Origin: Cognatishimia activa
GTDB lineage: Bacteria; Pseudomonadota; Alphaproteobacteria; Rhodobacterales; Rhodobacteraceae
Reading direction: 5' to 3'
Length of the DNA stretch: 64,000 bases
Assembly (NCBI RefSeq): GCF_026016445.1
Contig: NZ_CP096147.1
Span: 1,772,501 to 1,836,500, forward strand
A program made the position numbers and the translations under genes. Every line of letters begins with the position of its first letter. Within the stretch, counting starts at the first letter, position 1. This document shows, one piece after another, positions 1 through 64,000 of this stretch. The notes under the pieces are model-generated. The model saw nothing but the letters and a program-made list of their open reading frames with translations, made no database searches and had not been told where the DNA came from.

Positions 1-161
1 ACATGGGTTTCCTGTTTGAAAAAGGCCACGGTGTCATAGCCTTTGATGGCCACGCCATTTGGTGCATAGATTTCGGCGGTTTTTGCAAAAGCTGGGGATG
101 CTAGAGACAGCGCCGCCGGGGTTGCGGCTGCGGCGATGAGAAATGAACGACGGTTCAGCAT
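1..161 (-). CDS. YHS domain-containing exported protein (N-terminal part)
   Basis: Only the first 53 codons are inside the window; the gene runs off the left edge. It opens with a signal sequence (MLNRRSFLIAAAA, then an Ala-rich stretch ending near SPAFA). The mature start has GVAIKGYDTVAFF, which matches the opening strand of YHS-domain proteins (VAIxGYDxVAYF). Such proteins are small secreted or periplasmic proteins, often linked to metal or heme handling, but the molecular role here is unknown. The paired Arg in NRRSF resembles a weak Tat signal. The start is the first ATG before the signal sequence. Confidence 0.7.
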   Translation of the reverse strand, partial: MLNRRSFLIAAAATPAALSLASPAFAKTAEIYAPNGVAIKGYDTVAFFKQETH

Positions 162-259
162 TGTGGGCTCCGGTTTAAATGAACTGACCCAAGACTATGC
201 AAAAATTAGAATTCCCCTAGAGGGGGTGACGACTTTGTGAGCGCCTGTCAGCAAATGTT

Positions 260-544
260 TCAGTCAAAGATATCAAGTATATCGTCAAAATCATCAAAGA
301 GTTCCGACAGGAAGCCCTTCTTTTTCTTCTTGTATTTTTTCTTTGATTTCAGCGGCTTCTTATAAGCAACTGGCTTTTCATAATGCTGCTTTTTCTCAGC
401 CTTACGCGATTTGACAGGCATTTGCTTGATGTCATGCAGTGGCGCCCCGCAGGAAGCACACGCCAGCTCATGTTGCACATCACCGGTCAGTTTCAGGGCC
501 GCCCGTGTGCCGCAATAACAGCATGTCGCGATTTTTGGTCCCAT
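260..544 (-). CDS. Small zinc-ribbon protein with Lys-rich tail
   Basis: This is a 94-residue protein. Two knuckles, CCYC near residues 8-11 and CASC near residues 29-32, form a likely zinc ribbon. The middle is very Lys-rich (KKKYKKKKK) and the end is acidic (DDFDDILDIFD). It resembles the short zinc-ribbon hypothetical proteins of Rhodobacteraceae. The charge pattern suggests nucleic-acid or ribosome contact, but that is inference. It lies 64 bp downstream of rlmB on the same strand and may be cotranscribed with it. Confidence 0.7.
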   Translation of the reverse strand: MGPKIATCCYCGTRAALKLTGDVQHELACASCGAPLHDIKQMPVKSRKAEKKQHYEKPVAYKKPLKSKKKYKKKKKGFLSELFDDFDDILDIFD

Positions 545-608
545 CTCTGCCCTGCTCTTTTGGTTCTGTTCAGAACGATATTGCCTTCAGTGCCTCGTGT
601 TTCAAGCC

Positions 609-1391
609 TCAGGACTTCGGCTTGGCCGCATAAAGCGCCACTGCTGCGGCGTTGGAGACGTTTAAGGAGCCGAAACCGCCAGCAAAATCGATTTTTACAA
701 GCTGATCCACCGTCTCTTTGGTTTTCTGACGCAGGCCCGGTCCTTCAGCGCCAAGAACCAAGGCAATCGGTCGGTCATATTTGCCGTCCAATACCTCTTC
801 GATGGTTTCCTCAGCTTCACCATCCAGCCCCAGAACGATGTACCCCATGTTCTGCAAATCAATAATGGTATCCGCCAGATTGCGCATGCGCAGATAAGGC
901 TGGCGTTCCAAAGCACCAGAAGCTGTTTTCGCAAGCGCCCCAGTTTCAGGTGCCGAGTGATGGCGGGTTCCGATCACGGCCTGCGCGCCGAAGACCTCGG
1001 CAGAACGCAGAATCGCGCCAACATTATGTGGATCGGTCACGCGATCGAGCAAAACCAGACGCGGAGGACGATCATCAGAGCTGATTGCGCGATCCGTCAG
1101 GCTGCCCCAATTCAAGGGCTTCACTTCTAATGCTGCGCCTTGGTGCACGGATTGCTTATCGATCGGAGCGTTGAATTTCCGCGGGTCCACCATTTCTGGT
1201 GTCATGCCAGAGGCGGCAATGGCCTCTGCGAGCTTGTCAGAGGCGTTTTTGGTCACCATGAGTCGCAGTTTTTCCCGCGCTGGGTTCATCAGCGCATCAC
1301 GCACCGCATGAAGGCCAAATAGCCAGACCGTTTCGGCAGATGCGGCCTTTTTGGCCTGCTCTTTTTCAACGACCCACTTTGGCTTTTTCAT
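609..1391 (-). CDS. rlmB: 23S rRNA (guanosine-2'-O-)-methyltransferase RlmB, TrmH/SpoU family
   Basis: A 260-residue SPOUT methyltransferase that uses S-adenosylmethionine to methylate a ribose 2'-OH; the family member RlmB acts on G2251 of 23S rRNA. An N-terminal substrate-binding domain (VWLFGLHAVRDAL) is followed by the three SpoU motifs: DRVTDPHNVGAILRSAE with the conserved Asn and Arg, VLGAEGPGL, and LNVSNAAAVALY. An upstream extension of the frame is open to about 1685, but it would cross tRNA-Tyr on the opposite strand. The start MKKPKWVVEK is preceded by GGAAGG with good spacing and is preferred. Other TrmH-family 2'-O-methyltransferases cannot be excluded without alignment. Confidence 0.88.
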   Translation of the reverse strand: MKKPKWVVEKEQAKKAASAETVWLFGLHAVRDALMNPAREKLRLMVTKNASDKLAEAIAASGMTPEMVDPRKFNAPIDKQSVHQGAALEVKPLNWGSLTDRAISSDDRPPRLVLLDRVTDPHNVGAILRSAEVFGAQAVIGTRHHSAPETGALAKTASGALERQPYLRMRNLADTIIDLQNMGYIVLGLDGEAEETIEEVLDGKYDRPIALVLGAEGPGLRQKTKETVDQLVKIDFAGGFGSLNVSNAAAVALYAAKPKS

Positions 1392-1463
1392 GGTTTTCCG
1401 CCTTCCAGAAATAAGAGCGGTACCAATGCAGTGAACTTGACCCATCTGCAAGAGATTTTCTTG

Positions 1464-1492
1464 TTGACGCCCCCCAATGGGGCCTGTAATCA
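1464..1492 (+). promoter_or_regulatory. Sigma-70-type promoter of tRNA-Tyr
   Basis: TTGACG (1464-1469) and TAATCA (1487-1492) are separated by 17 bp, and the tRNA begins 33 bp after the -10 hexamer. The match to the consensus and the position fit a stable-RNA promoter. Confidence 0.55.
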
Positions 1493-1525
1493 GCCCCTCA
1501 CGTTCAGCAGCGATGCCGAACAAGT

Positions 1526-1609
1526 GGGCGACAGGCCGCAAGGTGTGGCAGGGGACTGTAACTCCCTCGAGGCGACTCACGCTTGGTTCGATTCCAAGGT
1601 CGCCCACCA
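1526..1609 (+). tRNA. tRNA-Tyr (GTA)
   Basis: The acceptor strand GGGCGAC pairs with GTCGCCC, followed by A and an encoded CCA. The anticodon arm is GGGGA-CTGTAAC-TCCCT with anticodon GTA. A long variable arm makes this a class II tRNA, as bacterial tRNA-Tyr should be. The T-arm is CTTGG-TTCGATT-CCAAG. The gene lies divergently from rlmB. Confidence 0.95.
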
Positions 1610-1643
1610 TTTTACTCAGACCCATCAAGGGTTTGCAGATACC

Positions 1644-1675
1644 AAAACGGCTCCTTCGGGAGCCGTTTTTGTTTT
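1644..1675 (+). terminator. Rho-independent terminator, probably bidirectional
   Basis: The stem AAAACGGCTCC / GGAGCCGTTTT closes a TTCG tetraloop and is flanked by A- and T-runs. It follows tRNA-Tyr on the plus strand and directly abuts the stop codon of the polysaccharide polymerase gene on the minus strand, so it can serve both. Confidence 0.85.
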
Positions 1676-2985
1676 CATGATGCAATGGCTGGCTTCACAC
1701 GTTTGGGATGCACAGTGTCAATTGGATCGGCTGCAATTTCTCGCGCATGAATGCCCAGGATCATCAGACCCGGCCAGAGCAAATAAGCTTCGATTTCAAT
1801 GTTTTCCCCGAAAGACAGCATGCAAATCACCAGCAGGATTCCCAAAGGCAAACGTCCGCGTTGATGAAGTGTAGTATCCGCTAAAGCTGTGAGCAGCTGG
1901 TAGAGCAATGGGATCAGCAGAGCCAGGAAGCCCAACAGACCTTTTACAAACAAAAGCCCATACCAGGTGTGATGTGTGCCGATGGGCATATATTCGACGA
2001 TATGCGCACCGGGTTCTGGTCGACCATGACCGAACCAGACGGCCTCTTCCCGCCATCGTTCCTCTGCAATGCGCTGCAATGTGGCGCGTACACGGGTGCT
2101 GTCGGCACGGGCGTTTTTGAAGGCGGATATCCCTGCCCCTAGCGAGGAAATCAATCGATCCGCGGTTACTGCAAGGCTCGCAGTCAAACCCGCCAAAAGG
2201 AAGACAGCCCATTGCTTTCCGATCAATGGCAAAAGTCTTGGCGGGATTGTGCAAAAGACCAACCCAACGAGTCCCATACGCGATTTTGATGCCAGTACCA
2301 TCAGAACACCTGCCCCGATTCCAGCGGCCCTCCATTTGCGATCTTTCTCTTCAAGCGCAAAGAGCACCATGCAAACGCCAAGCAAGGCTGCAAATGGAGA
2401 CCATGGCGCGAAAAATTGCCAGCGCGGCGTCCAGGACGCTGGATCGAAAGTGAAGAGGAACAGTGTGAAATACTCTGGTCCGGGCCCACCAACGACCTTC
2501 AACGGCGACGTGAAAATACGTTCTGGCAGTCCGATATAGGGGGCGGCGAGCAGAACTGGCGCAAGACAGAGGGTCCAAAAGCCCACGATGCATTGCCCGC
2601 GGATCAATATTTCCCGGCGGATGGGCAGGACGGCCCCAACGAACGGAAAGAGCGCCATCAAAGCCCAACCCTTGGCCCAGCCGATCGTAGACTTGATCGT
2701 CGAGGCAAGCCCATAGCCCCAGTTTACGTGCCCAACCCAGAGAATGGGCAGCATCGCCGCCATACCAATCAACCAAAACCAAACAGATGTTGGAATTGCC
2801 TGCGCATTCAGATCAGATCGCATAGCTGGTCCGAGATAGAGCGCAAGCGCCGCGATACCGGCGAGAACCCAAGCCAGGACAGGACCAACCACATAAAGTG
2901 CACCGACAGCGTAAAGCGGCCATGTCCAGGTGAGAGTCCTATAGATGATGGTTTCAACCGGGTTCGCAGGCTTTAGATCAGACAT
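1675..2985 (-). CDS. O-antigen ligase/Wzy-type polysaccharide polymerase
   Basis: A 436-residue membrane protein with about ten hydrophobic segments and a large hydrophilic loop in its second half (roughly residues 290-365), the usual layout of O-antigen ligase or Wzy polymerase family proteins. Such proteins join undecaprenyl-linked repeat units on the periplasmic face of the inner membrane. The start MSDLKPANP overlaps the end of the upstream wzz-like gene by 8 bp (ATGTCTGA), indicating translational coupling. A longer reading frame upstream is open but lies inside the wzz-like gene. With the flippase, Wzz and Wza genes of this locus, a Wzy polymerase is more likely than a ligase. Confidence 0.75.
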   Translation of the reverse strand: MSDLKPANPVETIIYRTLTWTWPLYAVGALYVVGPVLAWVLAGIAALALYLGPAMRSDLNAQAIPTSVWFWLIGMAAMLPILWVGHVNWGYGLASTIKSTIGWAKGWALMALFPFVGAVLPIRREILIRGQCIVGFWTLCLAPVLLAAPYIGLPERIFTSPLKVVGGPGPEYFTLFLFTFDPASWTPRWQFFAPWSPFAALLGVCMVLFALEEKDRKWRAAGIGAGVLMVLASKSRMGLVGLVFCTIPPRLLPLIGKQWAVFLLAGLTASLAVTADRLISSLGAGISAFKNARADSTRVRATLQRIAEERWREEAVWFGHGRPEPGAHIVEYMPIGTHHTWYGLLFVKGLLGFLALLIPLLYQLLTALADTTLHQRGRLPLGILLVICMLSFGENIEIEAYLLWPGLMILGIHAREIAADPIDTVHPKRVKPAIAS

Positions 2986-4435
2986 GAGACACGCCATCTC
3001 TGAGGCCCAAAGCCCAGCGAATGATACTGCGACGCAGCCAACCCAATGAAAGCGCGATGAGCGCAAGGAATGTCGCCCCAGCCCCTGCAAGAAAAGCAAG
3101 TTTCTTGCGTGGTGAGCTGCCTTCCTCAGGAAGGGATGGGTTTTCCAGCACCTGCACCAGTGGATAAGAGGCAAAAACGTCAGTCTTTGAGGACTGTGCG
3201 CGCGCGATAGCAGAGGCAAACACGGCCTCGGCTACTTGGAAATCCCGTTGCAAATCTTCGAGCTGCGCAGCAGCGCGTGAAGCTTTGGCAAGGCGCAATT
3301 TTTCTTGTTGGTAGCGCTTATCAAGTTCCTGATGCTGCGCCTCAAGCCCGGCGCGTTCTGCCTCGTTTCGCAGAAGATCAGCGAGCAAGGACGTGCGGTC
3401 CCCGTATTGAGAAACATTCAGCTTTGCGGCCACCGCACGTGGCATACCGGTGATGGCCATTGCGGCCTCCACAGTCGCCTCTTGCGCCATGTCATATGCG
3501 TTTTCAGCTTCCTGGCGCTCTGGATGCCGCGTACCGAATTGCACGCGCGCCCTGTTGCGCAAAGCCGCCTTCGCAGAAAGATCGTCTACCAAAGCCAGAT
3601 ATTGTTGATCAGAATATAAATCGAGCGCGCGGGCAGCCTGTTGCGGCGTGAGGCCGAGCGATTGCTGCAAACGACCCACGAAAGCGGTTTTATCATGCAA
3701 CTCACTGCGAAGAACCACCAGATCAGACAAGCGCGCATCGTTTTCTGAGACCTGCTGGCTGAACTGATCCCTAGAAATAAATCCGGTTTCAGACTGCAGG
3801 CGGTTTACGGCCTGGCGGGTGGCCAACACAGAGTCGCGATATTCTTCGATGGCCTGAACTGCACCCTCCTCGCGCTCTTGCAAATCATCGGTGCGCAGTG
3901 CCTCAACTTCCTTGAAAAACGCCGTCAAAATCGCCTGATTGCGGTCGCGTGCTTCCTCAGGAGTTACCCCGGTCATTTCAACGTGGATCAACCCAGTTTG
4001 GTCAACCAAGGTCACCTTTGGTCGAGGCAGGTCTTCTCGGCGGGCATTCAAACTCAAAGCCGCGGCATCCAGAATGCGATCCGCCCTTAGCAGGCGTTTG
4101 TAGGTTTGGGTTGGGCTGATCGAGTTGCTGGAAAAGGCCGAGGATGCATAACTGCTGGCTTGGCCGATACCCTCCATATTCACGCTGGCCGACACCCCCG
4201 ATCCCGGCAAAATCAGAGACATCTGAGAGGTATATTTTGGCGGCGCGGATGAGAGATATCCGATGATTGGGGCCCAGATCAGAGCAATCCAGATCAGGCA
4301 CACCGCCAGGTATCTTAGAATGCGCTTGAAGAGATATCCTGGTTGACCAGGTTTTCCCTTCGCCAAAACTTTATCCAAACGGCTGAGGTATTCAGCGTTG
4401 GACACGTAGGTCGGAACATTGGGTTGCATCACCAT
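2978..4435 (-). CDS. Wzz/GumC-type polysaccharide chain-length determinant, no kinase domain
   Basis: A 485-residue polysaccharide co-polymerase. One transmembrane segment lies near residues 40-62 (LAVCLIWIALIWAPIIGYL) and a second near 445-465 (LAFLAGAGATFLALIALSLG). Between them is a long periplasmic region rich in helical coiled coil (about residues 160-420). The protein ends soon after the second membrane segment, so there is no Walker-type tyrosine-kinase domain like that of Wzc. It should set chain length together with the polymerase encoded next. The first ATG has only a weak ribosome site; an in-frame ATG two codons later is possible. Confidence 0.8.
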   Translation of the reverse strand: MVMQPNVPTYVSNAEYLSRLDKVLAKGKPGQPGYLFKRILRYLAVCLIWIALIWAPIIGYLSSAPPKYTSQMSLILPGSGVSASVNMEGIGQASSYASSAFSSNSISPTQTYKRLLRADRILDAAALSLNARREDLPRPKVTLVDQTGLIHVEMTGVTPEEARDRNQAILTAFFKEVEALRTDDLQEREEGAVQAIEEYRDSVLATRQAVNRLQSETGFISRDQFSQQVSENDARLSDLVVLRSELHDKTAFVGRLQQSLGLTPQQAARALDLYSDQQYLALVDDLSAKAALRNRARVQFGTRHPERQEAENAYDMAQEATVEAAMAITGMPRAVAAKLNVSQYGDRTSLLADLLRNEAERAGLEAQHQELDKRYQQEKLRLAKASRAAAQLEDLQRDFQVAEAVFASAIARAQSSKTDVFASYPLVQVLENPSLPEEGSSPRKKLAFLAGAGATFLALIALSLGWLRRSIIRWALGLRDGVSHV

Positions 4436-4512
4436 GGGGCACTCGCACTGAAGGAATTTACCAGTCAGCCTAGCCTTGGCACGCCATCAAAATTTCGGGG
4501 GATTGGAGAGTA

Positions 4513-4536
4513 ATGAGGGCAAAGGCATGCCCTCAT
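4513..4536 (-). terminator. Hairpin downstream of the response regulator gene
   Basis: Perfect 9-bp arms ATGAGGGCA / TGCCCTCAT surround a 6-nt loop, 18 bp after the response-regulator stop codon. No T-run follows, so termination may be weak or Rho-dependent. Confidence 0.4.
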
Positions 4537-4551
4537 GATCCGTTTGGATAG
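4536..4551. promoter_or_regulatory. Candidate NarL/LuxR-type operator, site 4 (upstream of wzz-like gene)
   Basis: TGATCC-GTTT-GGATAG follows the 6-4-6 inverted-repeat layout of three other sites in this locus (5266, 6808, 11273) and shares the GTTT spacer with the 11273 site. The core ATCC/GGAT is a perfect repeat. This is the weakest of the four sites. Confidence 0.35.
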
Positions 4552-4553
4552 GC

Positions 4554-5168
4554 TTAGAATACGCCTTGGTCGCGGGCGATCAGCGCCGCTTGGGTGCGAT
4601 TTGCCACGCCCAGCTTCTTATAAAGCGTCTTCACGTGCAGCTTCACCGTAGGTTCCGACAGATCGAGATCGCGGGCGATCTCTTTGTTGGATTTGCCTTC
4701 GGTCAGACCTTTCAAAACCTGAGTTTCACGTTCTGTCAGGTTTTCCAAAAGCGGGTGATTGTTCGCTTCTGGTTCTGCAGTCATGAATTCCAACGGGGCG
4801 TATTTCTCACCCATGGCCATGAACTTGATCGCGTTCACCAACGATTTTGCTGGCAGGGTCTTCGGAACAAATCCCGTCGCCCCCAATTCCAGCGCCTGTT
4901 CGGCTATTTCGCGGTTGGCCTCGCCTGACATCAATGCCACGCGGTGCACACCGTTGCGATCAGCGGCGATACGCAGGCCATCGAGCCCGTTCATCCCCGG
5001 CATATTGTAGTCCAGGAGGACCAGATCATATGTCCAGTCCCCATCAATCAGCGCGACTGCTTCTGCAAGATCCGCAGCTGTATGTGTCTCTATATTCTCT
5101 TCCTGATCCATGAAGGCCACCAACGCGTCGCGCAGCAGGTCATGGTCATCAGCAATCAAAATACGCAT
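4554..5168 (-). CDS. NarL/LuxR-family response regulator
   Basis: A 204-residue two-domain response regulator. The receiver domain (about 1-120) starts MRILIADDHDLLRDA with the acidic pair, carries the phospho-acceptor Asp in LVLLDYNMPGMNG, the conserved Lys in VPKTL, and a LuxR-type HTH (about 140-200: LTERETQVLKGLTEGKSNKEIARDL, then VKLHVKTLYKKLGVANRTQA). The start is fixed by CGAGGT seven bases before ATG; a longer frame adds ten residues without a better ribosome site. It sits between the wzz-like gene and the glycosyltransferase fusion and is the probable output partner of the hybrid kinase at 7404. The shared inverted repeats in the locus are candidate binding sites. Confidence 0.85.
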   Translation of the reverse strand: MRILIADDHDLLRDALVAFMDQEENIETHTAADLAEAVALIDGDWTYDLVLLDYNMPGMNGLDGLRIAADRNGVHRVALMSGEANREIAEQALELGATGFVPKTLPAKSLVNAIKFMAMGEKYAPLEFMTAEPEANNHPLLENLTERETQVLKGLTEGKSNKEIARDLDLSEPTVKLHVKTLYKKLGVANRTQAALIARDQGVF

Positions 5169-5265
5169 CGCCGATACCTCGCTCGATACTTTACTCAATA
5201 ATGTTTTGTCGCAAACAACTGTGGCCGAAATGGGAAAATTTCGCGGGAAACATCAGGTGATAACT

Positions 5266-5281
5266 CTACCCTAAGGGATAG
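5266..5281. promoter_or_regulatory. Candidate NarL/LuxR-type operator, site 1
   Basis: CTACCC-TAAG-GGATAG is an imperfect 6-4-6 inverted repeat between the divergent response-regulator and glycosyltransferase-fusion genes. It resembles the sites at 4536, 6808 and 11273. NarL heptamers (TACYYMT) have a similar TACCC core. Confidence 0.45.
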
Positions 5282-5418
5282 GAAGAAAACACAACAGCAT
5301 GAAAAACAAGACCTTTTACTGCTCACAAACTCCGATTTAGCCGCAATTTGAGCCAAATGTGATGCTGTTTTCCCCCGCTGCGCCTTCCACCCTGATGGAA
5401 ACGCAAGGGAGCAAACTC

Positions 5419-6795
5419 ATGACCTATCAAGCCAAATTCGATCATTGGAATTTCAGCGAAACGGCCAGCTTGCCGCTGTGCAAAGAGGTTCTCGGAAATC
5501 GTTTTGATAATCTTCACACGCGAGAAGCGATTTCCCGCGTGCTTTCCCCTGGACGCCGGAAAGTGGCTTTTCTGAATGCGCACTGCGTAAATGTCGCTGG
5601 GAAGGATAACGCGTACTCAGCTACGCTTGAGCGCACAAATGTTGTCTTGTCAGATGGGATCGGGATGGAGCTTGCCGCAAAAATGCAGGGCACCCATATT
5701 CGCGAGAACCTGAACGGCACGGATTTTGTTCCGAAGCTGCTTGTGGAAGCTGCTAAGCGAGGTCAAAGCGTTTACTTGCTGGGTGGCAAACCGGGCACTG
5801 CAGAACGGGCCGCTGCAGCTCTGTGTCGACAAATCCCAAAGCTCAAGATTGCAGGAACACGAGATGGGTATTCTGGTGCCGAGGACCAGGCTGCGATCAA
5901 AGAGATTAATGCCTCGGACGCTGATATTCTCTTGGTTGCACTGGGTGTGCCACTTCAGGAACTTTGGATCGACCGCAATTTTCCAGCGTTGAAAACACGC
6001 ATCTGCGTTTCGGTTGGAGGTCTTTTTGATTTCCTTGCGGGCAATGTATCAAGAGCACCCAATTGGGTCCGCAAGGTTAAATCTGAGTGGGTTTGGCGAC
6101 TGATGATGGAGCCCCGCCGGATGGCAAAACGTTATCTGATTGGCAATCTGGCATTTCTTGCCCGGGCGGCTCTGTGGCCCTACAGGCAGAGCTCCTCGTC
6201 AGATAAAACCAAGCGCGCAATCGATATCACCCTAAGTCTTGGCGGTCTTATCGTGCTGGGCCCGATGCTTCTTTGCCTCATGGCGCTGATCCGGTTGGAA
6301 AGTCAGGGTTCACCAATTTTTCGCCAACAACGGGTTGGGCTGAATGGCCGCCGCTTCACACTCTATAAACTACGTTCCATGGCCCTGGATTCAGAAGCGC
6401 AGCGCGCAAAGCTTCTTGCAACCTCTGATCGTGAAGGGGTCTGTTTCAAATCCCGTAGCGACCCACGTGTGACACGCATTGGCAAATTCATCCGCCGCTA
6501 TTCGTTGGATGAACTCCCACAGATCGTGAACGTTTTAAAAGGTGATATGTCGATTGTTGGTCCGCGCCCTGCTTTGCCGGAAGAGGTCGCCGCCTATCCT
6601 GAAAAAGCGCGTGGTCGGCTTGCGATCAAACCCGGTCTCACTGGACTTTGGCAGGTTTCAGGCCGCGCGGATATCGACTTTGACCGGATGATCGACATGG
6701 ATCTCGCCTATGCCTCTTCAAAGTCACTTTGGCTAGACGTCTTTATCTTCTACGCCACGTTTCGCGCAGTTTTGACAGGTCGAGGCGCCTATTGA
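5419..6795 (+). CDS. WecG/TagA-CpsF glycosyltransferase fused to a polyprenol-phosphate sugar-1-phosphate transferase
   Basis: A 458-residue two-domain protein. Residues about 30-225 are a WecB/TagA/CpsF (GT26) glycosyltransferase, with NAHCVNVA, LSDGIGMELAAK, LLGGKPGTAERAA, VALGVPLQELWI and a C-terminal APNWVRKVKSEWVWRL. Residues about 262-458 are a bacterial sugar transferase of the WcaJ/ExoY type, with a membrane anchor (DITLSLGGLIVLGPMLLCLM), QQRVGLNGRRFTLYKLRSM, DELPQIVNVLKGDMSIVGPRP and KPGLTGLWQVSGR. The second domain should load the first sugar phosphate onto undecaprenyl phosphate, and the first could add the next sugar, so one protein may perform the first two steps. The ATG at 5419 has AAGGGAG seven bases upstream; two in-frame ATGs further upstream lack such a site. 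Confidence 0.88.
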   Translation: MTYQAKFDHWNFSETASLPLCKEVLGNRFDNLHTREAISRVLSPGRRKVAFLNAHCVNVAGKDNAYSATLERTNVVLSDGIGMELAAKMQGTHIRENLNGTDFVPKLLVEAAKRGQSVYLLGGKPGTAERAAAALCRQIPKLKIAGTRDGYSGAEDQAAIKEINASDADILLVALGVPLQELWIDRNFPALKTRICVSVGGLFDFLAGNVSRAPNWVRKVKSEWVWRLMMEPRRMAKRYLIGNLAFLARAALWPYRQSSSSDKTKRAIDITLSLGGLIVLGPMLLCLMALIRLESQGSPIFRQQRVGLNGRRFTLYKLRSMALDSEAQRAKLLATSDREGVCFKSRSDPRVTRIGKFIRRYSLDELPQIVNVLKGDMSIVGPRPALPEEVAAYPEKARGRLAIKPGLTGLWQVSGRADIDFDRMIDMDLAYASSKSLWLDVFIFYATFRAVLTGRGAY

Positions 6796-6807
6796 GAGAG
6801 ATCACTC

Positions 6808-6823
6808 CTATCCGACCGGATAG
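6808..6823. promoter_or_regulatory. Candidate NarL/LuxR-type operator, site 2 (perfect repeat)
   Basis: CTATCC-GACC-GGATAG is a perfect 6-4-6 inverted repeat, and one more base pair extends it to CCTATCC/GGATAGG. It lies 69 bp before the periplasmic protein/hybrid kinase operon. It is the best copy of the motif also found at 4536, 5266 and 11273. Confidence 0.5.
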
Positions 6824-6891
6824 GGGGATACCCGCTAGATATGACTTAATGGGCAAAGAAATCTGGCATTCTCAACCAAGGAGGATGCCGC

Positions 6892-7407
6892 ATGTGGTCC
6901 CGTTTGTTAACCAGCGCTGTTTTGATTGTAGCGTTGATCAGCCTGACACCTTCAGCCCTGATCGCGCATGAGGAAAATCTGCCGTCATCCTCCGTCCTGC
7001 TAGAGATCGTTGATCAAACGAGCGGGGGGAAAGAGGTGGCATTTCAGCTGGATTTACAGGCCCTTGAGGCACTGGAAAGCCGTGAAATTGTCACCTCTAC
7101 CCTTTGGACCAATGGGATCAATCGCTTCAAAGGCGTTCCCTTAACACAACTTCTGTCAGCTTATAACATCGAAGGGTCCCAGCTTCGCTTGCTTGCCAAC
7201 AATGATCACGCCGCAGACATTCCTTTGGATGACGCCTTAAACCAGCACGCCCTATTGGCCTACAGAATGAATGGCTCAGAAATGTCTCGCCGGGGAAAAG
7301 GCCCCCTTTGGATTGTCTATCCATTTGATCAATCGGCACGATTTCGGACAGAAACGGTTTACGCGCGCTCAGTTTGGCAGCTTAATAAGATTGAAGTGAT
7401 TGATTGA
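6892..7407 (+). CDS. Exported molybdopterin-oxidoreductase-fold protein, probable partner of the downstream kinase
   Basis: A 171-residue protein with a signal peptide (about 1-25, ending SALIAHE). The rest resembles the small oxidoreductase molybdopterin-binding domain fold: ITRFKGVPL-like text (INRFKGVPLTQLLSAY), LRLLANNDHAADIPLDDAL, LLAYRMNGSEMSRRGKGPLWIVYPFD. It is much shorter than a SoxC or YedY catalytic subunit, and I see no conserved cofactor Cys, so it probably senses or binds rather than catalyses. AAGGAGG lies seven bases before the ATG. Its stop overlaps the kinase start by four bases (TTGA), which argues for a joint periplasmic sensing role. Confidence 0.72.
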   Translation: MWSRLLTSAVLIVALISLTPSALIAHEENLPSSSVLLEIVDQTSGGKEVAFQLDLQALEALESREIVTSTLWTNGINRFKGVPLTQLLSAYNIEGSQLRLLANNDHAADIPLDDALNQHALLAYRMNGSEMSRRGKGPLWIVYPFDQSARFRTETVYARSVWQLNKIEVID

Positions 7408-9953
7408 AGCCACCGAACGGACATTCATTGTTAGAGAATTCCCCTACCCTCACCTCTGAGAAGCAGAAGTCGTCTCTCAGGTCTTGGCTGTTGCCGATTG
7501 CGGCGGCGATCAGCCTGGTTGTGATCCTATTGCTCGCACGCAGTGTGATAAATGATCTTCGAGAACTGCGTTCAGCCAGATCAGACACCGTCCAATGGAC
7601 CCTATCGCAGGTTGAGATTGAGTACTTAGATTTCTCTGCAACCCTGCAACAGACCATTTGGGAAGAAGCACCAGATCTCAGCGATCTTCGAAAAGACTTT
7701 GATGTGTTCTTCAGCCGCCATGACATCATTTCCCATAGTCAGGTATTTGAGGCAGCAAGACGTCAGAAACCCTTTTACGAAGCTAAGGAAGACATTGGGG
7801 AGTTCTTGACCAAAACGGCCATAGCAATTGATTCTGATGATCAGACCTTGATTGCTGCCTTGCCTCAAATTCAGACCGAAACCTTGGCATTACGCCCGAA
7901 TGTGCGCACCCTCTACGTGTCAGGTTTGGCGCATTTTACGGATGCCTCCGACCAATTGCGCGAGAACCTGTCAAAAACCTTACGAGAGCTTTCCGCAGTC
8001 ACCGCCCTTTTGGTCGTGAGCCTCGTGGCCTTGCTGCTCTATTCTCGATCAGCTGACGCCAAAAGCCGGACCCGAGGACATGCCCTTGCGCGTGCAAATG
8101 CGCATATGGAAACCATTCTATCCACTTCCTTGGACGGGGTAATTGTGTCTGACCGCAGTGGCAATGTGGTAGACTTCAACACCGCCGCGGAAACCATCTT
8201 TGGCTACACTTATGAAGAGGCTGTTGGACGTTCCATTGGAGATTTAATTGTGCCGCCTGAATTGCGCGCAGCGCATCAGGCCGGCATGAAGCGCCTGCAA
8301 GACACGGGCCAAAAGAAACTTGTCGGCAATGGCCGCATTCGCATCGACGCGATGCGCAAAGACGGGTCAATATTCCCAGTGGAGCTCGCTCTGCAATCTG
8401 GACGTGGCCCAGATGGCGATATCCTAATTGCCTTTTTACGAGATATCTCTGCACAGGTAGAAGCGGAAGTAGAGCTCACCGAGGCGCGGGACCAAGCTTT
8501 GGCGGGGGAAAAGGCAAAAGCTGAATTCCTGACGGTCATGAGCCACGAAATCCGCACCCCTCTAAGTGGGCTTTTGGGTAACCTCACATTACTGGGCAGC
8601 ACTGCACTGACGCAGGAACAAGAGCAGTTTCAGAACAATATGCAGATTTCAGGTCGGCAATTGCTGAAACATGTGAACTCGATCTTGGACATCGCGCGCT
8701 TTGAAAGCGGGCGCCTTCCAATCCAGGAAGAGACATTTCACATCGGAGAGTTCCTGCAGGATGTTGTTGATGGCCAAAGTGCCGGAGCAGAACAGCGCAA
8801 TACAGCAATGAGCTGGGCGTGGATCGGGGATGCTCTGGATTGGGTGAAAACCGATAAAGGGCATCTGGAGCAGATCCTACTGAACCTCGTAGGCAACGCC
8901 GTTAAGTTCACGGAAAACGGTCGAGTGGATATCGAGATCGAACAGGTTGGTCTCAGGGGGGCCTCACCTCTCGTAGAAGTCAGGGTGATAGACAGTGGTC
9001 TGGGCATTGCCGAAGATGATATCGAGAGGATTTTTGAAGAGTTTGAAACCACAAATCGAGCCGGAGGTGACACCGGATCGACGGGGCTCGGCCTGCCAAT
9101 CGCAAAACGGCTGGCCACTCTGATGGGCGGGGAAATCGGGGTTGAGAGCACGCCAGGAGATGGCAGCGTGTTCTGGGTTCGCCTGCCCATACCGGAGGGC
9201 CATGCCCCCACGCCGGAACGTGATGTACCTGAAGCAAAAGCTGAATATGCATTGCATTTGCTGTTGGTGGAAGACAACGAAATGAATGCGTTTGTCGTCG
9301 ACAAAATGCTGCGTGCCGAGGGGCACACTGTGATCATTGCCACCAACGGATTGGAGGCAATCGATTGGGCGGGCAAAAGCGACTTTGACGCGATACTGAT
9401 GGATATCAACATGCCAAAGCTGGACGGGTTGGAGGCAACAAAACGCATTCGCGCCAATGTGAAACGCGCGCGGAAAACGCCGATTTTTGCTTTCTCTGCC
9501 AATGTGTTATCCGAGGATACCAAGCGGTTCCGAGAAAGCGGCATGGATGGCTTCATCGGCAAGCCGGTGCAAATCGAAGAGCTGCGTGCCGCTTTGGGAA
9601 CGATCGGTCACCCGCAGGACAGTCCCTCCATTCGAAATGCGACGGTAGCAATCGATACCGGCGATGCGCAGACGATGTTTGGGGATCAATATGACCACTT
9701 CCTTGAGCGTTTCATCTCGGAAGGTGATGCGCTTTCTATGTGGTTAGAGAGCGCACCCAATTCAGCTGATGAGATCGTTCAACGCTGCCACAAGATCGCG
9801 TCCTCAGCGGCTTTGTTTGGTGCAGAAGGGTATCGCTCCGCGCTTCAGGCTGCAGAAAAGATTGGAAAAGCAGAGACAACAGTCCCGGAGCCCGTTCTGG
9901 CAGAAATCCAAAGCAGTTGGTCTGAGACCCGCACGTCGCTGACGAAAGGCTAA
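7404..9953 (+). CDS. Hybrid sensor histidine kinase: PAS, HisKA, HATPase, receiver, Hpt
   Basis: An 849-residue membrane-bound phosphorelay kinase. Two transmembrane helices (about 27-49 and 195-215) bracket a periplasmic sensor region of about 145 residues. A PAS domain follows (about 234-350). The HisKA box VMSHEIRTPLSG carries the phospho-His near residue 381. The ATPase domain has NLVGNAVKFTENG, DSGLGIAEDD and STGLGLPIAKRL. The receiver has LLLVEDNEMN with acceptor Asp near 667 (ILMDINMPKLDG). The C-terminal Hpt domain has CHKIASSAALFGA, with His near 796. The TTG start overlaps the previous stop by four bases and no obvious ribosome site precedes it, so it is inferred from coupling. No DNA-binding output is present, and the LuxR-type regulator at 4554 is the likely target. 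Confidence 0.88.
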   Translation: MKPPNGHSLLENSPTLTSEKQKSSLRSWLLPIAAAISLVVILLLARSVINDLRELRSARSDTVQWTLSQVEIEYLDFSATLQQTIWEEAPDLSDLRKDFDVFFSRHDIISHSQVFEAARRQKPFYEAKEDIGEFLTKTAIAIDSDDQTLIAALPQIQTETLALRPNVRTLYVSGLAHFTDASDQLRENLSKTLRELSAVTALLVVSLVALLLYSRSADAKSRTRGHALARANAHMETILSTSLDGVIVSDRSGNVVDFNTAAETIFGYTYEEAVGRSIGDLIVPPELRAAHQAGMKRLQDTGQKKLVGNGRIRIDAMRKDGSIFPVELALQSGRGPDGDILIAFLRDISAQVEAEVELTEARDQALAGEKAKAEFLTVMSHEIRTPLSGLLGNLTLLGSTALTQEQEQFQNNMQISGRQLLKHVNSILDIARFESGRLPIQEETFHIGEFLQDVVDGQSAGAEQRNTAMSWAWIGDALDWVKTDKGHLEQILLNLVGNAVKFTENGRVDIEIEQVGLRGASPLVEVRVIDSGLGIAEDDIERIFEEFETTNRAGGDTGSTGLGLPIAKRLATLMGGEIGVESTPGDGSVFWVRLPIPEGHAPTPERDVPEAKAEYALHLLLVEDNEMNAFVVDKMLRAEGHTVIIATNGLEAIDWAGKSDFDAILMDINMPKLDGLEATKRIRANVKRARKTPIFAFSANVLSEDTKRFRESGMDGFIGKPVQIEELRAALGTIGHPQDSPSIRNATVAIDTGDAQTMFGDQYDHFLERFISEGDALSMWLESAPNSADEIVQRCHKIASSAALFGAEGYRSALQAAEKIGKAETTVPEPVLAEIQSSWSETRTSLTKG

Positions 9954-9983
9954 GCCCCAACTGCCTAGAAATAAAAGGCTGCC

Positions 9984-11189
9984 CTAGTTCAACGCTGCAC
10001 CAAGGGTCACAGCACCCAACACACGCGCTGCTTCTGTGAAGTTGGTCACCGCACTGTCATAGCAAGCGATCGCATCGCCCGGCAGCAAATATGGATCGTA
10101 GTCATCGCGGTCAGCCCGACGCAGCATGTCTTCGATATCCCGTTCGATCACAACCGAGACTTTGGTTTCTGGATTGCGTGACATCAACATGGCAGACCGA
10201 TGGGCACTGCTGACACGCGCGCCACCCACACAGTTGGCATCGACAACAGCCTGCATATAGCGTGTTCCGTAGGGTAGTTCACGAACATCCCTACCGATCG
10301 CAGAGGAGGCATTGCTCGACGCTGGCTGCGTGAGATTTGACAGAAACATTGTGATTCCCGGAGGGCTGATCGGGCTTGGTCGCATGAGACTGTCCTGAAA
10401 ACACTGACGCGACGGTACATAAACCTGATCACCCGTCATCAGCATCACATCGACCATGTTGCGCCCTTCAAAAACGCCACGCAGATCAAGTTTGTGAACG
10501 CGACCAGCGCGCCGCAGCTCGACGGCGGAAATATCCGCATCAGGCCGGATGCCTCCAGCTGAGCGCAGGGCCGCCGAGAGATTGCGAGACTCGGTGGAAG
10601 CCCCCAATGCCTCTGCGCGATTGGGATCAATCTGATCTCCGGGTGTGCCGCCCAGTTCGATTTGATGCGGTTCAAACACTGCACCCGAAACGCCAATGCT
10701 GACCGATGCGAAATCAACCAGTCTGACGGATATTGGCGGTAGATCATCGTAAAGATCGGAATTGATTAACGCGCCGGCCAAAAGTGTTTCGACATCGCCG
10801 ACAGATCTCCCCTGCACCGGGACAGAGTGTACAAAGGGCAACTTCAACGACCCATCGCGGGAAACGACATAGCGTCCTGTCAGGGTCTCATCTGATCCGA
10901 TCCGCACATCTAGAAGGTCATTGCGCGAAATCTTTTCCCCGAGCAGATGCCCAGCGCCTATGGTCTTTCCTGCAACGCCTCCTCTAAGAGGCAGGCACCG
11001 TTCTGCATTGAGCCGCGCTGAGGTTAGAAAGCGATCATCCCGCTTCGTGACGACATCTCTGTATTGGGCCTGATATCCATCACCGACATCAATGGGCTCG
11101 ATATTCTCAGGATCGGCAACAGCCGCGCAACCGGCCAAAAAGGCCAGCAAGCCAACAGCTTTTGTTGTTTGGAACCAACCAGTACCCAT
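9984..11189 (-). CDS. wza: Outer-membrane polysaccharide export lipoprotein, Wza family
   Basis: A 401-residue export protein. The lipobox LLAFLAGC puts the lipidated Cys at residue 21. A poly-export domain follows (SRNDLLDVRIGSDETLTGRYVVSRDGSLKLP), then SLBB-like segments (VSGAVFEPHQIELGG; MLMTGDQVYVPSR). Wza-family proteins form the outer-membrane channel for capsule or exopolysaccharide, working with Wzz-type proteins. The start MGTGWFQ is chosen because it places the signal peptide correctly; the reading frame is open far upstream. It is convergent with the hybrid kinase and divergent from the flippase gene. Confidence 0.82.
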   Translation of the reverse strand: MGTGWFQTTKAVGLLAFLAGCAAVADPENIEPIDVGDGYQAQYRDVVTKRDDRFLTSARLNAERCLPLRGGVAGKTIGAGHLLGEKISRNDLLDVRIGSDETLTGRYVVSRDGSLKLPFVHSVPVQGRSVGDVETLLAGALINSDLYDDLPPISVRLVDFASVSIGVSGAVFEPHQIELGGTPGDQIDPNRAEALGASTESRNLSAALRSAGGIRPDADISAVELRRAGRVHKLDLRGVFEGRNMVDVMLMTGDQVYVPSRQCFQDSLMRPSPISPPGITMFLSNLTQPASSNASSAIGRDVRELPYGTRYMQAVVDANCVGGARVSSAHRSAMLMSRNPETKVSVVIERDIEDMLRRADRDDYDPYLLPGDAIACYDSAVTNFTEAARVLGAVTLGAALN

Positions 11190-11272
11190 CAGAACATGCG
11201 CCTCAGCTATTATTGTTTTTCCCGAAATAAGACATCTGCTTGATCCCGCCGCAATACATTTCGGCTCGCGTA

Positions 11273-11288
11273 ATACCCGTTTGGGTAG
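11273..11288. promoter_or_regulatory. Candidate NarL/LuxR-type operator, site 3
   Basis: ATACCC-GTTT-GGGTAG contains a perfect TACCC/GGGTA inverted repeat with a 4-bp spacer. It lies in the divergent wza/flippase intergenic region and matches the layout of the sites at 4536, 5266 and 6808. Confidence 0.45.
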
Positions 11289-11382
11289 AAATGTGCTCTC
11301 TTGGTCGCTGTTTTGGCCAGAAGGGTCCGCCCGACACACCCCTCCATCTCGCAAGCTGGGTTTATTCAACCGGGAGCTTGCC

Positions 11383-12618
11383 ATGTTTGGCCGCAATCAA
11401 AAGTCACCTGCATTTCTCTCTCACCTGATGGCCTATGGCGCCTCAGAGGTGGTCAGCAAGCTCTCCCGGTTGTTTGTTGTGATCATGGTGGCGCGTCACC
11501 TTGGTGCCGAACAGATTGGTTTGGCTGCAGCGGCTCTGGCGGTTTGTGATATTCTTAAAAGCCTGACCGAAAATGGAATTGGTCAAAAGATCATCGCCGC
11601 GCCCGAAGGTGATCTACCGCAAGTAACCGCCCGCGCGCATCGCCTTTTCTGGCAAGTCAACCTCACGCTCTTTCTGGTGCAAACTCTGATAGGCGGGCTG
11701 TTCGTTTATTTCGAAAATCCAATCGTTGGTATGCTCATTGCACTGACTGCCGTTGAATTGCTGTTTATGCCAGCGGGTCTGGTTCAGGCGGCGTTGGCCA
11801 TGCGTGAGGGCAAGCTCTCTCAGACGGCAGCGATCGCTGGAGCACAGATCTGCAGCGCCAATCTCTTGTCTGTTGGCCTTGTGCTGATCGCACCCTCCCC
11901 GCTTGTTCTTGTTCTGCCACGAGTTCTGACCGCCCCAATCTGGCTTATAGCCATGCGCCGCCTGCGCCCCTGGAGCCCCCATCGCTCTGTCACGCCCGCC
12001 CCTGTTCATGATTTCCTGACATTCGGCCTGCCTGTAATTGGTATTTCACTCGTGAATGCACTGCGCCTGCATGCCGACAAGCTGGTAATCGGCGCTTTGC
12101 TCGGCGCCGAAGGACTGGGCGGCTATTTCATGGCCTTTAATGCCGGCCTCAGCATCGCGACTTCATACGTCGCTGCCTTTGACAAGGTTATCTTCCCCCA
12201 CCTTTGCAAAGGCACCTCAATGGATGTCCGTCGTCTGGCTTTGCTTGGCGTCGCGATGATTGCGCCGCTGGTTCTGATGCAGTCCCTGCTGGCCCCAATC
12301 TATGTGCCGCTCCTGCTGGGCGAGGCCTGGAGCTACATCACTCCGGTGGTCTCCCTTCTATGCCTGACCGCATTGCCTCTGACCCTGTGGTCCGCCGCCG
12401 CTGCACAACTGCGCGTCGCGGGGCACCCCGAAGTGGAGCTGGTGGTGACCATCACTTTGACAGCGGTGCTTTTGCTCTCCGCGTTTCCTGCCGCAGCTTG
12501 GGGTCTGATGGGGCTGGCGACGGTGCACGTCGTGGTCGTGACCCTGACACTCTGCCTGGCATCCTACCGCGTTCTATGGCCAGCGCGTCCCTCCCTTGAT
12601 CTCAAACCAGAGGTGTAA
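11383..12618 (+). CDS. Wzx-type oligosaccharide flippase (MATE/MVF superfamily)
   Basis: A 411-residue polytopic membrane protein with about 12 hydrophobic segments. The N-terminal signature (ASEVVSKLSRLFVVIMVARHLGAEQIGLAAAAL) is typical of polysaccharide transporters that flip undecaprenyl-linked repeat units across the inner membrane. GGGAG lies six bases before the ATG at 11383; the frame is open upstream but crosses the wza promoter region. It is the first gene of a four-gene run with tight spacing (2, 15 and 21 bp) to three glycosyltransferases. Confidence 0.82.
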   Translation: MFGRNQKSPAFLSHLMAYGASEVVSKLSRLFVVIMVARHLGAEQIGLAAAALAVCDILKSLTENGIGQKIIAAPEGDLPQVTARAHRLFWQVNLTLFLVQTLIGGLFVYFENPIVGMLIALTAVELLFMPAGLVQAALAMREGKLSQTAAIAGAQICSANLLSVGLVLIAPSPLVLVLPRVLTAPIWLIAMRRLRPWSPHRSVTPAPVHDFLTFGLPVIGISLVNALRLHADKLVIGALLGAEGLGGYFMAFNAGLSIATSYVAAFDKVIFPHLCKGTSMDVRRLALLGVAMIAPLVLMQSLLAPIYVPLLLGEAWSYITPVVSLLCLTALPLTLWSAAAAQLRVAGHPEVELVVTITLTAVLLLSAFPAAAWGLMGLATVHVVVVTLTLCLASYRVLWPARPSLDLKPEV

Positions 12619-12620
12619 GT

Positions 12621-13535
12621 ATGCCCAAATTTTCCGCCATAATGCCTTGTTATAATGCCGAAAAGTCTCTTGGCACCTCCATCCAATCTGTGTTGGAGCA
12701 AACCTGTGAAGACTGGGAACTCATCTGTTTCAACGATGGCAGCACCGATGCAACACCGCGCTTGCTTGAGTGCTGGGCGAAAGAAGAGCCTCGTATTCGT
12801 GTCATTCATTCTGAGAACAGAGGACCAGCTGTCGCGCGCAACTTCGCTGCGTCTCAGGCAACTGGCGATATCCTCTGTTTTCTCGATGCGGACGACCTTT
12901 GGTGCTCTGAGAAACTAGAAGAGCTTTGTGAGGTCTTTCAGGATCAAACCGTCGGCGGGGCCTTTGGCGAGGTCATATTCTGCGATGAGCCAGGAGAGGA
13001 ATTGACGCGTTCAATTGTTCCCAATGAACGGCTCTCCTTGCCGCTTCTCATGGGGGAGAATGTCGTCTGCACCATGTCCAACTTCTCTCTGCGCCGAGAG
13101 CTGTTCCTCGAGCATGGAGGATTGGCGCAGGGTTTTGTGCACAATGAAGACCTTGAATGGCTGATGCGGCTGACAGGGTTGGGTGTAGTGATCCAACCGA
13201 TCTCCTCCCCTCATGTATGGTACCGCAAATCGTCAGGTGGGCTTTCTTCTGATCTCATCGCCATGGTGCGGTCACGCCGTCAGGCCCTGCGCACGGCGCG
13301 CTTCTTTGGATATGAACCAAAGCCCGCAGATGAGGCGCGTTATCTCCGCTACCTAGCACGCCGTGCACTTCGTTTGGACCAAGGCGCCGAGATCGCTCGA
13401 TCATTCGCCGTCGCAGGCTTGAAACAAAGCCCAATGGCCTTCCTCTGCCCAGCGCGCCGCGGAGTGGCCACGGCCCTGGCGTCACTTCTTGCCCCAGTCA
13501 TCCCATCGGCGATGCGCCGCAAGTTTTTTAGTTAA
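12621..13535 (+). CDS. Family 2 glycosyltransferase
   Basis: A 304-residue GT-A fold enzyme. FSAIMPCYNAEKSLGTSIQSVLEQT opens the nucleotide-binding domain, ICFNDGSTDATPRLL supplies the first acidic site, and CFLDADDLW contains the DxD-like metal site. VRQ-type acceptor residues follow in the second half. It is expected to add a sugar from a nucleotide donor to the lipid-linked repeat unit in the cytoplasm. It starts two bases after the flippase stop, with AGAGGTG as ribosome site. The sugar donor cannot be read from sequence. Confidence 0.85.
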   Translation: MPKFSAIMPCYNAEKSLGTSIQSVLEQTCEDWELICFNDGSTDATPRLLECWAKEEPRIRVIHSENRGPAVARNFAASQATGDILCFLDADDLWCSEKLEELCEVFQDQTVGGAFGEVIFCDEPGEELTRSIVPNERLSLPLLMGENVVCTMSNFSLRRELFLEHGGLAQGFVHNEDLEWLMRLTGLGVVIQPISSPHVWYRKSSGGLSSDLIAMVRSRRQALRTARFFGYEPKPADEARYLRYLARRALRLDQGAEIARSFAVAGLKQSPMAFLCPARRGVATALASLLAPVIPSAMRRKFFS

Positions 13536-13550
13536 TTCAGGAGATCACCC

Positions 13551-14522
13551 ATGCCCCAAGCATCGATCATCGTTCCGGCCTTCAACGTGGCTTCCACAAT
13601 CCGCGAAACACTAAAGTCCTTGGTCAGCCAAACTGTCACCGATATCGAGATTATCATCGTGGATGATGGTTCAACGGACACGACGGCGGATGTTGTTGCC
13701 CCCTTCCTGCAAGATCAAAGACTACGTTATGTGCGCCAAGCCAATCGCGGCCTCGCAGGTGCCCGGAACAGAGGTATTCAAGAAGCCTGTGCCGACATTA
13801 TTGGGTTTTGTGACGCAGATGATCTTTGGCACCCCGACAAGATCCGCCGCCATATCGCGCATTTCAACACCAATCCAGACGTGGGGCTGAGTTACGCGGG
13901 CTCTGCGATGATCGATAACAATGGCAAAGCGCTTGGTGTCAGCCAATCCCCGCGCCTGCGCGGCATCTCAGCGAAGCACATCCTGAAACGCAACCCCATT
14001 GGGAATGGCTCCGCGGCCGTGCTGCGCCGGGCGACACTTGAAGACATTGCGACATCCCCGGATGGGCGTCACACGACTTATTTTGACGAAGCTTTTCGTC
14101 AATCTGAGGATATTGAGTGCTGGCTGCGTATTGCCCTTCTAACGGATTGGAAGATCGAAGGATTACCCGGCAAGCTGACACTTTATCGAGTGGCGATGGG
14201 CGGCCTTTCAGCGAACACAGATCGGCAGCTCGCAAGTTGGGAAAATGTGATCGCAAAACTACGTCCGTTGCAGCCAGAATTTTTCGCCAAATATGAAGCC
14301 GCAGCGCGTGCCTATCAGCTGCGCTATCTCGCGCGACGCGCGGTGAGTGGCGGAGATGAACGCAAGGCAGTCGAGTATTTACGGAACGCAAACCAATCTT
14401 CTTTAGAACCCTATTGGTCAGAACCCCTGAAGTCGCTGACCACACTCGCCGCAGCCTTGGCGATGACCCATTTGAAATTCAACCCCGTCAGCCTGCGCTT
14501 TGGCGCCGGACAATCTCAGTAA
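13551..14522 (+). CDS. Family 2 glycosyltransferase
   Basis: A 323-residue GT2 enzyme paralogous in layout to the gene before it. Motifs are ASIIVPAFNVASTIRETLKSL, IIIVDDGSTDTTADVV, NRGLAGARNRGI and GFCDADDLWHPDKI, where DADD is the metal-binding site. The C-terminal part (about 240-320) is helical and probably binds the acceptor. AGGAG lies eight bases before the ATG. Position within the flippase-glycosyltransferase operon supports a role in repeat-unit assembly. Confidence 0.85.
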   Translation: MPQASIIVPAFNVASTIRETLKSLVSQTVTDIEIIIVDDGSTDTTADVVAPFLQDQRLRYVRQANRGLAGARNRGIQEACADIIGFCDADDLWHPDKIRRHIAHFNTNPDVGLSYAGSAMIDNNGKALGVSQSPRLRGISAKHILKRNPIGNGSAAVLRRATLEDIATSPDGRHTTYFDEAFRQSEDIECWLRIALLTDWKIEGLPGKLTLYRVAMGGLSANTDRQLASWENVIAKLRPLQPEFFAKYEAAARAYQLRYLARRAVSGGDERKAVEYLRNANQSSLEPYWSEPLKSLTTLAAALAMTHLKFNPVSLRFGAGQSQ

Positions 14523-14543
14523 TTGCTAAGTGGAGGATTAACT

Positions 14544-15542
14544 ATGAATATGACTGTGACTCATCTGTTGGACGATGCCACTCCCGGCGGTGTGACCCGC
14601 GTAATTGAAGGGCTGCAAAGCTCCGAAACGCTTGGGAAACAAGCGAAACATGAGCTGCAAATGGTTGCCAACCGTGGCCGATGGCCTGTCTTCCATAGCG
14701 AAGTCATCGTCAGCCACCTGGCACTGAACTGGCGCAATCTGCCGACCTTGATGACCCTGCGCGCACAGCATCCACATGCCGCATTGATCCATGTCGAGCA
14801 CAGTTATACTCAACGTTTCACTGCGCTAAATGTCAGTAATCGCGATCGATTTTACACCCTGTTGCGGACGGCTTATGCACTGTTTGATCAAGTTGTCTGC
14901 GTAAGCCGAGCCCAGGGCAGCTGGATGGCCACACGCGCGCTTGTCGACGCGCCCAAACTGCGGATCATTCGGTCTTCTGTGGCACTCGATGAATTGGCGA
15001 ACCTTCCGGCACCCAAAGGCAATCCACATGTCTTAGGACTAATTGGTCGGCTGCATGTACAAAAGGGCTTTGACCAGGCCATAGCGGCATTTCAGAAACT
15101 GGAAGACCCCGATCTTCGCCTGAAGATCTTCGGCACAGGGAACGAACAGAAAGCACTCGTGGCTCAGGCTGGGTCAGACCCGCGTATCACCTTTGAGGGT
15201 TTCTGCGAAACCGCCAAAGCTATGGCGCAGATCGATGCATTGGTTGTGCCCTCCCGCTGGGAAGCCTTTGGGCTTGTCGCGCAGGAAGCCTTGGCTGCAG
15301 GCCGTGCCGTTCTGGTCGCCCCGGTTGACGGTTTGCTGGACCAGATCCAAGACGGTGCCCAGTCGCTGACGGGCGTCGGAATCGCATCATTAAGCACCGA
15401 CATGAAACGCCTGGTGGAATGCCCGGTGCCCAATGCCACCCAAAATCGCCCGAAACTGGCACGGCTCAACCAGCAACGCTTTGAAAACGGGTGGCTGCAA
15501 TTGATTGAAGATATGACAGTCAAGCATATGGCTGCTGCCTAG
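14544..15542 (+). CDS. Family 4 (GT-B fold) glycosyltransferase
   Basis: A 332-residue GT-B enzyme. The N-terminal half has the GGVTRVIEGL loop seen in GT4 enzymes. The C-terminal half has HVLGLIGRLHVQKGFDQAIAAF, KIFGTGNEQ, ITFEGFCE and the E-x7-E type element VVPSRWEAFGLVAQEALAAGRAVL. GGAGG lies seven bases before ATG at 14544, which decides the start over a position 21 bases upstream. It is the last gene of the exopolysaccharide locus; the accessory region begins right after it. Confidence 0.85.
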   Translation: MNMTVTHLLDDATPGGVTRVIEGLQSSETLGKQAKHELQMVANRGRWPVFHSEVIVSHLALNWRNLPTLMTLRAQHPHAALIHVEHSYTQRFTALNVSNRDRFYTLLRTAYALFDQVVCVSRAQGSWMATRALVDAPKLRIIRSSVALDELANLPAPKGNPHVLGLIGRLHVQKGFDQAIAAFQKLEDPDLRLKIFGTGNEQKALVAQAGSDPRITFEGFCETAKAMAQIDALVVPSRWEAFGLVAQEALAAGRAVLVAPVDGLLDQIQDGAQSLTGVGIASLSTDMKRLVECPVPNATQNRPKLARLNQQRFENGWLQLIEDMTVKHMAAA

Positions 15543-15948
15543 GGAGGAGAATGGAAATTGGCGATCCCTGAAGGACTCGAACGCTTAGCTAAACCTCAAA
15601 ATCAGAAACGACATTGCTTTGGTAGCAACATAAGGAGGCAGCGTTGATACAGATTAAGTTCGTGAGACTTCTAACGCTATGTTAAATAGTAGATTTTCGC
15701 CAAGTCGGAAGCCGCTGCTCTTAAGGAGAGGGGAACAATCGCCATGTAAAACCCCAGAAATAAAAACTTCTTTTGAAAAGAATTAAACATTGCAAAACAC
15801 TCTCCTAATACTGGGCCGTTTTAACAAGCTTCCAATCGAAGCTTTCTAGATATACCCACCAGAAACGAGGACTTTCAAACTTGAGTGTTGTATGTCTCTT
15901 GCAAGGTATAGACACCCTAAAGCTTTCACTTTAAGTCAGCATTTGTGC
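15543..15948. other. AT-rich intergenic region without a recognisable gene
   Basis: Apart from the inverted tRNA fragment at 15559-15583 I see no gene. AAGGAGG near 15633 precedes a TTG-initiated frame of only 13 codons, which could be the stump of a lost gene. Base composition is clearly more AT-rich than the exopolysaccharide genes. Confidence 0.5.
15559..15583 (-). repeat. Inverted partial copy of a tRNA 3' end (att-like remnant)
   Basis: On the minus strand these 25 bases match the 3' end of the tRNA-Arg at 15949-16025 from the T-loop to the encoded CCA. GTTC, AGTCCT and a final 10-base block GGGATCGCCA are identical (20 of 24 positions). The 5' half of a T-stem is missing, so this is a fragment and not a tRNA. 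Such 3' fragments are typical of attachment sites left by tRNA-targeting integrases. Confidence 0.55.
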
Positions 15949-16025
15949 GGTCCCGTAGCTCAACTGGATAGAGCAAGTGCCTTCTAAGCACTAGGTTCTG
16001 GGTTCAAGTCCTAGCGGGATCGCCA
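15949..16025 (+). tRNA. tRNA-Arg (TCT)
   Basis: Acceptor GGTCCCG pairs with CGGGATC (one G-T pair). The anticodon arm is AGTGC-CTTCTAA-GCACT with anticodon TCT, the D-arm is AGCTCAACTGGATAGAGC, the T-loop is TTCAAGT, and CCA is encoded. It stands at the border between the exopolysaccharide locus and a region with IS relics and orphan regulators, a usual place for island insertion. Confidence 0.95.
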
Positions 16026-16356
16026 AAAAATCACTCTGACTTAATTGCGGCTCTATAAGCTATTGAGACTTATGCAATGCCTTGCGCCTCTAAGTCTGCA
16101 AGCTGAGAAATGAATATCTTAATTTATAATAACAGCGCCAACCAAAAAAACTTGTAACTTTTCTCCGTCACGGATTGTCGAAGAACAGGTGATATAGATG
16201 GCTCTTACCCTTCATTTGACAGCAATTGAATGCGGCGCACTTAGGCTCCAACTTGGAAATGCACTGCAAACGTTCCGAATTCATTCAATTCGTACACCGA
16301 TACACTTAGCTGTACTCGCCTCTGAGGCGCTAACCAAGGCTTGAACTTAGTTCCGC
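16026..16356. other. AT-rich intergenic region, no gene seen
   Basis: There is no frame with a plausible start and family match on either strand, and no hairpin-plus-T-run. A short minus-strand frame (16241-16426) lacks a ribosome site and overlaps the HTH gene. Confidence 0.5.
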
Positions 16357-16602
16357 TCATTTGTCCGCTGCCCTTGACGTTAATAGAACTTCCGCTGGTA
16401 TCTGGAGTGCCTGAGAAAGCCTCCACAAATTGTCAATCGATATATTCTGCTCGCTTCTCTCGATCGCGCTCAGATATGTTCGATTCAAGCTGGCTTCCTG
16501 TGCTAAACGTTCTTGTGACCATCCCAATTTAGCTCGCTCAACCCTTAGATTAGTTGCCAACCTATCTCGAAGGGGGGATTTAGGGACGCGTTTCATACAC
16601 AT
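16357..16602 (-). CDS. Small XRE-family HTH regulator
   Basis: An 81-residue protein that is almost entirely a Cro/C1-type helix-turn-helix: LATNLRVERAKLGWSQERLAQEASLNRTYLSAIERSEQNISIDNLWRLSQAL. The compact form and NRTYLSAIER turn resemble regulators of restriction-modification or mobile elements. No methylase or nuclease gene is nearby. It is divergent from the unknown gene at 16654, which it may control. The start could also be the second Met, two codons in. Confidence 0.7.
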   Translation of the reverse strand: MCMKRVPKSPLRDRLATNLRVERAKLGWSQERLAQEASLNRTYLSAIERSEQNISIDNLWRLSQALQIPAEVLLTSRAADK

Positions 16603-16653
16603 CCCATCGCCCGATGTCGGTTTTAGCTCTACCGGTTTTAAGAGACATTCGTT

Positions 16654-17352
16654 ATGACGTGCGAAAATTCACATATCGAAAGAAATGGCATGTACTTAGA
16701 TCTTAACTTGGTCGACCCCAAACTTTTGTTGAAGACCGACCAACTCACTCAGGCATTTTGGGAACGATCGATGCGAAATGAGCTTGGGTCGGGGACTTGT
16801 CAGCGCATGATAAGAGGCATGTTGGCAGACCCGGTGCTCCGGCCGCTTTTGGAAGTGAGCGAGAACGGTGCGACAAGTTACGAAAACGCATTGATATTGA
16901 AAGCTCTAGGATTCCTAAAATCTCATGAAATGAAAGTACACTCCGGGTCGCTCCAAGGAGACACGCTTCAATTCATATGCCTCACCGAAAGTGGATGGGC
17001 TTGCCTAAAATCCTGGAAAGATCGCTCCGAGCAAGAATTGGCGGCGCATGAACTTTCGCGAAAACCTTTTGAACTATTGACCAAATTTGTTCGTAGCTAC
17101 CTTGCTATTGATCGGGGCAGCGGAATAGCAATCTCCAAAAAAGTAGCCGAGTTCGCTCTAAAATTACATGACGAGCGCGTTCTAGGGAGAATGATCTTCC
17201 TGGAACATGACAAACTTCAATTTTGGTTGGAATGGGACTCGGTCAAACTCACTGAGTCTGAGTGGTTGTTAGGCGAGAGAGAGTGGTCGGATAGTTCTCG
17301 AAACGATCGCACCGGCGCTCAAATAATCGACCTTTTTGAAGTTTGGCAGTGA
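16654..17352 (+). CDS. Hypothetical protein, family not recognised
   Basis: A 232-residue soluble protein without signal peptide or membrane segment. The middle (ENALILKALGFLKSHE, then LQFICLTESGWACLKSWKDR) looks like a winged-helix-type fold, but I cannot assign a family. It is Trp-rich near the C-terminus (FWLEWDSV, ESEWLLGEREW). AAGAGA precedes the ATG; another in-frame ATG lies 12 codons on. AT-rich codon use and the position between two orphan HTH genes suggest horizontal origin. Confidence 0.55.
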   Translation: MTCENSHIERNGMYLDLNLVDPKLLLKTDQLTQAFWERSMRNELGSGTCQRMIRGMLADPVLRPLLEVSENGATSYENALILKALGFLKSHEMKVHSGSLQGDTLQFICLTESGWACLKSWKDRSEQELAAHELSRKPFELLTKFVRSYLAIDRGSGIAISKKVAEFALKLHDERVLGRMIFLEHDKLQFWLEWDSVKLTESEWLLGEREWSDSSRNDRTGAQIIDLFEVWQ

Positions 17353-17637
17353 AAAGCGCACCAATTTGATGACCGACTGCTAAGACATTGTAGTGACGGT
17401 CCGAAGTTCTCAGGCCTACATGAGGCATATGCCCTGCTAAAGCCAACCGCATACGGACCGAATGGAGACATTCGATGAAATCTGATTGCGACGCGGGGAA
17501 GAAATTAAGTCTCAACGAGCCTTCAACGAGACTGGGTCGCTGAGATTGCAATTTAAACGTGATGGCTCGCAAACGCTACTGTGATAGTGATCCCTTTTTA
17601 GAGCCTTATCGCAAATAAACGCCTTAAGGAGCCGTTA

Positions 17638-17985
17638 TTGGACCGTAATCAAAACCCAAGCAAACCAGTTTTTGTTCTTGCTCAAGAGTTCGGCGAAAGT
17701 CTTGCAGCTTACCGGCTTTCGAGAAACTTGAGGCAAAAAGACATAGCAGAATTAGCAGGTATTTCTCGAGGTGCCGTCAGACGTTTGGAGGCTGGAACTG
17801 GAGGTAATTTTGAGAGTTTAGTCCGAATTTTGGTGGCACTAGAAATCGATGAACGCCTGGTCAACCTCGTCCCAAATGCCAAAGTTAGTCCTTTGGATTT
17901 ACCGGCAGTGAGGACAGGTTCGCGGCAGCGCGCTCGACCAAAGAGCAACGAATGCAGTAACGAGCCTTGGGAGTGGGATGATTGA
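17638..17985 (+). CDS. Orphan HipB-like XRE regulator
   Basis: A 115-residue protein with an XRE helix-turn-helix (about 17-68: EFGESLAAYRLSRNLRQKDI, then AGISRGAVRRLEAGTGG, then FESLVRILVALEIDE). A basic tail ends PWEWDD. That tail and the LVP-x-SPLDL linker are what I associate with HipB-like regulators encoded just before HipA kinases. Here no hipA follows: the next 330 bp are noncoding. The TTG start has AAGGAG seven bases upstream. The 285 bp before it hold no gene. Confidence 0.7.
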   Translation: MDRNQNPSKPVFVLAQEFGESLAAYRLSRNLRQKDIAELAGISRGAVRRLEAGTGGNFESLVRILVALEIDERLVNLVPNAKVSPLDLPAVRTGSRQRARPKSNECSNEPWEWDD

Positions 17986-18321
17986 GCGTTGCTCAATGGG
18001 CGGAAAGCGGAAGTTCGCTGCGTTTGCGAAAGTTTTGCGCCTGAGCCGAAAAAGCGGCCATTCATGCCTATTCGGCCCGAAGCCCCCTGTGCTGCGCTGC
18101 GCAAAAATCAGCTATGCGCAGAAAGCGGACTTTGCAAAGTCTTGGAGATGTGCGCGAATTCAACGTTCGCTAACTCGACCGCGAACGTCTCCTTTAGTGG
18201 ACTAACCCGTCTCAGTGCTTATCAGTTTCCACAATCTCTCCTGAAAACCGACCGCGCTTCTCAAACACTGGACGGGCGGCTTTAGCCTTGGCTGCAACCA
18301 ATTTCCACTCAGCGTTTGATG
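17986..18321. other. Noncoding stretch with short repeated motif
   Basis: No gene is apparent. The sequence AAAGCGG recurs at about 18004, 18051 and 18122 in different surroundings, similar to degenerate intergenic repeats in Rhodobacteraceae. A HipA gene would be expected here from the preceding HipB-like gene, but no HipA-like text is visible in any frame. Confidence 0.4.
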
Positions 18322-18612
18322 TCAGGATTTCAAGATCCCAAGTGTCTGCAGTCGAAGCGTATTCTCCTTTTGTAGCGCTCTCATCTCCACAAGTTGCGAT
18401 CGCCCCATGCCACCAAACTTCTTGCGCCAATAGTAATAGGTCTTGTCCGAAATCCCCGCCTTGCGGCACTCACTCACGACATCAAGCCCGTCATGAAGAT
18501 GGACGTCTCTCTCGCGCAACAATCGCAGCGCGTCTTCATCCGAATATCGCTTTCGAGCCATCCCTCATTTTTCCCATGCCAAATAAATAGTGGCACAGTT
18601 TTATGGGGCTAA
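18322..18612 (-). mobile_element. Relic of an IS3-family insertion sequence (OrfA N-terminus)
   Basis: The minus strand encodes 79 residues. The first 70 (MARKRYSDEDALRLL, then CRKAGISDKTYYYWRKKFGGM) are a typical IS3-family OrfA transposase helix-turn-helix. After ALQKEN the sequence diverges and stops, so the rest of OrfA and all of OrfB are lost. About 50 bp upstream of the ATG (to about 18612) probably include the element end, because a RidA coding sequence begins abruptly at 18616. Confidence 0.8.
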
Positions 18613-18615
18613 GAC

Positions 18616-18957
18616 AACGGGTTCCTCTTCGTCTCCGGCCAGATCGCCTATGTCGGCGGCGAGATTCCGGCCCACGCACGGGATGGCGAAAATGACGTGC
18701 AGGATCAGACGAAGATCGTGATGGACAATATCAAGAGTGTCATGGCCGAAGCAGGCTACGACTTCAACGATGCGGTCCGGGCGACGGTCTTCATGACCGA
18801 CATGGTCAACTATGGCGCGTTCAATGAAGTATACGGAACCTACTGGGGCGAAGGCGAGATGCCACCAGCGCGGGCCGCCGTCGAAGTCGGTGCTCTCCCG
18901 GGCGGAAAACCCGGCGCCCCGGTCTTGGTCGAGGTTTCGATGATCGCCTTCAAATAG
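18616..18957 (+). pseudogene. RidA/YjgF-family protein, 5' end removed by IS relic
   Basis: The frame reads NGFLFVSGQIAYVGGEIPAHA and continues to a normal RidA C-terminus (ATVFMTDMVNYGAFNEVYGTYW, PPARAAVEVGALPGG with the conserved Arg, VEVSMIAF). Intact RidA proteins have roughly 15-20 residues before GFLFVSGQI; these are missing and the IS relic abuts. RidA proteins hydrolyse reactive enamine/imine intermediates. A GTG at 18697 could start a shorter product, but that would lack the first strand of the fold. Confidence 0.78.
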
Positions 18958-19003
18958 GTCACATTCCGAATTTCAGGTTGCCCTACGGGGCCATCCCTCC
19001 CCT

Positions 19004-19033
19004 GAGAGCTGGCACTTGTGCCGGCTCTCTTTC
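19004..19033 (+). terminator. Rho-independent terminator after the ridA remnant
   Basis: The stem GAGAGCTGGCAC / GTGCCGGCTCTC with a 2-nt loop and a short T-rich tail follows the ridA remnant by 46 bp. Confidence 0.6.
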
Positions 19034-19055
19034 ACTCATCAACTGGAGAATAGCC

Positions 19056-19433
19056 ATGAAAACTGCTCAAACATATTTTGAAGAAGCCAATGCTGTCGTT
19101 CCGAAATTGTCGTCGGAAGAAGCAATCAAAGTTCATGCCGCCGGGGGCGGCGTTTTTGTCGATGTGCGTGATAGTGCAGTTGCCGCCAAGACCGGCACCA
19201 TTTCCAGGGCCGTTCGAATTCCGCGCGGCTTTATCGAGTTCGCTGCTGATCCCGACATGGGCTTTCATAATGAAGCCTTTCAGAAAGATGCCGAGATTTA
19301 CCTTTTCTGCGGTCTGGGCGGGCAAGCGGCGCTGTCTGGTAATACCCTTATCGATATGGGTTAAACATCTGTCACTAATGTCGGCGTCTTCGACGCGTGG
19401 AAAGAAGCTAGCGGCCCGACGGAAGAAGGGTGA
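19056..19433 (+). pseudogene. Rhodanese-like domain protein with internal stop codon
   Basis: Codons 1-102 encode a rhodanese-like domain (GGGVFVDVRDSAVAAKTGTISRAVRIPRG, then IYLFCGLGGQAALSGNTLIDMG, with Cys in the catalytic-loop position). A TAA at 19362-19364 then interrupts the frame. Immediately behind it the same frame continues with TSVTNVGVFDAWKEASGPTEEG and stops at 19433, which is the expected C-terminus of this family. The stop sits where a Tyr codon is normally found. A truncated product of 102 residues could still be made; GGAGA lies seven bases before the ATG. Confidence 0.8.
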
Positions 19434-19493
19434 TACAGCAAAAAGATGCGGGGCGTTCCCAAAGGCTCGTCCTGCATTTTGAGGTTGCGTCGG

Positions 19494-20102
19494 TCAGGTC
19501 ATCAGGATCATGCGGACCCGATCGTCCAAATCTTCCAACAGGCTTTCGGCAGACCACCCTGCGCGGCTGCGATGGACGTGGCCTTGGCGCATATCGTGCA
19601 ATAGCCTTGCGCGCTCTTGCGCTGGGAAGTTGGGCGGAAGGTTGCCTTTTGCTTTCTCCGCCTCAAAACGACCTGCGAGGCGCGCATCGGTGTCTCGTAT
19701 GGCCTTGTCCATACGTTCGGCCACGCCTTCGACTTCGCCCACGGTCATCGCGACACAGGATGCCAGGAAACAGCCGCGCGGTGCCCCTTCCTGTTGCGTC
19801 GAATAGGTAACGACCACCTCCAGAAAATTGCGCACCGCCTCTTCTATGGTTCCGGCGGTTTCAAACTCGACAATGGGCGCGCAACCATCGACATCAGCGT
19901 AGCGATCGATGGTCTTGAGATACAGTTCGCGCTTGTCTCCGAAAGCAGAATAGATGCTCGGTCCGCTGATACCCATCGCGTTTGACAGGTCTTTCATCGA
20001 AGTGCCGTCGTAGCCCCTTGCCCAAAAGGCATTCATGGCCGCCATCAGTGCATCATTCTCGTCGAAGGTACGCGGCCTTCCCATTTTTTTTGTATCGATC
20101 AC
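19494..20102 (-). CDS. TetR/AcrR-family regulator
   Basis: A 202-residue repressor. The HTH (GRPRTFDENDALMAAMNAFWARGYDGTSMKDLSNAMGISGPSIYSAFGDKRELY) is followed by a ligand domain with the AcrR-like FLASCVAMTVGEVEG segment. GTG at 20102 is preferred as start because AAGGA lies eight bases upstream; an ATG six codons on has no ribosome site. It is divergent from the peroxiredoxin gene and should bind the repeat at 20140-20151 between them. Confidence 0.85.
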   Translation of the reverse strand: MIDTKKMGRPRTFDENDALMAAMNAFWARGYDGTSMKDLSNAMGISGPSIYSAFGDKRELYLKTIDRYADVDGCAPIVEFETAGTIEEAVRNFLEVVVTYSTQQEGAPRGCFLASCVAMTVGEVEGVAERMDKAIRDTDARLAGRFEAEKAKGNLPPNFPAQERARLLHDMRQGHVHRSRAGWSAESLLEDLDDRVRMILMT

Positions 20103-20139
20103 AATAAAAGTCCTTGACCTCTCTCCTGCTATATATATG

Positions 20140-20151
20140 TAACGATTGTTA
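20140..20151. promoter_or_regulatory. Candidate TetR operator
   Basis: TAAC-GATT-GTTA is an inverted repeat between the divergent tetR and peroxiredoxin genes, 22 bp before the peroxiredoxin start. Position and symmetry fit autoregulation and control of the divergent operon. Confidence 0.5.
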
Positions 20152-20172
20152 TTTAAGTCAAGGAGCGGTGAT

Positions 20173-20706
20173 ATGCACGCCAATAAACCGAAGCCGGGCG
20201 ACAAAATCCCGCACACAGAACTTCCAAAACTTTACGGGGAAAACCTCACTCTTGGCAAAACCGGGAGCGGCTATGATTGGCAGCTGATTGTTGTCTACCG
20301 GGGCAAACATTGCCCGATCTGCACCCGTTACCTGCGCGAATTGAACGAGATTGTTGCCCCCTTGAAGGAGTTGGGTATCGAAATCGTCGCTATCTCTGCC
20401 GACAGCGAAGCACGCGCCGCCGATCAGATCACAGAAGTGAACCCGGATTACGCGGTCGGCTACGGGTTGAGCATCAAACAGATGCAGTCGCTGGGCCTCT
20501 ATATATCCAGCCCGCGTCACGGCATGGATGTAGAAGGTCCGTTCGCAGAACCCGGCCTTTTCCTCGTCAATCAAGAGGGTGAGTTGCGCATGGTTGATAT
20601 TGCGAATGTACCCTTCTTGCGTCCGCAGATTGGCTCCCTTGTGGGTGGTCTGAAGTTCATGCGCGGCATGACAGAACCCTTCCCCGCCAACGGAACCTTC
20701 GCTTGA
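20173..20706 (+). CDS. Peroxiredoxin-like (AhpC/TSA, redoxin) protein
   Basis: A 177-residue thioredoxin-fold protein. VVYRGKHCPICTRYLRELN places Cys47 and Cys50 at the start of the first helix, a CxxC arrangement that suits a disulfide reductase or an atypical two-Cys peroxiredoxin. IEIVAISADSEARA matches the redoxin core, and FAEPGLFLVNQEGELRMVDI the later strands. No signal peptide is present. AGGAG lies seven bases before the ATG. It heads an operon that once included the MFS pump and NTF2-like gene, both now broken. Confidence 0.82.
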   Translation: MHANKPKPGDKIPHTELPKLYGENLTLGKTGSGYDWQLIVVYRGKHCPICTRYLRELNEIVAPLKELGIEIVAISADSEARAADQITEVNPDYAVGYGLSIKQMQSLGLYISSPRHGMDVEGPFAEPGLFLVNQEGELRMVDIANVPFLRPQIGSLVGGLKFMRGMTEPFPANGTFA

Positions 20707-20726
20707 TTCAGCCAAAGGAGCGCAAA

Positions 20727-21864
20727 ATGTCAGAGACTTCCCTTCCCACAACCACGTTGAAAATCGGACTGATCCTCTGACTGCTTTCCGTGGTCGGCCC
20801 GATGACCATCGACATGTATCTGCCCGCCCTTCCAGAGTGCGCAACTTTTCTACGGTCCGGTTTCGGATCAGACCGGCCGGAAACTGCCCCTCTACATTGG
20901 CTTGTTGCTGTTCATCGCAGGCAGTCTTTTGGCTTACTTAGCCCCGACTATCGAGGTCTTGACTGCCGCGCGTGTCGTGCAGGGCCTTGGCGGGGCGGTG
21001 GTGATGGTCATTCCACGGGCCTTGATCCGTGACATCGACACTGGCGTTGCGGCCACCCGTATGATGGGCACGATCATGATGGTTATCAGCGTCTCCCCCA
21101 TGATTGCTCCGTTGCTGGGCAGCGGTATCATGATGCTGGCCGGATGGCGCACGATCTTTCTGGCGCTGATGCTGCTCGCGGTTCTAAGCCTTGTGCTAAC
21201 GCGAACCGCGTTGCCCGAGACGTTGCCAGCGGAGAAGCGCACCCGGCTCGACGTCTCGACCTTTACAACCGGCATTCGCACGCTCATGAGTGATCCGACT
21301 TATCTGGGCCTGACCTTCATCGGCGCGTTCGGAATGGCCAGCTTCTTCGTCTTCTTCGCAAGCGCCTCTTTCGTCTATACCGGCCAATTCGGCCTGACGC
21401 CGATTCAATTCAGCTTGGCCTTCGCCCTGAATGGCTTGAGCTTCTTCCTCGCCACACAAGTTGTCGGCAAAGTCGCTGAACGCTTAGGGATGGCCACCAT
21501 GATTAAAGGCGCAACTGCCCTTTACGCCGCTGCCGCGATCTTGCTCGTGGTTCTGACAGCCGCAGGCTTTGGCAGCCTGCCAGTGATCATTGCGGTGCTC
21601 TTCACCTCTTTTGGATTTCTGGGCTTCGTTGTGCCGCCAACCATGGTGCTGGCGCTAGACAAGCACGGCAGCATTGCGGGACTCGCCGCGTCCCTCGGCG
21701 GCACGCTTCAGGTTGTGACCGCAGGCCTGATGATCGCGATCAGCGAGCCGTTTCTTGACGCTACTGCGTTGCCGATGGTCGTGACGATAGCCCTGTGTGC
21801 TACCGGGGCCTTGCTACTATCCCGGATCACGTTGCGCAAGGCCGACAATCCGCAAGCGGCATGA
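20727..21864 (+). pseudogene. Bcr/CflA-type MFS drug-efflux transporter, disrupted
   Basis: The ATG at 20727 (ribosome site AAAGGAG) starts a frame with TGA at codon 18 (20778). Reading through gives LLSVVGPMTIDMYLPALPE, the first helix of Bcr/CflA transporters. At 20838 one extra base shifts the frame, and translation resumes at AQLFYGPVSDQTGRKLPLYIG, the motif-A loop. About 30 residues expected between the two blocks are missing. From there to 21864 the frame is open (ALIRDIDTGVAATRMMGTIM and further helices). A later internal ATG at 20902 would give a protein without the first helices, so function is unlikely. Confidence 0.85.
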
Positions 21865-21909
21865 CGTCTTTCGCAATTCTCTGCACCAACACCACCAAGG
21901 AATACCCCG

Positions 21910-22311
21910 ATGACCATGACAACCGATCACCCGAACACCGCTGCGGTGAAAGCCACCCTTGATGAGCTTATTGCCGGGGTTTCAGGCCACTCGTTCGACG
22001 TGCTGGACCGCGTCTATCACGCTGACATGCAGACCTATCTGCTGGTCGACCGCGGCGAGATGATGCGCAACGACAAACCCGGTTTTATGAAACATGTGCA
22101 GGCTGCCATGGGTCAGATGCAAGACCCCGATCCATGGGCACTCTATCATCTGGTCGAGGCCAATGAGTCCCAAGGACACATTATTATCAGCCGGAAAAAC
22201 AATGTCACCAACCGTAAGTAGCTTGTGACACTCAGCATCGACTTCGTGTTCGAGGACGACCGCTGGCAGATCACCCGCGAGGTCATCATGACCCGCAATG
22301 AAAACATTTGA
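21910..22311 (+). pseudogene. NTF2-like (SnoaL/DUF4440-type) protein with internal stop
   Basis: The frame starts at ATG 21910 with AAGGA eight bases before it and encodes a cone-fold domain (ATLDELIAGVSGHSFDVLDRVYHADMQTYLLVD). TAG at 22219-22221 ends it after NVTNRK. The same frame then continues LVTLSIDFVFEDDRWQITREVI to a stop at 22311, which is the final beta strand and helix expected for this fold. A single-base nonsense change is the simplest explanation. A 103-residue product would lack the last strand. Confidence 0.75.
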
Positions 22312-22338
22312 ACAACCCTAACCCTCAAAGGAAAATCC

Positions 22339-22773
22339 ATGAAACGTCTCCTCTCTGCTGCAATCATCGCAGTAACAGCAACGACCGCATTTGCCGATAG
22401 TCACGAACCTGCGAGCCTGACCGCAGTTAACGACCGCTTCAACGAAGCCGCCGCCGCAGGTGATGCCGAAGCGCTGATCGGGCTTTATGCCGATGACACG
22501 CTTTGGATTGAGCAAGGCAAACGCGTCACTCAGGGGCTGGAAGGACCTCGGCAGTTGTTTGAGTTTGTCACGCAAAACGCGGGCGAGGTAACGCACACCA
22601 TCGATCATTTGTTCGTCTCCGAAGATGAAACGCTCGCCGTAATGATTGGGTCCGTAGAAGCCGTTGTGAAAAGGGCAGGCCTTGATGCGACCGGCACCTA
22701 TCTTTTCGTGCTGAAACCTGAGGACGAAGGTTGGGAAATAGTCACCGACATGTGGCATCAGCACGTAGAATAG
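22339..22773 (+). CDS. Exported SnoaL/DUF4440-like protein
   Basis: A 144-residue protein with a clear signal peptide (MKRLLSAAIIAVTATTAFADS, cleavage after about residue 19). The mature part is a cone-shaped NTF2-like domain: LTAVNDRFNEAAAAGDAEALIGLYADDTLWIEQGKRVTQGLEG, then TGTYLFVLKPEDEGWEIVTDMW. Such domains bind small ligands or act as isomerases; the ligand here is unknown. The gene lies 27 bp after the broken cytoplasmic NTF2-like gene and AAAGGAAA precedes the ATG. Confidence 0.78.
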   Translation: MKRLLSAAIIAVTATTAFADSHEPASLTAVNDRFNEAAAAGDAEALIGLYADDTLWIEQGKRVTQGLEGPRQLFEFVTQNAGEVTHTIDHLFVSEDETLAVMIGSVEAVVKRAGLDATGTYLFVLKPEDEGWEIVTDMWHQHVE

Positions 22774-22822
22774 TCACGCCAGATCCGGACCGCGCCATTC
22801 AGTGCGGTCCGGACAACTCTCG

Positions 22823-23395
22823 CTATTCTGCTGCGGCTTTCAATTCCCGGTTGAAGTTGACGTAACTAGGCAGGATTTGCTCTGCAAAGGCTTTCGTCTT
22901 GGCGTCCGGGTTTTCCACACTTGTTCCCTTGAACGCATCGGTCTGAACAAAGCGGGTCTGACATTCCGAAATAGCCTCGACGCGGTAGATATGGTTGTCA
23001 AAAATGCCCTTTGCGTTTGGAAACTCCTCAGACCACCCGAATTGCTGACCGTCGATGTAATGCGCCAACACGAGCGGGAAATCGGTTAAGTTCCCGTTCT
23101 TCATGCGCCAGGCGATGTTGACCTGACCGCCATTGCGTACGTCGCCCGAAATGCCGCGATAGGACGAGCTCCAGTCATTTTTGGGCGAGATGAGGACAGC
23201 CCACACTTTTTCCGGGGCAGCGTTGATAATGATTTCCGTCTCGATAATGTGGTGATCTTCTGCCATCTCGGTAATGCCGAACGTCTCAAGAGCAAGCGTG
23301 TCGTCGATGGTGCAATCACGGCCATCCGCAAGAACCGGGGTGGCAAAACATAGTGCTGTTAGCACGCTGGTAATTCTGGTAAACTTGTGTGTCAT
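22823..23395 (-). CDS. Exported SRPBCC (START-like) protein, copy 2
   Basis: A 190-residue protein with signal peptide (MTHKFTRITSVLTALCFATPVLADG). The mature domain shows the SRPBCC/polyketide-cyclase pattern: IIETEIIINAAPEKVWAVLISPKNDW, then SYRGISGDVRNGGQVNIAWRM and FGWSEEFPNAKGIFDNHIYRVEAISECQTRFVQTDAFKGTS. It shares that last block almost word for word with the neighbour at 23425, so the two are tandem paralogues. The ligand is unknown. It is the third gene of the tetR-SRPBCC-SRPBCC operon. Confidence 0.8.
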   Translation of the reverse strand: MTHKFTRITSVLTALCFATPVLADGRDCTIDDTLALETFGITEMAEDHHIIETEIIINAAPEKVWAVLISPKNDWSSSYRGISGDVRNGGQVNIAWRMKNGNLTDFPLVLAHYIDGQQFGWSEEFPNAKGIFDNHIYRVEAISECQTRFVQTDAFKGTSVENPDAKTKAFAEQILPSYVNFNRELKAAAE

Positions 23396-23424
23396 GGGAT
23401 CTATCCGTTTCTTAAGTAGCAGCG

Positions 23425-23988
23425 TTACTTTTCGACTTCCGTCTTCAGCGCCTGGTTGAAGGCCCGGTACCCCGGAAGAACGCGCTCGGCAAAAAAGGCC
23501 GTTGTGCGGTTGGGTTGCTCGGTGCTGGTCCCCTTGAAGGCGTCACTTTGGATGAGCCTGCTTTGGCAATCCGAGATTGCCACGACCTCATACAAGTGGT
23601 TGTCGAAAATGCCGGGGGCCGGACCTTTCAACTCCTCGGCCCAGCCGAAGGACCTGCCCTCCTGGTACGAAATGACATGTGGAATTTCCGCGACCCTGTC
23701 ACCGACTTTGTAGAAGACCGTGACCGCGCTTCCGTCCGCAAGGTCGCCCTCTATGCCTTGCAAGGCGGGGCTCCAGTCCGGCATTGCCTCGAAGTCCGTG
23801 AGCGCATCCCAGACCTCTGCGGCAGGGGCGTTGATGGTGATTTCCGTAAAGACGGCGTGGTGATCTGACGCGATGACCGAGGTTGAGTGTCGCTCTATCG
23901 GGAAGTGCGGGTTTGGATTGCACGCCATTGCGATTGCGGGAAATGCTACCACAAGTGAGGCGGCTGCAGCCATGGAGCCAAATTTCAT
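23425..23988 (-). CDS. Exported SRPBCC (START-like) protein, copy 1
   Basis: A 187-residue paralogue of the protein at 22823. The signal peptide is MKFGSMAAAASLVVAFPAIA. The SRPBCC domain includes FTEITINAPAAEVWDALTDFEAMPDWSPALQGIEGDLADG and FGWAEELKGPAPGIFDNHLYEV, then SRLIQSDAFKGTSTEQP. GGAGATTAATAT places a good ribosome site before the ATG. It starts 15 bp after the TetR gene stop, so expression is probably under that repressor. Confidence 0.8.
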   Translation of the reverse strand: MKFGSMAAAASLVVAFPAIAMACNPNPHFPIERHSTSVIASDHHAVFTEITINAPAAEVWDALTDFEAMPDWSPALQGIEGDLADGSAVTVFYKVGDRVAEIPHVISYQEGRSFGWAEELKGPAPGIFDNHLYEVVAISDCQSRLIQSDAFKGTSTEQPNRTTAFFAERVLPGYRAFNQALKTEVEK

Positions 23989-24003
23989 ATATTAATCTCC
24001 GTA

Positions 24004-24588
24004 TTAGGTTTTTGAGATTTTGAGAATGGTGCGAATTGCGGTCTTCATTTTGGACAAGTAGTCGACCTCGCTGCTGGAGAAGCCGTGCAGACCCAGTGAC
24101 GTCGCAACCAGCGTCTCAGCGGCATCGTATGCAGACACTTCATCATTTGCGGCAAAGGAAATCGCCGGGTGTGTTGAGATGTAGTCTGACAACAGCGCGA
24201 TGAACGCGGCTCGAAGTTCGATAAATCGGGCACCCGACAGTTGGATAGTAGGTTGTTCCGCCCCTGCTCTCAGGCGCCTATATCGTTTGACATATTGCCC
24301 GTGCCAAACGCCAAAAACTTCTGTGAGCGCTTCCAAGGGCTCGGCGGTTGTTTCAAGAATTTCCGTTGCCTGCGCCAAATTTCGGGACATCTCGAACTCG
24401 AAATTCGCCTGAAACAGGGTCTCCTTATCCCCGAAGTGGATGTAGATCGTTTGCCGCGAAACTTCCGCCGCCCGCGCAATGTCATTCAGAGACACCTTTT
24501 GATATCCGTACTCACGGAATGCCTCGCAGGCGGCTTCCAATATTTGAGTTTTCGTATCGCGCCGCGCCACGGGTCTCTCCCTCACCAT
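24004..24588 (-). CDS. TetR/AcrR-family regulator
   Basis: A 194-residue repressor. The HTH is KTQILEAACEAFREYGYQKVSLNDIARAAEVSRQTIYIHFGDKETLF; the C-terminal domain (about 80-190) is divergent helical. No ribosome site precedes either ATG 24588 or GTG 24594, so the transcript may be leaderless. A perfect 7-bp inverted repeat ten bases upstream is the probable autoregulatory operator. It leads an operon with two exported SRPBCC proteins. Confidence 0.85.
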   Translation of the reverse strand: MVRERPVARRDTKTQILEAACEAFREYGYQKVSLNDIARAAEVSRQTIYIHFGDKETLFQANFEFEMSRNLAQATEILETTAEPLEALTEVFGVWHGQYVKRYRRLRAGAEQPTIQLSGARFIELRAAFIALLSDYISTHPAISFAANDEVSAYDAAETLVATSLGLHGFSSSEVDYLSKMKTAIRTILKISKT

Positions 24589-24597
24589 TGGCACTAT

Positions 24598-24623
24598 TTT
24601 ACAAATGAGACAGGAATTGTAAA
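24598..24623. promoter_or_regulatory. TetR-type operator
   Basis: TTTACAA and TTGTAAA are perfect 7-bp inverted arms separated by 12 bp, placed ten bases before the tetR start. The 19-bp centre-to-centre spacing is about two helical turns, so one dimer per face or a pair of dimers could bind. Confidence 0.6.
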
Positions 24624-24663
24624 CTTCGTCTGGTTACGCTGAACATCAAAGCGGCGGGCCTTG

Positions 24664-25505
24664 TCAGCTTGAAGCCGGACTTGCCGTTTTCATTCGGCAT
24701 TTGCGCAGCCCGTCCCGAAAGGCACCCCGAATGAGCAATACATTCACCGTAACCAGTAAGGCGGACACTGGAGGGCGAGAATAATCCAGTACCCCTTTCT
24801 CGAAATCAGAAACGCGTAGCGCGAGACAGGATGCCGATCAGCCCGAAACCAAGAATGACCACCAAGTCAAAGACCGAAGCTTGCAGCGCGAAGGTTCCGA
24901 CAAAGCACAAGAGCAGCACAATCGGCGTAAGAAAGTACTTAGGTATCCGCAGCACGTAGACGAAAAAACGGTGCCATCAATATGCCTGCGATCAGCAGAA
25001 ATACATTCTAGACCATATAGGCGAGGGAAGTACCGCCCGCCATGTCGGGCTGTTGTTCGAAGAGGATCGGGCCCAGCACGAAGCCAAAGATCAGGAGCGC
25101 ACCAAGCAGCATCGCGGAGGATGCGTCGCCCGGAAAACCGAGTGCCAGCAAAGGGACCCGTCTGCCGCCAACGGTCGCGTTGTTGGCGCCTTCCGTTGCG
25201 ACGCCGCCCTCGGTGCCATTGCCGTATTTCTCATCCGGCCGGGCCGAGGTTTTGGCAATGGCGTAGGAGGTGAAAGAGCTGATAACCCCGCCCGCCCCCG
25301 GGAAAGTGCCAGAAAAGAAGCTGATACCCGAGGAACGGATCAGGTTTTCCAGCTTCTGTGCGTCAGGATGACGGATCGGAACCCGGGCTGCGCGACCTCT
25401 ACATCGGGTTACTTCAGAAGGTCGCGACTCATGATCTGATAAGCCCCTTAAGAAGGGGGCCGCCAGAAATGGCAGCGATGGTAAAGAATAGCAACTGTAG
25501 ACATC
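24664..25505 (-). pseudogene. Decayed TctA-family transporter gene (paralogue of the intact tctA at 29.7 kb)
   Basis: Reading the minus strand in pieces recovers blocks of TctA in order: LLFFTIAAISGGPLLKGLI, MSRDLLK, then TFPGAGGVISSFTSYAIAK, NNATVGG, PGDASSAMLLGALLIFG, LGPILFEQQPDMAGG, NVFLLIAGIL, FVYVLRIPKYFLTPIVLLLC, GTFALQASVFDL, and a C-terminal end. Damage visible: TAA after DLLK, TAG before NVFLLIAG (near 25013), a frameshift at a run of six A (near 24964-24969), and at least two internal deletions. The blocks are highly similar to the intact tctA on the other strand. The 5' third is gone. Confidence 0.82.
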
Positions 25506-25531
25506 TGATATCTCAACACCAGCGCTTTCAA

Positions 25532-26431
25532 TTATTTCTGAAAATCAAACACATACGTGTCAAAATATTGTAGAACTGATTGGATTACACCATACCCAAG
25601 TGCGCTTTCGCGGACGTAAATTCCGGCACGCCGCGTGGGCATTCCTTGCGTCGTCGGTCTTATTACCAGACCTGTGGAATTTATAACCGTCGCTAGTTGA
25701 AGGGGAGCCGAAAGAACAAATTTTCCCTCATGTACAAGCTGAAGACCTGTATTAAATGACGTCGTACGCACATCTATGATAGAACGATTCATTGATCCTG
25801 GGACGAAATAATCTCGGATTGTACGCTCCGTTTCCGGGTCGACGGCGAAAATAACCCAATTGTATCCCTCTAGTTCGGCAGGATCGAGGGTTTCTCTCTT
25901 GGCAAACGGATCATCTGGATGGAGTACTAACCCGTGCTCCACTTGAGTCACGTATTTAACGTAAATGGTGTCATCCAGATGGTCATCGGTGATGACACCC
26001 ATGTAGACGTCAAGCGTACCATCATTCAGCAAGTCGCTTTTGGGTAAATTCACATCCGTTGAAAGCTCGAGCTTGAGATGTGGAAATTCAGACTTCAATT
26101 GCGCGAACAACCCGGCGACGCAATTCAAGTGAAAGAGAGGTCCTGCACCCACGCGCAAAACTGACAGTCCGGCGGACCCGACGATACCGACCTCTTCCTG
26201 ACATTGTCGATATTCGGCTTCGATACGTTTTGCATGACGCAAAAAGACATGTCCCGCTTCAGTTAATGTCATACCCCGACGATGCCGAATGAACAGCTCT
26301 GTCCCGATGCTCTCTTCAAGGTTTGCAATCCGTTTGGTGAGCGAGGGTTGCGTCAAACCAATCGACTCCGAGGCTTCTGTCAGAGTGTTTGCGCGTGCAA
26401 CGGCGAGGAAGGCATCTAAATTGCGGTCCAT
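25532..26431 (-). CDS. LysR-family regulator of the sulfatase/TTT operon
   Basis: A 299-residue LysR-type regulator. The HTH is LDAFLAVARANTLTEASESIGLTQPSLTKRIANLEESIGTELFIRH; the effector domain (about 90-295) has the usual periplasmic-binding-protein fold. AAGGA stands seven bases before ATG, and the whole ribosome site lies inside a perfect inverted repeat. It is divergent from the sulfatase-TTT transporter operon and most likely activates it on binding its substrate. The sequence ends 27 bp before the tctA relic. Confidence 0.85.
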   Translation of the reverse strand: MDRNLDAFLAVARANTLTEASESIGLTQPSLTKRIANLEESIGTELFIRHRRGMTLTEAGHVFLRHAKRIEAEYRQCQEEVGIVGSAGLSVLRVGAGPLFHLNCVAGLFAQLKSEFPHLKLELSTDVNLPKSDLLNDGTLDVYMGVITDDHLDDTIYVKYVTQVEHGLVLHPDDPFAKRETLDPAELEGYNWVIFAVDPETERTIRDYFVPGSMNRSIIDVRTTSFNTGLQLVHEGKFVLSAPLQLATVINSTGLVIRPTTQGMPTRRAGIYVRESALGYGVIQSVLQYFDTYVFDFQK

Positions 26432-26452
26432 GATATTCCTTTTTTGAATATC
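26432..26452. promoter_or_regulatory. Perfect inverted repeat over the lysR ribosome site
   Basis: GATATTC and GAATATC are perfect 7-bp arms with a 7-bp T-rich spacer, directly adjacent to the lysR start and about 90 bp before the sulfatase gene. The T-N11-A rule of LysR boxes is met within it. It could be an autoregulatory LysR site or an mRNA hairpin over the ribosome site. Confidence 0.5.
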
Positions 26453-26541
26453 TTAGGGCAAAAAAGCAATTTTACAGAATATTTATTTCGACCCACACTC
26501 CCGAAAGCGCCAATCACAAAATTTGGCGGCTGGGGAGCGAA

Positions 26542-28101
26542 ATGAAAACTGTCTTTGTCCTATTTGATTCACTGAACCGCTTGGCACTCGGTGCCTATGG
26601 AGGAACAGCTGTTGAAACACCGAATTTCGATCGTTTTGCGCAGCGTTCAGTGACATTTGACAAACACTATGTTGGAAGCCTGCCTTGCATGCCGGCGCGT
26701 CGCGACATGCACACCGGGCGGTTGAATTTCATGCATCGTCACTGGGGGCCACTTGAGCCGTTTGATGACTCGTTCGCCCGTTGCCTCAGCCAGTCTGGTG
26801 TCTACACACATTTGATTTCTGACCATCTTCATTACTTCGAGGAAGGCGGCTGGGGATATGCGACGGCTTACGATAGTTTCGACTTCATCCGGGGGCAGGA
26901 ATATGACGCCCTGAAAGCTTTGGTACAGCCTCCACTACAACGCTACAAAGAGAAGTTTGACGCCCGCCACTATCCACTGGATGAATTGCCAGAAGGGCAA
27001 TCCGTCACCAAAGGCACCTCTGGGAAGACGGCTTGGAAAAAGTCCCGCGCGGCAATCTCCCGAGATTTCCTCAAAGAAGAGGCCGATTTCCCAACTGCGA
27101 AATGTTTTGCGGCGGCCTTTGATTTTCTTGATTTAAACGCTGAAGCAGATGACTGGTTTTTGCAGTTGGAGTGCTTTGATCCGCATGAACCCTTTGTGGC
27201 GCCCGACAGATTTAGGGATGCTTACACGAGCGGCTACAATGGCAAAATTCTTGACTGGCCGATGTATGAGCGTGCCACGGAATCTCCTGAAGACATTGCA
27301 GAAATCCGAGGAAACTACGCAGCGCTTGTGGCCATGTGCGACGAGTATTTTGGTAAGCTGCTGGATTATTTCGACGCAAATGATTTGTGGAAGGACACCG
27401 CCCTGGTCCTGTCTACGGATCACGGGTTCCTACTGTCGGAACACGAATGGTGGGGCAAAAATAGGATGCCTTACTATGAAGAAATTTCGCATATCCCGTT
27501 GATGATCAGCCATCCGGATTTTGCTGAAAATGCAGGTGAGCGGCGAAGCGGATTAACACAAACACCGGATCTTATGCCGACATTTCTGGATTTCCATGGA
27601 TGTGAAGTTCCACCCGGTGTGACGGGGTCTTCGATCAAGGCTTTGCTTGGCATTGACAAAGCAGGTCATGACTCCGTCGCGCTCGGAATGTTCACCGGGC
27701 CGGTCTGCGTCACGGACGGAACGTACAGTTACTTCCACTACCCGGACAGCACGACGCCCGATCAAATCAATATCTACACGCTCATGCCAACACATATGCT
27801 CAGCCACTTTGACATCGAAGAACTGAAATCCAGCGAATTGGTGGGTCCCTTCGATTTCACAAAAGGCGCGCCGGTATTGCGCATTCAGCTTGATCCCAAA
27901 AACAGTCAGCTTGGGAATGACGGGCAAACACTCTCTGATTGCAACTCTGCTTTGTATGACTTGCCCAATGACCCGGAACAGCAGCAACCCATTGACGATC
28001 CAGTGATTATTTCGCGCCTAAAGGAACGGATTTCTTACCATTTCCAACGGCACGACGCCCCAACGGAGCTTTACGCCCATTTCGGGCTGGAAGGCCCCTG
28101 A
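26542..28101 (+). CDS. Cytoplasmic type I (formylglycine) sulfatase-family hydrolase
   Basis: A 519-residue alkaline-phosphatase-superfamily hydrolase. The FGly signature CMPAR begins at Cys49 (SLPCMPARRDMHTGRL); metal ligands are seen in FVLFDSLNRL (Asp9) and LVLSTDHGFLLSEHEWWGKNRMPYYEE, with HIPLMI following. The Cys must be converted to formylglycine. There is no signal peptide, so it acts in the cytoplasm on an imported substrate. The C-terminal part has the DLPNDPEQQQPI element of sulfatases. Related members hydrolyse sulfate esters or phosphonate monoesters; which applies cannot be read here. GGGGAG precedes the ATG. It heads an operon with a full TTT transporter. Confidence 0.82.
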   Translation: MKTVFVLFDSLNRLALGAYGGTAVETPNFDRFAQRSVTFDKHYVGSLPCMPARRDMHTGRLNFMHRHWGPLEPFDDSFARCLSQSGVYTHLISDHLHYFEEGGWGYATAYDSFDFIRGQEYDALKALVQPPLQRYKEKFDARHYPLDELPEGQSVTKGTSGKTAWKKSRAAISRDFLKEEADFPTAKCFAAAFDFLDLNAEADDWFLQLECFDPHEPFVAPDRFRDAYTSGYNGKILDWPMYERATESPEDIAEIRGNYAALVAMCDEYFGKLLDYFDANDLWKDTALVLSTDHGFLLSEHEWWGKNRMPYYEEISHIPLMISHPDFAENAGERRSGLTQTPDLMPTFLDFHGCEVPPGVTGSSIKALLGIDKAGHDSVALGMFTGPVCVTDGTYSYFHYPDSTTPDQINIYTLMPTHMLSHFDIEELKSSELVGPFDFTKGAPVLRIQLDPKNSQLGNDGQTLSDCNSALYDLPNDPEQQQPIDDPVIISRLKERISYHFQRHDAPTELYAHFGLEGP

Positions 28102-28155
28102 GAGACTGGCGAACTTCGCCAAAACACAACATGAATATATGTATGGGAGGAAAAC

Positions 28156-29157
28156 ATGACATTCATGAAGAACCTAAAGACCGGTTTTGCCGCCGCTGCC
28201 TTCGCCACATTTGGCGCAGGTGCTGCGATGGCAGAGTTCCCTGAGCGGACCATTGAATTGATCCACCCTTGGGGGCCCGGAAATGCTATGGCAGTCAGCC
28301 AGATCATTGCAAAAGCGATGGGTGAAGAGCTGGGCGTCGACATGCCTGTGATTTCAACACCTGGGGCTGCGGGCACCAAAGGCCAGATCACGGCCATGCA
28401 ACGGCCTGCGGATGGATACACCGTGTTTGACGGCTATGTTGCACCGCTGGTCCTGCAACCTGTTCTTGGAAACGCTGACTGGACCTATTCCGATTTCACA
28501 CCACTGCATGCAGCCGTGTCCAATGCCTTTGCCATTGGTGGTCGTCCGGGTGAAAGCCGCTGGTCCAACTTCGAAGAGATGATGGCCTATGGGAAAGCAA
28601 ATCCAGGCGAGTTGCGGTATTCTTCAGGCTCGCGCAACAACCTGCCGCATATGGTGATCGCGAAGGTTCTGCAGTCTTATGGTGTTGTTGCGCAGAACGT
28701 GCCCTACACGCAGGACGGCAACGCCGTCAAAGACCTCAAGTCGGGTGTTCTGGACTTCGCATTCGTAAATGTCGGCAACTACATTCAGGACAAACCAGCG
28801 TTCAACATTATGCTGGTTCTGTCTGAGCTCCCTGGCGCAAAAGCCTCCTATGATGGGGCGCCATCCATCGCGGACCTCAGCATTGACCTTGGACTGTCCG
28901 GGCTTGCGCCAATGGGATGGACCTGGTGGATTGTGAACCCAGACACACCAGATGCCGAAGTAGCCAAACTGCGCGCGGCGATGACCGCTGCGATGAAACG
29001 CGACGACGTTCGCTCTGCCATCGAAGCCGTTGGCTTTGTACCGCTAGAGTGGGACCATACTCAATATGACGCCATTGTAGGTCCGGTTGCCGGACAACTC
29101 GGAGCGATGGGCAATGCCCTTGATTGGGAAGTCGAAGAGCTGAAAAAGCTAAACTAA
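28156..29157 (+). CDS. tctC: TTT-family substrate-binding protein (TctC/Bug)
   Basis: A 333-residue periplasmic binding protein. The signal peptide ends AAMAEFP (about residue 26). FPERTIELIHPWGPGNAMAVSQIIAKAM, STPGAAGTKGQITAMQRPADGYT, and ELRYSSGSRNNLPHMVIAKVL are Bug-family landmarks. These proteins deliver an anionic ligand to the TctAB membrane complex. GGGAGG is five bases before ATG. A small hairpin (TGGCGA/TCGCCA at 28107) lies between the sulfatase and this gene and may adjust their ratio. Confidence 0.88.
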   Translation: MTFMKNLKTGFAAAAFATFGAGAAMAEFPERTIELIHPWGPGNAMAVSQIIAKAMGEELGVDMPVISTPGAAGTKGQITAMQRPADGYTVFDGYVAPLVLQPVLGNADWTYSDFTPLHAAVSNAFAIGGRPGESRWSNFEEMMAYGKANPGELRYSSGSRNNLPHMVIAKVLQSYGVVAQNVPYTQDGNAVKDLKSGVLDFAFVNVGNYIQDKPAFNIMLVLSELPGAKASYDGAPSIADLSIDLGLSGLAPMGWTWWIVNPDTPDAEVAKLRAAMTAAMKRDDVRSAIEAVGFVPLEWDHTQYDAIVGPVAGQLGAMGNALDWEVEELKKLN

Positions 29158-29170
29158 GGACGCATTGACG

Positions 29171-29665
29171 ATGATTACCCAGAAACAAATGCAATGGCTG
29201 GTGTTTGCCTTTCTCGCAATCATCGTCGCTGTTACCTTTCAGCAAATCTACACTTCAATGACAGAACAGGGGATCGCCAGCGGCGGTCCCTACAACAACG
29301 GCGCGGCATATCCGCGGGCAATTGCGATTGCAATTGCGGGATTGGCGCTGTTGCAGCTGGTGATTGAGCGATTGGCCCCGCCATTAAGCGACGACGACAT
29401 GCCTCCAGCACAGCCCGACCAACTGAAACGCGGCGCACTGTTGCTGGTCATTTTCGGCGTTTATCTGGGGCTACTCAAGACACTCGGATACCACTTAACC
29501 ACCGGCCCAATGGTCTTCGCAATCATGTGGACCTGTGGAGCACGGAACACCTTAAAGCTGCTGCTCTCATCCTTCGCGCTGGCTTTTGTGTTTGCCTATG
29601 CCTTTGAAAAAATCCTGAACGTCGTTCTGCCAGGCGGCGTGTTCGGCCTGAATATTCCATGGTGA
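29171..29665 (+). CDS. tctB: TTT-family small membrane subunit (TctB)
   Basis: A 164-residue membrane protein with four hydrophobic segments (LVFAFLAIIVAVTF, AIAIAIAGLALLQLVI, LLLVIFGVYLGLL, LLLSSFALAFVFAYAFE). Size and position between tctC and tctA define it. ATG at 29171 is preferred; a TTG six bases upstream has tighter spacing to the AAGGA at 29155 and cannot be excluded. It pairs with TctA to form the transporter. Confidence 0.82.
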   Translation: MITQKQMQWLVFAFLAIIVAVTFQQIYTSMTEQGIASGGPYNNGAAYPRAIAIAIAGLALLQLVIERLAPPLSDDDMPPAQPDQLKRGALLLVIFGVYLGLLKTLGYHLTTGPMVFAIMWTCGARNTLKLLLSSFALAFVFAYAFEKILNVVLPGGVFGLNIPW

Positions 29666-29671
29666 TTGATC

Positions 29672-31177
29672 ATGTTGTTTGAATCTGTTGCATCCGGTCT
29701 GGAACTCTTCCTTACGCCCCTTGCTGTTAGCATGACGTTGCTGGGGGTCATTATCGGGTTGCTCATTGGCGCGCTTCCTGGCCTCGGGCCGCTAATGGGC
29801 ATTATCTTATTGCTGCCTGTGGCAATTTCTTTGCCGCCGGTTGCCGCAATGGGGTTTCTGATCGCGATTTTTGTGGGCGGTTCCTGTGGCGGCTCCATTT
29901 CCGCGATTTTGCTACGTATCCCCGGCACTCCCTTGGCTGCAGCCACCTTGTTTGACGGCTATCCTATGGCGAAGAAAGGCCGGGCGTCTGATGCGATTGG
30001 CATCGCCATCACGGCTTCGGCCATTGGAGGGCTGATAGGTGGTGTGGTTCTCATCATGGGGTCGCCAATCCTGGCAAATTTTGCCAGCGATTTTGCCCCA
30101 CCCGAATATGCCATGCTGGCCATTACAGGTCTATTTGCCATTGCCATCATCTCGGGTGGATCGTTGGTAAAAGGGCTGATCTCTGGGTGTTTTGGTCTGC
30201 TTTTGGCGACCATCGGCACAGACGAATTTTCGACCGGTTACCGCTTTACATTCGGCAACCACAATATGCTGAATGGCTTTCATATCGTTGCTGTTGTTGT
30301 CGGCCTTTTCGCAGTGTCAGAGATGGCCGCTCAGATCATGGGTCGGGATCTGTTGAAGAAGCCGGAAATCAAGATTGAACGTCCCGGTTTCAATTCGATT
30401 TTTCTGACGCTCAAAAACTGGAAAAACCTAGTGCGCTCTTCAAGCATTGGCGTGTTCTTTGGTGCCCTTCCTGGCGCAGGCGGGGTGATCAGCTCGTTCA
30501 CGTCTTACGCAATCGCCAAAGCCTGGGCGAGACCGGATGAGAATTACGGAGAAGGCGCCGAAGGCGGGGTGGTGGCAACGGAAGCGGCCAATAACGCGAC
30601 TGTTGGTGGTACGCTAGTGCCCTCGCTCGCTCTTGGCATTCCGGGCGATGCGTCGTCTGCCATGTTGCTGGGCGCCTTGTTGATTTTGGGTTTTGTACCC
30701 GGCCCAATCCTATTTGAACAGCAACCGGACATGGTGGGCGGTATCTTCTTGGTCTATCTCGCCTCCAATGTGTTTTTGCTGATTGCCGGAATTTTGGTGA
30801 CGCCTCTGTTCGTTTACATTCTGCGTATCCCGAAATTCTACCTGATCCCAGTAGTTTTGCTTCTGTGTTCCATTGGTACATTTGCCCTTCAGGCGTCGGT
30901 GTTTGACCTGATGGTGATGCTGGGGTTTGGGCTCGTTGGTATTCTGTTCAGAGCTGCAAACTACCCGCTTTCACCGATTGTGATCGGTTTGATTTTGGGC
31001 CCGATCCTAGAAAACAACCTGCGTAGAGCCTTGTTGATCTCTCGAGAAGGATACTGGATTTTCGTGGATCGTCCTGTTGCCGCAACTCTGCTTGTTATCA
31101 ACATCCTGCTGGTCGTAGGCGCATTCTGGGTTGCTCTCAGAAACCGGCGTAACAAAAATCAACTTTCAAAAGCTTAG
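29672..31177 (+). CDS. tctA: TTT-family large membrane subunit (TctA)
   Basis: A 501-residue membrane protein with about 12 helices. Signature TctA stretches are LLIGALPGLGPLMGIILLLPV, GGSCGGSISAILLRIPGTPLAAATLFDGYPMAKKG, GALPGAGGVISSFTSYAIAKAWARP and NNATVGGTLVPSLALGIPGDASSAMLLGALLILG. The ATG at 29672 lies seven bases after the tctB stop. With TctC and TctB it imports a carboxylate or other anionic substrate using the ion gradient. A broken paralogue lies at 24664-25505. Confidence 0.9.
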   Translation: MLFESVASGLELFLTPLAVSMTLLGVIIGLLIGALPGLGPLMGIILLLPVAISLPPVAAMGFLIAIFVGGSCGGSISAILLRIPGTPLAAATLFDGYPMAKKGRASDAIGIAITASAIGGLIGGVVLIMGSPILANFASDFAPPEYAMLAITGLFAIAIISGGSLVKGLISGCFGLLLATIGTDEFSTGYRFTFGNHNMLNGFHIVAVVVGLFAVSEMAAQIMGRDLLKKPEIKIERPGFNSIFLTLKNWKNLVRSSSIGVFFGALPGAGGVISSFTSYAIAKAWARPDENYGEGAEGGVVATEAANNATVGGTLVPSLALGIPGDASSAMLLGALLILGFVPGPILFEQQPDMVGGIFLVYLASNVFLLIAGILVTPLFVYILRIPKFYLIPVVLLLCSIGTFALQASVFDLMVMLGFGLVGILFRAANYPLSPIVIGLILGPILENNLRRALLISREGYWIFVDRPVAATLLVINILLVVGAFWVALRNRRNKNQLSKA

Positions 31178-31573
31178 CCAATGCTAAGTAGCTGTTAGAA
31201 TTGTACCAATCTCTACCGAACACTATACGAAAACCGAGGCCGAAAAACGATCGCTAAAGATTACAATGAGAATCCAAGGTACATGGTGGTATGGGCTGAC
31301 AAAGTCTTCTCGGTTCAGAAGTTGCGGATCACGTATTATTTAAAAGTTTGGGGATGCTCGAGACCAAGACTAAAGCATGTGAGAGTCACGCATGCCTGAC
31401 AAATTAGAAACCGGAAAACACTCATACTTTGAACGTTTCCCGATAGACTTATCGCCGTAGTAATACCATCTAGAACTTCTGATTTAACGACGGCTAACGA
31501 TACTGCCAGTTCGTTGGGCTTACGAAACACCAATTGTAGGTGGCGCTTTTCAGGTGTCTTGAAGTGGCAGGAG
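31178..31573. other. Intergenic region, no gene recognised
   Basis: CTTAGC/GCTAAG at the very end of tctA forms a small hairpin without a T-run. A minus-strand frame at 31336-31533 (65 codons) lacks a ribosome site and any family I know. The stretch is AT-rich and separates the TTT operon from the convergent ferredoxin gene. Confidence 0.5.
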
Positions 31574-31897
31574 TCAAACTTGGCGTTCAGGTAATCGCAA
31601 TACCAAACCTTCCATATCCACCGTCACCTTCAATTGACATGTCAACCGAGATAAGCGTTCGTTTGGCTCATACGCGAACTCTAACATGTCCTCTTCTACG
31701 TCGCCTTTTGTCACAAGCTTGTCCACCCAGGCGTCATCGACATAAACATGACAGGTCGAGCATGCGCAGGCACCACCACAATCGGCTTCAATGCCAGCTA
31801 TGTTATTGTCTCGCGCGCCCTCCATTACTGAAGATCCAACAGGAATATCAACAGTTCTAGCCTGTCCTTCAAAACTAAAAAACGTGACTTTGACCAT
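31574..31897 (-). CDS. [2Fe-2S] ferredoxin, adrenodoxin type
   Basis: A 107-residue ferredoxin. Cys40, Cys46, Cys49 and Cys87 give the adrenodoxin/putidaredoxin spacing C-x5-C-x2-C-x37-C (ADCGGACACSTCHVYV and RLTCQLKV). It carries electrons from an FAD reductase, likely the one at 45163, to an oxygenase, likely the Rieske protein at 35782. It is the last gene of the minus-strand operon, six bases after the carboxymuconolactone-decarboxylase-family gene. Confidence 0.9.
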   Translation of the reverse strand: MVKVTFFSFEGQARTVDIPVGSSVMEGARDNNIAGIEADCGGACACSTCHVYVDDAWVDKLVTKGDVEEDMLEFAYEPNERLSRLTCQLKVTVDMEGLVLRLPERQV

Positions 31898-31903
31898 ACA
31901 TTC

Positions 31904-32296
31904 TTACTCCAGCAGGCCGCGCTCGGTGAGCACCTTGCGTGCCACGCGGAAACATTCCAAGGATTGTGGAACGCCGCAGTAGATGCCAATTACGTGGATG
32001 ATCGACTGAATTTCTTCCTTGGTGACGCCATTGTTCAAAGCACCTTTGCAGTGAACTTCCCACTCGTGCATTTTGCCCAGTGCGCCGATCATCGCGAGGT
32101 TCATCATTGAACGCGTCTTGTGATCGATAGTGTCGTCACCCCAGCCAAAACCCCAGCACCAGGCGGTCATTGCTTCCTGGAATGGGCGCGTGAAATTATC
32201 CGCCGCGGCGAGATTCTTTTCGACATATTCCGCGCCCAAAGTGGATTTGCGCTGCTCCAGGCCCTTCAGGAACAGGTCTTCGTCAAACTGACTCAT
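31904..32296 (-). CDS. Carboxymuconolactone-decarboxylase-family protein
   Basis: A 130-residue protein of the CMD/AhpD-like fold: AWCWGFGWGDDTIDHKTRSMMNLAMIGALGKMHEWEVHCKGALNNGVTKEEI. The pattern is that of PcaC-like CMD proteins, not of AhpD: no CxxC motif is present. The aromatic lactone substrate of PcaC has no obvious partner here, so the true reaction is unknown. The start MSQFDED follows ACGGAGA; the longer upstream frame would cross the terminator at 32310-32349. Confidence 0.8.
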   Translation of the reverse strand: MSQFDEDLFLKGLEQRKSTLGAEYVEKNLAAADNFTRPFQEAMTAWCWGFGWGDDTIDHKTRSMMNLAMIGALGKMHEWEVHCKGALNNGVTKEEIQSIIHVIGIYCGVPQSLECFRVARKVLTERGLLE

Positions 32297-32309
32297 GGTT
32301 TCTCCGTTT

Positions 32310-32349
32310 AAAAAAGGGGCGGTCCCGGAGCCTCCTCCAAGACCGCCCC
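32310..32349 (-). terminator. Rho-independent terminator between the BCCT transporter and the CMD/ferredoxin genes
   Basis: On the minus strand GGGGCGGTC and GACCGCCCC are perfect 9-bp arms with a 16-nt loop, followed by six T. It sits inside the operon, so the last two genes depend on readthrough or on their own promoter. Confidence 0.8.
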
Positions 32350-32363
32350 GTTGCATCTGCAGA

Positions 32364-34211
32364 TTATTCTGCGGGTTCTTGTGTTGCGATCTTGGACGCC
32401 GTGCTAGGCACGCCAACCTTTTCACGCTGACCATCGCGCCAGATGGCCTTGAGCACTGCGAATGCCATCAGCACCATGACCAGCGAGAATGGCAATGCGC
32501 CAATCACCATTGCCGTCTGGATTGCTGACAGGCCGCCCACGATCAACAAGGCACCAACAACAAGCGCCAGAGCTGCACCCCAGAACAGGATGTGCGGACG
32601 GGCCTTGGGGCCTTCGTCGCCGCCTGCGTTGATGGTGTTGATGATCAGAACAGCCGAGTCCGCCGAGGTGACCAAGTAGGTCAACAGCAGCACTACAACC
32701 ATTACAGACATAATCCATGACATATTGTCGGACAGCAGCACCGCAAGGGTCGCAAACAGCTGATCTGACGTGCCTGCGGCCGCGATCGACGCCTCACCCT
32801 GCAGGGTCAGATCAATAGCTGTGCCACCCACAATGGCGAACCAGACAAAACACATGATCGACGGGATGATCATCGCACCCAGTACGTATTCACGCACGGT
32901 ACGGCCACGCGAAATGCGCGCCAAGAACACGCCCACAAAGGGAGCAAAGGCAATCCACCACGCCCAGTAAAAGATCGTCCAGGCACCCTGCCAACCAGAC
33001 AGGCGGCTTTCAGTACCAACCTCGTAAGCAGCAGCAATATCTTCCGCGGACAGGCCAGCAGCTGCAGCAGGCAGCCCATCGGTAAAGCTTTGCAGCGTAC
33101 CCCATGGGCTTGTTGCGGCGCCGTGGATGGCAGAAATCTCTTCAGCTGACAGTGCCTGAACCGCAGCAGGAGCCGAAGCGGTAAAGCTGTCCAGTGGCGT
33201 AGAAGACCAGACCGCTAAGATTGTGCTAGGGATCGAGACGAGATAGTCGAATATCCCGACAAACAAAGCCTGCAGGCCAAACATCGTCGAGCCAAAGATA
33301 ACAAAGAACGCCAGCAGCAGGAAACTAAGAACCATGTTCAGGTTGGACAGCCACTTGATGCCTTTGCCTACGCCAGACAACGCCGACAAGGTTGACGCGC
33401 CCATGATCACGGCTAGCGCAACCAAAATACCGGCCATGCTGGCTTTGACGGTGCCTTCTGCGTCAGTAGTCTGCAACCAGTCACCGAGCCCGATCCGTGA
33501 CAGGCCGGCGATGAACTGTTCAACTCCGAAGCCCAGCGTCTGGGACACGCCCAGCACAGTGGCAACAACGGCGACGATGTCGACGATGTGACCCAGCGGG
33601 CCGGACAGCGCCTTGCCAAAGATTGGAACCAAGCCAGACCGGATGGTCAACGGCAGATCGCGACGGAAGGCAAAATACGCCAGCGATAAACCGACGATGG
33701 CATAGCTTGCCCAGGCAGCAAGCCCCCAGTGGGTGAAGGACCACACATAGGCAGATCGCACGTTATTCAGCGCCGATGGGTCTGTCACACCAGTGATGGT
33801 GTCCGGGTTTACGCCAAAGTGATACATTGGCTCCGCGGTCGCAAAGGTCAGCATCCCAATGCCGATCCCTGCCCCAAACATCATCGAGAACCAGGAAAAG
33901 CTCGAAAACTCGGGCTTGTCATCCTCATGGCCCAGTTTCAACCGCCCGGCCGCAGGCCATAGCGCCAGCCCAATACAGACGATCACATAGAAGGCCATCA
34001 CATAGACGTACCAGAAGTTGAACGAGGTCAGGATCGCTGAGTTCAGATTAGACAGAACCGCACCCGCCTGTGAAGGAAAGGCAACTGACCAGATGATCAG
34101 AGCACCGACGACGATTTTGGCGGTGATGGCCACGTCTTTGGTAAAACCTCGATAAAAGCCGCTCTCTGCGGTCTTAATCGGCAGATCTGTTAGCGGTGGT
34201 TGGATTGACAT
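32364..34211 (-). CDS. BCCT-family betaine/choline/carnitine transporter
   Basis: A 615-residue transporter with 12 core helices. The Gly-rich helix FGAGIGIGMLTFATAEPMYHFG and the aromatic segment WTIFYWAWWIAFAPFVGVFLARISRGRTVREYVLG are BCCT hallmarks; the second holds the Trp residues of the substrate box. Between about residues 340 and 395 there is an inserted hydrophilic loop. A Met rather than Asp follows GIGIG, the pattern associated with Na+-coupled members (inference). It should import the quaternary-amine substrate for the Rieske system encoded in the same operon. Confidence 0.9.
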   Translation of the reverse strand: MSIQPPLTDLPIKTAESGFYRGFTKDVAITAKIVVGALIIWSVAFPSQAGAVLSNLNSAILTSFNFWYVYVMAFYVIVCIGLALWPAAGRLKLGHEDDKPEFSSFSWFSMMFGAGIGIGMLTFATAEPMYHFGVNPDTITGVTDPSALNNVRSAYVWSFTHWGLAAWASYAIVGLSLAYFAFRRDLPLTIRSGLVPIFGKALSGPLGHIVDIVAVVATVLGVSQTLGFGVEQFIAGLSRIGLGDWLQTTDAEGTVKASMAGILVALAVIMGASTLSALSGVGKGIKWLSNLNMVLSFLLLAFFVIFGSTMFGLQALFVGIFDYLVSIPSTILAVWSSTPLDSFTASAPAAVQALSAEEISAIHGAATSPWGTLQSFTDGLPAAAAGLSAEDIAAAYEVGTESRLSGWQGAWTIFYWAWWIAFAPFVGVFLARISRGRTVREYVLGAMIIPSIMCFVWFAIVGGTAIDLTLQGEASIAAAGTSDQLFATLAVLLSDNMSWIMSVMVVVLLLTYLVTSADSAVLIINTINAGGDEGPKARPHILFWGAALALVVGALLIVGGLSAIQTAMVIGALPFSLVMVLMAFAVLKAIWRDGQREKVGVPSTASKIATQEPAE

Positions 34212-34248
34212 AGTCTCTCTCCCTCTCCTTTTTTGCGTTTACTTCGAT

Positions 34249-35703
34249 TCAGCCGCGCAACCGAATGGCAACATTCTTGGTTTGCACGTAGTTCCAGAGC
34301 GCCTCGCGCCCCTTCTCCCGGCCGTAGCCAGATTTTCCGTAACCGCCGAAGGGAGTTTCAACCCCTCCGGCGTACCACTCATTGACAAAAACCTGACCCG
34401 CACGGATTTCGCGTGCAGCTTTGGTCGCTCGGTCAATGTCACTGGTAAAAACACCACCGACGAGACCGTAGGGCGTCCCATTTGCAATCTGGATTGCTTC
34501 TGCATCATCCTTGAATTTCAGAACGGACAGGACTGGTGCGAATGCTTCCTCATTGGCAATCGTCATGCCTGGTGTCACTCCGGTCAAAAGAGTTGGTTCA
34601 AGGAAGGCACCAGGGATGTTCATCTTTCGCCCACCCGTTGCCGCCGTTGCTCCGACGGAAATCGCCTCCGACACCATGCCGGCAGCGCGGTCACGCTGTG
34701 CCTCGCTGACCATCGCTCCCATGTTTGCGCCAAACTCACCGAAGTCGATGCCCGGGCCAACATTCAGGTTTTTGGCCGTATCAACAATACGTTCCACCAA
34801 TTCATCGTGGCGGCTTTCATGAACAATCACACGGCTCATGGCGGAACAGACTTGTCCCGCGTTGAAATAAATGCCCCAACGCACGTCGTTGGCAAAAGCT
34901 TCCAAGTCTGCGTCATCATGCACGATAGCCGCAGATTTTCCTCCCAGTTCCAATACGCATGGAACAATATTGCGTGCTGCGGCTGTGGCGATTGCAACTC
35001 CAGTTGGGACGGAACCTGTGAAGACAATTTGGTTCACATGAGGATGGGCAGACAAAGCAGCACCTGCCTCATGACCCAGACCACAAAGGATGTTTACAGC
35101 TCCTGAAGGCAAGCCAACCACTTCGGCTGCTTGAGCAAACCAGGCGTTTGTCAGAGGTGTCAATTCTGGGGTTTTGATAACAACCGTATTGCCAGTTGCC
35201 AGCGCCGCAGAAAGCGAACGCGCGGTCATTTCCATCGGATAGTTCCAAGGAATGATCTGTGCCGAAACGCCATAGGGCTCGTAGGTGGTGAAGTCGAAAT
35301 AGTTTGAACCCAGCGGGATCGAACGACCTTCTACTGTTTCAGCTTGATTACCGTAGTATTCAAAATACCGAGCAGCCGCTTCGACTTCCATCCGGGCTTC
35401 CCAAAGGGGTTTGCCCTGCTCTCTGGTTAGCACCGGCGCGATTTCGTCGATCTTTTCGAGCAGGAAATGACCCATACGCTGCACCATGCGGCCACGCTCG
35501 ACAGGGCGCAGATCGCTGAGTGCACCAGATAGATGAACCCGTCGCGCTGCCATGACAGCACGATTTACGTCGTCTGCATCAGCGAGCGCCTGTTCAGCCA
35601 GTTTTTGGCCGGTTCCCGGATCAATAACGTCGATACGCCCCGCGCCGCCGTTAACCCATTGGCCGTCGATATAATTCTGCCAGTAAGGCTTCACTTCATG
35701 CAT
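34249..35703 (-). CDS. NAD(P)-dependent aldehyde dehydrogenase
   Basis: A 484-residue ALDH. PWNYPMEMTARSLSAALATGNTVVIKTPELTPL is the nucleotide site, FTGSVPTG the Rossmann Gly motif, LELGGKSAAIV holds the general base Glu, FNAGQVCSAMSRV the catalytic Cys, and EEAFAPVLSVLKF, then GGYGKSGYGREKG the C-terminal motifs. It is close to betaine-aldehyde-type dehydrogenases. It probably oxidises an aldehyde (or formaldehyde adduct) formed during breakdown of the imported compound. GGAGG precedes ATG 35703, which decides the start. Confidence 0.88.
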   Translation of the reverse strand: MHEVKPYWQNYIDGQWVNGGAGRIDVIDPGTGQKLAEQALADADDVNRAVMAARRVHLSGALSDLRPVERGRMVQRMGHFLLEKIDEIAPVLTREQGKPLWEARMEVEAAARYFEYYGNQAETVEGRSIPLGSNYFDFTTYEPYGVSAQIIPWNYPMEMTARSLSAALATGNTVVIKTPELTPLTNAWFAQAAEVVGLPSGAVNILCGLGHEAGAALSAHPHVNQIVFTGSVPTGVAIATAAARNIVPCVLELGGKSAAIVHDDADLEAFANDVRWGIYFNAGQVCSAMSRVIVHESRHDELVERIVDTAKNLNVGPGIDFGEFGANMGAMVSEAQRDRAAGMVSEAISVGATAATGGRKMNIPGAFLEPTLLTGVTPGMTIANEEAFAPVLSVLKFKDDAEAIQIANGTPYGLVGGVFTSDIDRATKAAREIRAGQVFVNEWYAGGVETPFGGYGKSGYGREKGREALWNYVQTKNVAIRLRG

Positions 35704-35781
35704 GATATCCTCCAACCCTTTGACGAGGCGCTATCTGCACCGCGCCAAATTCAGTGTTTCTTCTGTAAGAATGTGACGGGC

Positions 35782-36891
35782 TTATTCTGTTGACTTGGGC
35801 GCGCAATCGACCGCTTCTCGTATCCACTGATGCAGTTTGGCGACTGAGTGTTCACTCATAACACCACAGGAAGGGTCAAGAACCAGCGGACCCGGGCGGA
35901 AGCCTTTGGATCTCAAGCCGCGGTTCACAGACTCGACCAGTCGGATATCCTCCTCTACCGTGGTTTCCCGATCCTGAATCGCCAACTTGCGAATTACGTC
36001 GCTTTCGTGACCACCTTCGGTAAACCAGCCCCGCCATACGGTGCATTTATCAACGGCATTTGCGCGCCAGTGGTATGTATTAAGCACATTGCCTGGATAG
36101 CACTGGAATGAGAAAGCTGGCCACAGGAACCAAGATTGGTAGTCCCCAGCATGAGGCACGGACATATCAATTGGATAGGTCATGTTTTCCAGTGCTTGGC
36201 ACTCGGTCACATGCCGGAGAACATAACCACCATTGATGTCAGGCTGGATATCGTAGGTTTCCGGCTTGATGACTCCCGTTGAAAAGGTAGAATGGTTGGA
36301 CGGGCAGTGATAGCACTCGGAGTAATTCTCAACCGAAAGCTTCCAGTTGCAATCTTCTGGAATCTCAACCCATTCTAGTGGGGCCAATTCATTCACGTGT
36401 GGCACAAATTCTCGAATTTCTTCGCGCACACCAGGGTACCATTCATCCATCGGAGCTGCGTCATTATCGAGATTAACGAATATAAACCCCAGGAAATCTT
36501 CTGTGCGAACCTCGGTCAGGCAAATTTTTTCGCGGTCAAAACCAGGCACTTTTTTTAGGTTTGGACCCGCACGCAAACCACCCGTCAGTTCATATGACCA
36601 CTGGTGGTATGGGCACACCACGACGCGCGTATTGCCGGTACCCGTAACCATTTCATGAGCGCGATGCTGACACACATTATAGAATGTGCGGATAACGTTA
36701 TCGCGACCGCGGATAGCAAAAAGGTTTTGCCCTGCGATCTCGAAGGCGAAATAGTCACCGACATTCGGAATGTCGTTGGTATGTCCAGCAAATTGCCAAG
36801 TGCGGGACAGCAAACCTTCCATCTCATTTTCGAAGATATCGGGATCCGTATAGTATCTTGGCTCTAGTGTGTGCGTGAGCGGTGCGTTCAA
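35782..36891 (-). CDS. Rieske non-heme iron oxygenase alpha subunit (GbcA/CntA-like)
   Basis: A 369-residue oxygenase. The Rieske centre is CQH (Cys74, His76) and CPYH (Cys93, His96). The bridging and mononuclear iron site is in NWKLSVENYSECYHCPSNH. Members with this layout hydroxylate an N-methyl group of quaternary amines (glycine betaine, proline betaine, carnitine), releasing formaldehyde or splitting C-N. The start is TTG at 36891, overlapping the RpiR stop by four bases, with AGGAGG eight bases upstream. Electrons should come from the ferredoxin (31574) and FAD reductase (45163). The exact amine is not fixed by sequence. Confidence 0.87.
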   Translation of the reverse strand: MNAPLTHTLEPRYYTDPDIFENEMEGLLSRTWQFAGHTNDIPNVGDYFAFEIAGQNLFAIRGRDNVIRTFYNVCQHRAHEMVTGTGNTRVVVCPYHQWSYELTGGLRAGPNLKKVPGFDREKICLTEVRTEDFLGFIFVNLDNDAAPMDEWYPGVREEIREFVPHVNELAPLEWVEIPEDCNWKLSVENYSECYHCPSNHSTFSTGVIKPETYDIQPDINGGYVLRHVTECQALENMTYPIDMSVPHAGDYQSWFLWPAFSFQCYPGNVLNTYHWRANAVDKCTVWRGWFTEGGHESDVIRKLAIQDRETTVEEDIRLVESVNRGLRSKGFRPGPLVLDPSCGVMSEHSVAKLHQWIREAVDCAPKSTE

Positions 36892-37775
36892 TTCTGATCC
36901 TCCTGATACAGTCCAAGCTGATGGCGACGATTGTGATATTTTTCGACCCTGCCGACGACTTCCTCAGAAGAGTGCGCGACGACAAAACTCAGCAGAGTTT
37001 CAAGCAGTGCGATCGTTGCGGCGGACGATGGGAAAAATTGAGGGGTTTCCGTGGACACCAGAAACCCGTGATCTGCAGCCCGAATGATCGGTGACGCGGG
37101 TGAATCTGAAAGGGCGACAATTTTGATGCCCTGCTCCTTTGCGAACTGAACAGCCTGCACAACCTCGGTTCGGTAAGGTGAGCAGGTAATCGCGATCAAC
37201 ACGTCCTGCTCATCCGCCCATGCAAGATCATCTACGCTGGTCGACCCCGGGCGCGGAATTGTGTGGAAATCGGTCATTCCGGTTGAGGCGAGGTACGTGA
37301 AATTATGCGCGTTGGCATGATTCACGCCGACGCCCAAAGTGTAGACTTTGCGTGAATTCCAGATGGCTTCGGCCGCCGCCTGCAACTGTTCTTCACTGGT
37401 CGAGGCAAAGGTCTTTTCGATGTTCTTCAAGGCGCGCTCTGCCATGTCGGCAAAAAGCTCGCCCATCGCACCGCCCTTTTGGATGCCTTGCAGCCAGCGT
37501 GCGCGGTCCGAAAACGAGGCTTCACCGGATCGAATTGCATCGCGGAATTGCTCGCGGAAATCGTCAAACCCATCAAATCCGGCCTGACGGGCCATACGTA
37601 CCATTGTGTTGGGTTTTACATCTGCGGCCTCTGCAACCTCTCGCACAGTAGAGAACCCGATATCCTCGGGATGTTCCATGACATAGCGCGCGGCCTTGCG
37701 CACTTGTGGTGTCATCTCATCCAACCCTTGAGACAGGGCATTTAATGCTGCGTTTGGTACAGTTGTATAATTCAA
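36888..37775 (-). CDS. MurR/RpiR-family transcriptional regulator
   Basis: A regulator of about 295 residues with an N-terminal RpiR HTH (LSQGLDEMTPQVRKAARYVMEHPEDIGFSTVREVAEAADVKPNTMVRMARQAGFDGF) and a C-terminal SIS domain (about 130-270: VYTLGVGVNHANAHNF and DVLIAITCSPYRTEVVQAVQFAKEQGIKIVALSDSPASPI). The SIS domain usually binds a phosphosugar or other small effector. The start is uncertain: TTG at 37775 keeps a normal-length N-terminus; an ATG at MTPQ would remove part of it. It is cotranscribed with the Rieske gene (TTGA overlap) and divergent from the demethylase operon. Confidence 0.8.
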   Translation of the reverse strand: MNYTTVPNAALNALSQGLDEMTPQVRKAARYVMEHPEDIGFSTVREVAEAADVKPNTMVRMARQAGFDGFDDFREQFRDAIRSGEASFSDRARWLQGIQKGGAMGELFADMAERALKNIEKTFASTSEEQLQAAAEAIWNSRKVYTLGVGVNHANAHNFTYLASTGMTDFHTIPRPGSTSVDDLAWADEQDVLIAITCSPYRTEVVQAVQFAKEQGIKIVALSDSPASPIIRAADHGFLVSTETPQFFPSSAATIALLETLLSFVVAHSSEEVVGRVEKYHNRRHQLGLYQEDQN

Positions 37776-37828
37776 TTTTCCATCCGAACGTACGTTTGTG
37801 TCATTTCGTGTTGACTTGGGTACAACTG
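37756..37828. promoter_or_regulatory. Repeated GGTACA[A/G][C/T]TG motif in the divergent promoter region
   Basis: GGTACAGTTGTA (37756-37767, containing palindrome TACA-GT-TGTA) and GGTACAACTG (37819-37828) lie between the RpiR and demethylase genes. The second is just after a TTGACT hexamer (37811). They are candidate RpiR sites controlling both operons; the first would overlap the first RpiR codons if TTG 37775 is the start. Confidence 0.35.
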
Positions 37829-37878
37829 AACCATTACCAAGTCCACTGAAAACTTCGACTCGAACAGGAAAATTTGCG

Positions 37879-40356
37879 ATGTCCAAAAAAGAACTGCCCG
37901 CACGCGCAAAAGTCGTCATTGTCGGCGGCGGCGTCATGGGCTGTGGCCTGGCCTATCACCTAGGCCACGAAGGCTGGGGTGAAGAAACTGTGCTTCTGGA
38001 GAAAGCTGAACTGACCAGCGGCTCAACATGGCACGCAGCAGGTCAGATCACCCACTCCACCAGTTCTTATGGCCTTGGCAAAATGGTCGACTACAATATC
38101 GGCCTGTATTCCAAGGGGCTAGAAGAAGAGACCGGCCAGGCGGTGACGTGGCACGGCTGTGGTTCCTTCCGGCTGGCTTATACCGAAGACGAGATGGATT
38201 GGCTGCGCCACACGCTCTCAGTCGGCCGTGCGTTGGGTTTCAACATCGATTTGGTTGGTCCTGACTTCATCGCTGAAAAGCACCCATACTATAATCTCGA
38301 GGGCGTCATTGGTGCGCTTTACACGCCGGATGATGGTCACGTCGATCCGTCTAATGTGACAATGGCCATGGCTACGGGTGCGCGCCAAAAAGGCGTGCAG
38401 ATCTTCCGCCATTGCCAAGCCACGAACATCACGCAGAACGATGCGGGCGAGTGGGTCGTTGAAACCCAGCAAGGCACCATCATCTGTGAACACGTAGTTA
38501 ACGCGGGCGGCACCTATGCCCGTCAGATGGGCGAATGGTCTGACCTTCAGCTGCCAATGACGTCGATGACGCACCACTATTTCGTCACCGAAGATGTGCC
38601 AGAGTTCCAAAACCTCGAAAAAGAACTGCCTGTCATTCGTGATGACAAAATGGTCTCCGGCTACATCCGCATGGAGCAGAAGAAGGGTCTGATCGGGATT
38701 TACGAGAAAGAGAATTCCAACTCAGTCTGGCATGATGAATGCCCTTGGGAATACGAGAACTGGCTGTTCGAAGCGGATTATGACCGCGTCATGCCGTGGC
38801 TTGAGAACTCTCTGGAACGCATGCCTATTTTTGCTGAACTCGGCATCACCCGTGAAGTGCACGGCGCGATTTCCCATCCGCCAGATGGCAATCCAATGGT
38901 TGGCCCGGCACCAGGCGTTAAAAACTACTGGTGCTGCTGTGGTACGCAGATCGGCATCGGCTGGGGTCCTGGCCTGACTCGCGAGCTGGCTAAGTGGATG
39001 GTGCAAGGGTCTGCTGACATTTCGATGCGCGACTACGATCCACGTCGCTTCGGTGCCTATGCCAAGAAAGACTGGCAGGTCATCAAGGCACACGAAGACT
39101 ACAAGCTGCGCCACGAGATCCCCTTCCCGCACTACAACCGGCTGGAAGGTCGCCCGATCAAACCGTCGCCGCTCTATGAGATCCTGAAGGACAAAGGTGC
39201 GGTCTATGAGGAGGTCTATGGCTTTGAACGCCCCCGCTGGTTTGCCACCAACGGCGTAGAGCAGCGCGACCACTACAGCTTCCGTCGCAATGTTGTGCAT
39301 GACCAAGTCGGCGCCGAAGTTAAAGCCGTCCGTGAAAGCGTTGGCATCATGGATGTGACCGCCTTTACCAAAGTCGAAGTATCTGGCCCGGACGCTTACG
39401 CGCTGCTTGATCGTCTGACCGCCAATAAGATGCCGCAAAAAAACGGGTCTATCACGCTGACCCATATGCTGAACCGTCGGGGTCGAATCGAACTGGAAAC
39501 CACCATCGTACGCATGGCGGATGACCGGTACTACCTTGTTTGTGCCGCCTTTTTTGAGCAACGCCTGCTCGATCACCTGACTCACAATCGTGCAGATGAG
39601 GACGCCACCATAAGGCCTCTTTCTGCTGGCTGGTCAGCGCTGTCCTTGAACGGACCGAAATCTCGCGATGTTCTGGCGCAATGCACAGATGCAGACCTCT
39701 CGAATGCTGGGTTCCGTTGGCTGAGTGCGCAGGAAATCACTGTTGCGGGTCACAAGGTCTGGGCCTTCCGCATGTCTTATGCAGGTGAACTTGGCTGGGA
39801 GTTCCACATGCCGGACGATGCCTGCGTAGATGTCTACACAGCGCTTTGGAACGCAGGTGAAGCCCATGGCATCGTCAACTACGGTTCCTTCGCGATGAAC
39901 GCCATGCGGATGGAAAAAGCCTTCCCGGGTGCAGGCGAGCTGACCAATGAAGTCACGCTGCCCGAAGCAAATGTTGGCCGTTTCTATAAGCTCGACAAGG
40001 ACTACCTCGGCGTGGTGGAAACCAAAGCCTCTGCGAAAGAAATGGAAGCCGGTAAATCGCCATGGGTCTGCGCTTATCTGGAAATTGAGCCGGATGGCAT
40101 TGAAGACGGGCACGGTGGCGAAGCTGTGAAGGTCAATGGCGAGGTTGTCGGGGCAACCGCGTCTGTGGCTTACGGGCATACGGTCGGCAAAATTCTGGCC
40201 TTTGCCTACATCAAGCCACACGCTGCAGCGGCGGGCACCGAAGTTGAAGTCATTGTTGCCGGTGAACCGCGCAAAGGCCGCATCCTTGCCGAAGCTGCCT
40301 ATGACCCGATGTCCGAGCGACCACGCGTTGACGCACCCGCGGCGGTGCCTGCATGA
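37879..40356 (+). CDS. Dimethylglycine/sarcosine dehydrogenase-like demethylase (FAD plus folate domains)
   Basis: An 825-residue two-part enzyme. Residues about 10-400 are a DAO-type FAD domain: VVIVGGGVMGCGLAYHLG and SGSTWHAAG, where the His is the usual covalent FAD site in this family. Residues about 430-810 are a GcvT-like tetrahydrofolate domain (REVGIMDVTAFTKVEVSGPDA-like text, SYAGELGWEFHMP, AMNAMRMEKAFPGAGELTNE). Family members oxidise N-methyl groups and hand the one-carbon unit to folate. It likely removes a second or third methyl group after the Rieske step. The start MSKKEL is chosen; the frame is open upstream through the RpiR promoter. Confidence 0.87.
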   Translation: MSKKELPARAKVVIVGGGVMGCGLAYHLGHEGWGEETVLLEKAELTSGSTWHAAGQITHSTSSYGLGKMVDYNIGLYSKGLEEETGQAVTWHGCGSFRLAYTEDEMDWLRHTLSVGRALGFNIDLVGPDFIAEKHPYYNLEGVIGALYTPDDGHVDPSNVTMAMATGARQKGVQIFRHCQATNITQNDAGEWVVETQQGTIICEHVVNAGGTYARQMGEWSDLQLPMTSMTHHYFVTEDVPEFQNLEKELPVIRDDKMVSGYIRMEQKKGLIGIYEKENSNSVWHDECPWEYENWLFEADYDRVMPWLENSLERMPIFAELGITREVHGAISHPPDGNPMVGPAPGVKNYWCCCGTQIGIGWGPGLTRELAKWMVQGSADISMRDYDPRRFGAYAKKDWQVIKAHEDYKLRHEIPFPHYNRLEGRPIKPSPLYEILKDKGAVYEEVYGFERPRWFATNGVEQRDHYSFRRNVVHDQVGAEVKAVRESVGIMDVTAFTKVEVSGPDAYALLDRLTANKMPQKNGSITLTHMLNRRGRIELETTIVRMADDRYYLVCAAFFEQRLLDHLTHNRADEDATIRPLSAGWSALSLNGPKSRDVLAQCTDADLSNAGFRWLSAQEITVAGHKVWAFRMSYAGELGWEFHMPDDACVDVYTALWNAGEAHGIVNYGSFAMNAMRMEKAFPGAGELTNEVTLPEANVGRFYKLDKDYLGVVETKASAKEMEAGKSPWVCAYLEIEPDGIEDGHGGEAVKVNGEVVGATASVAYGHTVGKILAFAYIKPHAAAAGTEVEVIVAGEPRKGRILAEAAYDPMSERPRVDAPAAVPA

Positions 40357-41492
40357 GCGCCGTTCCAAGCACCATGAAAGCTATGCTCCTGACGGGGCAT
40401 GGTGGCTTGGACAGGTTGGTTTACAGCGACGTCGAAACACCCCGGCCTGAAAAGGGCGAGGTTCTGATCAAAGTTGGGGCCTGCGGCCTCAACAACACCG
40501 ATATCAACACCCGCACCGCTTGGTACTCCAAAGCCAATGACACGGCTTTGGGCGAAGGCGCGAAAGAGGGATTTGCCGAAACCGATGATGCTGACAGCAC
40601 ATGGGGTGCGGGTGCAATCACCTTCCCGCGCATTCAGGGCGCAGACGCAGTTGGCGAAATCGTTGCCGTCGGCGCTGGCGTCTCTGATGCCCGCATCGGA
40701 GAGCGCGTGATGGTGGACCCATGGCTCCTGGGTCATGGAGATTGGCAAAACCCCGTAAACTCGGGCTATTTCGGTTCTGAATGCGATGGCGGCTTTGCGC
40801 AGTTCACCAAGGTGCGCGAGGCCAGTGCGATCAAGGTCACATCGGAACTTTCCGATGTTGAGCTGGCCACATTTGCCTGTGCTTATACAACAGCTGAAAA
40901 TCTCGTTCAGCGAACTGCGCCCCGTCCCGGAGAGACCGTCGTCATCACCGGTGCGTCTGGCGGCGTGGGGTCTGCCGCAATTCAGCTGTGCCGCCTGCGC
41001 GGTTGCAAGGTGATTGCTGTCGCAAGCGTATCCAAAGCGGATGTGTTGCTGGACCTTGGCGCTGCGCATGTCATTGAACGCAGCACAGAAAATTTGGAAG
41101 CAGAAATCCGACACGTTGCAGGTGGACCTGTTGATATTGCCTTGGATGTCGTAGGTGGCGATCGGTTCATGCCTCTGATCAATGCGCTACGACAGGGCGG
41201 GCGATATTCGACCTCAGGCTGCATCGGCGGGCAATTTGCCCAGTTCGATCTGCGCCAATTGGTTTACAAGGATCTACAACTTACCGGAGCCACAATCTGC
41301 CCGCCGGGTACGATGCACCGTGTGGTTGGAATGATCGAAACCGGCGTCCTGAAGCCGCTTTTAGCAGCAATCTACAAATTGGAAGACCTGGCGGAAGCAC
41401 AAGAAGCCTTCATCCGTAAATCGCATCTTGGCAACATCGTGGTGACGCCATGTGATACGTCCGTCGGGACCCACGAAGGAACCCCTACATGA
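40353..41492 (+). CDS. MDR-superfamily alcohol dehydrogenase/quinone oxidoreductase-like
   Basis: A 379-residue medium-chain reductase. The catalytic domain has GLNNTDINTRTAWY in place of the usual zinc-ligand GxxxTD, and a long insert before IQGADAVGEIVAVG. The NAD(P) domain has VVITGASGGVGSAAIQLCRLRG and the C-terminus is IYKLEDLAEAQEAF. The structural-zinc Cys cluster of classical ADHs is absent, so it resembles quinone oxidoreductase/crotonyl-reductase members. The start overlaps the demethylase stop (ATGA). The substrate is unknown; an oxidation or reduction in the same pathway is inferred. Confidence 0.8.
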   Translation: MSAVPSTMKAMLLTGHGGLDRLVYSDVETPRPEKGEVLIKVGACGLNNTDINTRTAWYSKANDTALGEGAKEGFAETDDADSTWGAGAITFPRIQGADAVGEIVAVGAGVSDARIGERVMVDPWLLGHGDWQNPVNSGYFGSECDGGFAQFTKVREASAIKVTSELSDVELATFACAYTTAENLVQRTAPRPGETVVITGASGGVGSAAIQLCRLRGCKVIAVASVSKADVLLDLGAAHVIERSTENLEAEIRHVAGGPVDIALDVVGGDRFMPLINALRQGGRYSTSGCIGGQFAQFDLRQLVYKDLQLTGATICPPGTMHRVVGMIETGVLKPLLAAIYKLEDLAEAQEAFIRKSHLGNIVVTPCDTSVGTHEGTPT

Positions 41493-42604
41493 AGATCATT
41501 CGCATCATGGTCTATCAATTGGATATGCCTTTATCGGAACCCTACTACCTCTCTGGAGGTCGCCTGAAGTTCGAGAAACTCGACAGCACCTTTGTGCGCA
41601 TCGACACTGATGCAGGCATCTCCGGTTGGGGCGAAGGGTGTCCATGGGGGCACACCTATCTGCCCGCGCACGGTCCCGGTATCCGCGCCGGGATCGAAAC
41701 ATTGGCCCCATTCCTCATTGGAGAAGATCCGCGCAGCCTTAATCACATCAACCGTGTGATGGATGTGCAGCTGCCGGGTCATCCATATGTAAAATCTCCC
41801 ATCGACATGGCCTGTTGGGATATTCTTGGGCAAGCGTCCGGCATGCCGCTGTGGCAACTGATGGGTGGCCATGAAGCCGCGGCTGTTTTGGTCAATTCTT
41901 CCATTTCAACGGGCTCACCAGAGGAAATGATCGCGCGGATCGAAAAGGCCGCAGCCAAAGGTTACACGGTGCATTCCGCCAAGGTTGGCGGCACCGATAT
42001 CGGATTAGATATTGCGCGAATAGATGCCATATCGGCGGCGCTTCCTGAGGGCCACAAAGTCACGTTTGACGTAAACCGCGCTTGGCAACCGGCTGTGGCG
42101 ATCGAGGTTCTTAACAGCACTTCGGCCCGCGATTGGGTCGAGCAACCCTGTGAAACACTGGACCAATGCGCCCATGTCGCGACCCGGGTTTCAAACCCGA
42201 TCATGCTGGATGAGTGTATGCACACGTTCTCGGATCACCTCGAGGCGTGGAAGCGTGGTGCCTGTGAAGGTGTGAAGGTCAAGCCAAACCGCGTTGGTGG
42301 CCTGACCAAGGCGCTGCAAATCCGTGATTTCGGCGTATCTGTGGGCTGGCAGATGCACATTGAGGATCTCGGTGGTTCTGCTTTGGCGGATACTGCAGCC
42401 ATCCACCTGGCGGCGTCGACACCGGAGGCCAACCGCCTCGCCAGCTGGCTGTGCCACTACCACCTATCAGTTGATCCGGTCCCGGGCCAAGGTGCGCGAA
42501 ATGATCAAGGCGTGGCGGTTCCACCCAGCTTGTCAGGGCTGGGCGTGGCGCCGGACCCTGATCAATTTGGACCAGCAGTCGCAACGTACGAAACACGCGC
42601 TTGA
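41489..42604 (+). CDS. Enolase-superfamily (mandelate racemase/muconate lactonizing) enzyme 1
   Basis: A 371-residue MR/MLE-family enzyme. The capping domain (about 1-125) precedes a TIM barrel. Metal ligands are Asp in FDVNRAW, Glu in VEQPCET and Glu/Asp in MLDECMH. A Lys follows strand 2 (HSAKVGGTD) and another strand 6 (GVKVKPNRVGG). The two-Lys arrangement is that of hydroxyproline-betaine 2-epimerase and cis-3-hydroxyproline dehydratase-type enzymes. It abstracts the alpha proton of a carboxylate; racemisation or dehydration of an amino or hydroxy acid is expected. ATGA overlap with the upstream gene. Confidence 0.82.
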   Translation: MKIIRIMVYQLDMPLSEPYYLSGGRLKFEKLDSTFVRIDTDAGISGWGEGCPWGHTYLPAHGPGIRAGIETLAPFLIGEDPRSLNHINRVMDVQLPGHPYVKSPIDMACWDILGQASGMPLWQLMGGHEAAAVLVNSSISTGSPEEMIARIEKAAAKGYTVHSAKVGGTDIGLDIARIDAISAALPEGHKVTFDVNRAWQPAVAIEVLNSTSARDWVEQPCETLDQCAHVATRVSNPIMLDECMHTFSDHLEAWKRGACEGVKVKPNRVGGLTKALQIRDFGVSVGWQMHIEDLGGSALADTAAIHLAASTPEANRLASWLCHYHLSVDPVPGQGARNDQGVAVPPSLSGLGVAPDPDQFGPAVATYETRA

Positions 42605-42631
42605 AAGAGAAAAAACAAGGGAGGTCACGCA

Positions 42632-43735
42632 ATGAAAATCACACGTATCACCGCTTGGGAGGTTCCGTTGACCTCCCATGAAACCTACTACATGGCGGAC
42701 GGCAAAACCTGCGACACCACGCTTTCTGTCATTTTGCGGCTCGACACGGACACAGGCTTGTCCGGCTGGGGCGAAGTTTGCCCCATCCCGCACTATCTGC
42801 CTGCTTATGCAAAAGGCGTGATCCCGGCACTGGAAGAGATGGCGCCAGTTCTGATCAGTGCGGACCCAGTGGGGCCAGAAGCGCTGATGGAGCGGCTGAA
42901 CAAACACCTCATCGGTCATGACTACGCGAAATCAGCCGTTGATACCGCGCTGTGGGATCTGACCGCTCAAGCTACTCAATTGCCACTCTATGCACTGCTT
43001 GGCGGACGGGCGGTGCAGGACATGCCGCTTTATCATTCCATCACCTGCGTCGCTCCAGACGAGATGGCCCGCATGGCGCGTGATGCTCAGGATCAAGGCA
43101 TGACCCAATTCCAGGTGAAGCTTGGCGCAGACAAAAACTGGGAAGCCGACGTGGCGCGCCTGACATTGGTGCGTGAGGAAGTTGGTCAAGGACCACTGGT
43201 TTATGGTGATTGGAATTGCGGGTCGGACGCGCTGACAGCGACGCGTGTTGGGCGCGCGGTGGCTCATCTGGATGTGATGCTGGAGCAGCCCTGTGCCACC
43301 ATTGAAGAATGCGCTCATGTACGCGCCGCTACCGGATTGCCCATGAAACTGGATGAAAGCGCGCGGGATGTCCCTTCCCTGCTCGCTGGTCACCGCGCGG
43401 GGTGCATGGACGCAGCCGCACTGAAGCTTTCCAAAATGGGCGGGCTTTCCAATATGCGCCGGACACGAGATCTTTGCCTGACGCTCGGCACTCAGATGTG
43501 CATCGAAGACACCTGGGGCAGCGACATCACCACGGCCGCAGTGCTGCATCTGGCTGCAGCGACGCCGGAACGGGGCATTATGAACACCTGCGACCTATCA
43601 CATTATGTTGGCCCGCGCCTCGATCCGGGGGTGCCGACAAGAGACAACGGGCGCATCGCGCCACCTGACGGCATCGGTCTTGGCATCACACCTGACCTCG
43701 ACACGCTGGGTCAGGCCCAAGCCATTATTGAATAA
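42632..43735 (+). CDS. Enolase-superfamily (mandelate racemase/muconate lactonizing) enzyme 2
   Basis: A 367-residue second MR/MLE enzyme, only distantly similar to the one before it. Barrel residues are Lys in FQVKLGADKNW, Asp in YGDWNCG, Glu in LEQPCAT, Asp in KLDESARD and Lys in ALKLSKMGGL, then CIEDTWGSDI. This layout is very like that of HpbD, the 4-hydroxyproline-betaine 2-epimerase of Pelagibaca bermudensis as I recall its sequence. It may set the stereochemistry of a betaine-type substrate. GGGAGG precedes the ATG. Two such enzymes in one operon suggest a substrate with two stereocentres or a racemase followed by a dehydratase. Confidence 0.82.
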   Translation: MKITRITAWEVPLTSHETYYMADGKTCDTTLSVILRLDTDTGLSGWGEVCPIPHYLPAYAKGVIPALEEMAPVLISADPVGPEALMERLNKHLIGHDYAKSAVDTALWDLTAQATQLPLYALLGGRAVQDMPLYHSITCVAPDEMARMARDAQDQGMTQFQVKLGADKNWEADVARLTLVREEVGQGPLVYGDWNCGSDALTATRVGRAVAHLDVMLEQPCATIEECAHVRAATGLPMKLDESARDVPSLLAGHRAGCMDAAALKLSKMGGLSNMRRTRDLCLTLGTQMCIEDTWGSDITTAAVLHLAAATPERGIMNTCDLSHYVGPRLDPGVPTRDNGRIAPPDGIGLGITPDLDTLGQAQAIIE

Positions 43736-43761
43736 CCATCTAGAACTATAGGGAAAAACCC

Positions 43762-45123
43762 ATGGACGACCTCTCAAACGCCTTCCCCTCCCATGATCCG
43801 GAATGGGTACAGGAGATGCACGCAAACCACTATCTACAGAGTTGGTCCAAGCAAGGCGGCAAGCCGAGGGTCATCACCGGGGCCAGCGGGTCTTGGTTCT
43901 GGGACAGCGATGGTAAACGCTATCTCGATTTCCAATCTCAACTGGTGAACGCGAACCTTGGTCACCAGCATCCGAAGATTGTGCAGGCCATCAAAGATCA
44001 GGCGGACAAACTCTGTTACATCGGCCCGGCCATGGGGTCTGACGTTCGTTCTGAACTGGCAGCGTTAATGAACGAAATTACACCTGCCAATATTTCATCG
44101 ACCTTCTTCACGACTGGCGGCTCTGCGGCGAATGAGACAGCCATCCGACTGGCGCGCCACTTCACAGGTCGCAATAAAATCATTGCGCGGTATCGGTCCT
44201 ATCACGGCGCTACAGGAGGCACCTTGTCCTTGACGGGTGATCCGCGTCACCATCTGACCCGCGCCGATATGCCTGGGATCGTGCGGATGCTTGATCCTTA
44301 TCTTTATCGCTTGCCGACAGGCCACACGGACCCTGCAAAATGTCCGGTCGCACAGGGTGGCCCGCATCTGGAAGAACTCTTGATGTATGAAAATCCGAAT
44401 ACGGTTGCGGCAGTCATTCTGGAGCCAATCGTTGGGACTAATGGAATTCTGGTGCCGCCAGATGGCTACCTGCAATCCATCAAGGAAACCTGCGAGAAAT
44501 ATGGCATCCTTCTGATCGCTGACGAGGTTATGGCGGGCTTTGGCCGGACCGGCGAATGGTTCGCCGTTGATCATTGGGGCGTTCAGCCAGACATCATTAC
44601 GTCCGCCAAAGGCATCAACTCGGGCTACGTACCACTGGGAACAATGTCGGTCAGCACCGAGTTGCATGACTGGTTGCGCAATACGCCATTGCCTGGTGGT
44701 TTGACCTATGCAGGTCACCCACTGGCGTGCGCCTCGGGCGTGGCTGCCATCCTCGCAATGCAGGAAGAAGGCACCCTAGCCCATGCAACCGCCATGGGTG
44801 AGAAAATGCGCGCAGAACTGCACAAACTAGCCGAAAAACACCCGTCCATTGGCGACATTCGCGGAAAAGGCATGTTCAACGGTATCGAGCTCGTGAAAAA
44901 TCGAGAGACTCGCGAACCATTGGTACCGTTTGCAGCAAAGGGCGACGCAGCCAAGCCAATGAACGAGATGATGAGCTTTGCGATGAAGAATGGCCTTTAC
45001 CTGTCTTTCTACTCCAACGTTATCCGTCTGACGCCACCGCTCAACATCTCGGAAGAAGACATGATGACCGGCCTCGAAATTCTCGACCGCACATTGGGCA
45101 TCGCTGACAAGGAATGCGCCTAA
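43762..45123 (+). CDS. Class III (omega) aminotransferase, PLP-dependent
   Basis: A 453-residue fold-type I aminotransferase. FTTGGSAANETAIRLARHFTGRNKIIARYRSYHGATGG binds PLP phosphate; LLIADEVMAGFGRTGEWFA holds the Asp that contacts the pyridine N; ITSAKGINSGYVPLG has the Schiff-base Lys. Close families act on terminal amines (beta-alanine, taurine, GABA) with pyruvate or 2-oxoglutarate. Inference: once fully demethylated, the substrate's amine is removed here to yield an aldehyde for the ALDH at 34249 or 52924. A 26-bp gap separates it from enzyme 2. Confidence 0.87.
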   Translation: MDDLSNAFPSHDPEWVQEMHANHYLQSWSKQGGKPRVITGASGSWFWDSDGKRYLDFQSQLVNANLGHQHPKIVQAIKDQADKLCYIGPAMGSDVRSELAALMNEITPANISSTFFTTGGSAANETAIRLARHFTGRNKIIARYRSYHGATGGTLSLTGDPRHHLTRADMPGIVRMLDPYLYRLPTGHTDPAKCPVAQGGPHLEELLMYENPNTVAAVILEPIVGTNGILVPPDGYLQSIKETCEKYGILLIADEVMAGFGRTGEWFAVDHWGVQPDIITSAKGINSGYVPLGTMSVSTELHDWLRNTPLPGGLTYAGHPLACASGVAAILAMQEEGTLAHATAMGEKMRAELHKLAEKHPSIGDIRGKGMFNGIELVKNRETREPLVPFAAKGDAAKPMNEMMSFAMKNGLYLSFYSNVIRLTPPLNISEEDMMTGLEILDRTLGIADKECA

Positions 45124-45132
45124 GGGCGCATT
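45113..45132 (+). other. Intercistronic hairpin
   Basis: AATGCGCC and GGCGCATT are perfect 8-bp arms around TAAG; the stop codon of the aminotransferase is in the loop. There is no T-run, so it may stabilise or separate mRNA segments before the reductase gene. Confidence 0.45.
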
Positions 45133-45162
45133 TCCAACCTTGGCTTTTAAAAGGTTATACAA

Positions 45163-46377
45163 ATGACGGAAACTGGTGTCGTTATCGTAGGCGCAGGACA
45201 AGCTGGCTGCTCCGCAGCGGTCAAGCTGCGAAATCTGGGATATGACAAACCAATCACACTGATTGGTGAAGAACCCCATCCACCCTATCAACGCCCACCG
45301 CTGTCCAAGGCATACCTATTGGGTGAAATGTCGCGCGAGCGCCTGTTCTTACGTCCAGAGTCCTACTACGCAGAACACAACATCTCCCTGCGCCTCGGCG
45401 CAGAAGTTTCCGAGCTTTCCGCCAAAGACCGCACCCTGGTCTGCGGCGGGGAAACACTGAGCTTTGAGCATGTGATCCTCACTACTGGTTCCACACCACG
45501 GCGCCTACCAGAAGCCATTGGTGGCACACTTTCCGGCACGCATACTATCCGCGGGATCTCTGACATTGACGCCATTGCCCCAGAATTCGATTCAGGCCGC
45601 CGTCTGGTCATCATTGGCGGTGGCTACATTGGTTTGGAAGTGGCCGCCGTAGCGGCGAAGCTTGAGCTTGAAGTTACGCTGATCGAAGCCGCCCCCCGCA
45701 TCTTACAGCGGGTTGCGGCACCTGAAACTGCTGATTTCTTCCGGGATCTGCATCAGTCCAAAGGCGTACGTATTCTGGAAAACACGCAGCTAGCGCGTGT
45801 TACAGGAACGGAAAAGGTAGAAGGTGTTGAACTCGCAAATGGCGAAGAGATCCCAGCTGATTTTGTGGTCTTCGGCATCGGGATCACGCCAAACACTAAG
45901 CTGGCAGAACAAGCGGGTCTTGAGGTGCTGAATGGTATTGTCACTGACAACAAGGGCCGCACATCTGATCCACGAATCTGGGCCGCAGGCGACTGTGCCA
46001 CCTTGCCTTTTAAAGGCACTCAAATTCGTCTCGAAAGCGTCGGAAACGCCATCAATCAGGCCGAAATTATTGCCGCCAATATTGCAGGTACTGAAACTGT
46101 CTATGAGCCAAAACCCTGGTTCTGGTCGGACCAGTACGACGTAAAGCTGCAGATCGCGGGGCTGAACGCAGGCTATGACCAGACCATATCCCGCGAGGGT
46201 ACCAATGGTGTGCTGTCAATTTGGTATTACCGAGACAACGCCCTGATCGCTGTCGACGCCATGAATGATCCGCGAACCTACATGGTCGCGAAACGATTGA
46301 TTGAAAGTGGCAAATCTCCGACTCCCGAAGTGATCCGCAACCCAGAGACCGACCTCAAGGCGTTGCTGAAGGCGTAA
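45163..46377 (+). CDS. FAD-dependent ferredoxin reductase (BphA4/putidaredoxin-reductase type)
   Basis: A 404-residue flavoprotein. GVVIVGAGQAGCSAAVKLRNLGY is the FAD motif, PYQRPPLSKAYLLGE a hallmark of the family, VIIGGGYIGLEVAAVAAKL the NAD(P)H motif, and WAAGDCATLPF the second FAD motif. It passes electrons from NAD(P)H to a [2Fe-2S] ferredoxin. No other Rieske or P450 gene is in the window, so it should serve the ferredoxin at 31574 and the oxygenase at 35782. It is encoded on the other side of the divergent promoter. Confidence 0.88.
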   Translation: MTETGVVIVGAGQAGCSAAVKLRNLGYDKPITLIGEEPHPPYQRPPLSKAYLLGEMSRERLFLRPESYYAEHNISLRLGAEVSELSAKDRTLVCGGETLSFEHVILTTGSTPRRLPEAIGGTLSGTHTIRGISDIDAIAPEFDSGRRLVIIGGGYIGLEVAAVAAKLELEVTLIEAAPRILQRVAAPETADFFRDLHQSKGVRILENTQLARVTGTEKVEGVELANGEEIPADFVVFGIGITPNTKLAEQAGLEVLNGIVTDNKGRTSDPRIWAAGDCATLPFKGTQIRLESVGNAINQAEIIAANIAGTETVYEPKPWFWSDQYDVKLQIAGLNAGYDQTISREGTNGVLSIWYYRDNALIAVDAMNDPRTYMVAKRLIESGKSPTPEVIRNPETDLKALLKA

Positions 46378-46402
46378 GGCAGAACAGAGGAAGCGTGAAG
46401 AG

Positions 46403-47437
46403 ATGTATTTGGCCCCAAATTCCAAGGCAACCTTCGGCGGCGAAAATGTTTCGATCGCGGCTAAAGCATGCCTAAAACGCCACTTCCGCTTTCTCCTTTT
46501 GCCCGGTGCCAATATGCTGGACTTTTCCGCGGCAATTGAACCGCTGCGCATTGTGAATTCGCTGCGCGCTGCACCAGAATATACTTGGTCTATCGTATCT
46601 GAAAACGGGCAGCCGATAACACTTTCAAATGGGATTTCATTACCCGTTGACGGCGCTCTGCTTGATACCGACGCTGCGGATGTTGTCGTCGTTTGTTCTG
46701 GCGAAGCTGGCTTTCTGGACGCTGATCCCAAAACGTTGCAGTGGCTGCGCAAGCATGCTCGATTTGGAGGGGCGGTTGCAGCTTTAGCCACCGGCGCGTT
46801 TACACTGGCTCGAGCCGGGCTTGCAAAAAGTGCAAAGTTGACACTGCATTGGGCGCAAATCCCGGTCTTTGAAGAAATCTTCCCGGATTTGGAATGCATG
46901 AGCTACCGGTCTGTTTCCGAAGGGACATTGTCCTATTGCGCAGGCGGAAGCGCGTGTCTCGACCTGACGCTTCAAGTGATTCAGGAAGACTTCGACCACG
47001 CAACGGCGCAACGCGTCGCGGAATTCTGTTTGCACGATTTTGATTGTGACGTCAGCCGAACTCAAAGGATTACGATTGCAAAACGGGTCGGCGGCCGACA
47101 TCCAGCCATCACCAACATTGTTCAGAAAATGGAAGAGTCCATACATACAGCCCCTCTGCTGGAGGATCTTATCGGAGGCGAGAATATATCTCGTCGACAG
47201 GTTGAGCGTCTATTCAAACGATACCTTGGAACCACGCCGTCGCAGTACTTTCGAAACTTAAGACTTGATCGTGCTCGCTGTCTTTTGCTGGGCACGGATA
47301 TGTCGATCATGGAAGTGGCCATCGCAACTGGGTTTTCCGGATATACTAGCTTTTCGAAACTTTATCGAAAGCGTTTTGGTGAACGCCCCTCCTCAGACCG
47401 CGGAGGCAAAATAAGCGGTAACGGAATGGCGCTTTAG
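46403..47437 (+). CDS. GlxA-type AraC regulator (DJ-1/PfpI domain plus AraC HTH)
   Basis: A 344-residue regulator. Residues about 30-195 form a DJ-1/PfpI-like domain (RFLLLPGANMLDFSAAIEPLRIVNSL, GGAVAALATGAFTLARAG, with no nucleophilic Cys at the usual place). Residues about 235-330 are the AraC HTH (LEDLIGGENISRRQVERLFKRYLGTTPSQYFRNLRLDRARCLLL, then VAIATGFSGYTSFSKLYRKRFG). Relatives GbdR, CdhR and SouR control glycine-betaine, carnitine and sarcosine use, which fits this locus. It ends the plus-strand operon. Confidence 0.87.
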   Translation: MYLAPNSKATFGGENVSIAAKACLKRHFRFLLLPGANMLDFSAAIEPLRIVNSLRAAPEYTWSIVSENGQPITLSNGISLPVDGALLDTDAADVVVVCSGEAGFLDADPKTLQWLRKHARFGGAVAALATGAFTLARAGLAKSAKLTLHWAQIPVFEEIFPDLECMSYRSVSEGTLSYCAGGSACLDLTLQVIQEDFDHATAQRVAEFCLHDFDCDVSRTQRITIAKRVGGRHPAITNIVQKMEESIHTAPLLEDLIGGENISRRQVERLFKRYLGTTPSQYFRNLRLDRARCLLLGTDMSIMEVAIATGFSGYTSFSKLYRKRFGERPSSDRGGKISGNGMAL

Positions 47438-47456
47438 CGCCCGCAAACCCAGAATG

Positions 47457-48350
47457 TTAGAGCTCTCGCTGCGTTTCGTTCATTATCCAGTCCCAGAAGG
47501 CCTGAACTCTTGGCTGGCGTTTTCGGTGTGACACAGCGCTCAGGAAATAACGAGGCGCTGGCGGCAAAGAATCTGAAGGGAGTTCAAATGGAATACACAG
47601 TCGCCCTTCAGCCAACATTCGGTCGGCATTTGCGCGGTTACCCAAGGCAACGCCGATACCACGCGCTGCAGCTTCAAATGCATGCAATGAATAACTGACA
47701 GAGAAGAACCGTTGATGCTTAAGCCAGCTCCGTCCTGCCAGAATTTTCTTCCAAGAGGTCAGTCGCCTTTCTGTTTCAATCAATGTCGCACCATTGAGAT
47801 CTTCCAGAGACGTGATGTCTTTCATGGCGACATAACTTGCGCTGGCAAGCGGGACCAGTTCATCAGGCAAAAACTGTACAGAGACAAGATCGGGGTCGGG
47901 CTCAAACCGGTATTCTATAGCGATATCGATACTGCGTTCATCAGGATTGAAGGTCATCCGATCCAGAAGACGAATGTCGTATTCTGGAAACTGCTCAGAA
48001 AAACCTATGAGCTTGGGCATCAGCCACATCGTGGTCAGCGTAGGGGGCGCCGCAATTGTCAGAACTTCGCGCTGGGATTCCTGGGTGGCAACAGACGTCG
48101 CGCGTCCAATCGCTTCCAAACTGGGGCGCACTTCAGTCAGGTAATCCCGCGCCCTGTCTGTCAGCACGAGATTCCGGCCTCTGCGAATAAAAAGTGGGGC
48201 ACCCAGAAAGCCCTCGAGCTTATCAAGTTGGTGACTGACCGCTGGTGGAGTGACATTCAATTCAGCCGCAGCCGCGCGAACGCCCCCAAGCCGGGCCACC
48301 GTCTCAAAAACATGCAGGGCATGCAGCGGGGGAAGTTTGTGAATCGCCAT
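47457..48350 (-). CDS. LysR-family regulator (GcvA-like) of the C5-diacid operon
   Basis: A 297-residue LysR regulator of the GcvA group. The HTH is LPPLHALHVFETVARLGGVRAAAAELNVTPPAVSHQLDKLEGFLGAPLFIRR. The effector domain starts near residue 92 (EVLTIAAPPTLTTMWLMPKL). It is divergent from the CoA-transferase operon with 101 bp between start codons, in the same arrangement as RipR/ItcR-type regulators of itaconate genes. It is convergent with the GlxA-type gene. Confidence 0.85.
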   Translation of the reverse strand: MAIHKLPPLHALHVFETVARLGGVRAAAAELNVTPPAVSHQLDKLEGFLGAPLFIRRGRNLVLTDRARDYLTEVRPSLEAIGRATSVATQESQREVLTIAAPPTLTTMWLMPKLIGFSEQFPEYDIRLLDRMTFNPDERSIDIAIEYRFEPDPDLVSVQFLPDELVPLASASYVAMKDITSLEDLNGATLIETERRLTSWKKILAGRSWLKHQRFFSVSYSLHAFEAAARGIGVALGNRANADRMLAEGRLCIPFELPSDSLPPAPRYFLSAVSHRKRQPRVQAFWDWIMNETQREL

Positions 48351-48388
48351 TCTGTAAGAAAATATTTAACAGAAATCACAAAATCAAT

Positions 48389-48405
48389 AAATTTTCTTTC
48401 AATTT
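48389..48405. promoter_or_regulatory. Candidate LysR box
   Basis: AAATT-N7-AATTT is an inverted repeat in the divergent lysR/CoA-transferase intergenic region, fitting the T-N11-A rule. Low base complexity limits confidence. Confidence 0.4.
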
Positions 48406-48451
48406 GCACCGCAGTAACCTGTGGCAAACAGCACCATGCATAGGTATCTAG

Positions 48452-49579
48452 ATGAAACCGCTCAAAGACATTCTTGTGGTCTCAATTGAACAGGCCCTTG
48501 CCGCGCCGCTCTGTACTGCAAGGCTGGCAGAGGCAGGCGCTCGCATCATCAAAATCGAACGCGCTGAAGGAGACTTTGCGCGCGGATATGACGAGGCCGC
48601 GAAAGGCACCAGTTCCTATTTTGCCTGGACCAACCAAGGCAAGGAATCGCTGTCATTAGATTTCCGCACCGCTGAAGACGCAGCTTTGTTGGACAAGATT
48701 ATCTCGAAGGCGGATGTATTCATTCAAAACCTGGCACCTGGCGCTATTGCCCGCGCGGGTTTTGGCTCCGCCAAACTGCGCAAAAAATACCCGCACCTCA
48801 TTACTGTCGACATTACCGGTTACGGCGAGAGCGATGCAGTCAAACACCTGAAGGCCTACGACTTCCTAATTCAAGCGGAAACCGGGCTAACGGGCATCAG
48901 TGGCGGTGCAAATGAAATGGGCCGTATTGGAGTTTCCATTTGTGACATCGGTGCAGGCATGACTTGTCACGCTGCGGTTCTCGAAGCCTTGATGCGACGC
49001 GAAAAGGGCGGCGAAGGCGCTGCAATCGCTGTGTCTCTCTTTGACGTGGCTGCAGATTGGATGAGCGTACCGCTAATTCATGGTGAATACGGCAAGGGCG
49101 CGCCGAAACGCGTCGGATTGCGGCATCCGAGCATGGCTCCCTATGGTGCCTTTGAAACAAGCGATGGTGCCCTTACTCTGATTGCCATTCAGAATGAACG
49201 CGAGTGGCAAAAATTCTGTCAGGAAGTTCTGTGTTCTAACGTGGCAGGTGCAGATCCCCGGTTTGACTCTAACAACAACAGGGTCATCAACCGAGACGCG
49301 CTGGAGGCTTTGATCTCTGCCGTGTCGCGCGATCTAACGCTGGATGAATTCCGCAGCCGCCTCGCTGCTGCAAATATCGCCTTCGGTGGTGTCAACAGCG
49401 TTGATGATCTGGGGCAGCACCCAGCTCTGCGCCGTCGCGAAGTTCTGACCGAAGAAAGCGAAGTTGTCTCTATCCCTGCCGCCCCTATTCGCTGGATGGA
49501 TGCGGAAGACTCTGCGCCATTGGCCAAGGCTCCCGCCATTAACCAACACGGCGCTGCTCTACGCGCCGAATTCACATAA
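48452..49579 (+). CDS. Class III CoA-transferase (CaiB/BaiF), probable itaconate CoA-transferase
   Basis: A 375-residue family III CoA-transferase. The catalytic Asp165 is in GVSICDIGAGM; the N-terminus SIEQALAAPLCTARLAEAGARIIKIERAEGDFARGYD and the segment TNQGKESLSLDFRT are typical. These enzymes move CoA from succinyl-CoA or similar to a carboxylate. With the hydratase, MmgE/PrpD protein and CitE-like lyase that follow, itaconate (or mesaconate/citramalate) is the most likely acceptor, by analogy with Ict/RipA. It is the first gene of a four-gene operon. Confidence 0.85.
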   Translation: MKPLKDILVVSIEQALAAPLCTARLAEAGARIIKIERAEGDFARGYDEAAKGTSSYFAWTNQGKESLSLDFRTAEDAALLDKIISKADVFIQNLAPGAIARAGFGSAKLRKKYPHLITVDITGYGESDAVKHLKAYDFLIQAETGLTGISGGANEMGRIGVSICDIGAGMTCHAAVLEALMRREKGGEGAAIAVSLFDVAADWMSVPLIHGEYGKGAPKRVGLRHPSMAPYGAFETSDGALTLIAIQNEREWQKFCQEVLCSNVAGADPRFDSNNNRVINRDALEALISAVSRDLTLDEFRSRLAAANIAFGGVNSVDDLGQHPALRRREVLTEESEVVSIPAAPIRWMDAEDSAPLAKAPAINQHGAALRAEFT

Positions 49580-49602
49580 ATTAAGCAGAAGGATCAATTC
49601 CG

Positions 49603-50436
49603 ATGTCGCAAGATGTATCGGCATGGATCGGTCGGTCCGAAACTCTGAATGACACGCTTCATGAGCAACCAGCCCGTTTTATGCAGACCACCATCGGTCG
49701 CGACGCGACTCTTCAAGATGGTGATGCGCTGCCGCCACTGTGGCATTGGCTTTACTTCCTTGAAGCCAAGCCACTTGGCGAACTGGGCCGCGATGGTCAC
49801 CCAAGAAAGGGCGGCTTCCTGCCGCCCGTCTCCCTGCCCCGCCGAATGTGGGCAGGTGGTCGTTTTGAGTTTCATGCCGAAGCCCCCATTGGCGCAAAGG
49901 TCTCCAAGCGCTCTACGATCAAAAACATCTCTGAGAAAAACGGGCGAAGCGGTGCCCTGTGTTTCGTGACTGTGCTGCACCAGCTGTTCCTTGAGGACGG
50001 CACTCTGATACTGACAGAAGAGCATGACATCGTTTATCGCGAAGACCCGCATCCAGATGCTCCAAAGCCCACCCTGCCACAGGCACCAACCGATGCGGAA
50101 ATTTCAGAAATCGTAAACCCGTCTCAGGTCATGCTATTTCGTTATTCCGCTCTGACATTCAACGGTCATCGGATTCACTATGACGTAGATTATGCCCGGT
50201 CAGTCGAAGGGTATGACGGACTTGTTTTCCACGGCCCGCTGACAGCAACCTTCCTGGTTGACCTGGCTGCGCGGACACTTGGTAAAGCTCCAAAGACGTT
50301 TGAATTTAGGGGTTTGTCACCGATCGCCGATCTTCAACCGTTCCACATTGAAGGCAACCGGGATGGCCACACGATGCACCTGTGGGCTCGACGCCACGAT
50401 GGTGTCAAATCCATGCAAGCAACAGCAAATTTCTGA
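49603..50436 (+). CDS. MaoC/FAS1-like hydratase, probable itaconyl-CoA or mesaconyl-C4-CoA hydratase
   Basis: A 277-residue double hot-dog protein. The N-terminal FAS1-like dehydratase half includes LPPLWHWLYFLEAKPLGELGRDGHPRKGGFLPPV; the C-terminal half has LFRYSALTFNGHRIHYDVDYAR, the hydratase motif with the catalytic Asp/His pair, and GLVFHGPLTATFLVDLA. This composition is that of mesaconyl-C4-CoA and itaconyl-CoA hydratases (Meh/Ich), which form citramalyl-CoA. It lies 23 bp after the CoA-transferase gene. Confidence 0.85.
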   Translation: MSQDVSAWIGRSETLNDTLHEQPARFMQTTIGRDATLQDGDALPPLWHWLYFLEAKPLGELGRDGHPRKGGFLPPVSLPRRMWAGGRFEFHAEAPIGAKVSKRSTIKNISEKNGRSGALCFVTVLHQLFLEDGTLILTEEHDIVYREDPHPDAPKPTLPQAPTDAEISEIVNPSQVMLFRYSALTFNGHRIHYDVDYARSVEGYDGLVFHGPLTATFLVDLAARTLGKAPKTFEFRGLSPIADLQPFHIEGNRDGHTMHLWARRHDGVKSMQATANF

Positions 50437-50446
50437 GATCAGATCA

Positions 50447-51862
50447 ATGCCTGATACCTCTGTCGGGAATAACACCATGGCGAAACCAAATGTTCTGAAC
50501 TTTTCCGAACGTCTTTCTGAATGGGCCACCCAAGACGATCTGGGTGTCGATCAGCATGTCAAGGAACAGGCTAGATTTACATTAATCGATACTCTGTCCT
50601 GCATGGTTCTTGGCGCCTCTGAGCGGCAAGCCGTTGCAGCATCCGAGGCAATGCTATTTGGCTTGCGACAGGGCTCTGTTCCGCCTGTGGGCGGGGGAGA
50701 GATGCTGTCTATCACCGGCGCGGCATTGTCCAACGGCGCACGCGCTGCAGCGCTGGATTTCGACGACTACGAGCTATCAGGTTCCAGCCACGCAAGCGCC
50801 CCGGTGCTGAGCGCGCTGCTCAGCCTGGCCCACAAGGTGCCTTTGACAATTGACCAGATGAGCGATGCATGGATTGTCGGGTATGAAACCATCATTTGGA
50901 TGGGCAAAGCTTTGGGCTATGGCCACTACGACATTGGCTGGCATTCGACCTCCACCCTGGGACCGATCGGGACTGCGGCTGCGGTCTCTAAGGCAATGGG
51001 CCTCTCGTCACGCCAAATGTCGAACGCCATGGCTTTGGCCGCCTCTTCTTCCTCTGGCTTGCTGACCCAAATTGGCTATGACGCGAAGGCTCTGCACACA
51101 GGGCTTGCGGCTGAGGCCGGGCTACGTGCCGCGCTATTGGGTCGGGCGGATGCAACCGGGAACTGCAACCTGTGGGATTCCGAATTCGGCTTCACAAAGG
51201 TCTACGGCACACCTGAGTCTATCGGGTTCCGCGAAATGATGAAGACAATGGAGCTTGGCCAAGCGGTTAATCAGTATCCGGTTGTGCGCAAGCTCTGGCC
51301 CAGTTGCGCCTACACCCAGCGTGCCATTCACGGCGCAATCGCACTGAGCGATCAGATCGACAACACGGATGACGTGGATAGCATCACAATTCGCATGGCG
51401 GCGCCGTTCCACCGTGTTGCCGGTTTTGGCGTACCCAACAACGATGCCGAAGCGCGGTTCTCTGTGCGCTATTGTATTGCGGTTGGATTGACGGAAGGCA
51501 AAGTTCTACCCGAGGACTTTGGACTGCAGGGTTTTAACAACCCGGATCGCCGCGCGTTAACCGAAACCATCAAATTGGATCTCTATGATCTGCCAAAAGG
51601 CGATACAGGCGACATCGGCCCAACAACGCCTGAAAAGATAACAATCGAGTTCAAGGATGGCCGCGTCATCGAACAGGAGATGACATTTGTACCTGGGGGC
51701 CACGCCATGCCAATGAGCGAAGCGGACCTGATGCAAAAAGTCAGCGCCTGCGGATGCTCTGTGGATACCGCCCAGGCATACCTGACCGCGCCTGGAGATT
51801 TGCCGTTCATGGATAGCCGATTGTTGGACCAAATCTCCCCTGCAATGAAGGGAAAACCCTGA
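50447..51862 (+). CDS. MmgE/PrpD-family protein (cis-aconitate decarboxylase-like)
   Basis: A 471-residue member of the MmgE/PrpD family. NGARAAALDFDDYELSGSSHASAPVLSALLSLA and KLWPSCAYTQRAIHGAIAL carry the conserved Asp/His active-site regions. The family contains 2-methylcitrate dehydratase and cis-aconitate decarboxylase. A homologue (PA0881) sits in the Pseudomonas itaconate cluster, so the presence here strengthens that reading. The exact step (isomerase, dehydratase or decarboxylase) is open. Start: ATG 50447 lies ten bases after the previous stop; another in-frame ATG lies ten codons on. Confidence 0.8.
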   Translation: MPDTSVGNNTMAKPNVLNFSERLSEWATQDDLGVDQHVKEQARFTLIDTLSCMVLGASERQAVAASEAMLFGLRQGSVPPVGGGEMLSITGAALSNGARAAALDFDDYELSGSSHASAPVLSALLSLAHKVPLTIDQMSDAWIVGYETIIWMGKALGYGHYDIGWHSTSTLGPIGTAAAVSKAMGLSSRQMSNAMALAASSSSGLLTQIGYDAKALHTGLAAEAGLRAALLGRADATGNCNLWDSEFGFTKVYGTPESIGFREMMKTMELGQAVNQYPVVRKLWPSCAYTQRAIHGAIALSDQIDNTDDVDSITIRMAAPFHRVAGFGVPNNDAEARFSVRYCIAVGLTEGKVLPEDFGLQGFNNPDRRALTETIKLDLYDLPKGDTGDIGPTTPEKITIEFKDGRVIEQEMTFVPGGHAMPMSEADLMQKVSACGCSVDTAQAYLTAPGDLPFMDSRLLDQISPAMKGKP

Positions 51863-52701
51863 TGACGAGCCTGCGCCTTAGATCCTTGCTATACGTCCCC
51901 GGACACTTAGAAGCGCTTGTTGCCAAAGCTGGCAAGACAGAAACTGATGTCGTGATCCTTGATCTTGAGGATGCTGTTCCACTCAGTAAAAAGGACAAGG
52001 CACGGCAGAGGCTCAGCCAGTCGACCGCAATCTTGTTCGAGATGGGCAAAAGCGTCGCGGTTCGGATCAACAATGACGACGCGATGGTCGAAGATGATCT
52101 GGAGGCAGCGGCAGCTGTAAGGCCTGATCTTTTGATTCTCCCAAAGGTGGAAAGCCAAGCCTTCGTCCGTCAGGTTGCACAGTTTTTGCATCATGAAGGG
52201 TGCAGTGACACCTCGCTGGTTGCGCTGATTGAAACTCCAATTGGACTGGTAAACGCTGTTGAAATTGCCGCGTCCCACGACAAGCTTATCGCGCTCAATC
52301 TCGGAACAGAAGATTTCAGCCTCGAGATGGGTATGGAACCTGAGTGGGACGGTCTGCTTTATCCCAGCCAACAGATTGTAATCGCTGCTCGGTCTGCAAA
52401 CAAAATCCCATTAGGCTATGCGGGAAGTATCGCAAATTTTGGGAACATCGAGGCATTTGAGACAATTGTTCACCGATCTGCGAAACTTGGTTTTGAAGGC
52501 GGTTTTGCCATACACCCCAATCAGATACACACACTGAATTCAGTTTTCACCCCATCTGAAAACGACCGCATGCAAGCCCAACGGATCATTAAAGCCGCAG
52601 AGCAATCATTCGAACAAGGGCTGGGTGCCGTGTCATTAGACAATAATATGATTGATCGGCCTGTCATCGAAAGAGCGCGGCGTTTACTTAATAGATCTTA
52701 G
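51862..52701 (+). CDS. CitE/HpcH-type lyase, probable citramalyl-CoA lyase
   Basis: A 279-residue HpcH/HpaI aldolase/citrate-lyase-beta-like TIM-barrel enzyme. Key segments are SLLYVPGHLEAL, VVILDLEDAVPLSKKDKAR (metal Asp and Glu), AVRINNDD, LILPKVES and ALIETPIGLVNA, and GTEDFSLEMG. It should split (S)- or (R)-citramalyl-CoA to acetyl-CoA and pyruvate, closing the itaconate route. ATG overlaps the previous stop by one base. It lacks the longer C-terminus of malyl-CoA lyases. Confidence 0.85.
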   Translation: MTSLRLRSLLYVPGHLEALVAKAGKTETDVVILDLEDAVPLSKKDKARQRLSQSTAILFEMGKSVAVRINNDDAMVEDDLEAAAAVRPDLLILPKVESQAFVRQVAQFLHHEGCSDTSLVALIETPIGLVNAVEIAASHDKLIALNLGTEDFSLEMGMEPEWDGLLYPSQQIVIAARSANKIPLGYAGSIANFGNIEAFETIVHRSAKLGFEGGFAIHPNQIHTLNSVFTPSENDRMQAQRIIKAAEQSFEQGLGAVSLDNNMIDRPVIERARRLLNRS

Positions 52702-52923
52702 CGCCAAATCTTTCGTGAACGTTCAGCTAAACGAGTTGCAACCATTAGTCTCAAAGGCTTTCGAGCCTCCGCCAAATCCAAACACAAAGCAATGCACACT
52801 TCGTTGCGCGATTAAAGAACATCAACCACCGACAAAGATCGAATTCAGACAAATTGGAAGAAGATTGTAAATGCAGCCAAGAATCGAAAGCTCTGGAAAG
52901 CAAGTTAAGCGGAGTATTTTTTC

Positions 52924-54414
52924 ATGAATCAGAAAACTGCGAATGCCTCTGGGCAACTTCATTTGGCAGATCCGAGTCTCCTTCTCAACTCTGCTTATGT
53001 GAACGGCCAATGGCTTGGTTCGTCAACAAGCTCTGCGAGCTTTTCGGTAACCAACCCTTCTACAGGCACTGTTTTGGCAACGTTACCTGATCAAGGCATT
53101 TCCGCGGCGCGCGCCGCGATTGACGGAGCCTATGAGGCTCAAAAGGATTGGGCAGCGAAGACAGGTAAGGAACGTTCGGCTGTCTTAAGACGGTGGCATG
53201 ATCTGATAATCGCCAATGTTGATGATCTGGGCGCGATCCTCTGTGCCGAGATGGGCAAACCCTTGGCTGAAGCCAAGGGTGAGATCATGTATGGCGCGAG
53301 CTATATCGAATGGTTCGCTGAAGAAGCCAAACGCATCTACGGCGATCTCATTCCGGGCCACCAACCGGACAAACGTATCATGGTGATGAAGCAGCCCGTG
53401 GGTGTTGTTGCTTCCATCACGCCCTGGAACTTTCCGAATGCCATGATTGCACGCAAAGTGGCCCCTGCCCTGGCGGTCGGTTGCGCCTTCGTCGCGCGAC
53501 CTGCAGCTGAAACACCCCTCTCAGCGCTGGCCATGGCCAAGCTGGCAGAAGATGCCGGGCTGCCAGCGGGCCTTTTCTCGGTCATCACATCGACACGCAG
53601 TGCGGAGATCGGACAGGAGTTTTGCTCGAACGACAAAGTGCGCAAGCTCACTTTTACAGGCTCTACAGAGGTGGGCCGCATTCTAATGAAGCAGTCCGCT
53701 GATCAGGTCATGAAGACATCCATGGAATTAGGTGGCAATGCTCCCTTCATCGTCTTCGATGATGCCGATCTTGATGCGGCCGTCGAAGGCGCGATGATCT
53801 CCAAGTATCGCAACAACGGCCAGACTTGTGTTTGTGCCAACCGCATCTATGTTCAGTCCGGCGTCTATGATGTCTTTGCTGAGAAGTTGGTTGAAGCCGT
53901 CAAGAAAATGAAGGTCGGCGATGGATTTACTGATGGCGTCACGGCCGGACCGCTAATCAGCGAGAAGGCTGTCGCGAAAGTCGAAGAGCATATCGAAGAC
54001 GCCACATCAAAGGGCGCATCTGTCATCATCGGCGGCAAACGCCATAGTCTTGGTGGCACCTTCTATGAGCCAACTGTGCTCAAAAATGTGACCCGTAAGA
54101 TGCTCATCGCGTCTGACGAGACCTTTGGCCCTGTCGCGCCACTCTTTCGTTTTGATACCGTCGAAGACGTGATTGAGCAGGCCAATGACACGATCTTCGG
54201 GCTCGCATCCTACTTCTATGCTAACGATCTCTCCAAGGTTTGGCGCGTCGCGGAGGCCCTCGAATACGGGATGGTCGGTGTGAACACTGGTTTGATCTCA
54301 ACCGAGGTGGCACCCTTCGGCGGCGTCAAGCAATCAGGCCAGGGTCGCGAGGGCTCCAAATACGGAGCCGATGACTATCTAGAACTCAAATATGTCTGCC
54401 TTGGCGGCGTATAA
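52924..54414 (+). CDS. gabD: NAD(P)-dependent succinate-semialdehyde dehydrogenase
   Basis: A 496-residue ALDH of the GabD group. ITPWNFPNAMIARKVAPALAVGCAFVARPAAETPLSA, FTGSTEVGRILM, MELGGNAPFIVFDDADLD (Glu base), NNGQTCVCANRIYV (catalytic Cys followed by a second Cys two residues on, as in GabD) and FGGVKQSGQGREGSKYG are all present. It oxidises succinate semialdehyde to succinate, or a related semialdehyde. The 222 bp before it contain no gene. It could serve the aminotransferase at 43762 if that enzyme yields succinate or malonate semialdehyde (inference). Confidence 0.85.
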   Translation: MNQKTANASGQLHLADPSLLLNSAYVNGQWLGSSTSSASFSVTNPSTGTVLATLPDQGISAARAAIDGAYEAQKDWAAKTGKERSAVLRRWHDLIIANVDDLGAILCAEMGKPLAEAKGEIMYGASYIEWFAEEAKRIYGDLIPGHQPDKRIMVMKQPVGVVASITPWNFPNAMIARKVAPALAVGCAFVARPAAETPLSALAMAKLAEDAGLPAGLFSVITSTRSAEIGQEFCSNDKVRKLTFTGSTEVGRILMKQSADQVMKTSMELGGNAPFIVFDDADLDAAVEGAMISKYRNNGQTCVCANRIYVQSGVYDVFAEKLVEAVKKMKVGDGFTDGVTAGPLISEKAVAKVEEHIEDATSKGASVIIGGKRHSLGGTFYEPTVLKNVTRKMLIASDETFGPVAPLFRFDTVEDVIEQANDTIFGLASYFYANDLSKVWRVAEALEYGMVGVNTGLISTEVAPFGGVKQSGQGREGSKYGADDYLELKYVCLGGV

Positions 54415-54471
54415 ACAAGGAATTCTTCCAAAATCGCCTGAGGAAAACTCCCAAGATGCGTGGCAATTCGG

Positions 54472-54509
54472 CCGGTGGGCGAAAAGTCCTCCACCCACCG
54501 GTCTTTTTA
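54472..54509 (+). terminator. Rho-independent terminator of the semialdehyde dehydrogenase gene
   Basis: CCGGTGGG and CCCACCGG are perfect 8-bp arms with a 14-nt loop, followed by TCTTTTT. It lies 57 bp after the stop codon. Confidence 0.8.
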
Positions 54510-54668
54510 ATTTAGTAATTAAATCACTGCTAAACTTTCGCGAAATTCGACGAATCTAATCGTGAGATATTGAACTACTATGTGTCTGACGTCAGCACCT
54601 ATGGGTCAAAATAGGGTAATTTGATAAGAGAGTGTTTATGGCTCATCGTAACCACCGAGGAGTGGACG

Positions 54669-54794
54669 ATGAGGAAGACAACCAAGAACCCTGGCGAGAA
54701 GATCGTCAAAGGCATCAAACGGGCGACCCGCAAACAGTATTCAGCTGAAGAGAAGATCAGGATTGCCCCATCCGGCCTGTCATCAGATCAATAG
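54669..54794 (+). mobile_element. Stump of an IS3-family OrfA transposase gene
   Basis: The ATG at 54669 starts a 41-codon frame. Its first 34 residues (MRKTTKNPGEKIVKGIKRA, then TRKQYSAEEKIRI) match the N-terminus of IS3-family OrfA proteins as I know them (normally continuing VLEGLRGEDSIAELCRREG). The match breaks at codon 35 and the frame stops at 54792. The element differs in type from the relic at 18322. Its right side is lost. Confidence 0.75.
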
Positions 54795-55026
54795 AAACTT
54801 CCGTGGAAATTAGAAAAGCCCATACAATTCAAACCACTATCCTTTCGCTCAGGTGTGCATGAGTGAAGCAACATCGCGGCTGAACCAAGGCAGCGCCTAA
54901 CAGGAGCCGCATATTCATCGAACGTTGCTATCGATTGTCGGACAGAAAACTCTAAGTTTCACAAAAGCGCATGTGGCGCCCGTTGATCGATCAAAACGTT
55001 ACACTTCACTAAAGCAAGGATCTCTG

Positions 55027-55044
55027 TTACTAAACAATTAGTAA
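55027..55044. promoter_or_regulatory. BlaI-type operator
   Basis: TTACTAA-ACAA-TTAGTAA is a perfect 18-bp inverted repeat, 18 bp before the blaI-like start. The 16 bases from 55029 match 14 of 16 bases of a site in the promoter of the ABC operon (63354-63369). CACTAAA and TTTAGTG flank it as an outer pair. Confidence 0.6.
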
Positions 55045-55062
55045 ATTTAGTGGGGACTCATA

Positions 55063-55455
55063 TTGGTACGTCGTCGCAGTGAAATGCTCACGGATGTTGA
55101 GCTTGAGTTTATGGTCGCTCTCTGGGAGATCGGGACCGGTTCCGTGCGCGATGTCATGGGCGCCTTAGAGGGCGACACCAAGCGTGCCTATACTTCTGTT
55201 GCCACTGTTTTGAAGATTTTGGAGGATAAGGGCTACGTTAGCTCAGAGCGTAAAGACCGCAGCCTGATCTACAGCCCTGCCATCCAGCGAGCAGACTATG
55301 AGGGACGGTCCCTCAAGAATTTGTCAGATTCTTTGTTTGGAGGAACGCCAACCGCGCTTGTGGCTCGGTTGGTGGATAACGAAGACCTGACGGACGAAAT
55401 GATCCAGGAAATAAAAGAGATCATTGATACAAGGATCAGAAAGGATGACGGTTGA
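55063..55455 (+). CDS. BlaI/MecI/CopY-family repressor
   Basis: A 130-residue penicillinase-repressor-type winged helix protein: LTDVELEFMVALWEIGTGSVRDVMGALEGDTKRAYTSVATVLKILEDKGYVSSERKDRSLIYSP. The C-terminal part (about 80-130) is the dimerisation region. The start is TTG with GGGGA seven bases upstream; an ATG seven codons on is possible. No metal-binding Cys cluster of CopY is present. It is translationally coupled to an M56 peptidase gene, as in BlaI-BlaR1 pairs, and should bind the palindrome in its own promoter. Confidence 0.85.
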   Translation: MVRRRSEMLTDVELEFMVALWEIGTGSVRDVMGALEGDTKRAYTSVATVLKILEDKGYVSSERKDRSLIYSPAIQRADYEGRSLKNLSDSLFGGTPTALVARLVDNEDLTDEMIQEIKEIIDTRIRKDDG

Positions 55456-56557
55456 TCAAATCGTAGGGGGGGCGATCTGGATCCAATTGATGATCCTGTT
55501 GGCCGCGCTGGTTTTTGCAGTGTTCGAGGGGGTGCTTTGGCTGTCTGGTAACAGACGCCATTTCCTGACGCGACGACGTTTAGGTGTTGCAACTATTGCA
55601 TGTCTGGGCACCCTGCCCTTCATCATGCCGTATCTCTCTAAAACGACCTATGCAGCGTCGGTGAATGCTACCGACGTGATCGTGGCACAGGTTTTGAAGG
55701 GCAATATTGCCATCTCTGCGGTTGAGATGAATAATCTCTTCCAGATCAAAGCGCGTGTGATGGAACAATTGACCACCGGCCGCACTCTGATTGCGCAGCT
55801 GGTCATCGCAGCCTTCCTTTCTGCGCTGATCTTGCGACTTTGCTATATCCTTCTGAACCTCTGGCGTGTCCGTCGCTCGATTTATCAAGGCCGCGTTCTA
55901 CACCGCTCGCGCCGCATGAAGCTCATCATGAGTCCGCATATCACTGTGCCATTCTCTACACGCGGGCTGTGGTTCTACTATATCATCATCCCGCAAGGTT
56001 TTGGCGGTGACCGCAAAGCGATGCAAATGTCACTCGGTCATGAAATGCAGCATATTCGCCAAGGGGATGTGGATGCGGAAGTGCTGCTCTCCCTTCTCTC
56101 TCCACTGGTTGTTTTGAACCCTGGCTTCTGGTTCCTTTCCAGCCGGTTGAGAAAACTGGGTGAATTGGCCTGTGATCGCGCCTATCTTGCGCGGAGCGGT
56201 TTTGACGCCCACGGCTATTCGCTGCGACTACTCAGCATTGCCCGCCAAAGCATCGTGAACCGCGCTCAACCAACAGCGCTGGGTGTGCCCCTTGTTGGTC
56301 GAAGCATCCCTTTCATGGGACGCCGTTCGATCCTGAAAGAGCGCATCCTTGAGATCGCTCATGATCAGGAAGACCCCAAGCGAGAGACCATCTGGTTTGC
56401 CTTTGCCTTATCGGTGTTTATGGCGGCAGGTGTTCTGTTTGGGGCCGCGGCGCTAGCTGAACCCCCAGAATGGAGCCATGATCGCATCATGCTGTCGACG
56501 GTGGCGAATTTGGATCGGCTGAATGAGTTGAATACACTGGCACAGCGAAGCTGGTAA
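55445..56557 (+). CDS. M56-family (BlaR1/MecR1-like) membrane metallopeptidase without sensor domain
   Basis: A 370-residue membrane protein. Hydrophobic segments lie near residues 10-30, 42-62, 112-135 and 315-340. The zinc-peptidase motif HEMQH is in MSLGHEMQHIRQGDVDAEVLLSLLSP, with the third-ligand region RKLGELACDRAYL. BlaR1 proteins carry a C-terminal penicillin-binding domain; here only about 30 residues follow the last membrane segment, so the signal is something else. The frame overlaps the repressor by 11 bp, with AAGGA eight bases before ATG. It would inactivate the BlaI-like repressor on a membrane signal. Confidence 0.82.
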   Translation: MTVDQIVGGAIWIQLMILLAALVFAVFEGVLWLSGNRRHFLTRRRLGVATIACLGTLPFIMPYLSKTTYAASVNATDVIVAQVLKGNIAISAVEMNNLFQIKARVMEQLTTGRTLIAQLVIAAFLSALILRLCYILLNLWRVRRSIYQGRVLHRSRRMKLIMSPHITVPFSTRGLWFYYIIIPQGFGGDRKAMQMSLGHEMQHIRQGDVDAEVLLSLLSPLVVLNPGFWFLSSRLRKLGELACDRAYLARSGFDAHGYSLRLLSIARQSIVNRAQPTALGVPLVGRSIPFMGRRSILKERILEIAHDQEDPKRETIWFAFALSVFMAAGVLFGAAALAEPPEWSHDRIMLSTVANLDRLNELNTLAQRSW

Positions 56558-56640
56558 GTGACTTTTTTTGTTTAAGTGCTCCACACAATTATGTTTTTGT
56601 ACTTAAACAAATAACTTCGTCAGCCCGTTTAGACGAAGGC

Positions 56641-57171
56641 TTAGTTGCAGACGGCAGCAACATGTAACGTTTCATCAACTGCGCCAAATCGGTAGGCTGT
56701 TTGCGAATGATATCCGGTGTCAAACCCCACCCATTCGCAGCGATCGCTCAGGGCCAGAGTGCGCTTAGCGAAATCAACGCGTTTCTGAATTGATAGGCCC
56801 AGTTTCTTTCCGCACAGACCGCGTTGGATAGCGTGTATGGTACAAACCCGTAATTCTCCATCTGGACCCTTATATGCAGACTCTCCCAAGAAGGTTTTGA
56901 CGTCGGATACGGCCATCCCCGTCTGGGCAGCCCTACGCTCCCAATCGGCTTCCGTTACGCCCTTGCTGTAAGTTGGCGTCAGTGACTTGAAAGTGAAAAT
57001 TAACGGCGTTTTCCCGTTGGGGACTTTTGCAATAGATTTCTGCAATGCACCCCAGCTGACATTATAGCCCTCTACATTCGCAGTACCTCTAAGTTTTGAT
57101 ACGCTGCCGCTTGGAGATGACACACAAGCCGCCAGCACTAACGCTGAAACACTTAAGATAATGGCCTTCAT
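56641..57171 (-). CDS. Lipoprotein of unknown function
   Basis: A 176-residue protein with a lipoprotein signal (MKAIILSVSALVLAAC; lipobox LAAC, Cys16). The mature part has four further Cys (VCTIHAIQRGLCGKK; DRCEWVG; AAVCN), probably two disulfides. TPTYSKGVTEADWERRAAQTGMAV is a distinctive segment that I do not recognise. AAAGGAAA lies before ATG 57171. It is convergent with the M56 gene. No function is proposed. Confidence 0.7.
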   Translation of the reverse strand: MKAIILSVSALVLAACVSSPSGSVSKLRGTANVEGYNVSWGALQKSIAKVPNGKTPLIFTFKSLTPTYSKGVTEADWERRAAQTGMAVSDVKTFLGESAYKGPDGELRVCTIHAIQRGLCGKKLGLSIQKRVDFAKRTLALSDRCEWVGFDTGYHSQTAYRFGAVDETLHVAAVCN

Positions 57172-57269
57172 TAATTTTCCTTTCAAATTCAGTTTGTTCT
57201 GTCACTAGCGTTTCACAACTTATGAAGGAAGAGCCCAGCTTAAAATACAGCACCGAAATTTGAACGCAG

Positions 57270-57304
57270 CAAAAAGGACCCAGCGAAACCGCTGAGTCCT
57301 TCTT
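57270..57304 (-). terminator. Rho-independent terminator of the ABC operon
   Basis: On the minus strand AAGGACTCAGCG pairs with CGCTGGGTCCTT (one mismatch-type pair) around GTTT, followed by TTTTT. It lies 26 bp after the DUF2160 gene. Confidence 0.85.
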
Positions 57305-57329
57305 CGATAATCTGTGAGGAAAATGGAAC

Positions 57330-57608
57330 TCACACTTTCCAGAAGCAGGTAATCCCCCACAATATCGCCAATCCTAGCGGTACCCATAAAGGCATGCCGA
57401 ATAGTCCGATCCAGAGCAGGAAAATATAGCTGGTCCCCAGACAGGTCAGGAACAGGCGATCCCCTCGGGTGGTGGTGAGGCCGAGAATACCTTGGCGCTC
57501 ATCCCCACCGGGGTTGCGGATTTCCAGCATGACCAAAATGCCAATAGCGCTGAAAATCCCAATGAAAACGGCCGCGGTTGGCCAGGTCCATGCCATCCAA
57601 CTCAGCAT
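57330..57608 (-). CDS. DUF2160 small membrane protein of the glycerol-type ABC transporter
   Basis: A 92-residue protein with three hydrophobic segments (WPTAAVFIGIFSAIGILVMLEI; LFLTCLGTSYIFLLWIGLFG; PLWVPLGLAILWGITCFW) and the loop RNPGGDERQGILGLTTTRGDRLF typical of DUF2160. It is normally encoded with GlpSTPQV-type ABC transporters. Its molecular role is not established; an accessory subunit is likely. It starts one base after the glpQ stop. Confidence 0.85.
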   Translation of the reverse strand: MLSWMAWTWPTAAVFIGIFSAIGILVMLEIRNPGGDERQGILGLTTTRGDRLFLTCLGTSYIFLLWIGLFGMPLWVPLGLAILWGITCFWKV

Positions 57609-57609
57609 A

Positions 57610-58407
57610 TCAAACCCTCCCCATCGCGAAGCCCTTCGCGATGTAATTACGGACGAAGTAGATCACGATCGCCCCCGGAATGATGGTCAGCGTGCCCGCC
57701 GCCGCGAGAAGCCCCAACTCGTAGCCTGCACTTGAAGCAGTCTTGGTCATTGTCGCCGCGATCGGCTTTGCAGCAACAGCTGTCAGCGTTTTCGCAAGCA
57801 GAAGCTCTACCCAAGAGAACATGAAACAGAAGAAGGCTGCGACCCCTACCCCAGCTTTAATGGTCGGAATGAAAATCGCCATGAAGAAACGTGGGAAGCT
57901 GTAGCCGTCAACGAAGGCCGTTTCATCGAGCTCCTTCGGAACACCGCCCATGAAGCCCTCCAAAATCCACACGGCCAGCGGGATGTTGAAGAGGCAGTGT
58001 GCAAGAGCCACGGCAAGATGCGTGTCAAAGATGCCCACAGCGGAATAAAGCTGGAAGAAGGGCAAAGCGAAGACCGCAGCTGGTGCCATCCGGTTGGTCA
58101 GCAGCCAGAAGAACAGCTGCTTATCGCCGAGAAAACGGTAGCGGCTGAAGGCATAAGCAGCCGGCAGAGCCACCGCGATGGAAATCACCGTGTTGATCGA
58201 CACATAGAGGATCGAGTTGATGTAGCCCCAATACCAGGTCGGATCGGTGAAGATCGTCTTATAGGCCTCCAATGTGAAGGTCTGAGGGAACAAGGAGAAC
58301 CCGGCCAGAATTTCATTGGTGGTTTTGAAACTCATCGCGACGAGCCAGTAGATCGGCAGCATCAGGAAGAAGATGTAGAGAATGGGAACGAGAGATCGTT
58401 TTTGCAT
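57610..58407 (-). CDS. glpQ: ABC transporter permease (GlpQ type)
   Basis: A 265-residue inner-membrane permease with six helices. The EAA loop, EGFMGGVPKELDETAFVDGYSFPRFFMAIFIPTIKAG, contacts the ATPase subunits. N-terminal residues (RSLVPILYIFFLMLPIYWLVAMSFKTTNEI) are those of the second permease of carbohydrate-type importers. It pairs with the permease encoded 13 bp upstream. Confidence 0.85.
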   Translation of the reverse strand: MQKRSLVPILYIFFLMLPIYWLVAMSFKTTNEILAGFSLFPQTFTLEAYKTIFTDPTWYWGYINSILYVSINTVISIAVALPAAYAFSRYRFLGDKQLFFWLLTNRMAPAAVFALPFFQLYSAVGIFDTHLAVALAHCLFNIPLAVWILEGFMGGVPKELDETAFVDGYSFPRFFMAIFIPTIKAGVGVAAFFCFMFSWVELLLAKTLTAVAAKPIAATMTKTASSAGYELGLLAAAGTLTIIPGAIVIYFVRNYIAKGFAMGRV

Positions 58408-58420
58408 CAGATCGCCCTCC

Positions 58421-59280
58421 TTAGTTCAGATCGTCTTTGGTCATCAGCGTGTAGAACAGCCAAGACACCAAAAGCGTGATTGCAAAGTAGATCAGAGACA
58501 TCGCCGCTGCCGGGCCAAGGTCAAATTGCCCAAGGGCGATTTTCACGAGGTCGATGGACAACAATGTGGTCGAGTTGCCAGGCCCACCGCCGGTCAGAAC
58601 AAACGGCTCTGTGTAGATGTTGAAGCTGTCCATAAACCGCAAGAGGATTGCGATGGTTAGAACGTTCTTCATCTTTGGTAGTTGGATAAAGCGGAAAACG
58701 CTCCAGTTGCTGGCGCCGTCGATCTTGGCCGCCTGATAGTAGGCGTCAGGGATCGAAACGAGGCCTGCGTAGGCCAGCAGTACAACCAGCGAGGTCCAAT
58801 GCCAGACGTCCATGGTGATGATGGTCACCCAAGCCGCAATCGGGTCTTGGGTCATGTCATAATTGATGCCCAGAACGTGGTTCAGGAAGTAACCCAGCAG
58901 GCCAATATCTGGCAGGGCAAAGATGTTCCACATTGCGCCCACAACGTTCCATGGGATCAGCATCGGCAGAGCCATCAGAACTAGACAGACCGGCACCCAG
59001 AAGCCTTTGCGCGGCATAGAAAGTGCGATGGCGATACCCAGAGGGATTTCGATGATCAGGATCAGCGCGGTGAACATGAACTGACGTCCAAGGGCCGCGT
59101 GGAAGCGATCAGACCGCAGGATCTGTTCAAACCATGTCAGGCCTTCCCAGAAAAAGAGGTTGTCACCAAAGGTTTCCTGCACCGAATAGTTGACCACCGT
59201 CATCATCGGGATCAGCGCGTTGAAGGCGACCAGTAAGAGAACCGGCAGGACAAAGAACCATGCCTTTTGATTTTCGGTTT

Positions 59281-59284
<4 letters not shown>
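58421..59284 (-). CDS. glpP: ABC transporter permease (GlpP type)
   Basis: A 287-residue permease with six helices (FFVLPVLLLVAFNALIPMMTVVNYSVQ at the N-terminus). The EAA loop is AGLVSIPDAYYQAAKIDGASNWSVFRFIQLPKM. The start MKTENQK at 59284 overlaps the end of the upstream ATPase gene by four bases; a longer frame lies inside that gene. Together with GlpQ it forms the membrane channel. Confidence 0.85.
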
Positions 59285-60372
<1,088 letters not shown>

Positions 60373-60381
60373 TACGTCCCC

Positions 60382-61443
60382 CTAGGCCACGCGGTTGCCG
60401 TCGGGTGCGAAATAAAGGCACGCGTCGGTATTCATATAGAAAGTGTGATCCTCACCCAGTCGGTAAGGATGGGTGCCGTGGGCCAAAGAAACCCAGCCGT
60501 TTTCACCAAACTCGAAGTGTGCGGAGCTTTCAGATCCAGACAGTTCGGTAACACCAACAGTGCCTGTCACGGCCACACGCGCCTCCGCAGAGGCGTTTGG
60601 CAGAACGTGGTTTGGCCGGATGGCAACTGTGTATTCCCCGTCTGTTAGCCCAGTCGCATCACCTTCGGCCGCCCAAGATACATCCCCCAAATGGAAGGCG
60701 CTGCCTTGCTTCCGTACTGTTGCATGGTTGATTGGAGGATCAGAGAAGACCTGCGCTGCCATTAGGCTGCTTGGCGCGCGGTAGATCTCGGCGGTCGGGC
60801 CAAACTGCGCGACATTGCCATCCACCATCAGAGCGGTTTCACCACCCAGCAAAAGGGCTTCTTCAGGTTCAGAAGTGGCGTAAACCACTACAGCACCGCG
60901 ATCAGCAAAGAGTTCTGGCAACAGCTCCCGCAGCTCTTCACGGAGCTTATAATCAAGGTTCGCCAGCGGTTCATCTAAGAACACTGCTTGGCTGTCTTTC
61001 GCAATCGCACGAGCCAAGGCGCAGCGCTGTTGCTGACCACCAGAAAGCTCATGCGGGCGACGATGCAGCATTGGGCCGAGTTTCAGAATATCAGCGGCTT
61101 CGCCAACCCGCCCTTCAATCTCAGATTTCGCCATGCCGGCCACGCGCAGAGGAGAGGCGATATTGTCAAAAACCGTCATGTGCGGATAGTTGACGAAAAA
61201 CTGATGCACGAGGCTGATGCGCCGTTTCTGTGTGTTCAGTTTTGTTATGTCATTGCCGTCCATAACAACCGTACCGGATGCGATCGGGTCGATCCCTGCC
61301 ATCATCTTAATGAGGGACGTCTTACCTGCGCCCGTTTCGCCGAGCAGAACGTTGAAGTGACCTTTTTCCAACGTCAGGCTGGTGGGTTTGATGTGGGTAA
61401 CACCTCGCACCACCTTAGTAATATTGTTCAAAACAAGTGCCAT
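60382..61443 (-). CDS. glpS: ABC transporter ATP-binding protein (GlpS type)
   Basis: A 353-residue ATPase. Walker A is GETGAGKTSLIKM, the signature is HELSGGQQQRCALARAIAKD, and Walker B is AVFLDEPLANLD. The switch position reads YATSEPEEALLLG, so Ser replaces the usual His; this site may be catalytically weak and GlpT the working one. AAAGGTG precedes the start MALVLNNITK. A strong hairpin separates it from glpV. Confidence 0.87.
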   Translation of the reverse strand: MALVLNNITKVVRGVTHIKPTSLTLEKGHFNVLLGETGAGKTSLIKMMAGIDPIASGTVVMDGNDITKLNTQKRRISLVHQFFVNYPHMTVFDNIASPLRVAGMAKSEIEGRVGEAADILKLGPMLHRRPHELSGGQQQRCALARAIAKDSQAVFLDEPLANLDYKLREELRELLPELFADRGAVVVYATSEPEEALLLGGETALMVDGNVAQFGPTAEIYRAPSSLMAAQVFSDPPINHATVRKQGSAFHLGDVSWAAEGDATGLTDGEYTVAIRPNHVLPNASAEARVAVTGTVGVTELSGSESSAHFEFGENGWVSLAHGTHPYRLGEDHTFYMNTDACLYFAPDGNRVA

Positions 61444-61485
61444 TTTGCACCTTTGGATTTGGATGTTGCCGTTTCCTGCTAAGGA

Positions 61486-61510
61486 GGCTGGGGTCACGAG
61501 GACCCCAGCC
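61486..61510 (-). other. Intercistronic stem-loop between glpV and glpS
   Basis: GGCTGGGGTC and GACCCCAGCC are perfect 10-bp arms with a 5-nt loop, located 33 bases after the binding-protein stop codon and 43 before the ATPase start. No T-run follows on the minus strand. Such hairpins commonly protect binding-protein mRNA so that it accumulates above the membrane subunits. Confidence 0.6.
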
Positions 61511-61543
61511 TTGGCCTAACTTCGGGGAGAGTGTGTTAGGTGC

Positions 61544-63280
61544 TTAGTTGGCGTTCCAGCGTGCAACGAGGTCGTCGTAATTCACTGTCTCACCTGCAGG
61601 CTTCTCGTTTGCCAGCTTTGGCTTCGCGCCGCCGTTTGCAAACCAGTATTCTGCGTCACGCTCTTCGTTCAGACGAGGGCCACAGCCGCCGTAGACATTC
61701 TGCGCTTCGTCTGCACGCTGCATCCGTGCCATGGTGATGTCCATTTCCTCAGCCAGTCGATCCATCGCCTCTTGCGGAGTAAATGCACCAGAGTTCACGT
61801 CACCAATCTGCTGCCACCAGATCTGTGCCAACTTTGGATAATCAGGCACGTTAACACCGGTTGGAGACCATGCAACACGATCAGGAGAACGGTAGAACTC
61901 GACCAGACCACCCAGTTTTGGGGCACGCTCGGTAAAGGACGCGTGGTTCACAGAAGAGTCGCGTGTGAATGTCAGACCAACGTGAGATTTTTTCACGTCA
62001 ACGGTCTTGGATGTCACGAACTGAGCGTAAAGCCATGCAGCCTGCGCGCGCTCAGATGGGGTGGACTTCAGGAAGGTCCAGGATCCCACGTCCTGATAGC
62101 CAACCTTCTGGCCTTTTTCCCAGTATGGTCCGTGCGGAGATGGAGCCATGCGCCACAGTGGGTTGCCCTCAGCATCCACGGTGTTGTTACCCTCGTTCTG
62201 AGGCTTCACCATGTCTGCGGTGAAGGCTGTGTACCAGAAAATCTGCTGGGCCACATTGCCTTGGCTCAGAGCTGGCAGAGACTGATAGAAGTCAAAGGAT
62301 GCCGCACCTGGAGGAGCGTAGTTCCGAAGCCATTCGTCCCATTTGCGGATCGCGTAAACCGCTGCTGGGCCGTTAGCCGCACCACCGCGAGTCACGCTTG
62401 CGCCGGCTGGGTTGCAGGACCCTGCTTCCATGCGAATGCCCCATTCGTCGATAGGAACGCCGTTTGGTTCACCCTTGGAGCCCGCGCCTGCCATAGACAG
62501 CCACGCATCGGTCATACGCCAACCCAAGTCAGGGGCGCGTTTACCATAATCCATGTGACCGTAGATGGCTGTGCCGTCGATCTCTTTCACATCTTTTGAG
62601 AAGAACTCTGCGATGTCTTCGTAAGCAGACCAGTTGACTGGAACACCCAGCTCATAGCCGTATTTCGCTTGGAAGGCTGTTTTGAAATCTTCTCGGTCAA
62701 ACCAGTCTTTGCGGAACCAGTAGAGGTTCGCGAACTGCTGGTCTGGAAGCTGATAGAGGTCGCCGTCAGGGCCAGTGGTGAACTGGGTGCCCATGAAGTC
62801 ATCCAGATCAAGCGTTGGCGAAGTTGTCGCCGCCCAATCACCTGCCATCATATCGGTCAGGTTATAGGCCAGCTGCAGACGAGAGTGTGTACCGATCAGG
62901 TCAGAGTCGTTCACGTAACCATCATAAAGGTTACGCTTGGTCTGCATCTGGGTTTGCACCGCCTGAACAACTTCACCTTCGCCGAGGATCTGGTGGTTCA
63001 CTTTGATGCCAGTGATTTCCTCGAAAGCTTTCGTCAGCACCTCGGCCTCGTAGCCGTGTGTTGGAATGCCTTCGGACAAAACGTTGATTTCCATGCCAGC
63101 GTATGGCTGTGCTGCGTTGATGAACCATTGCATCTCGCTCATCTGCTCATCTTTGTTGAGCGTGGATGGCTGGAATTCGGTATCAATCCAACGCTTTGCT
63201 GCCGCTTCGTCGGCATAAAGCGAGTGTGTGCCCGCAATCACGGCAGCCGCCGCCACTGCGGAAAGAAGATACGTCCGCAT
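61544..63280 (-). CDS. glpV: ABC transporter substrate-binding protein (GlpV type)
   Basis: A 578-residue periplasmic binding protein with signal peptide (MRTYLLSAVAAAAVIAGTHSLYADE). It is longer than usual sugar-binding proteins, as expected for the glycerol-binding GlpV group. Marked segments are WFINAAQPYAGMEINVLSEGIPTHGYE, LYDGYVNDSDLIGTHSRL and VGYQDVGSWTFLKSTP. GGAGG lies six bases before ATG 63280; the longer upstream frame crosses the operator. It heads the six-gene operon glpV-glpS-glpT-glpP-glpQ-DUF2160. Glycerol is the family-based substrate; no glpD or glpK is in the window. Confidence 0.85.
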   Translation of the reverse strand: MRTYLLSAVAAAAVIAGTHSLYADEAAAKRWIDTEFQPSTLNKDEQMSEMQWFINAAQPYAGMEINVLSEGIPTHGYEAEVLTKAFEEITGIKVNHQILGEGEVVQAVQTQMQTKRNLYDGYVNDSDLIGTHSRLQLAYNLTDMMAGDWAATTSPTLDLDDFMGTQFTTGPDGDLYQLPDQQFANLYWFRKDWFDREDFKTAFQAKYGYELGVPVNWSAYEDIAEFFSKDVKEIDGTAIYGHMDYGKRAPDLGWRMTDAWLSMAGAGSKGEPNGVPIDEWGIRMEAGSCNPAGASVTRGGAANGPAAVYAIRKWDEWLRNYAPPGAASFDFYQSLPALSQGNVAQQIFWYTAFTADMVKPQNEGNNTVDAEGNPLWRMAPSPHGPYWEKGQKVGYQDVGSWTFLKSTPSERAQAAWLYAQFVTSKTVDVKKSHVGLTFTRDSSVNHASFTERAPKLGGLVEFYRSPDRVAWSPTGVNVPDYPKLAQIWWQQIGDVNSGAFTPQEAMDRLAEEMDITMARMQRADEAQNVYGGCGPRLNEERDAEYWFANGGAKPKLANEKPAGETVNYDDLVARWNAN

Positions 63281-63344
63281 CTTTTCCTCCCAATGAATTA
63301 TATCCCGGATTTCCCCGGTCGCATTACGTTGGCAAACGTACACA

Positions 63345-63369
63345 ATTTAGTCAACTAAATAATTAGTAG
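63345..63369. promoter_or_regulatory. Operator cluster in the ABC-operon promoter
   Basis: ATTTAGT-CA-ACTAAAT is a perfect 16-bp palindrome, and its right arm is shared with ACTAA-ATAA-TTAGT. The 16 bases 63354-63369 match the BlaI-type operator at 55029-55044 in 14 positions. It lies 65-89 bp before the glpV start, in promoter range. Confidence 0.6.
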
Positions 63370-63942
63370 TCACCGAAAAGGGCCTCAAATCATTGTTTTA
63401 AATATATATTTTTAGATTAAACTTCACTCACCTTAGAGAGCGAGATCCAGAGATCGGCGCTTTATGAAGTGGACAAACACCTAATAATGGCTGGTTAAGC
63501 AACTTCAAATTCGCCAATATATACTGACCCCTCATTCCGATCGACTTCCAGCAACCTAGAATTCGTTAAGTAACTGGAGCCCCCTTGTAGGGATCGCCTG
63601 CAAAGTGTTTGGTAGCAGGATGCCAGAAGGAACCGTCGGTAAATCTGATATCCAAGTGCACAACCAATGGCTTAAAGACCCGCACTCCTCGCAGATTGAA
63701 TGCCGGTTAGATTCCGAAATATGTGAAACTGACCTTACCGGAAACAAAGCTGCTTGCGGCGTCGCTTCGCGAATCGCCGACTAAACCTTTGTATTAAAGT
63801 AGGTTTTTATCAAACAATCCGACCTAAATCGTTGCAAAGTGAAATTGTTGACATTTGCAACCTAATATTTCCTTTGAAATCCCTGATTTTTTATCAAAGA
63901 ATAAATTCCATAATCAAAAAAACCAAACTTAGGGGAGCTCCT
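63370..63942. other. Intergenic region, no gene recognised
   Basis: AT-rich, divergent spacer between the ABC operon and the next gene. A 63-codon minus-strand frame at 63556-63747 has no ribosome site or recognisable content. The only structure noted is the inverted repeat at 63831-63861. Confidence 0.5.
63831..63861. promoter_or_regulatory. Inverted repeat GTTGCAA-N17-TTGCAAC before the exported protein gene
   Basis: Perfect 7-bp arms, each containing the self-complementary TTGCAA, flank a TTGACA hexamer (63848-63853). It lies about 80 bp before the next start codon and is a candidate repressor site. Confidence 0.4.
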
Positions 63943-64000
63943 ATGAGATTTGCGAAGAAAGCCATTGTGGCGTCGTTGCTTGCTGCGACGGCGTTGCCAG
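63943..64000 (+). CDS. Exported protein, N-terminal part only
   Basis: Only 19 codons are visible: MRFAKKAIVASLLAATALP, the start of a signal peptide. AGGGGAG lies five bases before the ATG. The long regulated upstream region and the neighbourhood suggest a substrate-binding protein, but nothing else can be said. Confidence 0.6.
   Translation, partial: MRFAKKAIVASLLAATALP

Follow-up and report, generated by a model that had tools for sequence, protein, structure and literature searches.

A gene set in Cognatishimia activa that joins a betaine-type importer to a Rieske oxygenase, a dimethylglycine dehydrogenase (DMGDH)-like enzyme, two MR/MLE enzymes and an aminotransferase raises the question of which compound it serves to degrade. 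The genes stand in two divergent rows at positions 31574-47437 of the window, the 64,000-nucleotide stretch of contig NZ_CP096147.1 analysed here (Table 1). Profile searches recovered every gene named in the original prediction, with corrections to some start sites. Betaine breakdown is the most likely role of the gene set, and the substrate that fits best is a betaine chiral next to the carboxylate that would end as a transaminable amine. The whole proposal, catabolism of a quaternary-ammonium carboxylate with a chiral alpha-carbon, we consider probable rather than firm.

Table 1. Features of the gene cluster and its neighbouring module (window coordinates).
Feature	Position	Strand	Domains, matches and remarks
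[2Fe-2S] ferredoxin	31574..31897	-	PF00111
CMD-family protein, PcaC-like	31904..32296	-	PF02627; start ATG 32296
Intrinsic terminator between BCCT and CMD	32316..32349	-	
BCCT importer	32364..34211	-	PF02028 in two stretches, model stretches about 80 aa apart
Aldehyde dehydrogenase (ALDH)	34249..35715	-	PF00171; closest to betaine-aldehyde dehydrogenase models
Group V (Va-type) Rieske oxygenase	35782..36891	-	Tyr190, Glu192, Cys193, Cys196
RpiR/SIS regulator	36888..37773	-	PF01418, PF01380; open frame reaches 37937
DMGDH-like FAD/GCV_T enzyme	37879..40356	+	PF01266, PF16350, PF01571, PF08669; start ATG 37879
MDR dehydrogenase/reductase	40353..41492	+	PF08240, PF00107; match 4j6f
MR/MLE enzyme MR1	41489..42604	+	PF13378, PF02746; 2qdd 665 bits
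MR/MLE enzyme MR2	42632..43735	+	4mgg 273 bits
Class III aminotransferase	43762..45123	+	PF00202; PRK06062 548.5 bits, above cut-off 472
Ferredoxin--NAD+ reductase	45163..46377	+	PF07992, PF14759
GlxA/GbdR-like AraC-family regulator	46403..47437	+	PF01965, PF12833
Neighbouring module: LysR, CoA-transferase III, MaoC-like, MmgE/PrpD, HpcH lyase	47457..52701	-, +, +, +, +	

The gene set is real and widely conserved. Among 80 related loci found through the Rieske protein, 70 carry a close DMGDH-like gene, divergent and just upstream of the Rieske gene, and the core is therefore not a chance assembly. In eight of the other ten the contig runs out no more than 2.4 kb from the Rieske gene, and in the remaining two (L075, L081) the sole DMGDH-like gene is a distant one (25%) that lies further along. 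By approximate ORF picking, RpiR genes were present in 66 of the 80 loci, CMD genes in 56, ALDH genes in 34 and BCCT genes in 3, and a search for a transporter common to all related loci found none. Of 390 Rhodobacterales genomes, 75 hold a Rieske orthologue, about one in five, so the compound that the set serves to degrade is probably a common one. G138, the one other genome of this genus surveyed, lacks the Rieske gene. The module that follows the cluster lies in identical order next to the cluster of Ruegeria sp. R14_0 (L004), and may be a candidate part of the pathway.

The best match of the Rieske protein was CntA, over the full length (235.8 bits; next different protein, 140 bits), and the nearest solved structure is likewise CntA carnitine monooxygenase (PDB 6y8j). 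The two share the bridging Glu, the Cys pair and the Tyr203 position (PMC7948474, PMC10952381). The window protein contains the Rieske and catalytic domains, the bridging Glu and the Cys-x-x-Cys beside the iron, a pair described for some group V members, and is assigned to group V. All four CntA positions E205, C206, C209 and Y203 are kept, Tyr190 corresponding to Tyr203; ECYHC is kept in 80/80 related Rieske proteins and the full Y.ECYHC in 79. The aromatic residue at CntA position 203 that defines group Va is Tyr in 79 of these relatives and His in one. In published descriptions, CntA and the choline and benzalkonium oxygenases are the group Va members with the CntA-type residue there, and the group Vb demethylases GbcA and Stc2 have Asn; the S. 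meliloti pSymB Rieske protein included as a contrast sequence (L106) also has Asn, where the window protein has Tyr190. The original prediction had cast the Rieske enzyme as a stripper of methyl groups. This part is not supported in that form: given Tyr here against Asn in the published demethylases, the first reaction may be something other than N-demethylation.

Identity to A. baumannii CntA is 29.5%, and the CntA pocket is only partly matched. Y225 is kept (Y213), and F258, N270, Y315 and F319 are replaced by Y251, Q263, D307 and T311 in both alignments; CntA Y295 pairs with W286 in one alignment and falls in another column in the second, so that this position is unsure. The Rieske tree, with 16 rows and long branches, was used for residue comparison only. 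An aromatic-ring dioxygenase identity was rejected, since the ring dioxygenases listed match just the N-terminal half of the protein, whereas CntA matches it in full. Match scores and residues thus gave no sign of the grouping with aromatic-ring dioxygenases that the original prediction had named as its counter-case.

The DMGDH-like enzyme has the domain order of its family (DAO - FAO_M - GCV_T - GCV_T_C), with dimethylglycine dehydrogenase 4pab as best solved relative (504.6 bits), and is predicted to use tetrahydrofolate in acting on N-methyl amines. In 142/142 MR/MLE sequences compared, both Lys and the three metal-ligand positions are kept; we take Asp/Glu/Asp to bind the metal, and a Lys on either face to mark the 1,1-proton transfer type. 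MR2 is present in most related clusters. The best solved relative of the aminotransferase is taurine:2-oxoglutarate aminotransferase 6jix (374 bits). In 58 loci holding both DMGDH and aminotransferase genes, the aminotransferase place is filled by a HemL-like class III protein in 55 and a PRK06062-like one in 3, and the occurrence of two different subfamilies in this role suggests that a transamination is required. A beta-phenylalanine-type identity of the HemL-like proteins is not favoured (165 bits, against 324 for glutamate-1-semialdehyde aminomutases). MR2 is the sole MR/MLE enzyme in 14 loci with DMGDH and aminotransferase genes, and with ALDH in only 34/80, some steps appear dispensable or done elsewhere.

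ALDH scored 411.7 bits against TIGR01804 (cut-off 668.6), and the CMD protein 115.5 bits against TIGR02425 (cut-off 155.7). CMD is a conserved part of the core, with 78-94% identity in relatives, and is a possible decarboxylase. The ferredoxin is the probable electron carrier of the Rieske oxygenase; its gene has a lower GC content (0.472), and no match to it was found near the cluster in the 80 other loci, even at 1e-3. A ferredoxin reductase gene is present in 3 of the 58 loci.

The reactions, their order and the substrate are read from the genes as follows. BCCT would import the betaine, and MR1 and MR2 would move its alpha-proton, interconverting stereoisomers. The Rieske oxygenase, with the local ferredoxin and reductase, would begin the oxidation at the ammonium end, and the DMGDH-like enzyme would pass N-methyls of the tertiary or secondary amine to tetrahydrofolate. 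The aminotransferase would then remove the primary amine, ALDH would oxidise the aldehyde, and CMD and MDR would finish the carbon skeleton, with RpiR and GlxA as regulators. Quaternary-amine catabolism, as originally predicted, is supported by the group V residues, the CntA structure, BCCT, the DMGDH-like enzyme and a second betaine-type cluster. The predicted course from chiral betaine to amine to transamination is still the simplest reading, and another class III subfamily fills the aminotransferase place in 55 of the 58 loci. Against the proposal stand CMD, well conserved yet without a clear job in this pathway, and the RpiR regulator, whose family usually responds to sugar phosphates, together with the Tyr of the Rieske enzyme and the steps missing from some loci.

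The second cluster, in the same genome, comprises MttB, DMGDH, MR-MDR-MR, BCCT and DadA-like genes and looks like a parallel betaine pathway. Its products are related to those of the window (BCCT 47%, DMGDH 34%, MDR 46%, MR/MLE 31-37%, GlxA 37%). An MttB-family methyltransferase takes the place of the Rieske gene there, and the aminotransferase and ALDH are replaced by DadA-like/LDH2-like enzymes.

The likeness to CntA raises another course, in which Rieske oxidation of the chain carbon adjoining the nitrogen would split the C-N bond. The products would be a semialdehyde, for ALDH to oxidise, and trimethylamine or a tertiary amine, which would be processed by the DMGDH-like enzyme or elsewhere. 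The group Va residue is consistent with such a cleavage, as are the ALDH gene adjoining the Rieske gene, much as a CntA-like Rieske gene adjoins succinate-semialdehyde dehydrogenase in Burkholderia multivorans, and a TMAO-demethylase-like protein in the same genome, which at 1061 bits just missed its cut-off of 1100. We nevertheless regard it as rather unlikely, because the conserved aminotransferase and DMGDH-like gene would have no obvious job, the four pocket residues are changed and the parallel cluster uses a methyltransferase instead. The same pocket changes argue against D- or L-carnitine as substrate, to be demethylated to 4-amino-3-hydroxybutyrate, transaminated and oxidised to malate. 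Carnitine monooxygenase as nearest solved Rieske protein, BCCT and ALDH would suit that route, but the carbon on which MR/MLE enzymes act, the alpha-carbon, is achiral in carnitine, and we judge this route very improbable.

A cyclic betaine (of proline, hydroxyproline or pipecolate) is distinctly unlikely, with MR/MLE as an HpbD-type 2-epimerase and the Rieske enzyme opening or demethylating the ring amine. The hydroxyproline-betaine pathway with HpbD also combines MR/MLE and N-demethylating enzymes; MR1 and MR2 have 2pmq, presumably HpbD, and the cis-3-hydroxyproline dehydratase model among their closest relatives, and two MR1 orthologues bear the UniProt-style automatic name 4-hydroxyproline betaine 2-epimerase. 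However, 2pmq scored 140 and 181 bits, below the structural-genomics entries 2qdd and 4mgg (Table 1), which have no assigned function; the dehydratase model (NF043002) gave 307 and 332 bits, short of its cut-off of 500. Ring-amino-acid-type enzymes (DadA-like, LDH2-like) lie in the second cluster, whereas the window has an aminotransferase and ALDH.

The preferred pathway, from chiral betaine to transaminated amine, also departs from known routes. The glycine betaine route (GbcA and dimethylglycine dehydrogenase) shares a Rieske enzyme, a DMGDH-like enzyme and a GbdR-like regulator with it, but the window protein has the Va rather than the Vb residue (GbcA model, 155 of 670 bits), and MR/MLE, MDR, aminotransferase and CMD are additional. 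Unlike the CntA system, the window has a reductase of the ferredoxin--NAD+ type with a separate ferredoxin. Open PubMed Central papers yielded no match joining mandelate racemase and dimethylglycine dehydrogenase with a Rieske gene set.

The dddQ gene has so far been studied for an enzyme making the climate gas DMS, and DddQ binds DMSP weakly, with a high Km. The gene set is a neighbourhood where dddQ often lies, which the original prediction could not see: 36 of 60 DddQ places in the 390 genomes are within 15 kb of a Rieske orthologue, and in relatives the genes surrounding DddQ-type cupins are again those for MR/MLE, Rieske, DMGDH and RpiR proteins. In three further genomes the DddQ/MR/MDR/aminotransferase half is separate. 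DddQ is absent from the window and from half of the related loci, and was not found in the C. activa genome at 1e-10; a weak PF16867 match lies outside the window (C1:1853847). Compared with the relatives' dddQ loci, the window also lacks a third MR/MLE and has another aminotransferase subfamily and its own ferredoxin and reductase. A separate group of non-cluster DddQ was rejected, as the drawn tree mixes these copies with clustered ones and both kinds share six kept residues, although the clade of 19 that includes the L010 copy has no non-cluster member.

Both the wide distribution and the frequent dddQ had been missed by the original prediction. The MDR protein is related to MDR genes adjoining dddQ-type genes, and part of this neighbourhood is already in print for loci known here from that account alone: MDR genes adjoin dddQ in R. 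pomeroyi (SPO1593) and dddQ1/dddQ2 in R. nubinhibens (ISM_14095) (PMC3338564). We found no open PubMed Central paper joining DddQ with mandelate racemase, or on DMSP lyase-like cupins of unknown function; subscription papers were outside this scope and may hold an earlier description. Given the frequent dddQ in the cluster, the weak DMSP binding can be approached by seeking a native DddQ substrate other than DMSP among the N-methylated acids, and the neighbouring enzymes may guide that search for its native role. If such a substrate is found, metagenome dddQ counts will need care as a sign of DMS production.

In a further reading, which we judge markedly improbable, the cluster and its relatives would degrade an alpha-substituted beta-alanine betaine, such as that forming the head group of DGTA, a betaine lipid of algae. 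MR/MLE would act on its alpha-carbon, transamination would be of the taurine/beta-alanine type, and CMD or an Amdase-like protein would decarboxylate a malonate-type product; DddQ would be the native beta-eliminating lyase and DMSP, which carries its onium group on C3 of propionate, a side substrate, which would explain the high Km. An Amdase-like protein occurs in some related loci.

Over the whole region, promoter-like sites showed no excess (9 against 9.1 expected) and terminator-like sites were hardly more frequent than chance (23 against 18.3). The terminator between BCCT and CMD is strong (15-bp stem with 11 GC pairs, T6; -35.3 kcal/mol with flanks, z -4.9), so that CMD and ferredoxin are not plainly within the RpiR-Rieske-ALDH-BCCT unit. 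The GlxA-like regulator scored 238 bits against the GbdR model (cut-off 480). Judged by orthologue frames, mostly 295-313 aa, the RpiR gene here probably starts near 37773 (TTG).

All members of the gene set named in the original prediction were found within positions 31574-47437, arranged as two divergent rows (see table). The DMGDH-like gene starts at 37879 and the RpiR gene near 37773, so that about 105 bases remain for the divergent promoters. The genome (G000) is one 3.21-Mb contig (C1). From the gene content, its conservation and the residues described below, we infer reactions and a substrate: the cluster would catabolise a betaine that is chiral beside its carboxylate. The Rieske system would make the first oxidative attack on this betaine, the DMGDH-like enzyme would carry out N-demethylation, and transamination and aldehyde oxidation would complete the proposed reactions.

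Features of the probable betaine cluster, its flanks and the second cluster of the same genome
Feature	Position	Strand	Location
RpiR, Rieske, ALDH, BCCT, strong terminator (32349-32316), CMD, ferredoxin (in this order)	31574 to near 37773	-	window cluster
DMGDH-like, MDR, MR1, MR2, class III aminotransferase, ferredoxin reductase, GlxA (in this order)	37879-47437	+	window cluster
LysR	25532-26431		left flank, with sulfatase and tripartite tricarboxylate transporter
Sulfatase, then tripartite tricarboxylate transporter (TctC, TctB, TctA)	26542-31177		left of cluster
LysR, CoA-transferase III, MaoC-like, MmgE/PrpD, HpcH-like	47457-52701		right of cluster
GcvA-type LysR, DMGDH-like, MttB-family methyltransferase, LDH2-family dehydrogenase, DadA-like, BCCT, MR/MLE, MDR, MR/MLE, GbdR-like regulator	G000:C1:2443000-2462000		second betaine-type cluster (L121)

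The nearest solved structure to the window Rieske protein is carnitine monooxygenase CntA, in a match spanning the full length. Sections of PMC7948474 divide group V Rieske enzymes by the residue at position 203, which is aromatic in Va (CntA and the oxygenases of choline and benzalkonium) and Asn in the demethylating Vb (GbcA, Stc2). Tyr190 occupies this position in the window protein, and among the 80 best-matching relatives it is Tyr in 79 and His in one. The Cys pair described for some group V enzymes in excerpts of PMC10952381 is present as well. Of the CntA pocket, Y225 is kept (Y213), and in each of two alignments F258, N270, Y315 and F319 are replaced by Y251, Q263, D307 and T311, all four invariant across an alignment of 20 Rieske proteins; for CntA Y295 the two alignments differ, W286 being its counterpart in just one of them. 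Because of the CntA match, the group V residues and the altered pocket, the protein is very likely a quaternary-ammonium oxygenase acting on a substrate other than carnitine.

The DMGDH-like protein has a complete domain order and best matches dimethylglycine dehydrogenase, while the ALDH is closest to betaine-aldehyde dehydrogenase models, below their cut-offs. MR1 matched PDB 2qdd (665 bits) and MR2 PDB 4mgg (273 bits), whose molecule names give no assigned function. The metal ligands D194, E218 and D241, together with Lys165 and Lys265, were kept in 142 of 142 MR/MLE rows compared. The aminotransferase exceeds the PRK06062 cut-off and best matches taurine:2-oxoglutarate aminotransferase. 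At its place, 55 of 58 relatives carry a HemL-like class III enzyme that is distantly alike (25-33%).

Conservation was assessed by a profile search of genome contigs with the 20-protein Rieske alignment. It confirmed 576 stretches, of which the 80 best were taken (Rieske identity 66-86%), so that more such loci exist. These 80 are mainly Rhodobacterales, the closest named relatives of the window protein, with some Hyphomicrobiales and other Alphaproteobacteria (Mesorhizobium, Labrenzia, Hoeflea, Kiloniellaceae) and single records named Halieaceae and Oceanobacillus. A close DMGDH-like gene lies divergent to the Rieske gene in 70 of the 80; eight of the remaining ten are cut contigs, and two (L075, L081) are true exceptions. 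By approximate, greedy ORF picking, the 58 loci with both DMGDH and aminotransferase genes hold no MR/MLE gene in one case, one in 16, two in 16 and three in 25, accompanied by MDR (47), CMD (41), ALDH (22) and BCCT (2) genes of the same set. Loci L028, L065 and L082 have four MR/MLE genes each, the aminotransferase side being cut in all three. Across 390 genomes of the order, a Rieske orthologue (at least 62% identity; the next identities fall to 38%) occurs in 75, G000 included, and is absent from the one congener of G000 in that survey. GFA, Amdase-like, sulfotransferase-like, FrhB-like and BKACE genes surround ALDH and CMD in L028 (11085-17745) and L007 (11096-13060), and ten loci (e.g. 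L082, 2203-2487) encode a 94-residue Cupin_2 protein amid their MR/MLE genes.

In many relatives, DMSP_lyase cupins (PF16867) are located between the MDR and MR/MLE genes. At least one was present in 34 of these 80 best-matching loci and in 29 of the 58 more complete ones; half of the latter thus lack DddQ, as does the window. The cupin of L010 (Ruegeria lacuscaerulensis) best matches solved DddQ 4la2/5jso (284 bits), and that of L028 matches 5cu1. Searching the 390 genomes with the L010 copy (E 1e-10 or better) located DddQ at 60 places in 54 genomes. Of these places, 36 (in 32 genomes) have a Rieske orthologue no more than 15 kb away on their contig; contig breaks may hide further links. Grouped by identity to L010 DddQ, the linked places are 17 of 20 at 60% or above, 28 of 36 at 40% or above and only 8 of 24 below 40%. 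Both genes occur in 40 of these genomes, DddQ alone in 14, Rieske alone in 35 and neither in 301; owing to the relatedness of the genomes, a Fisher test on these counts does not give a fair probability. Six active-site positions, taken from sections of PMC4437653, were kept in all 55 aligned sequences, bar one with Arg for H125. Fifteen fetched stretches covered 16 of the 24 unlinked places. Three (L089-L091) read RpiR-MDR-DddQ-MR-MR-HemL without demethylases, the Rieske gene being elsewhere in these genomes; L099 and L101 retain the MDR neighbour, L099 also CMD; L092 has ALDH; and different Rieske-like genes (32-35%) occur in L097 and L103. The remaining seven contain nothing close to the gene set, and where their neighbours were inspected these have housekeeping functions (for example GlnD, MurJ, phenylalanyl-tRNA synthetase). 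In G000 there was no DddQ match at 1e-10; a weak DMSP_lyase-family cupin (41 bits) lies at G000:C1:1853847-1854146, 17 kb past the window.

This neighbourhood suggests that DMSP cleavage may not be the whole purpose of DddQ, which clearly can and does cleave DMSP. According to excerpts of PMC3338564, dddQ has an MDR gene as its neighbour in R. pomeroyi and in R. nubinhibens, the one from R. nubinhibens being unable to relieve acrylate sensitivity of E. coli. DMSP induced dddQ 1-4 fold versus 40-fold for dddW (sections of PMC4437653), and the Km of R. lacuscaerulensis DddQ is 22 mM, millimolar values also applying to other DMSP lyases (parts of PMC5395565). Counting against a non-DMSP role are the DMS losses of dddQ mutants (97% in R. 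pomeroyi, 20% in R. nubinhibens) and the induction of dddQ by DMSP, both from parts of the review PMC5395565, together with its daytime rise in diatom co-culture (19.2, among DMSP genes at 15.0 to 41.3; portions of PMC9038784). The DddQ linkage, the taurine-type aminotransferase and the decarboxylase-like neighbours (CMD and the Amdase-like protein of relatives, which barely reaches its Pfam cut-off) would fit degradation of an alpha-substituted beta-alanine betaine, such as the head group of the algal betaine lipid DGTA, with DddQ native as a beta-eliminating lyase. That Mesorhizobium carries the gene set is no argument for an algal lipid as substrate, and we consider this route improbable.

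The right-flank genes recur in identical order beside the cluster in the L004 genome (Ruegeria sp. R14_0, stretch L126), and in the L006 genome (L127) they adjoin another DMGDH-like gene; searches at 1e-60 recovered no copy of the CoA-transferase from the L035 genome or the L083 plasmid. On a Sulfitobacter plasmid, too, sulfatase and tripartite tricarboxylate transporter genes adjoin the cluster, but their similarity to those of the window is low (TctA 33%, sulfatase 23%).

The second betaine-type cluster of the genome, L121, has five gene kinds in common with the window cluster (BCCT, DMGDH, MDR, MR/MLE and GlxA; 31-47% identity). It may represent a cyclic-betaine route, of which the window cluster would be the acyclic counterpart. 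BCCT models match the BCCT proteins of the window (32364-34211) and of L121 (8782-10737) in two stretches, about 70-80 residues apart. A full-length TMAO-demethylase-like protein is encoded at G000:C1:2525267-2527525, scoring 1061 bits, just below the curated cut-off of 1100.
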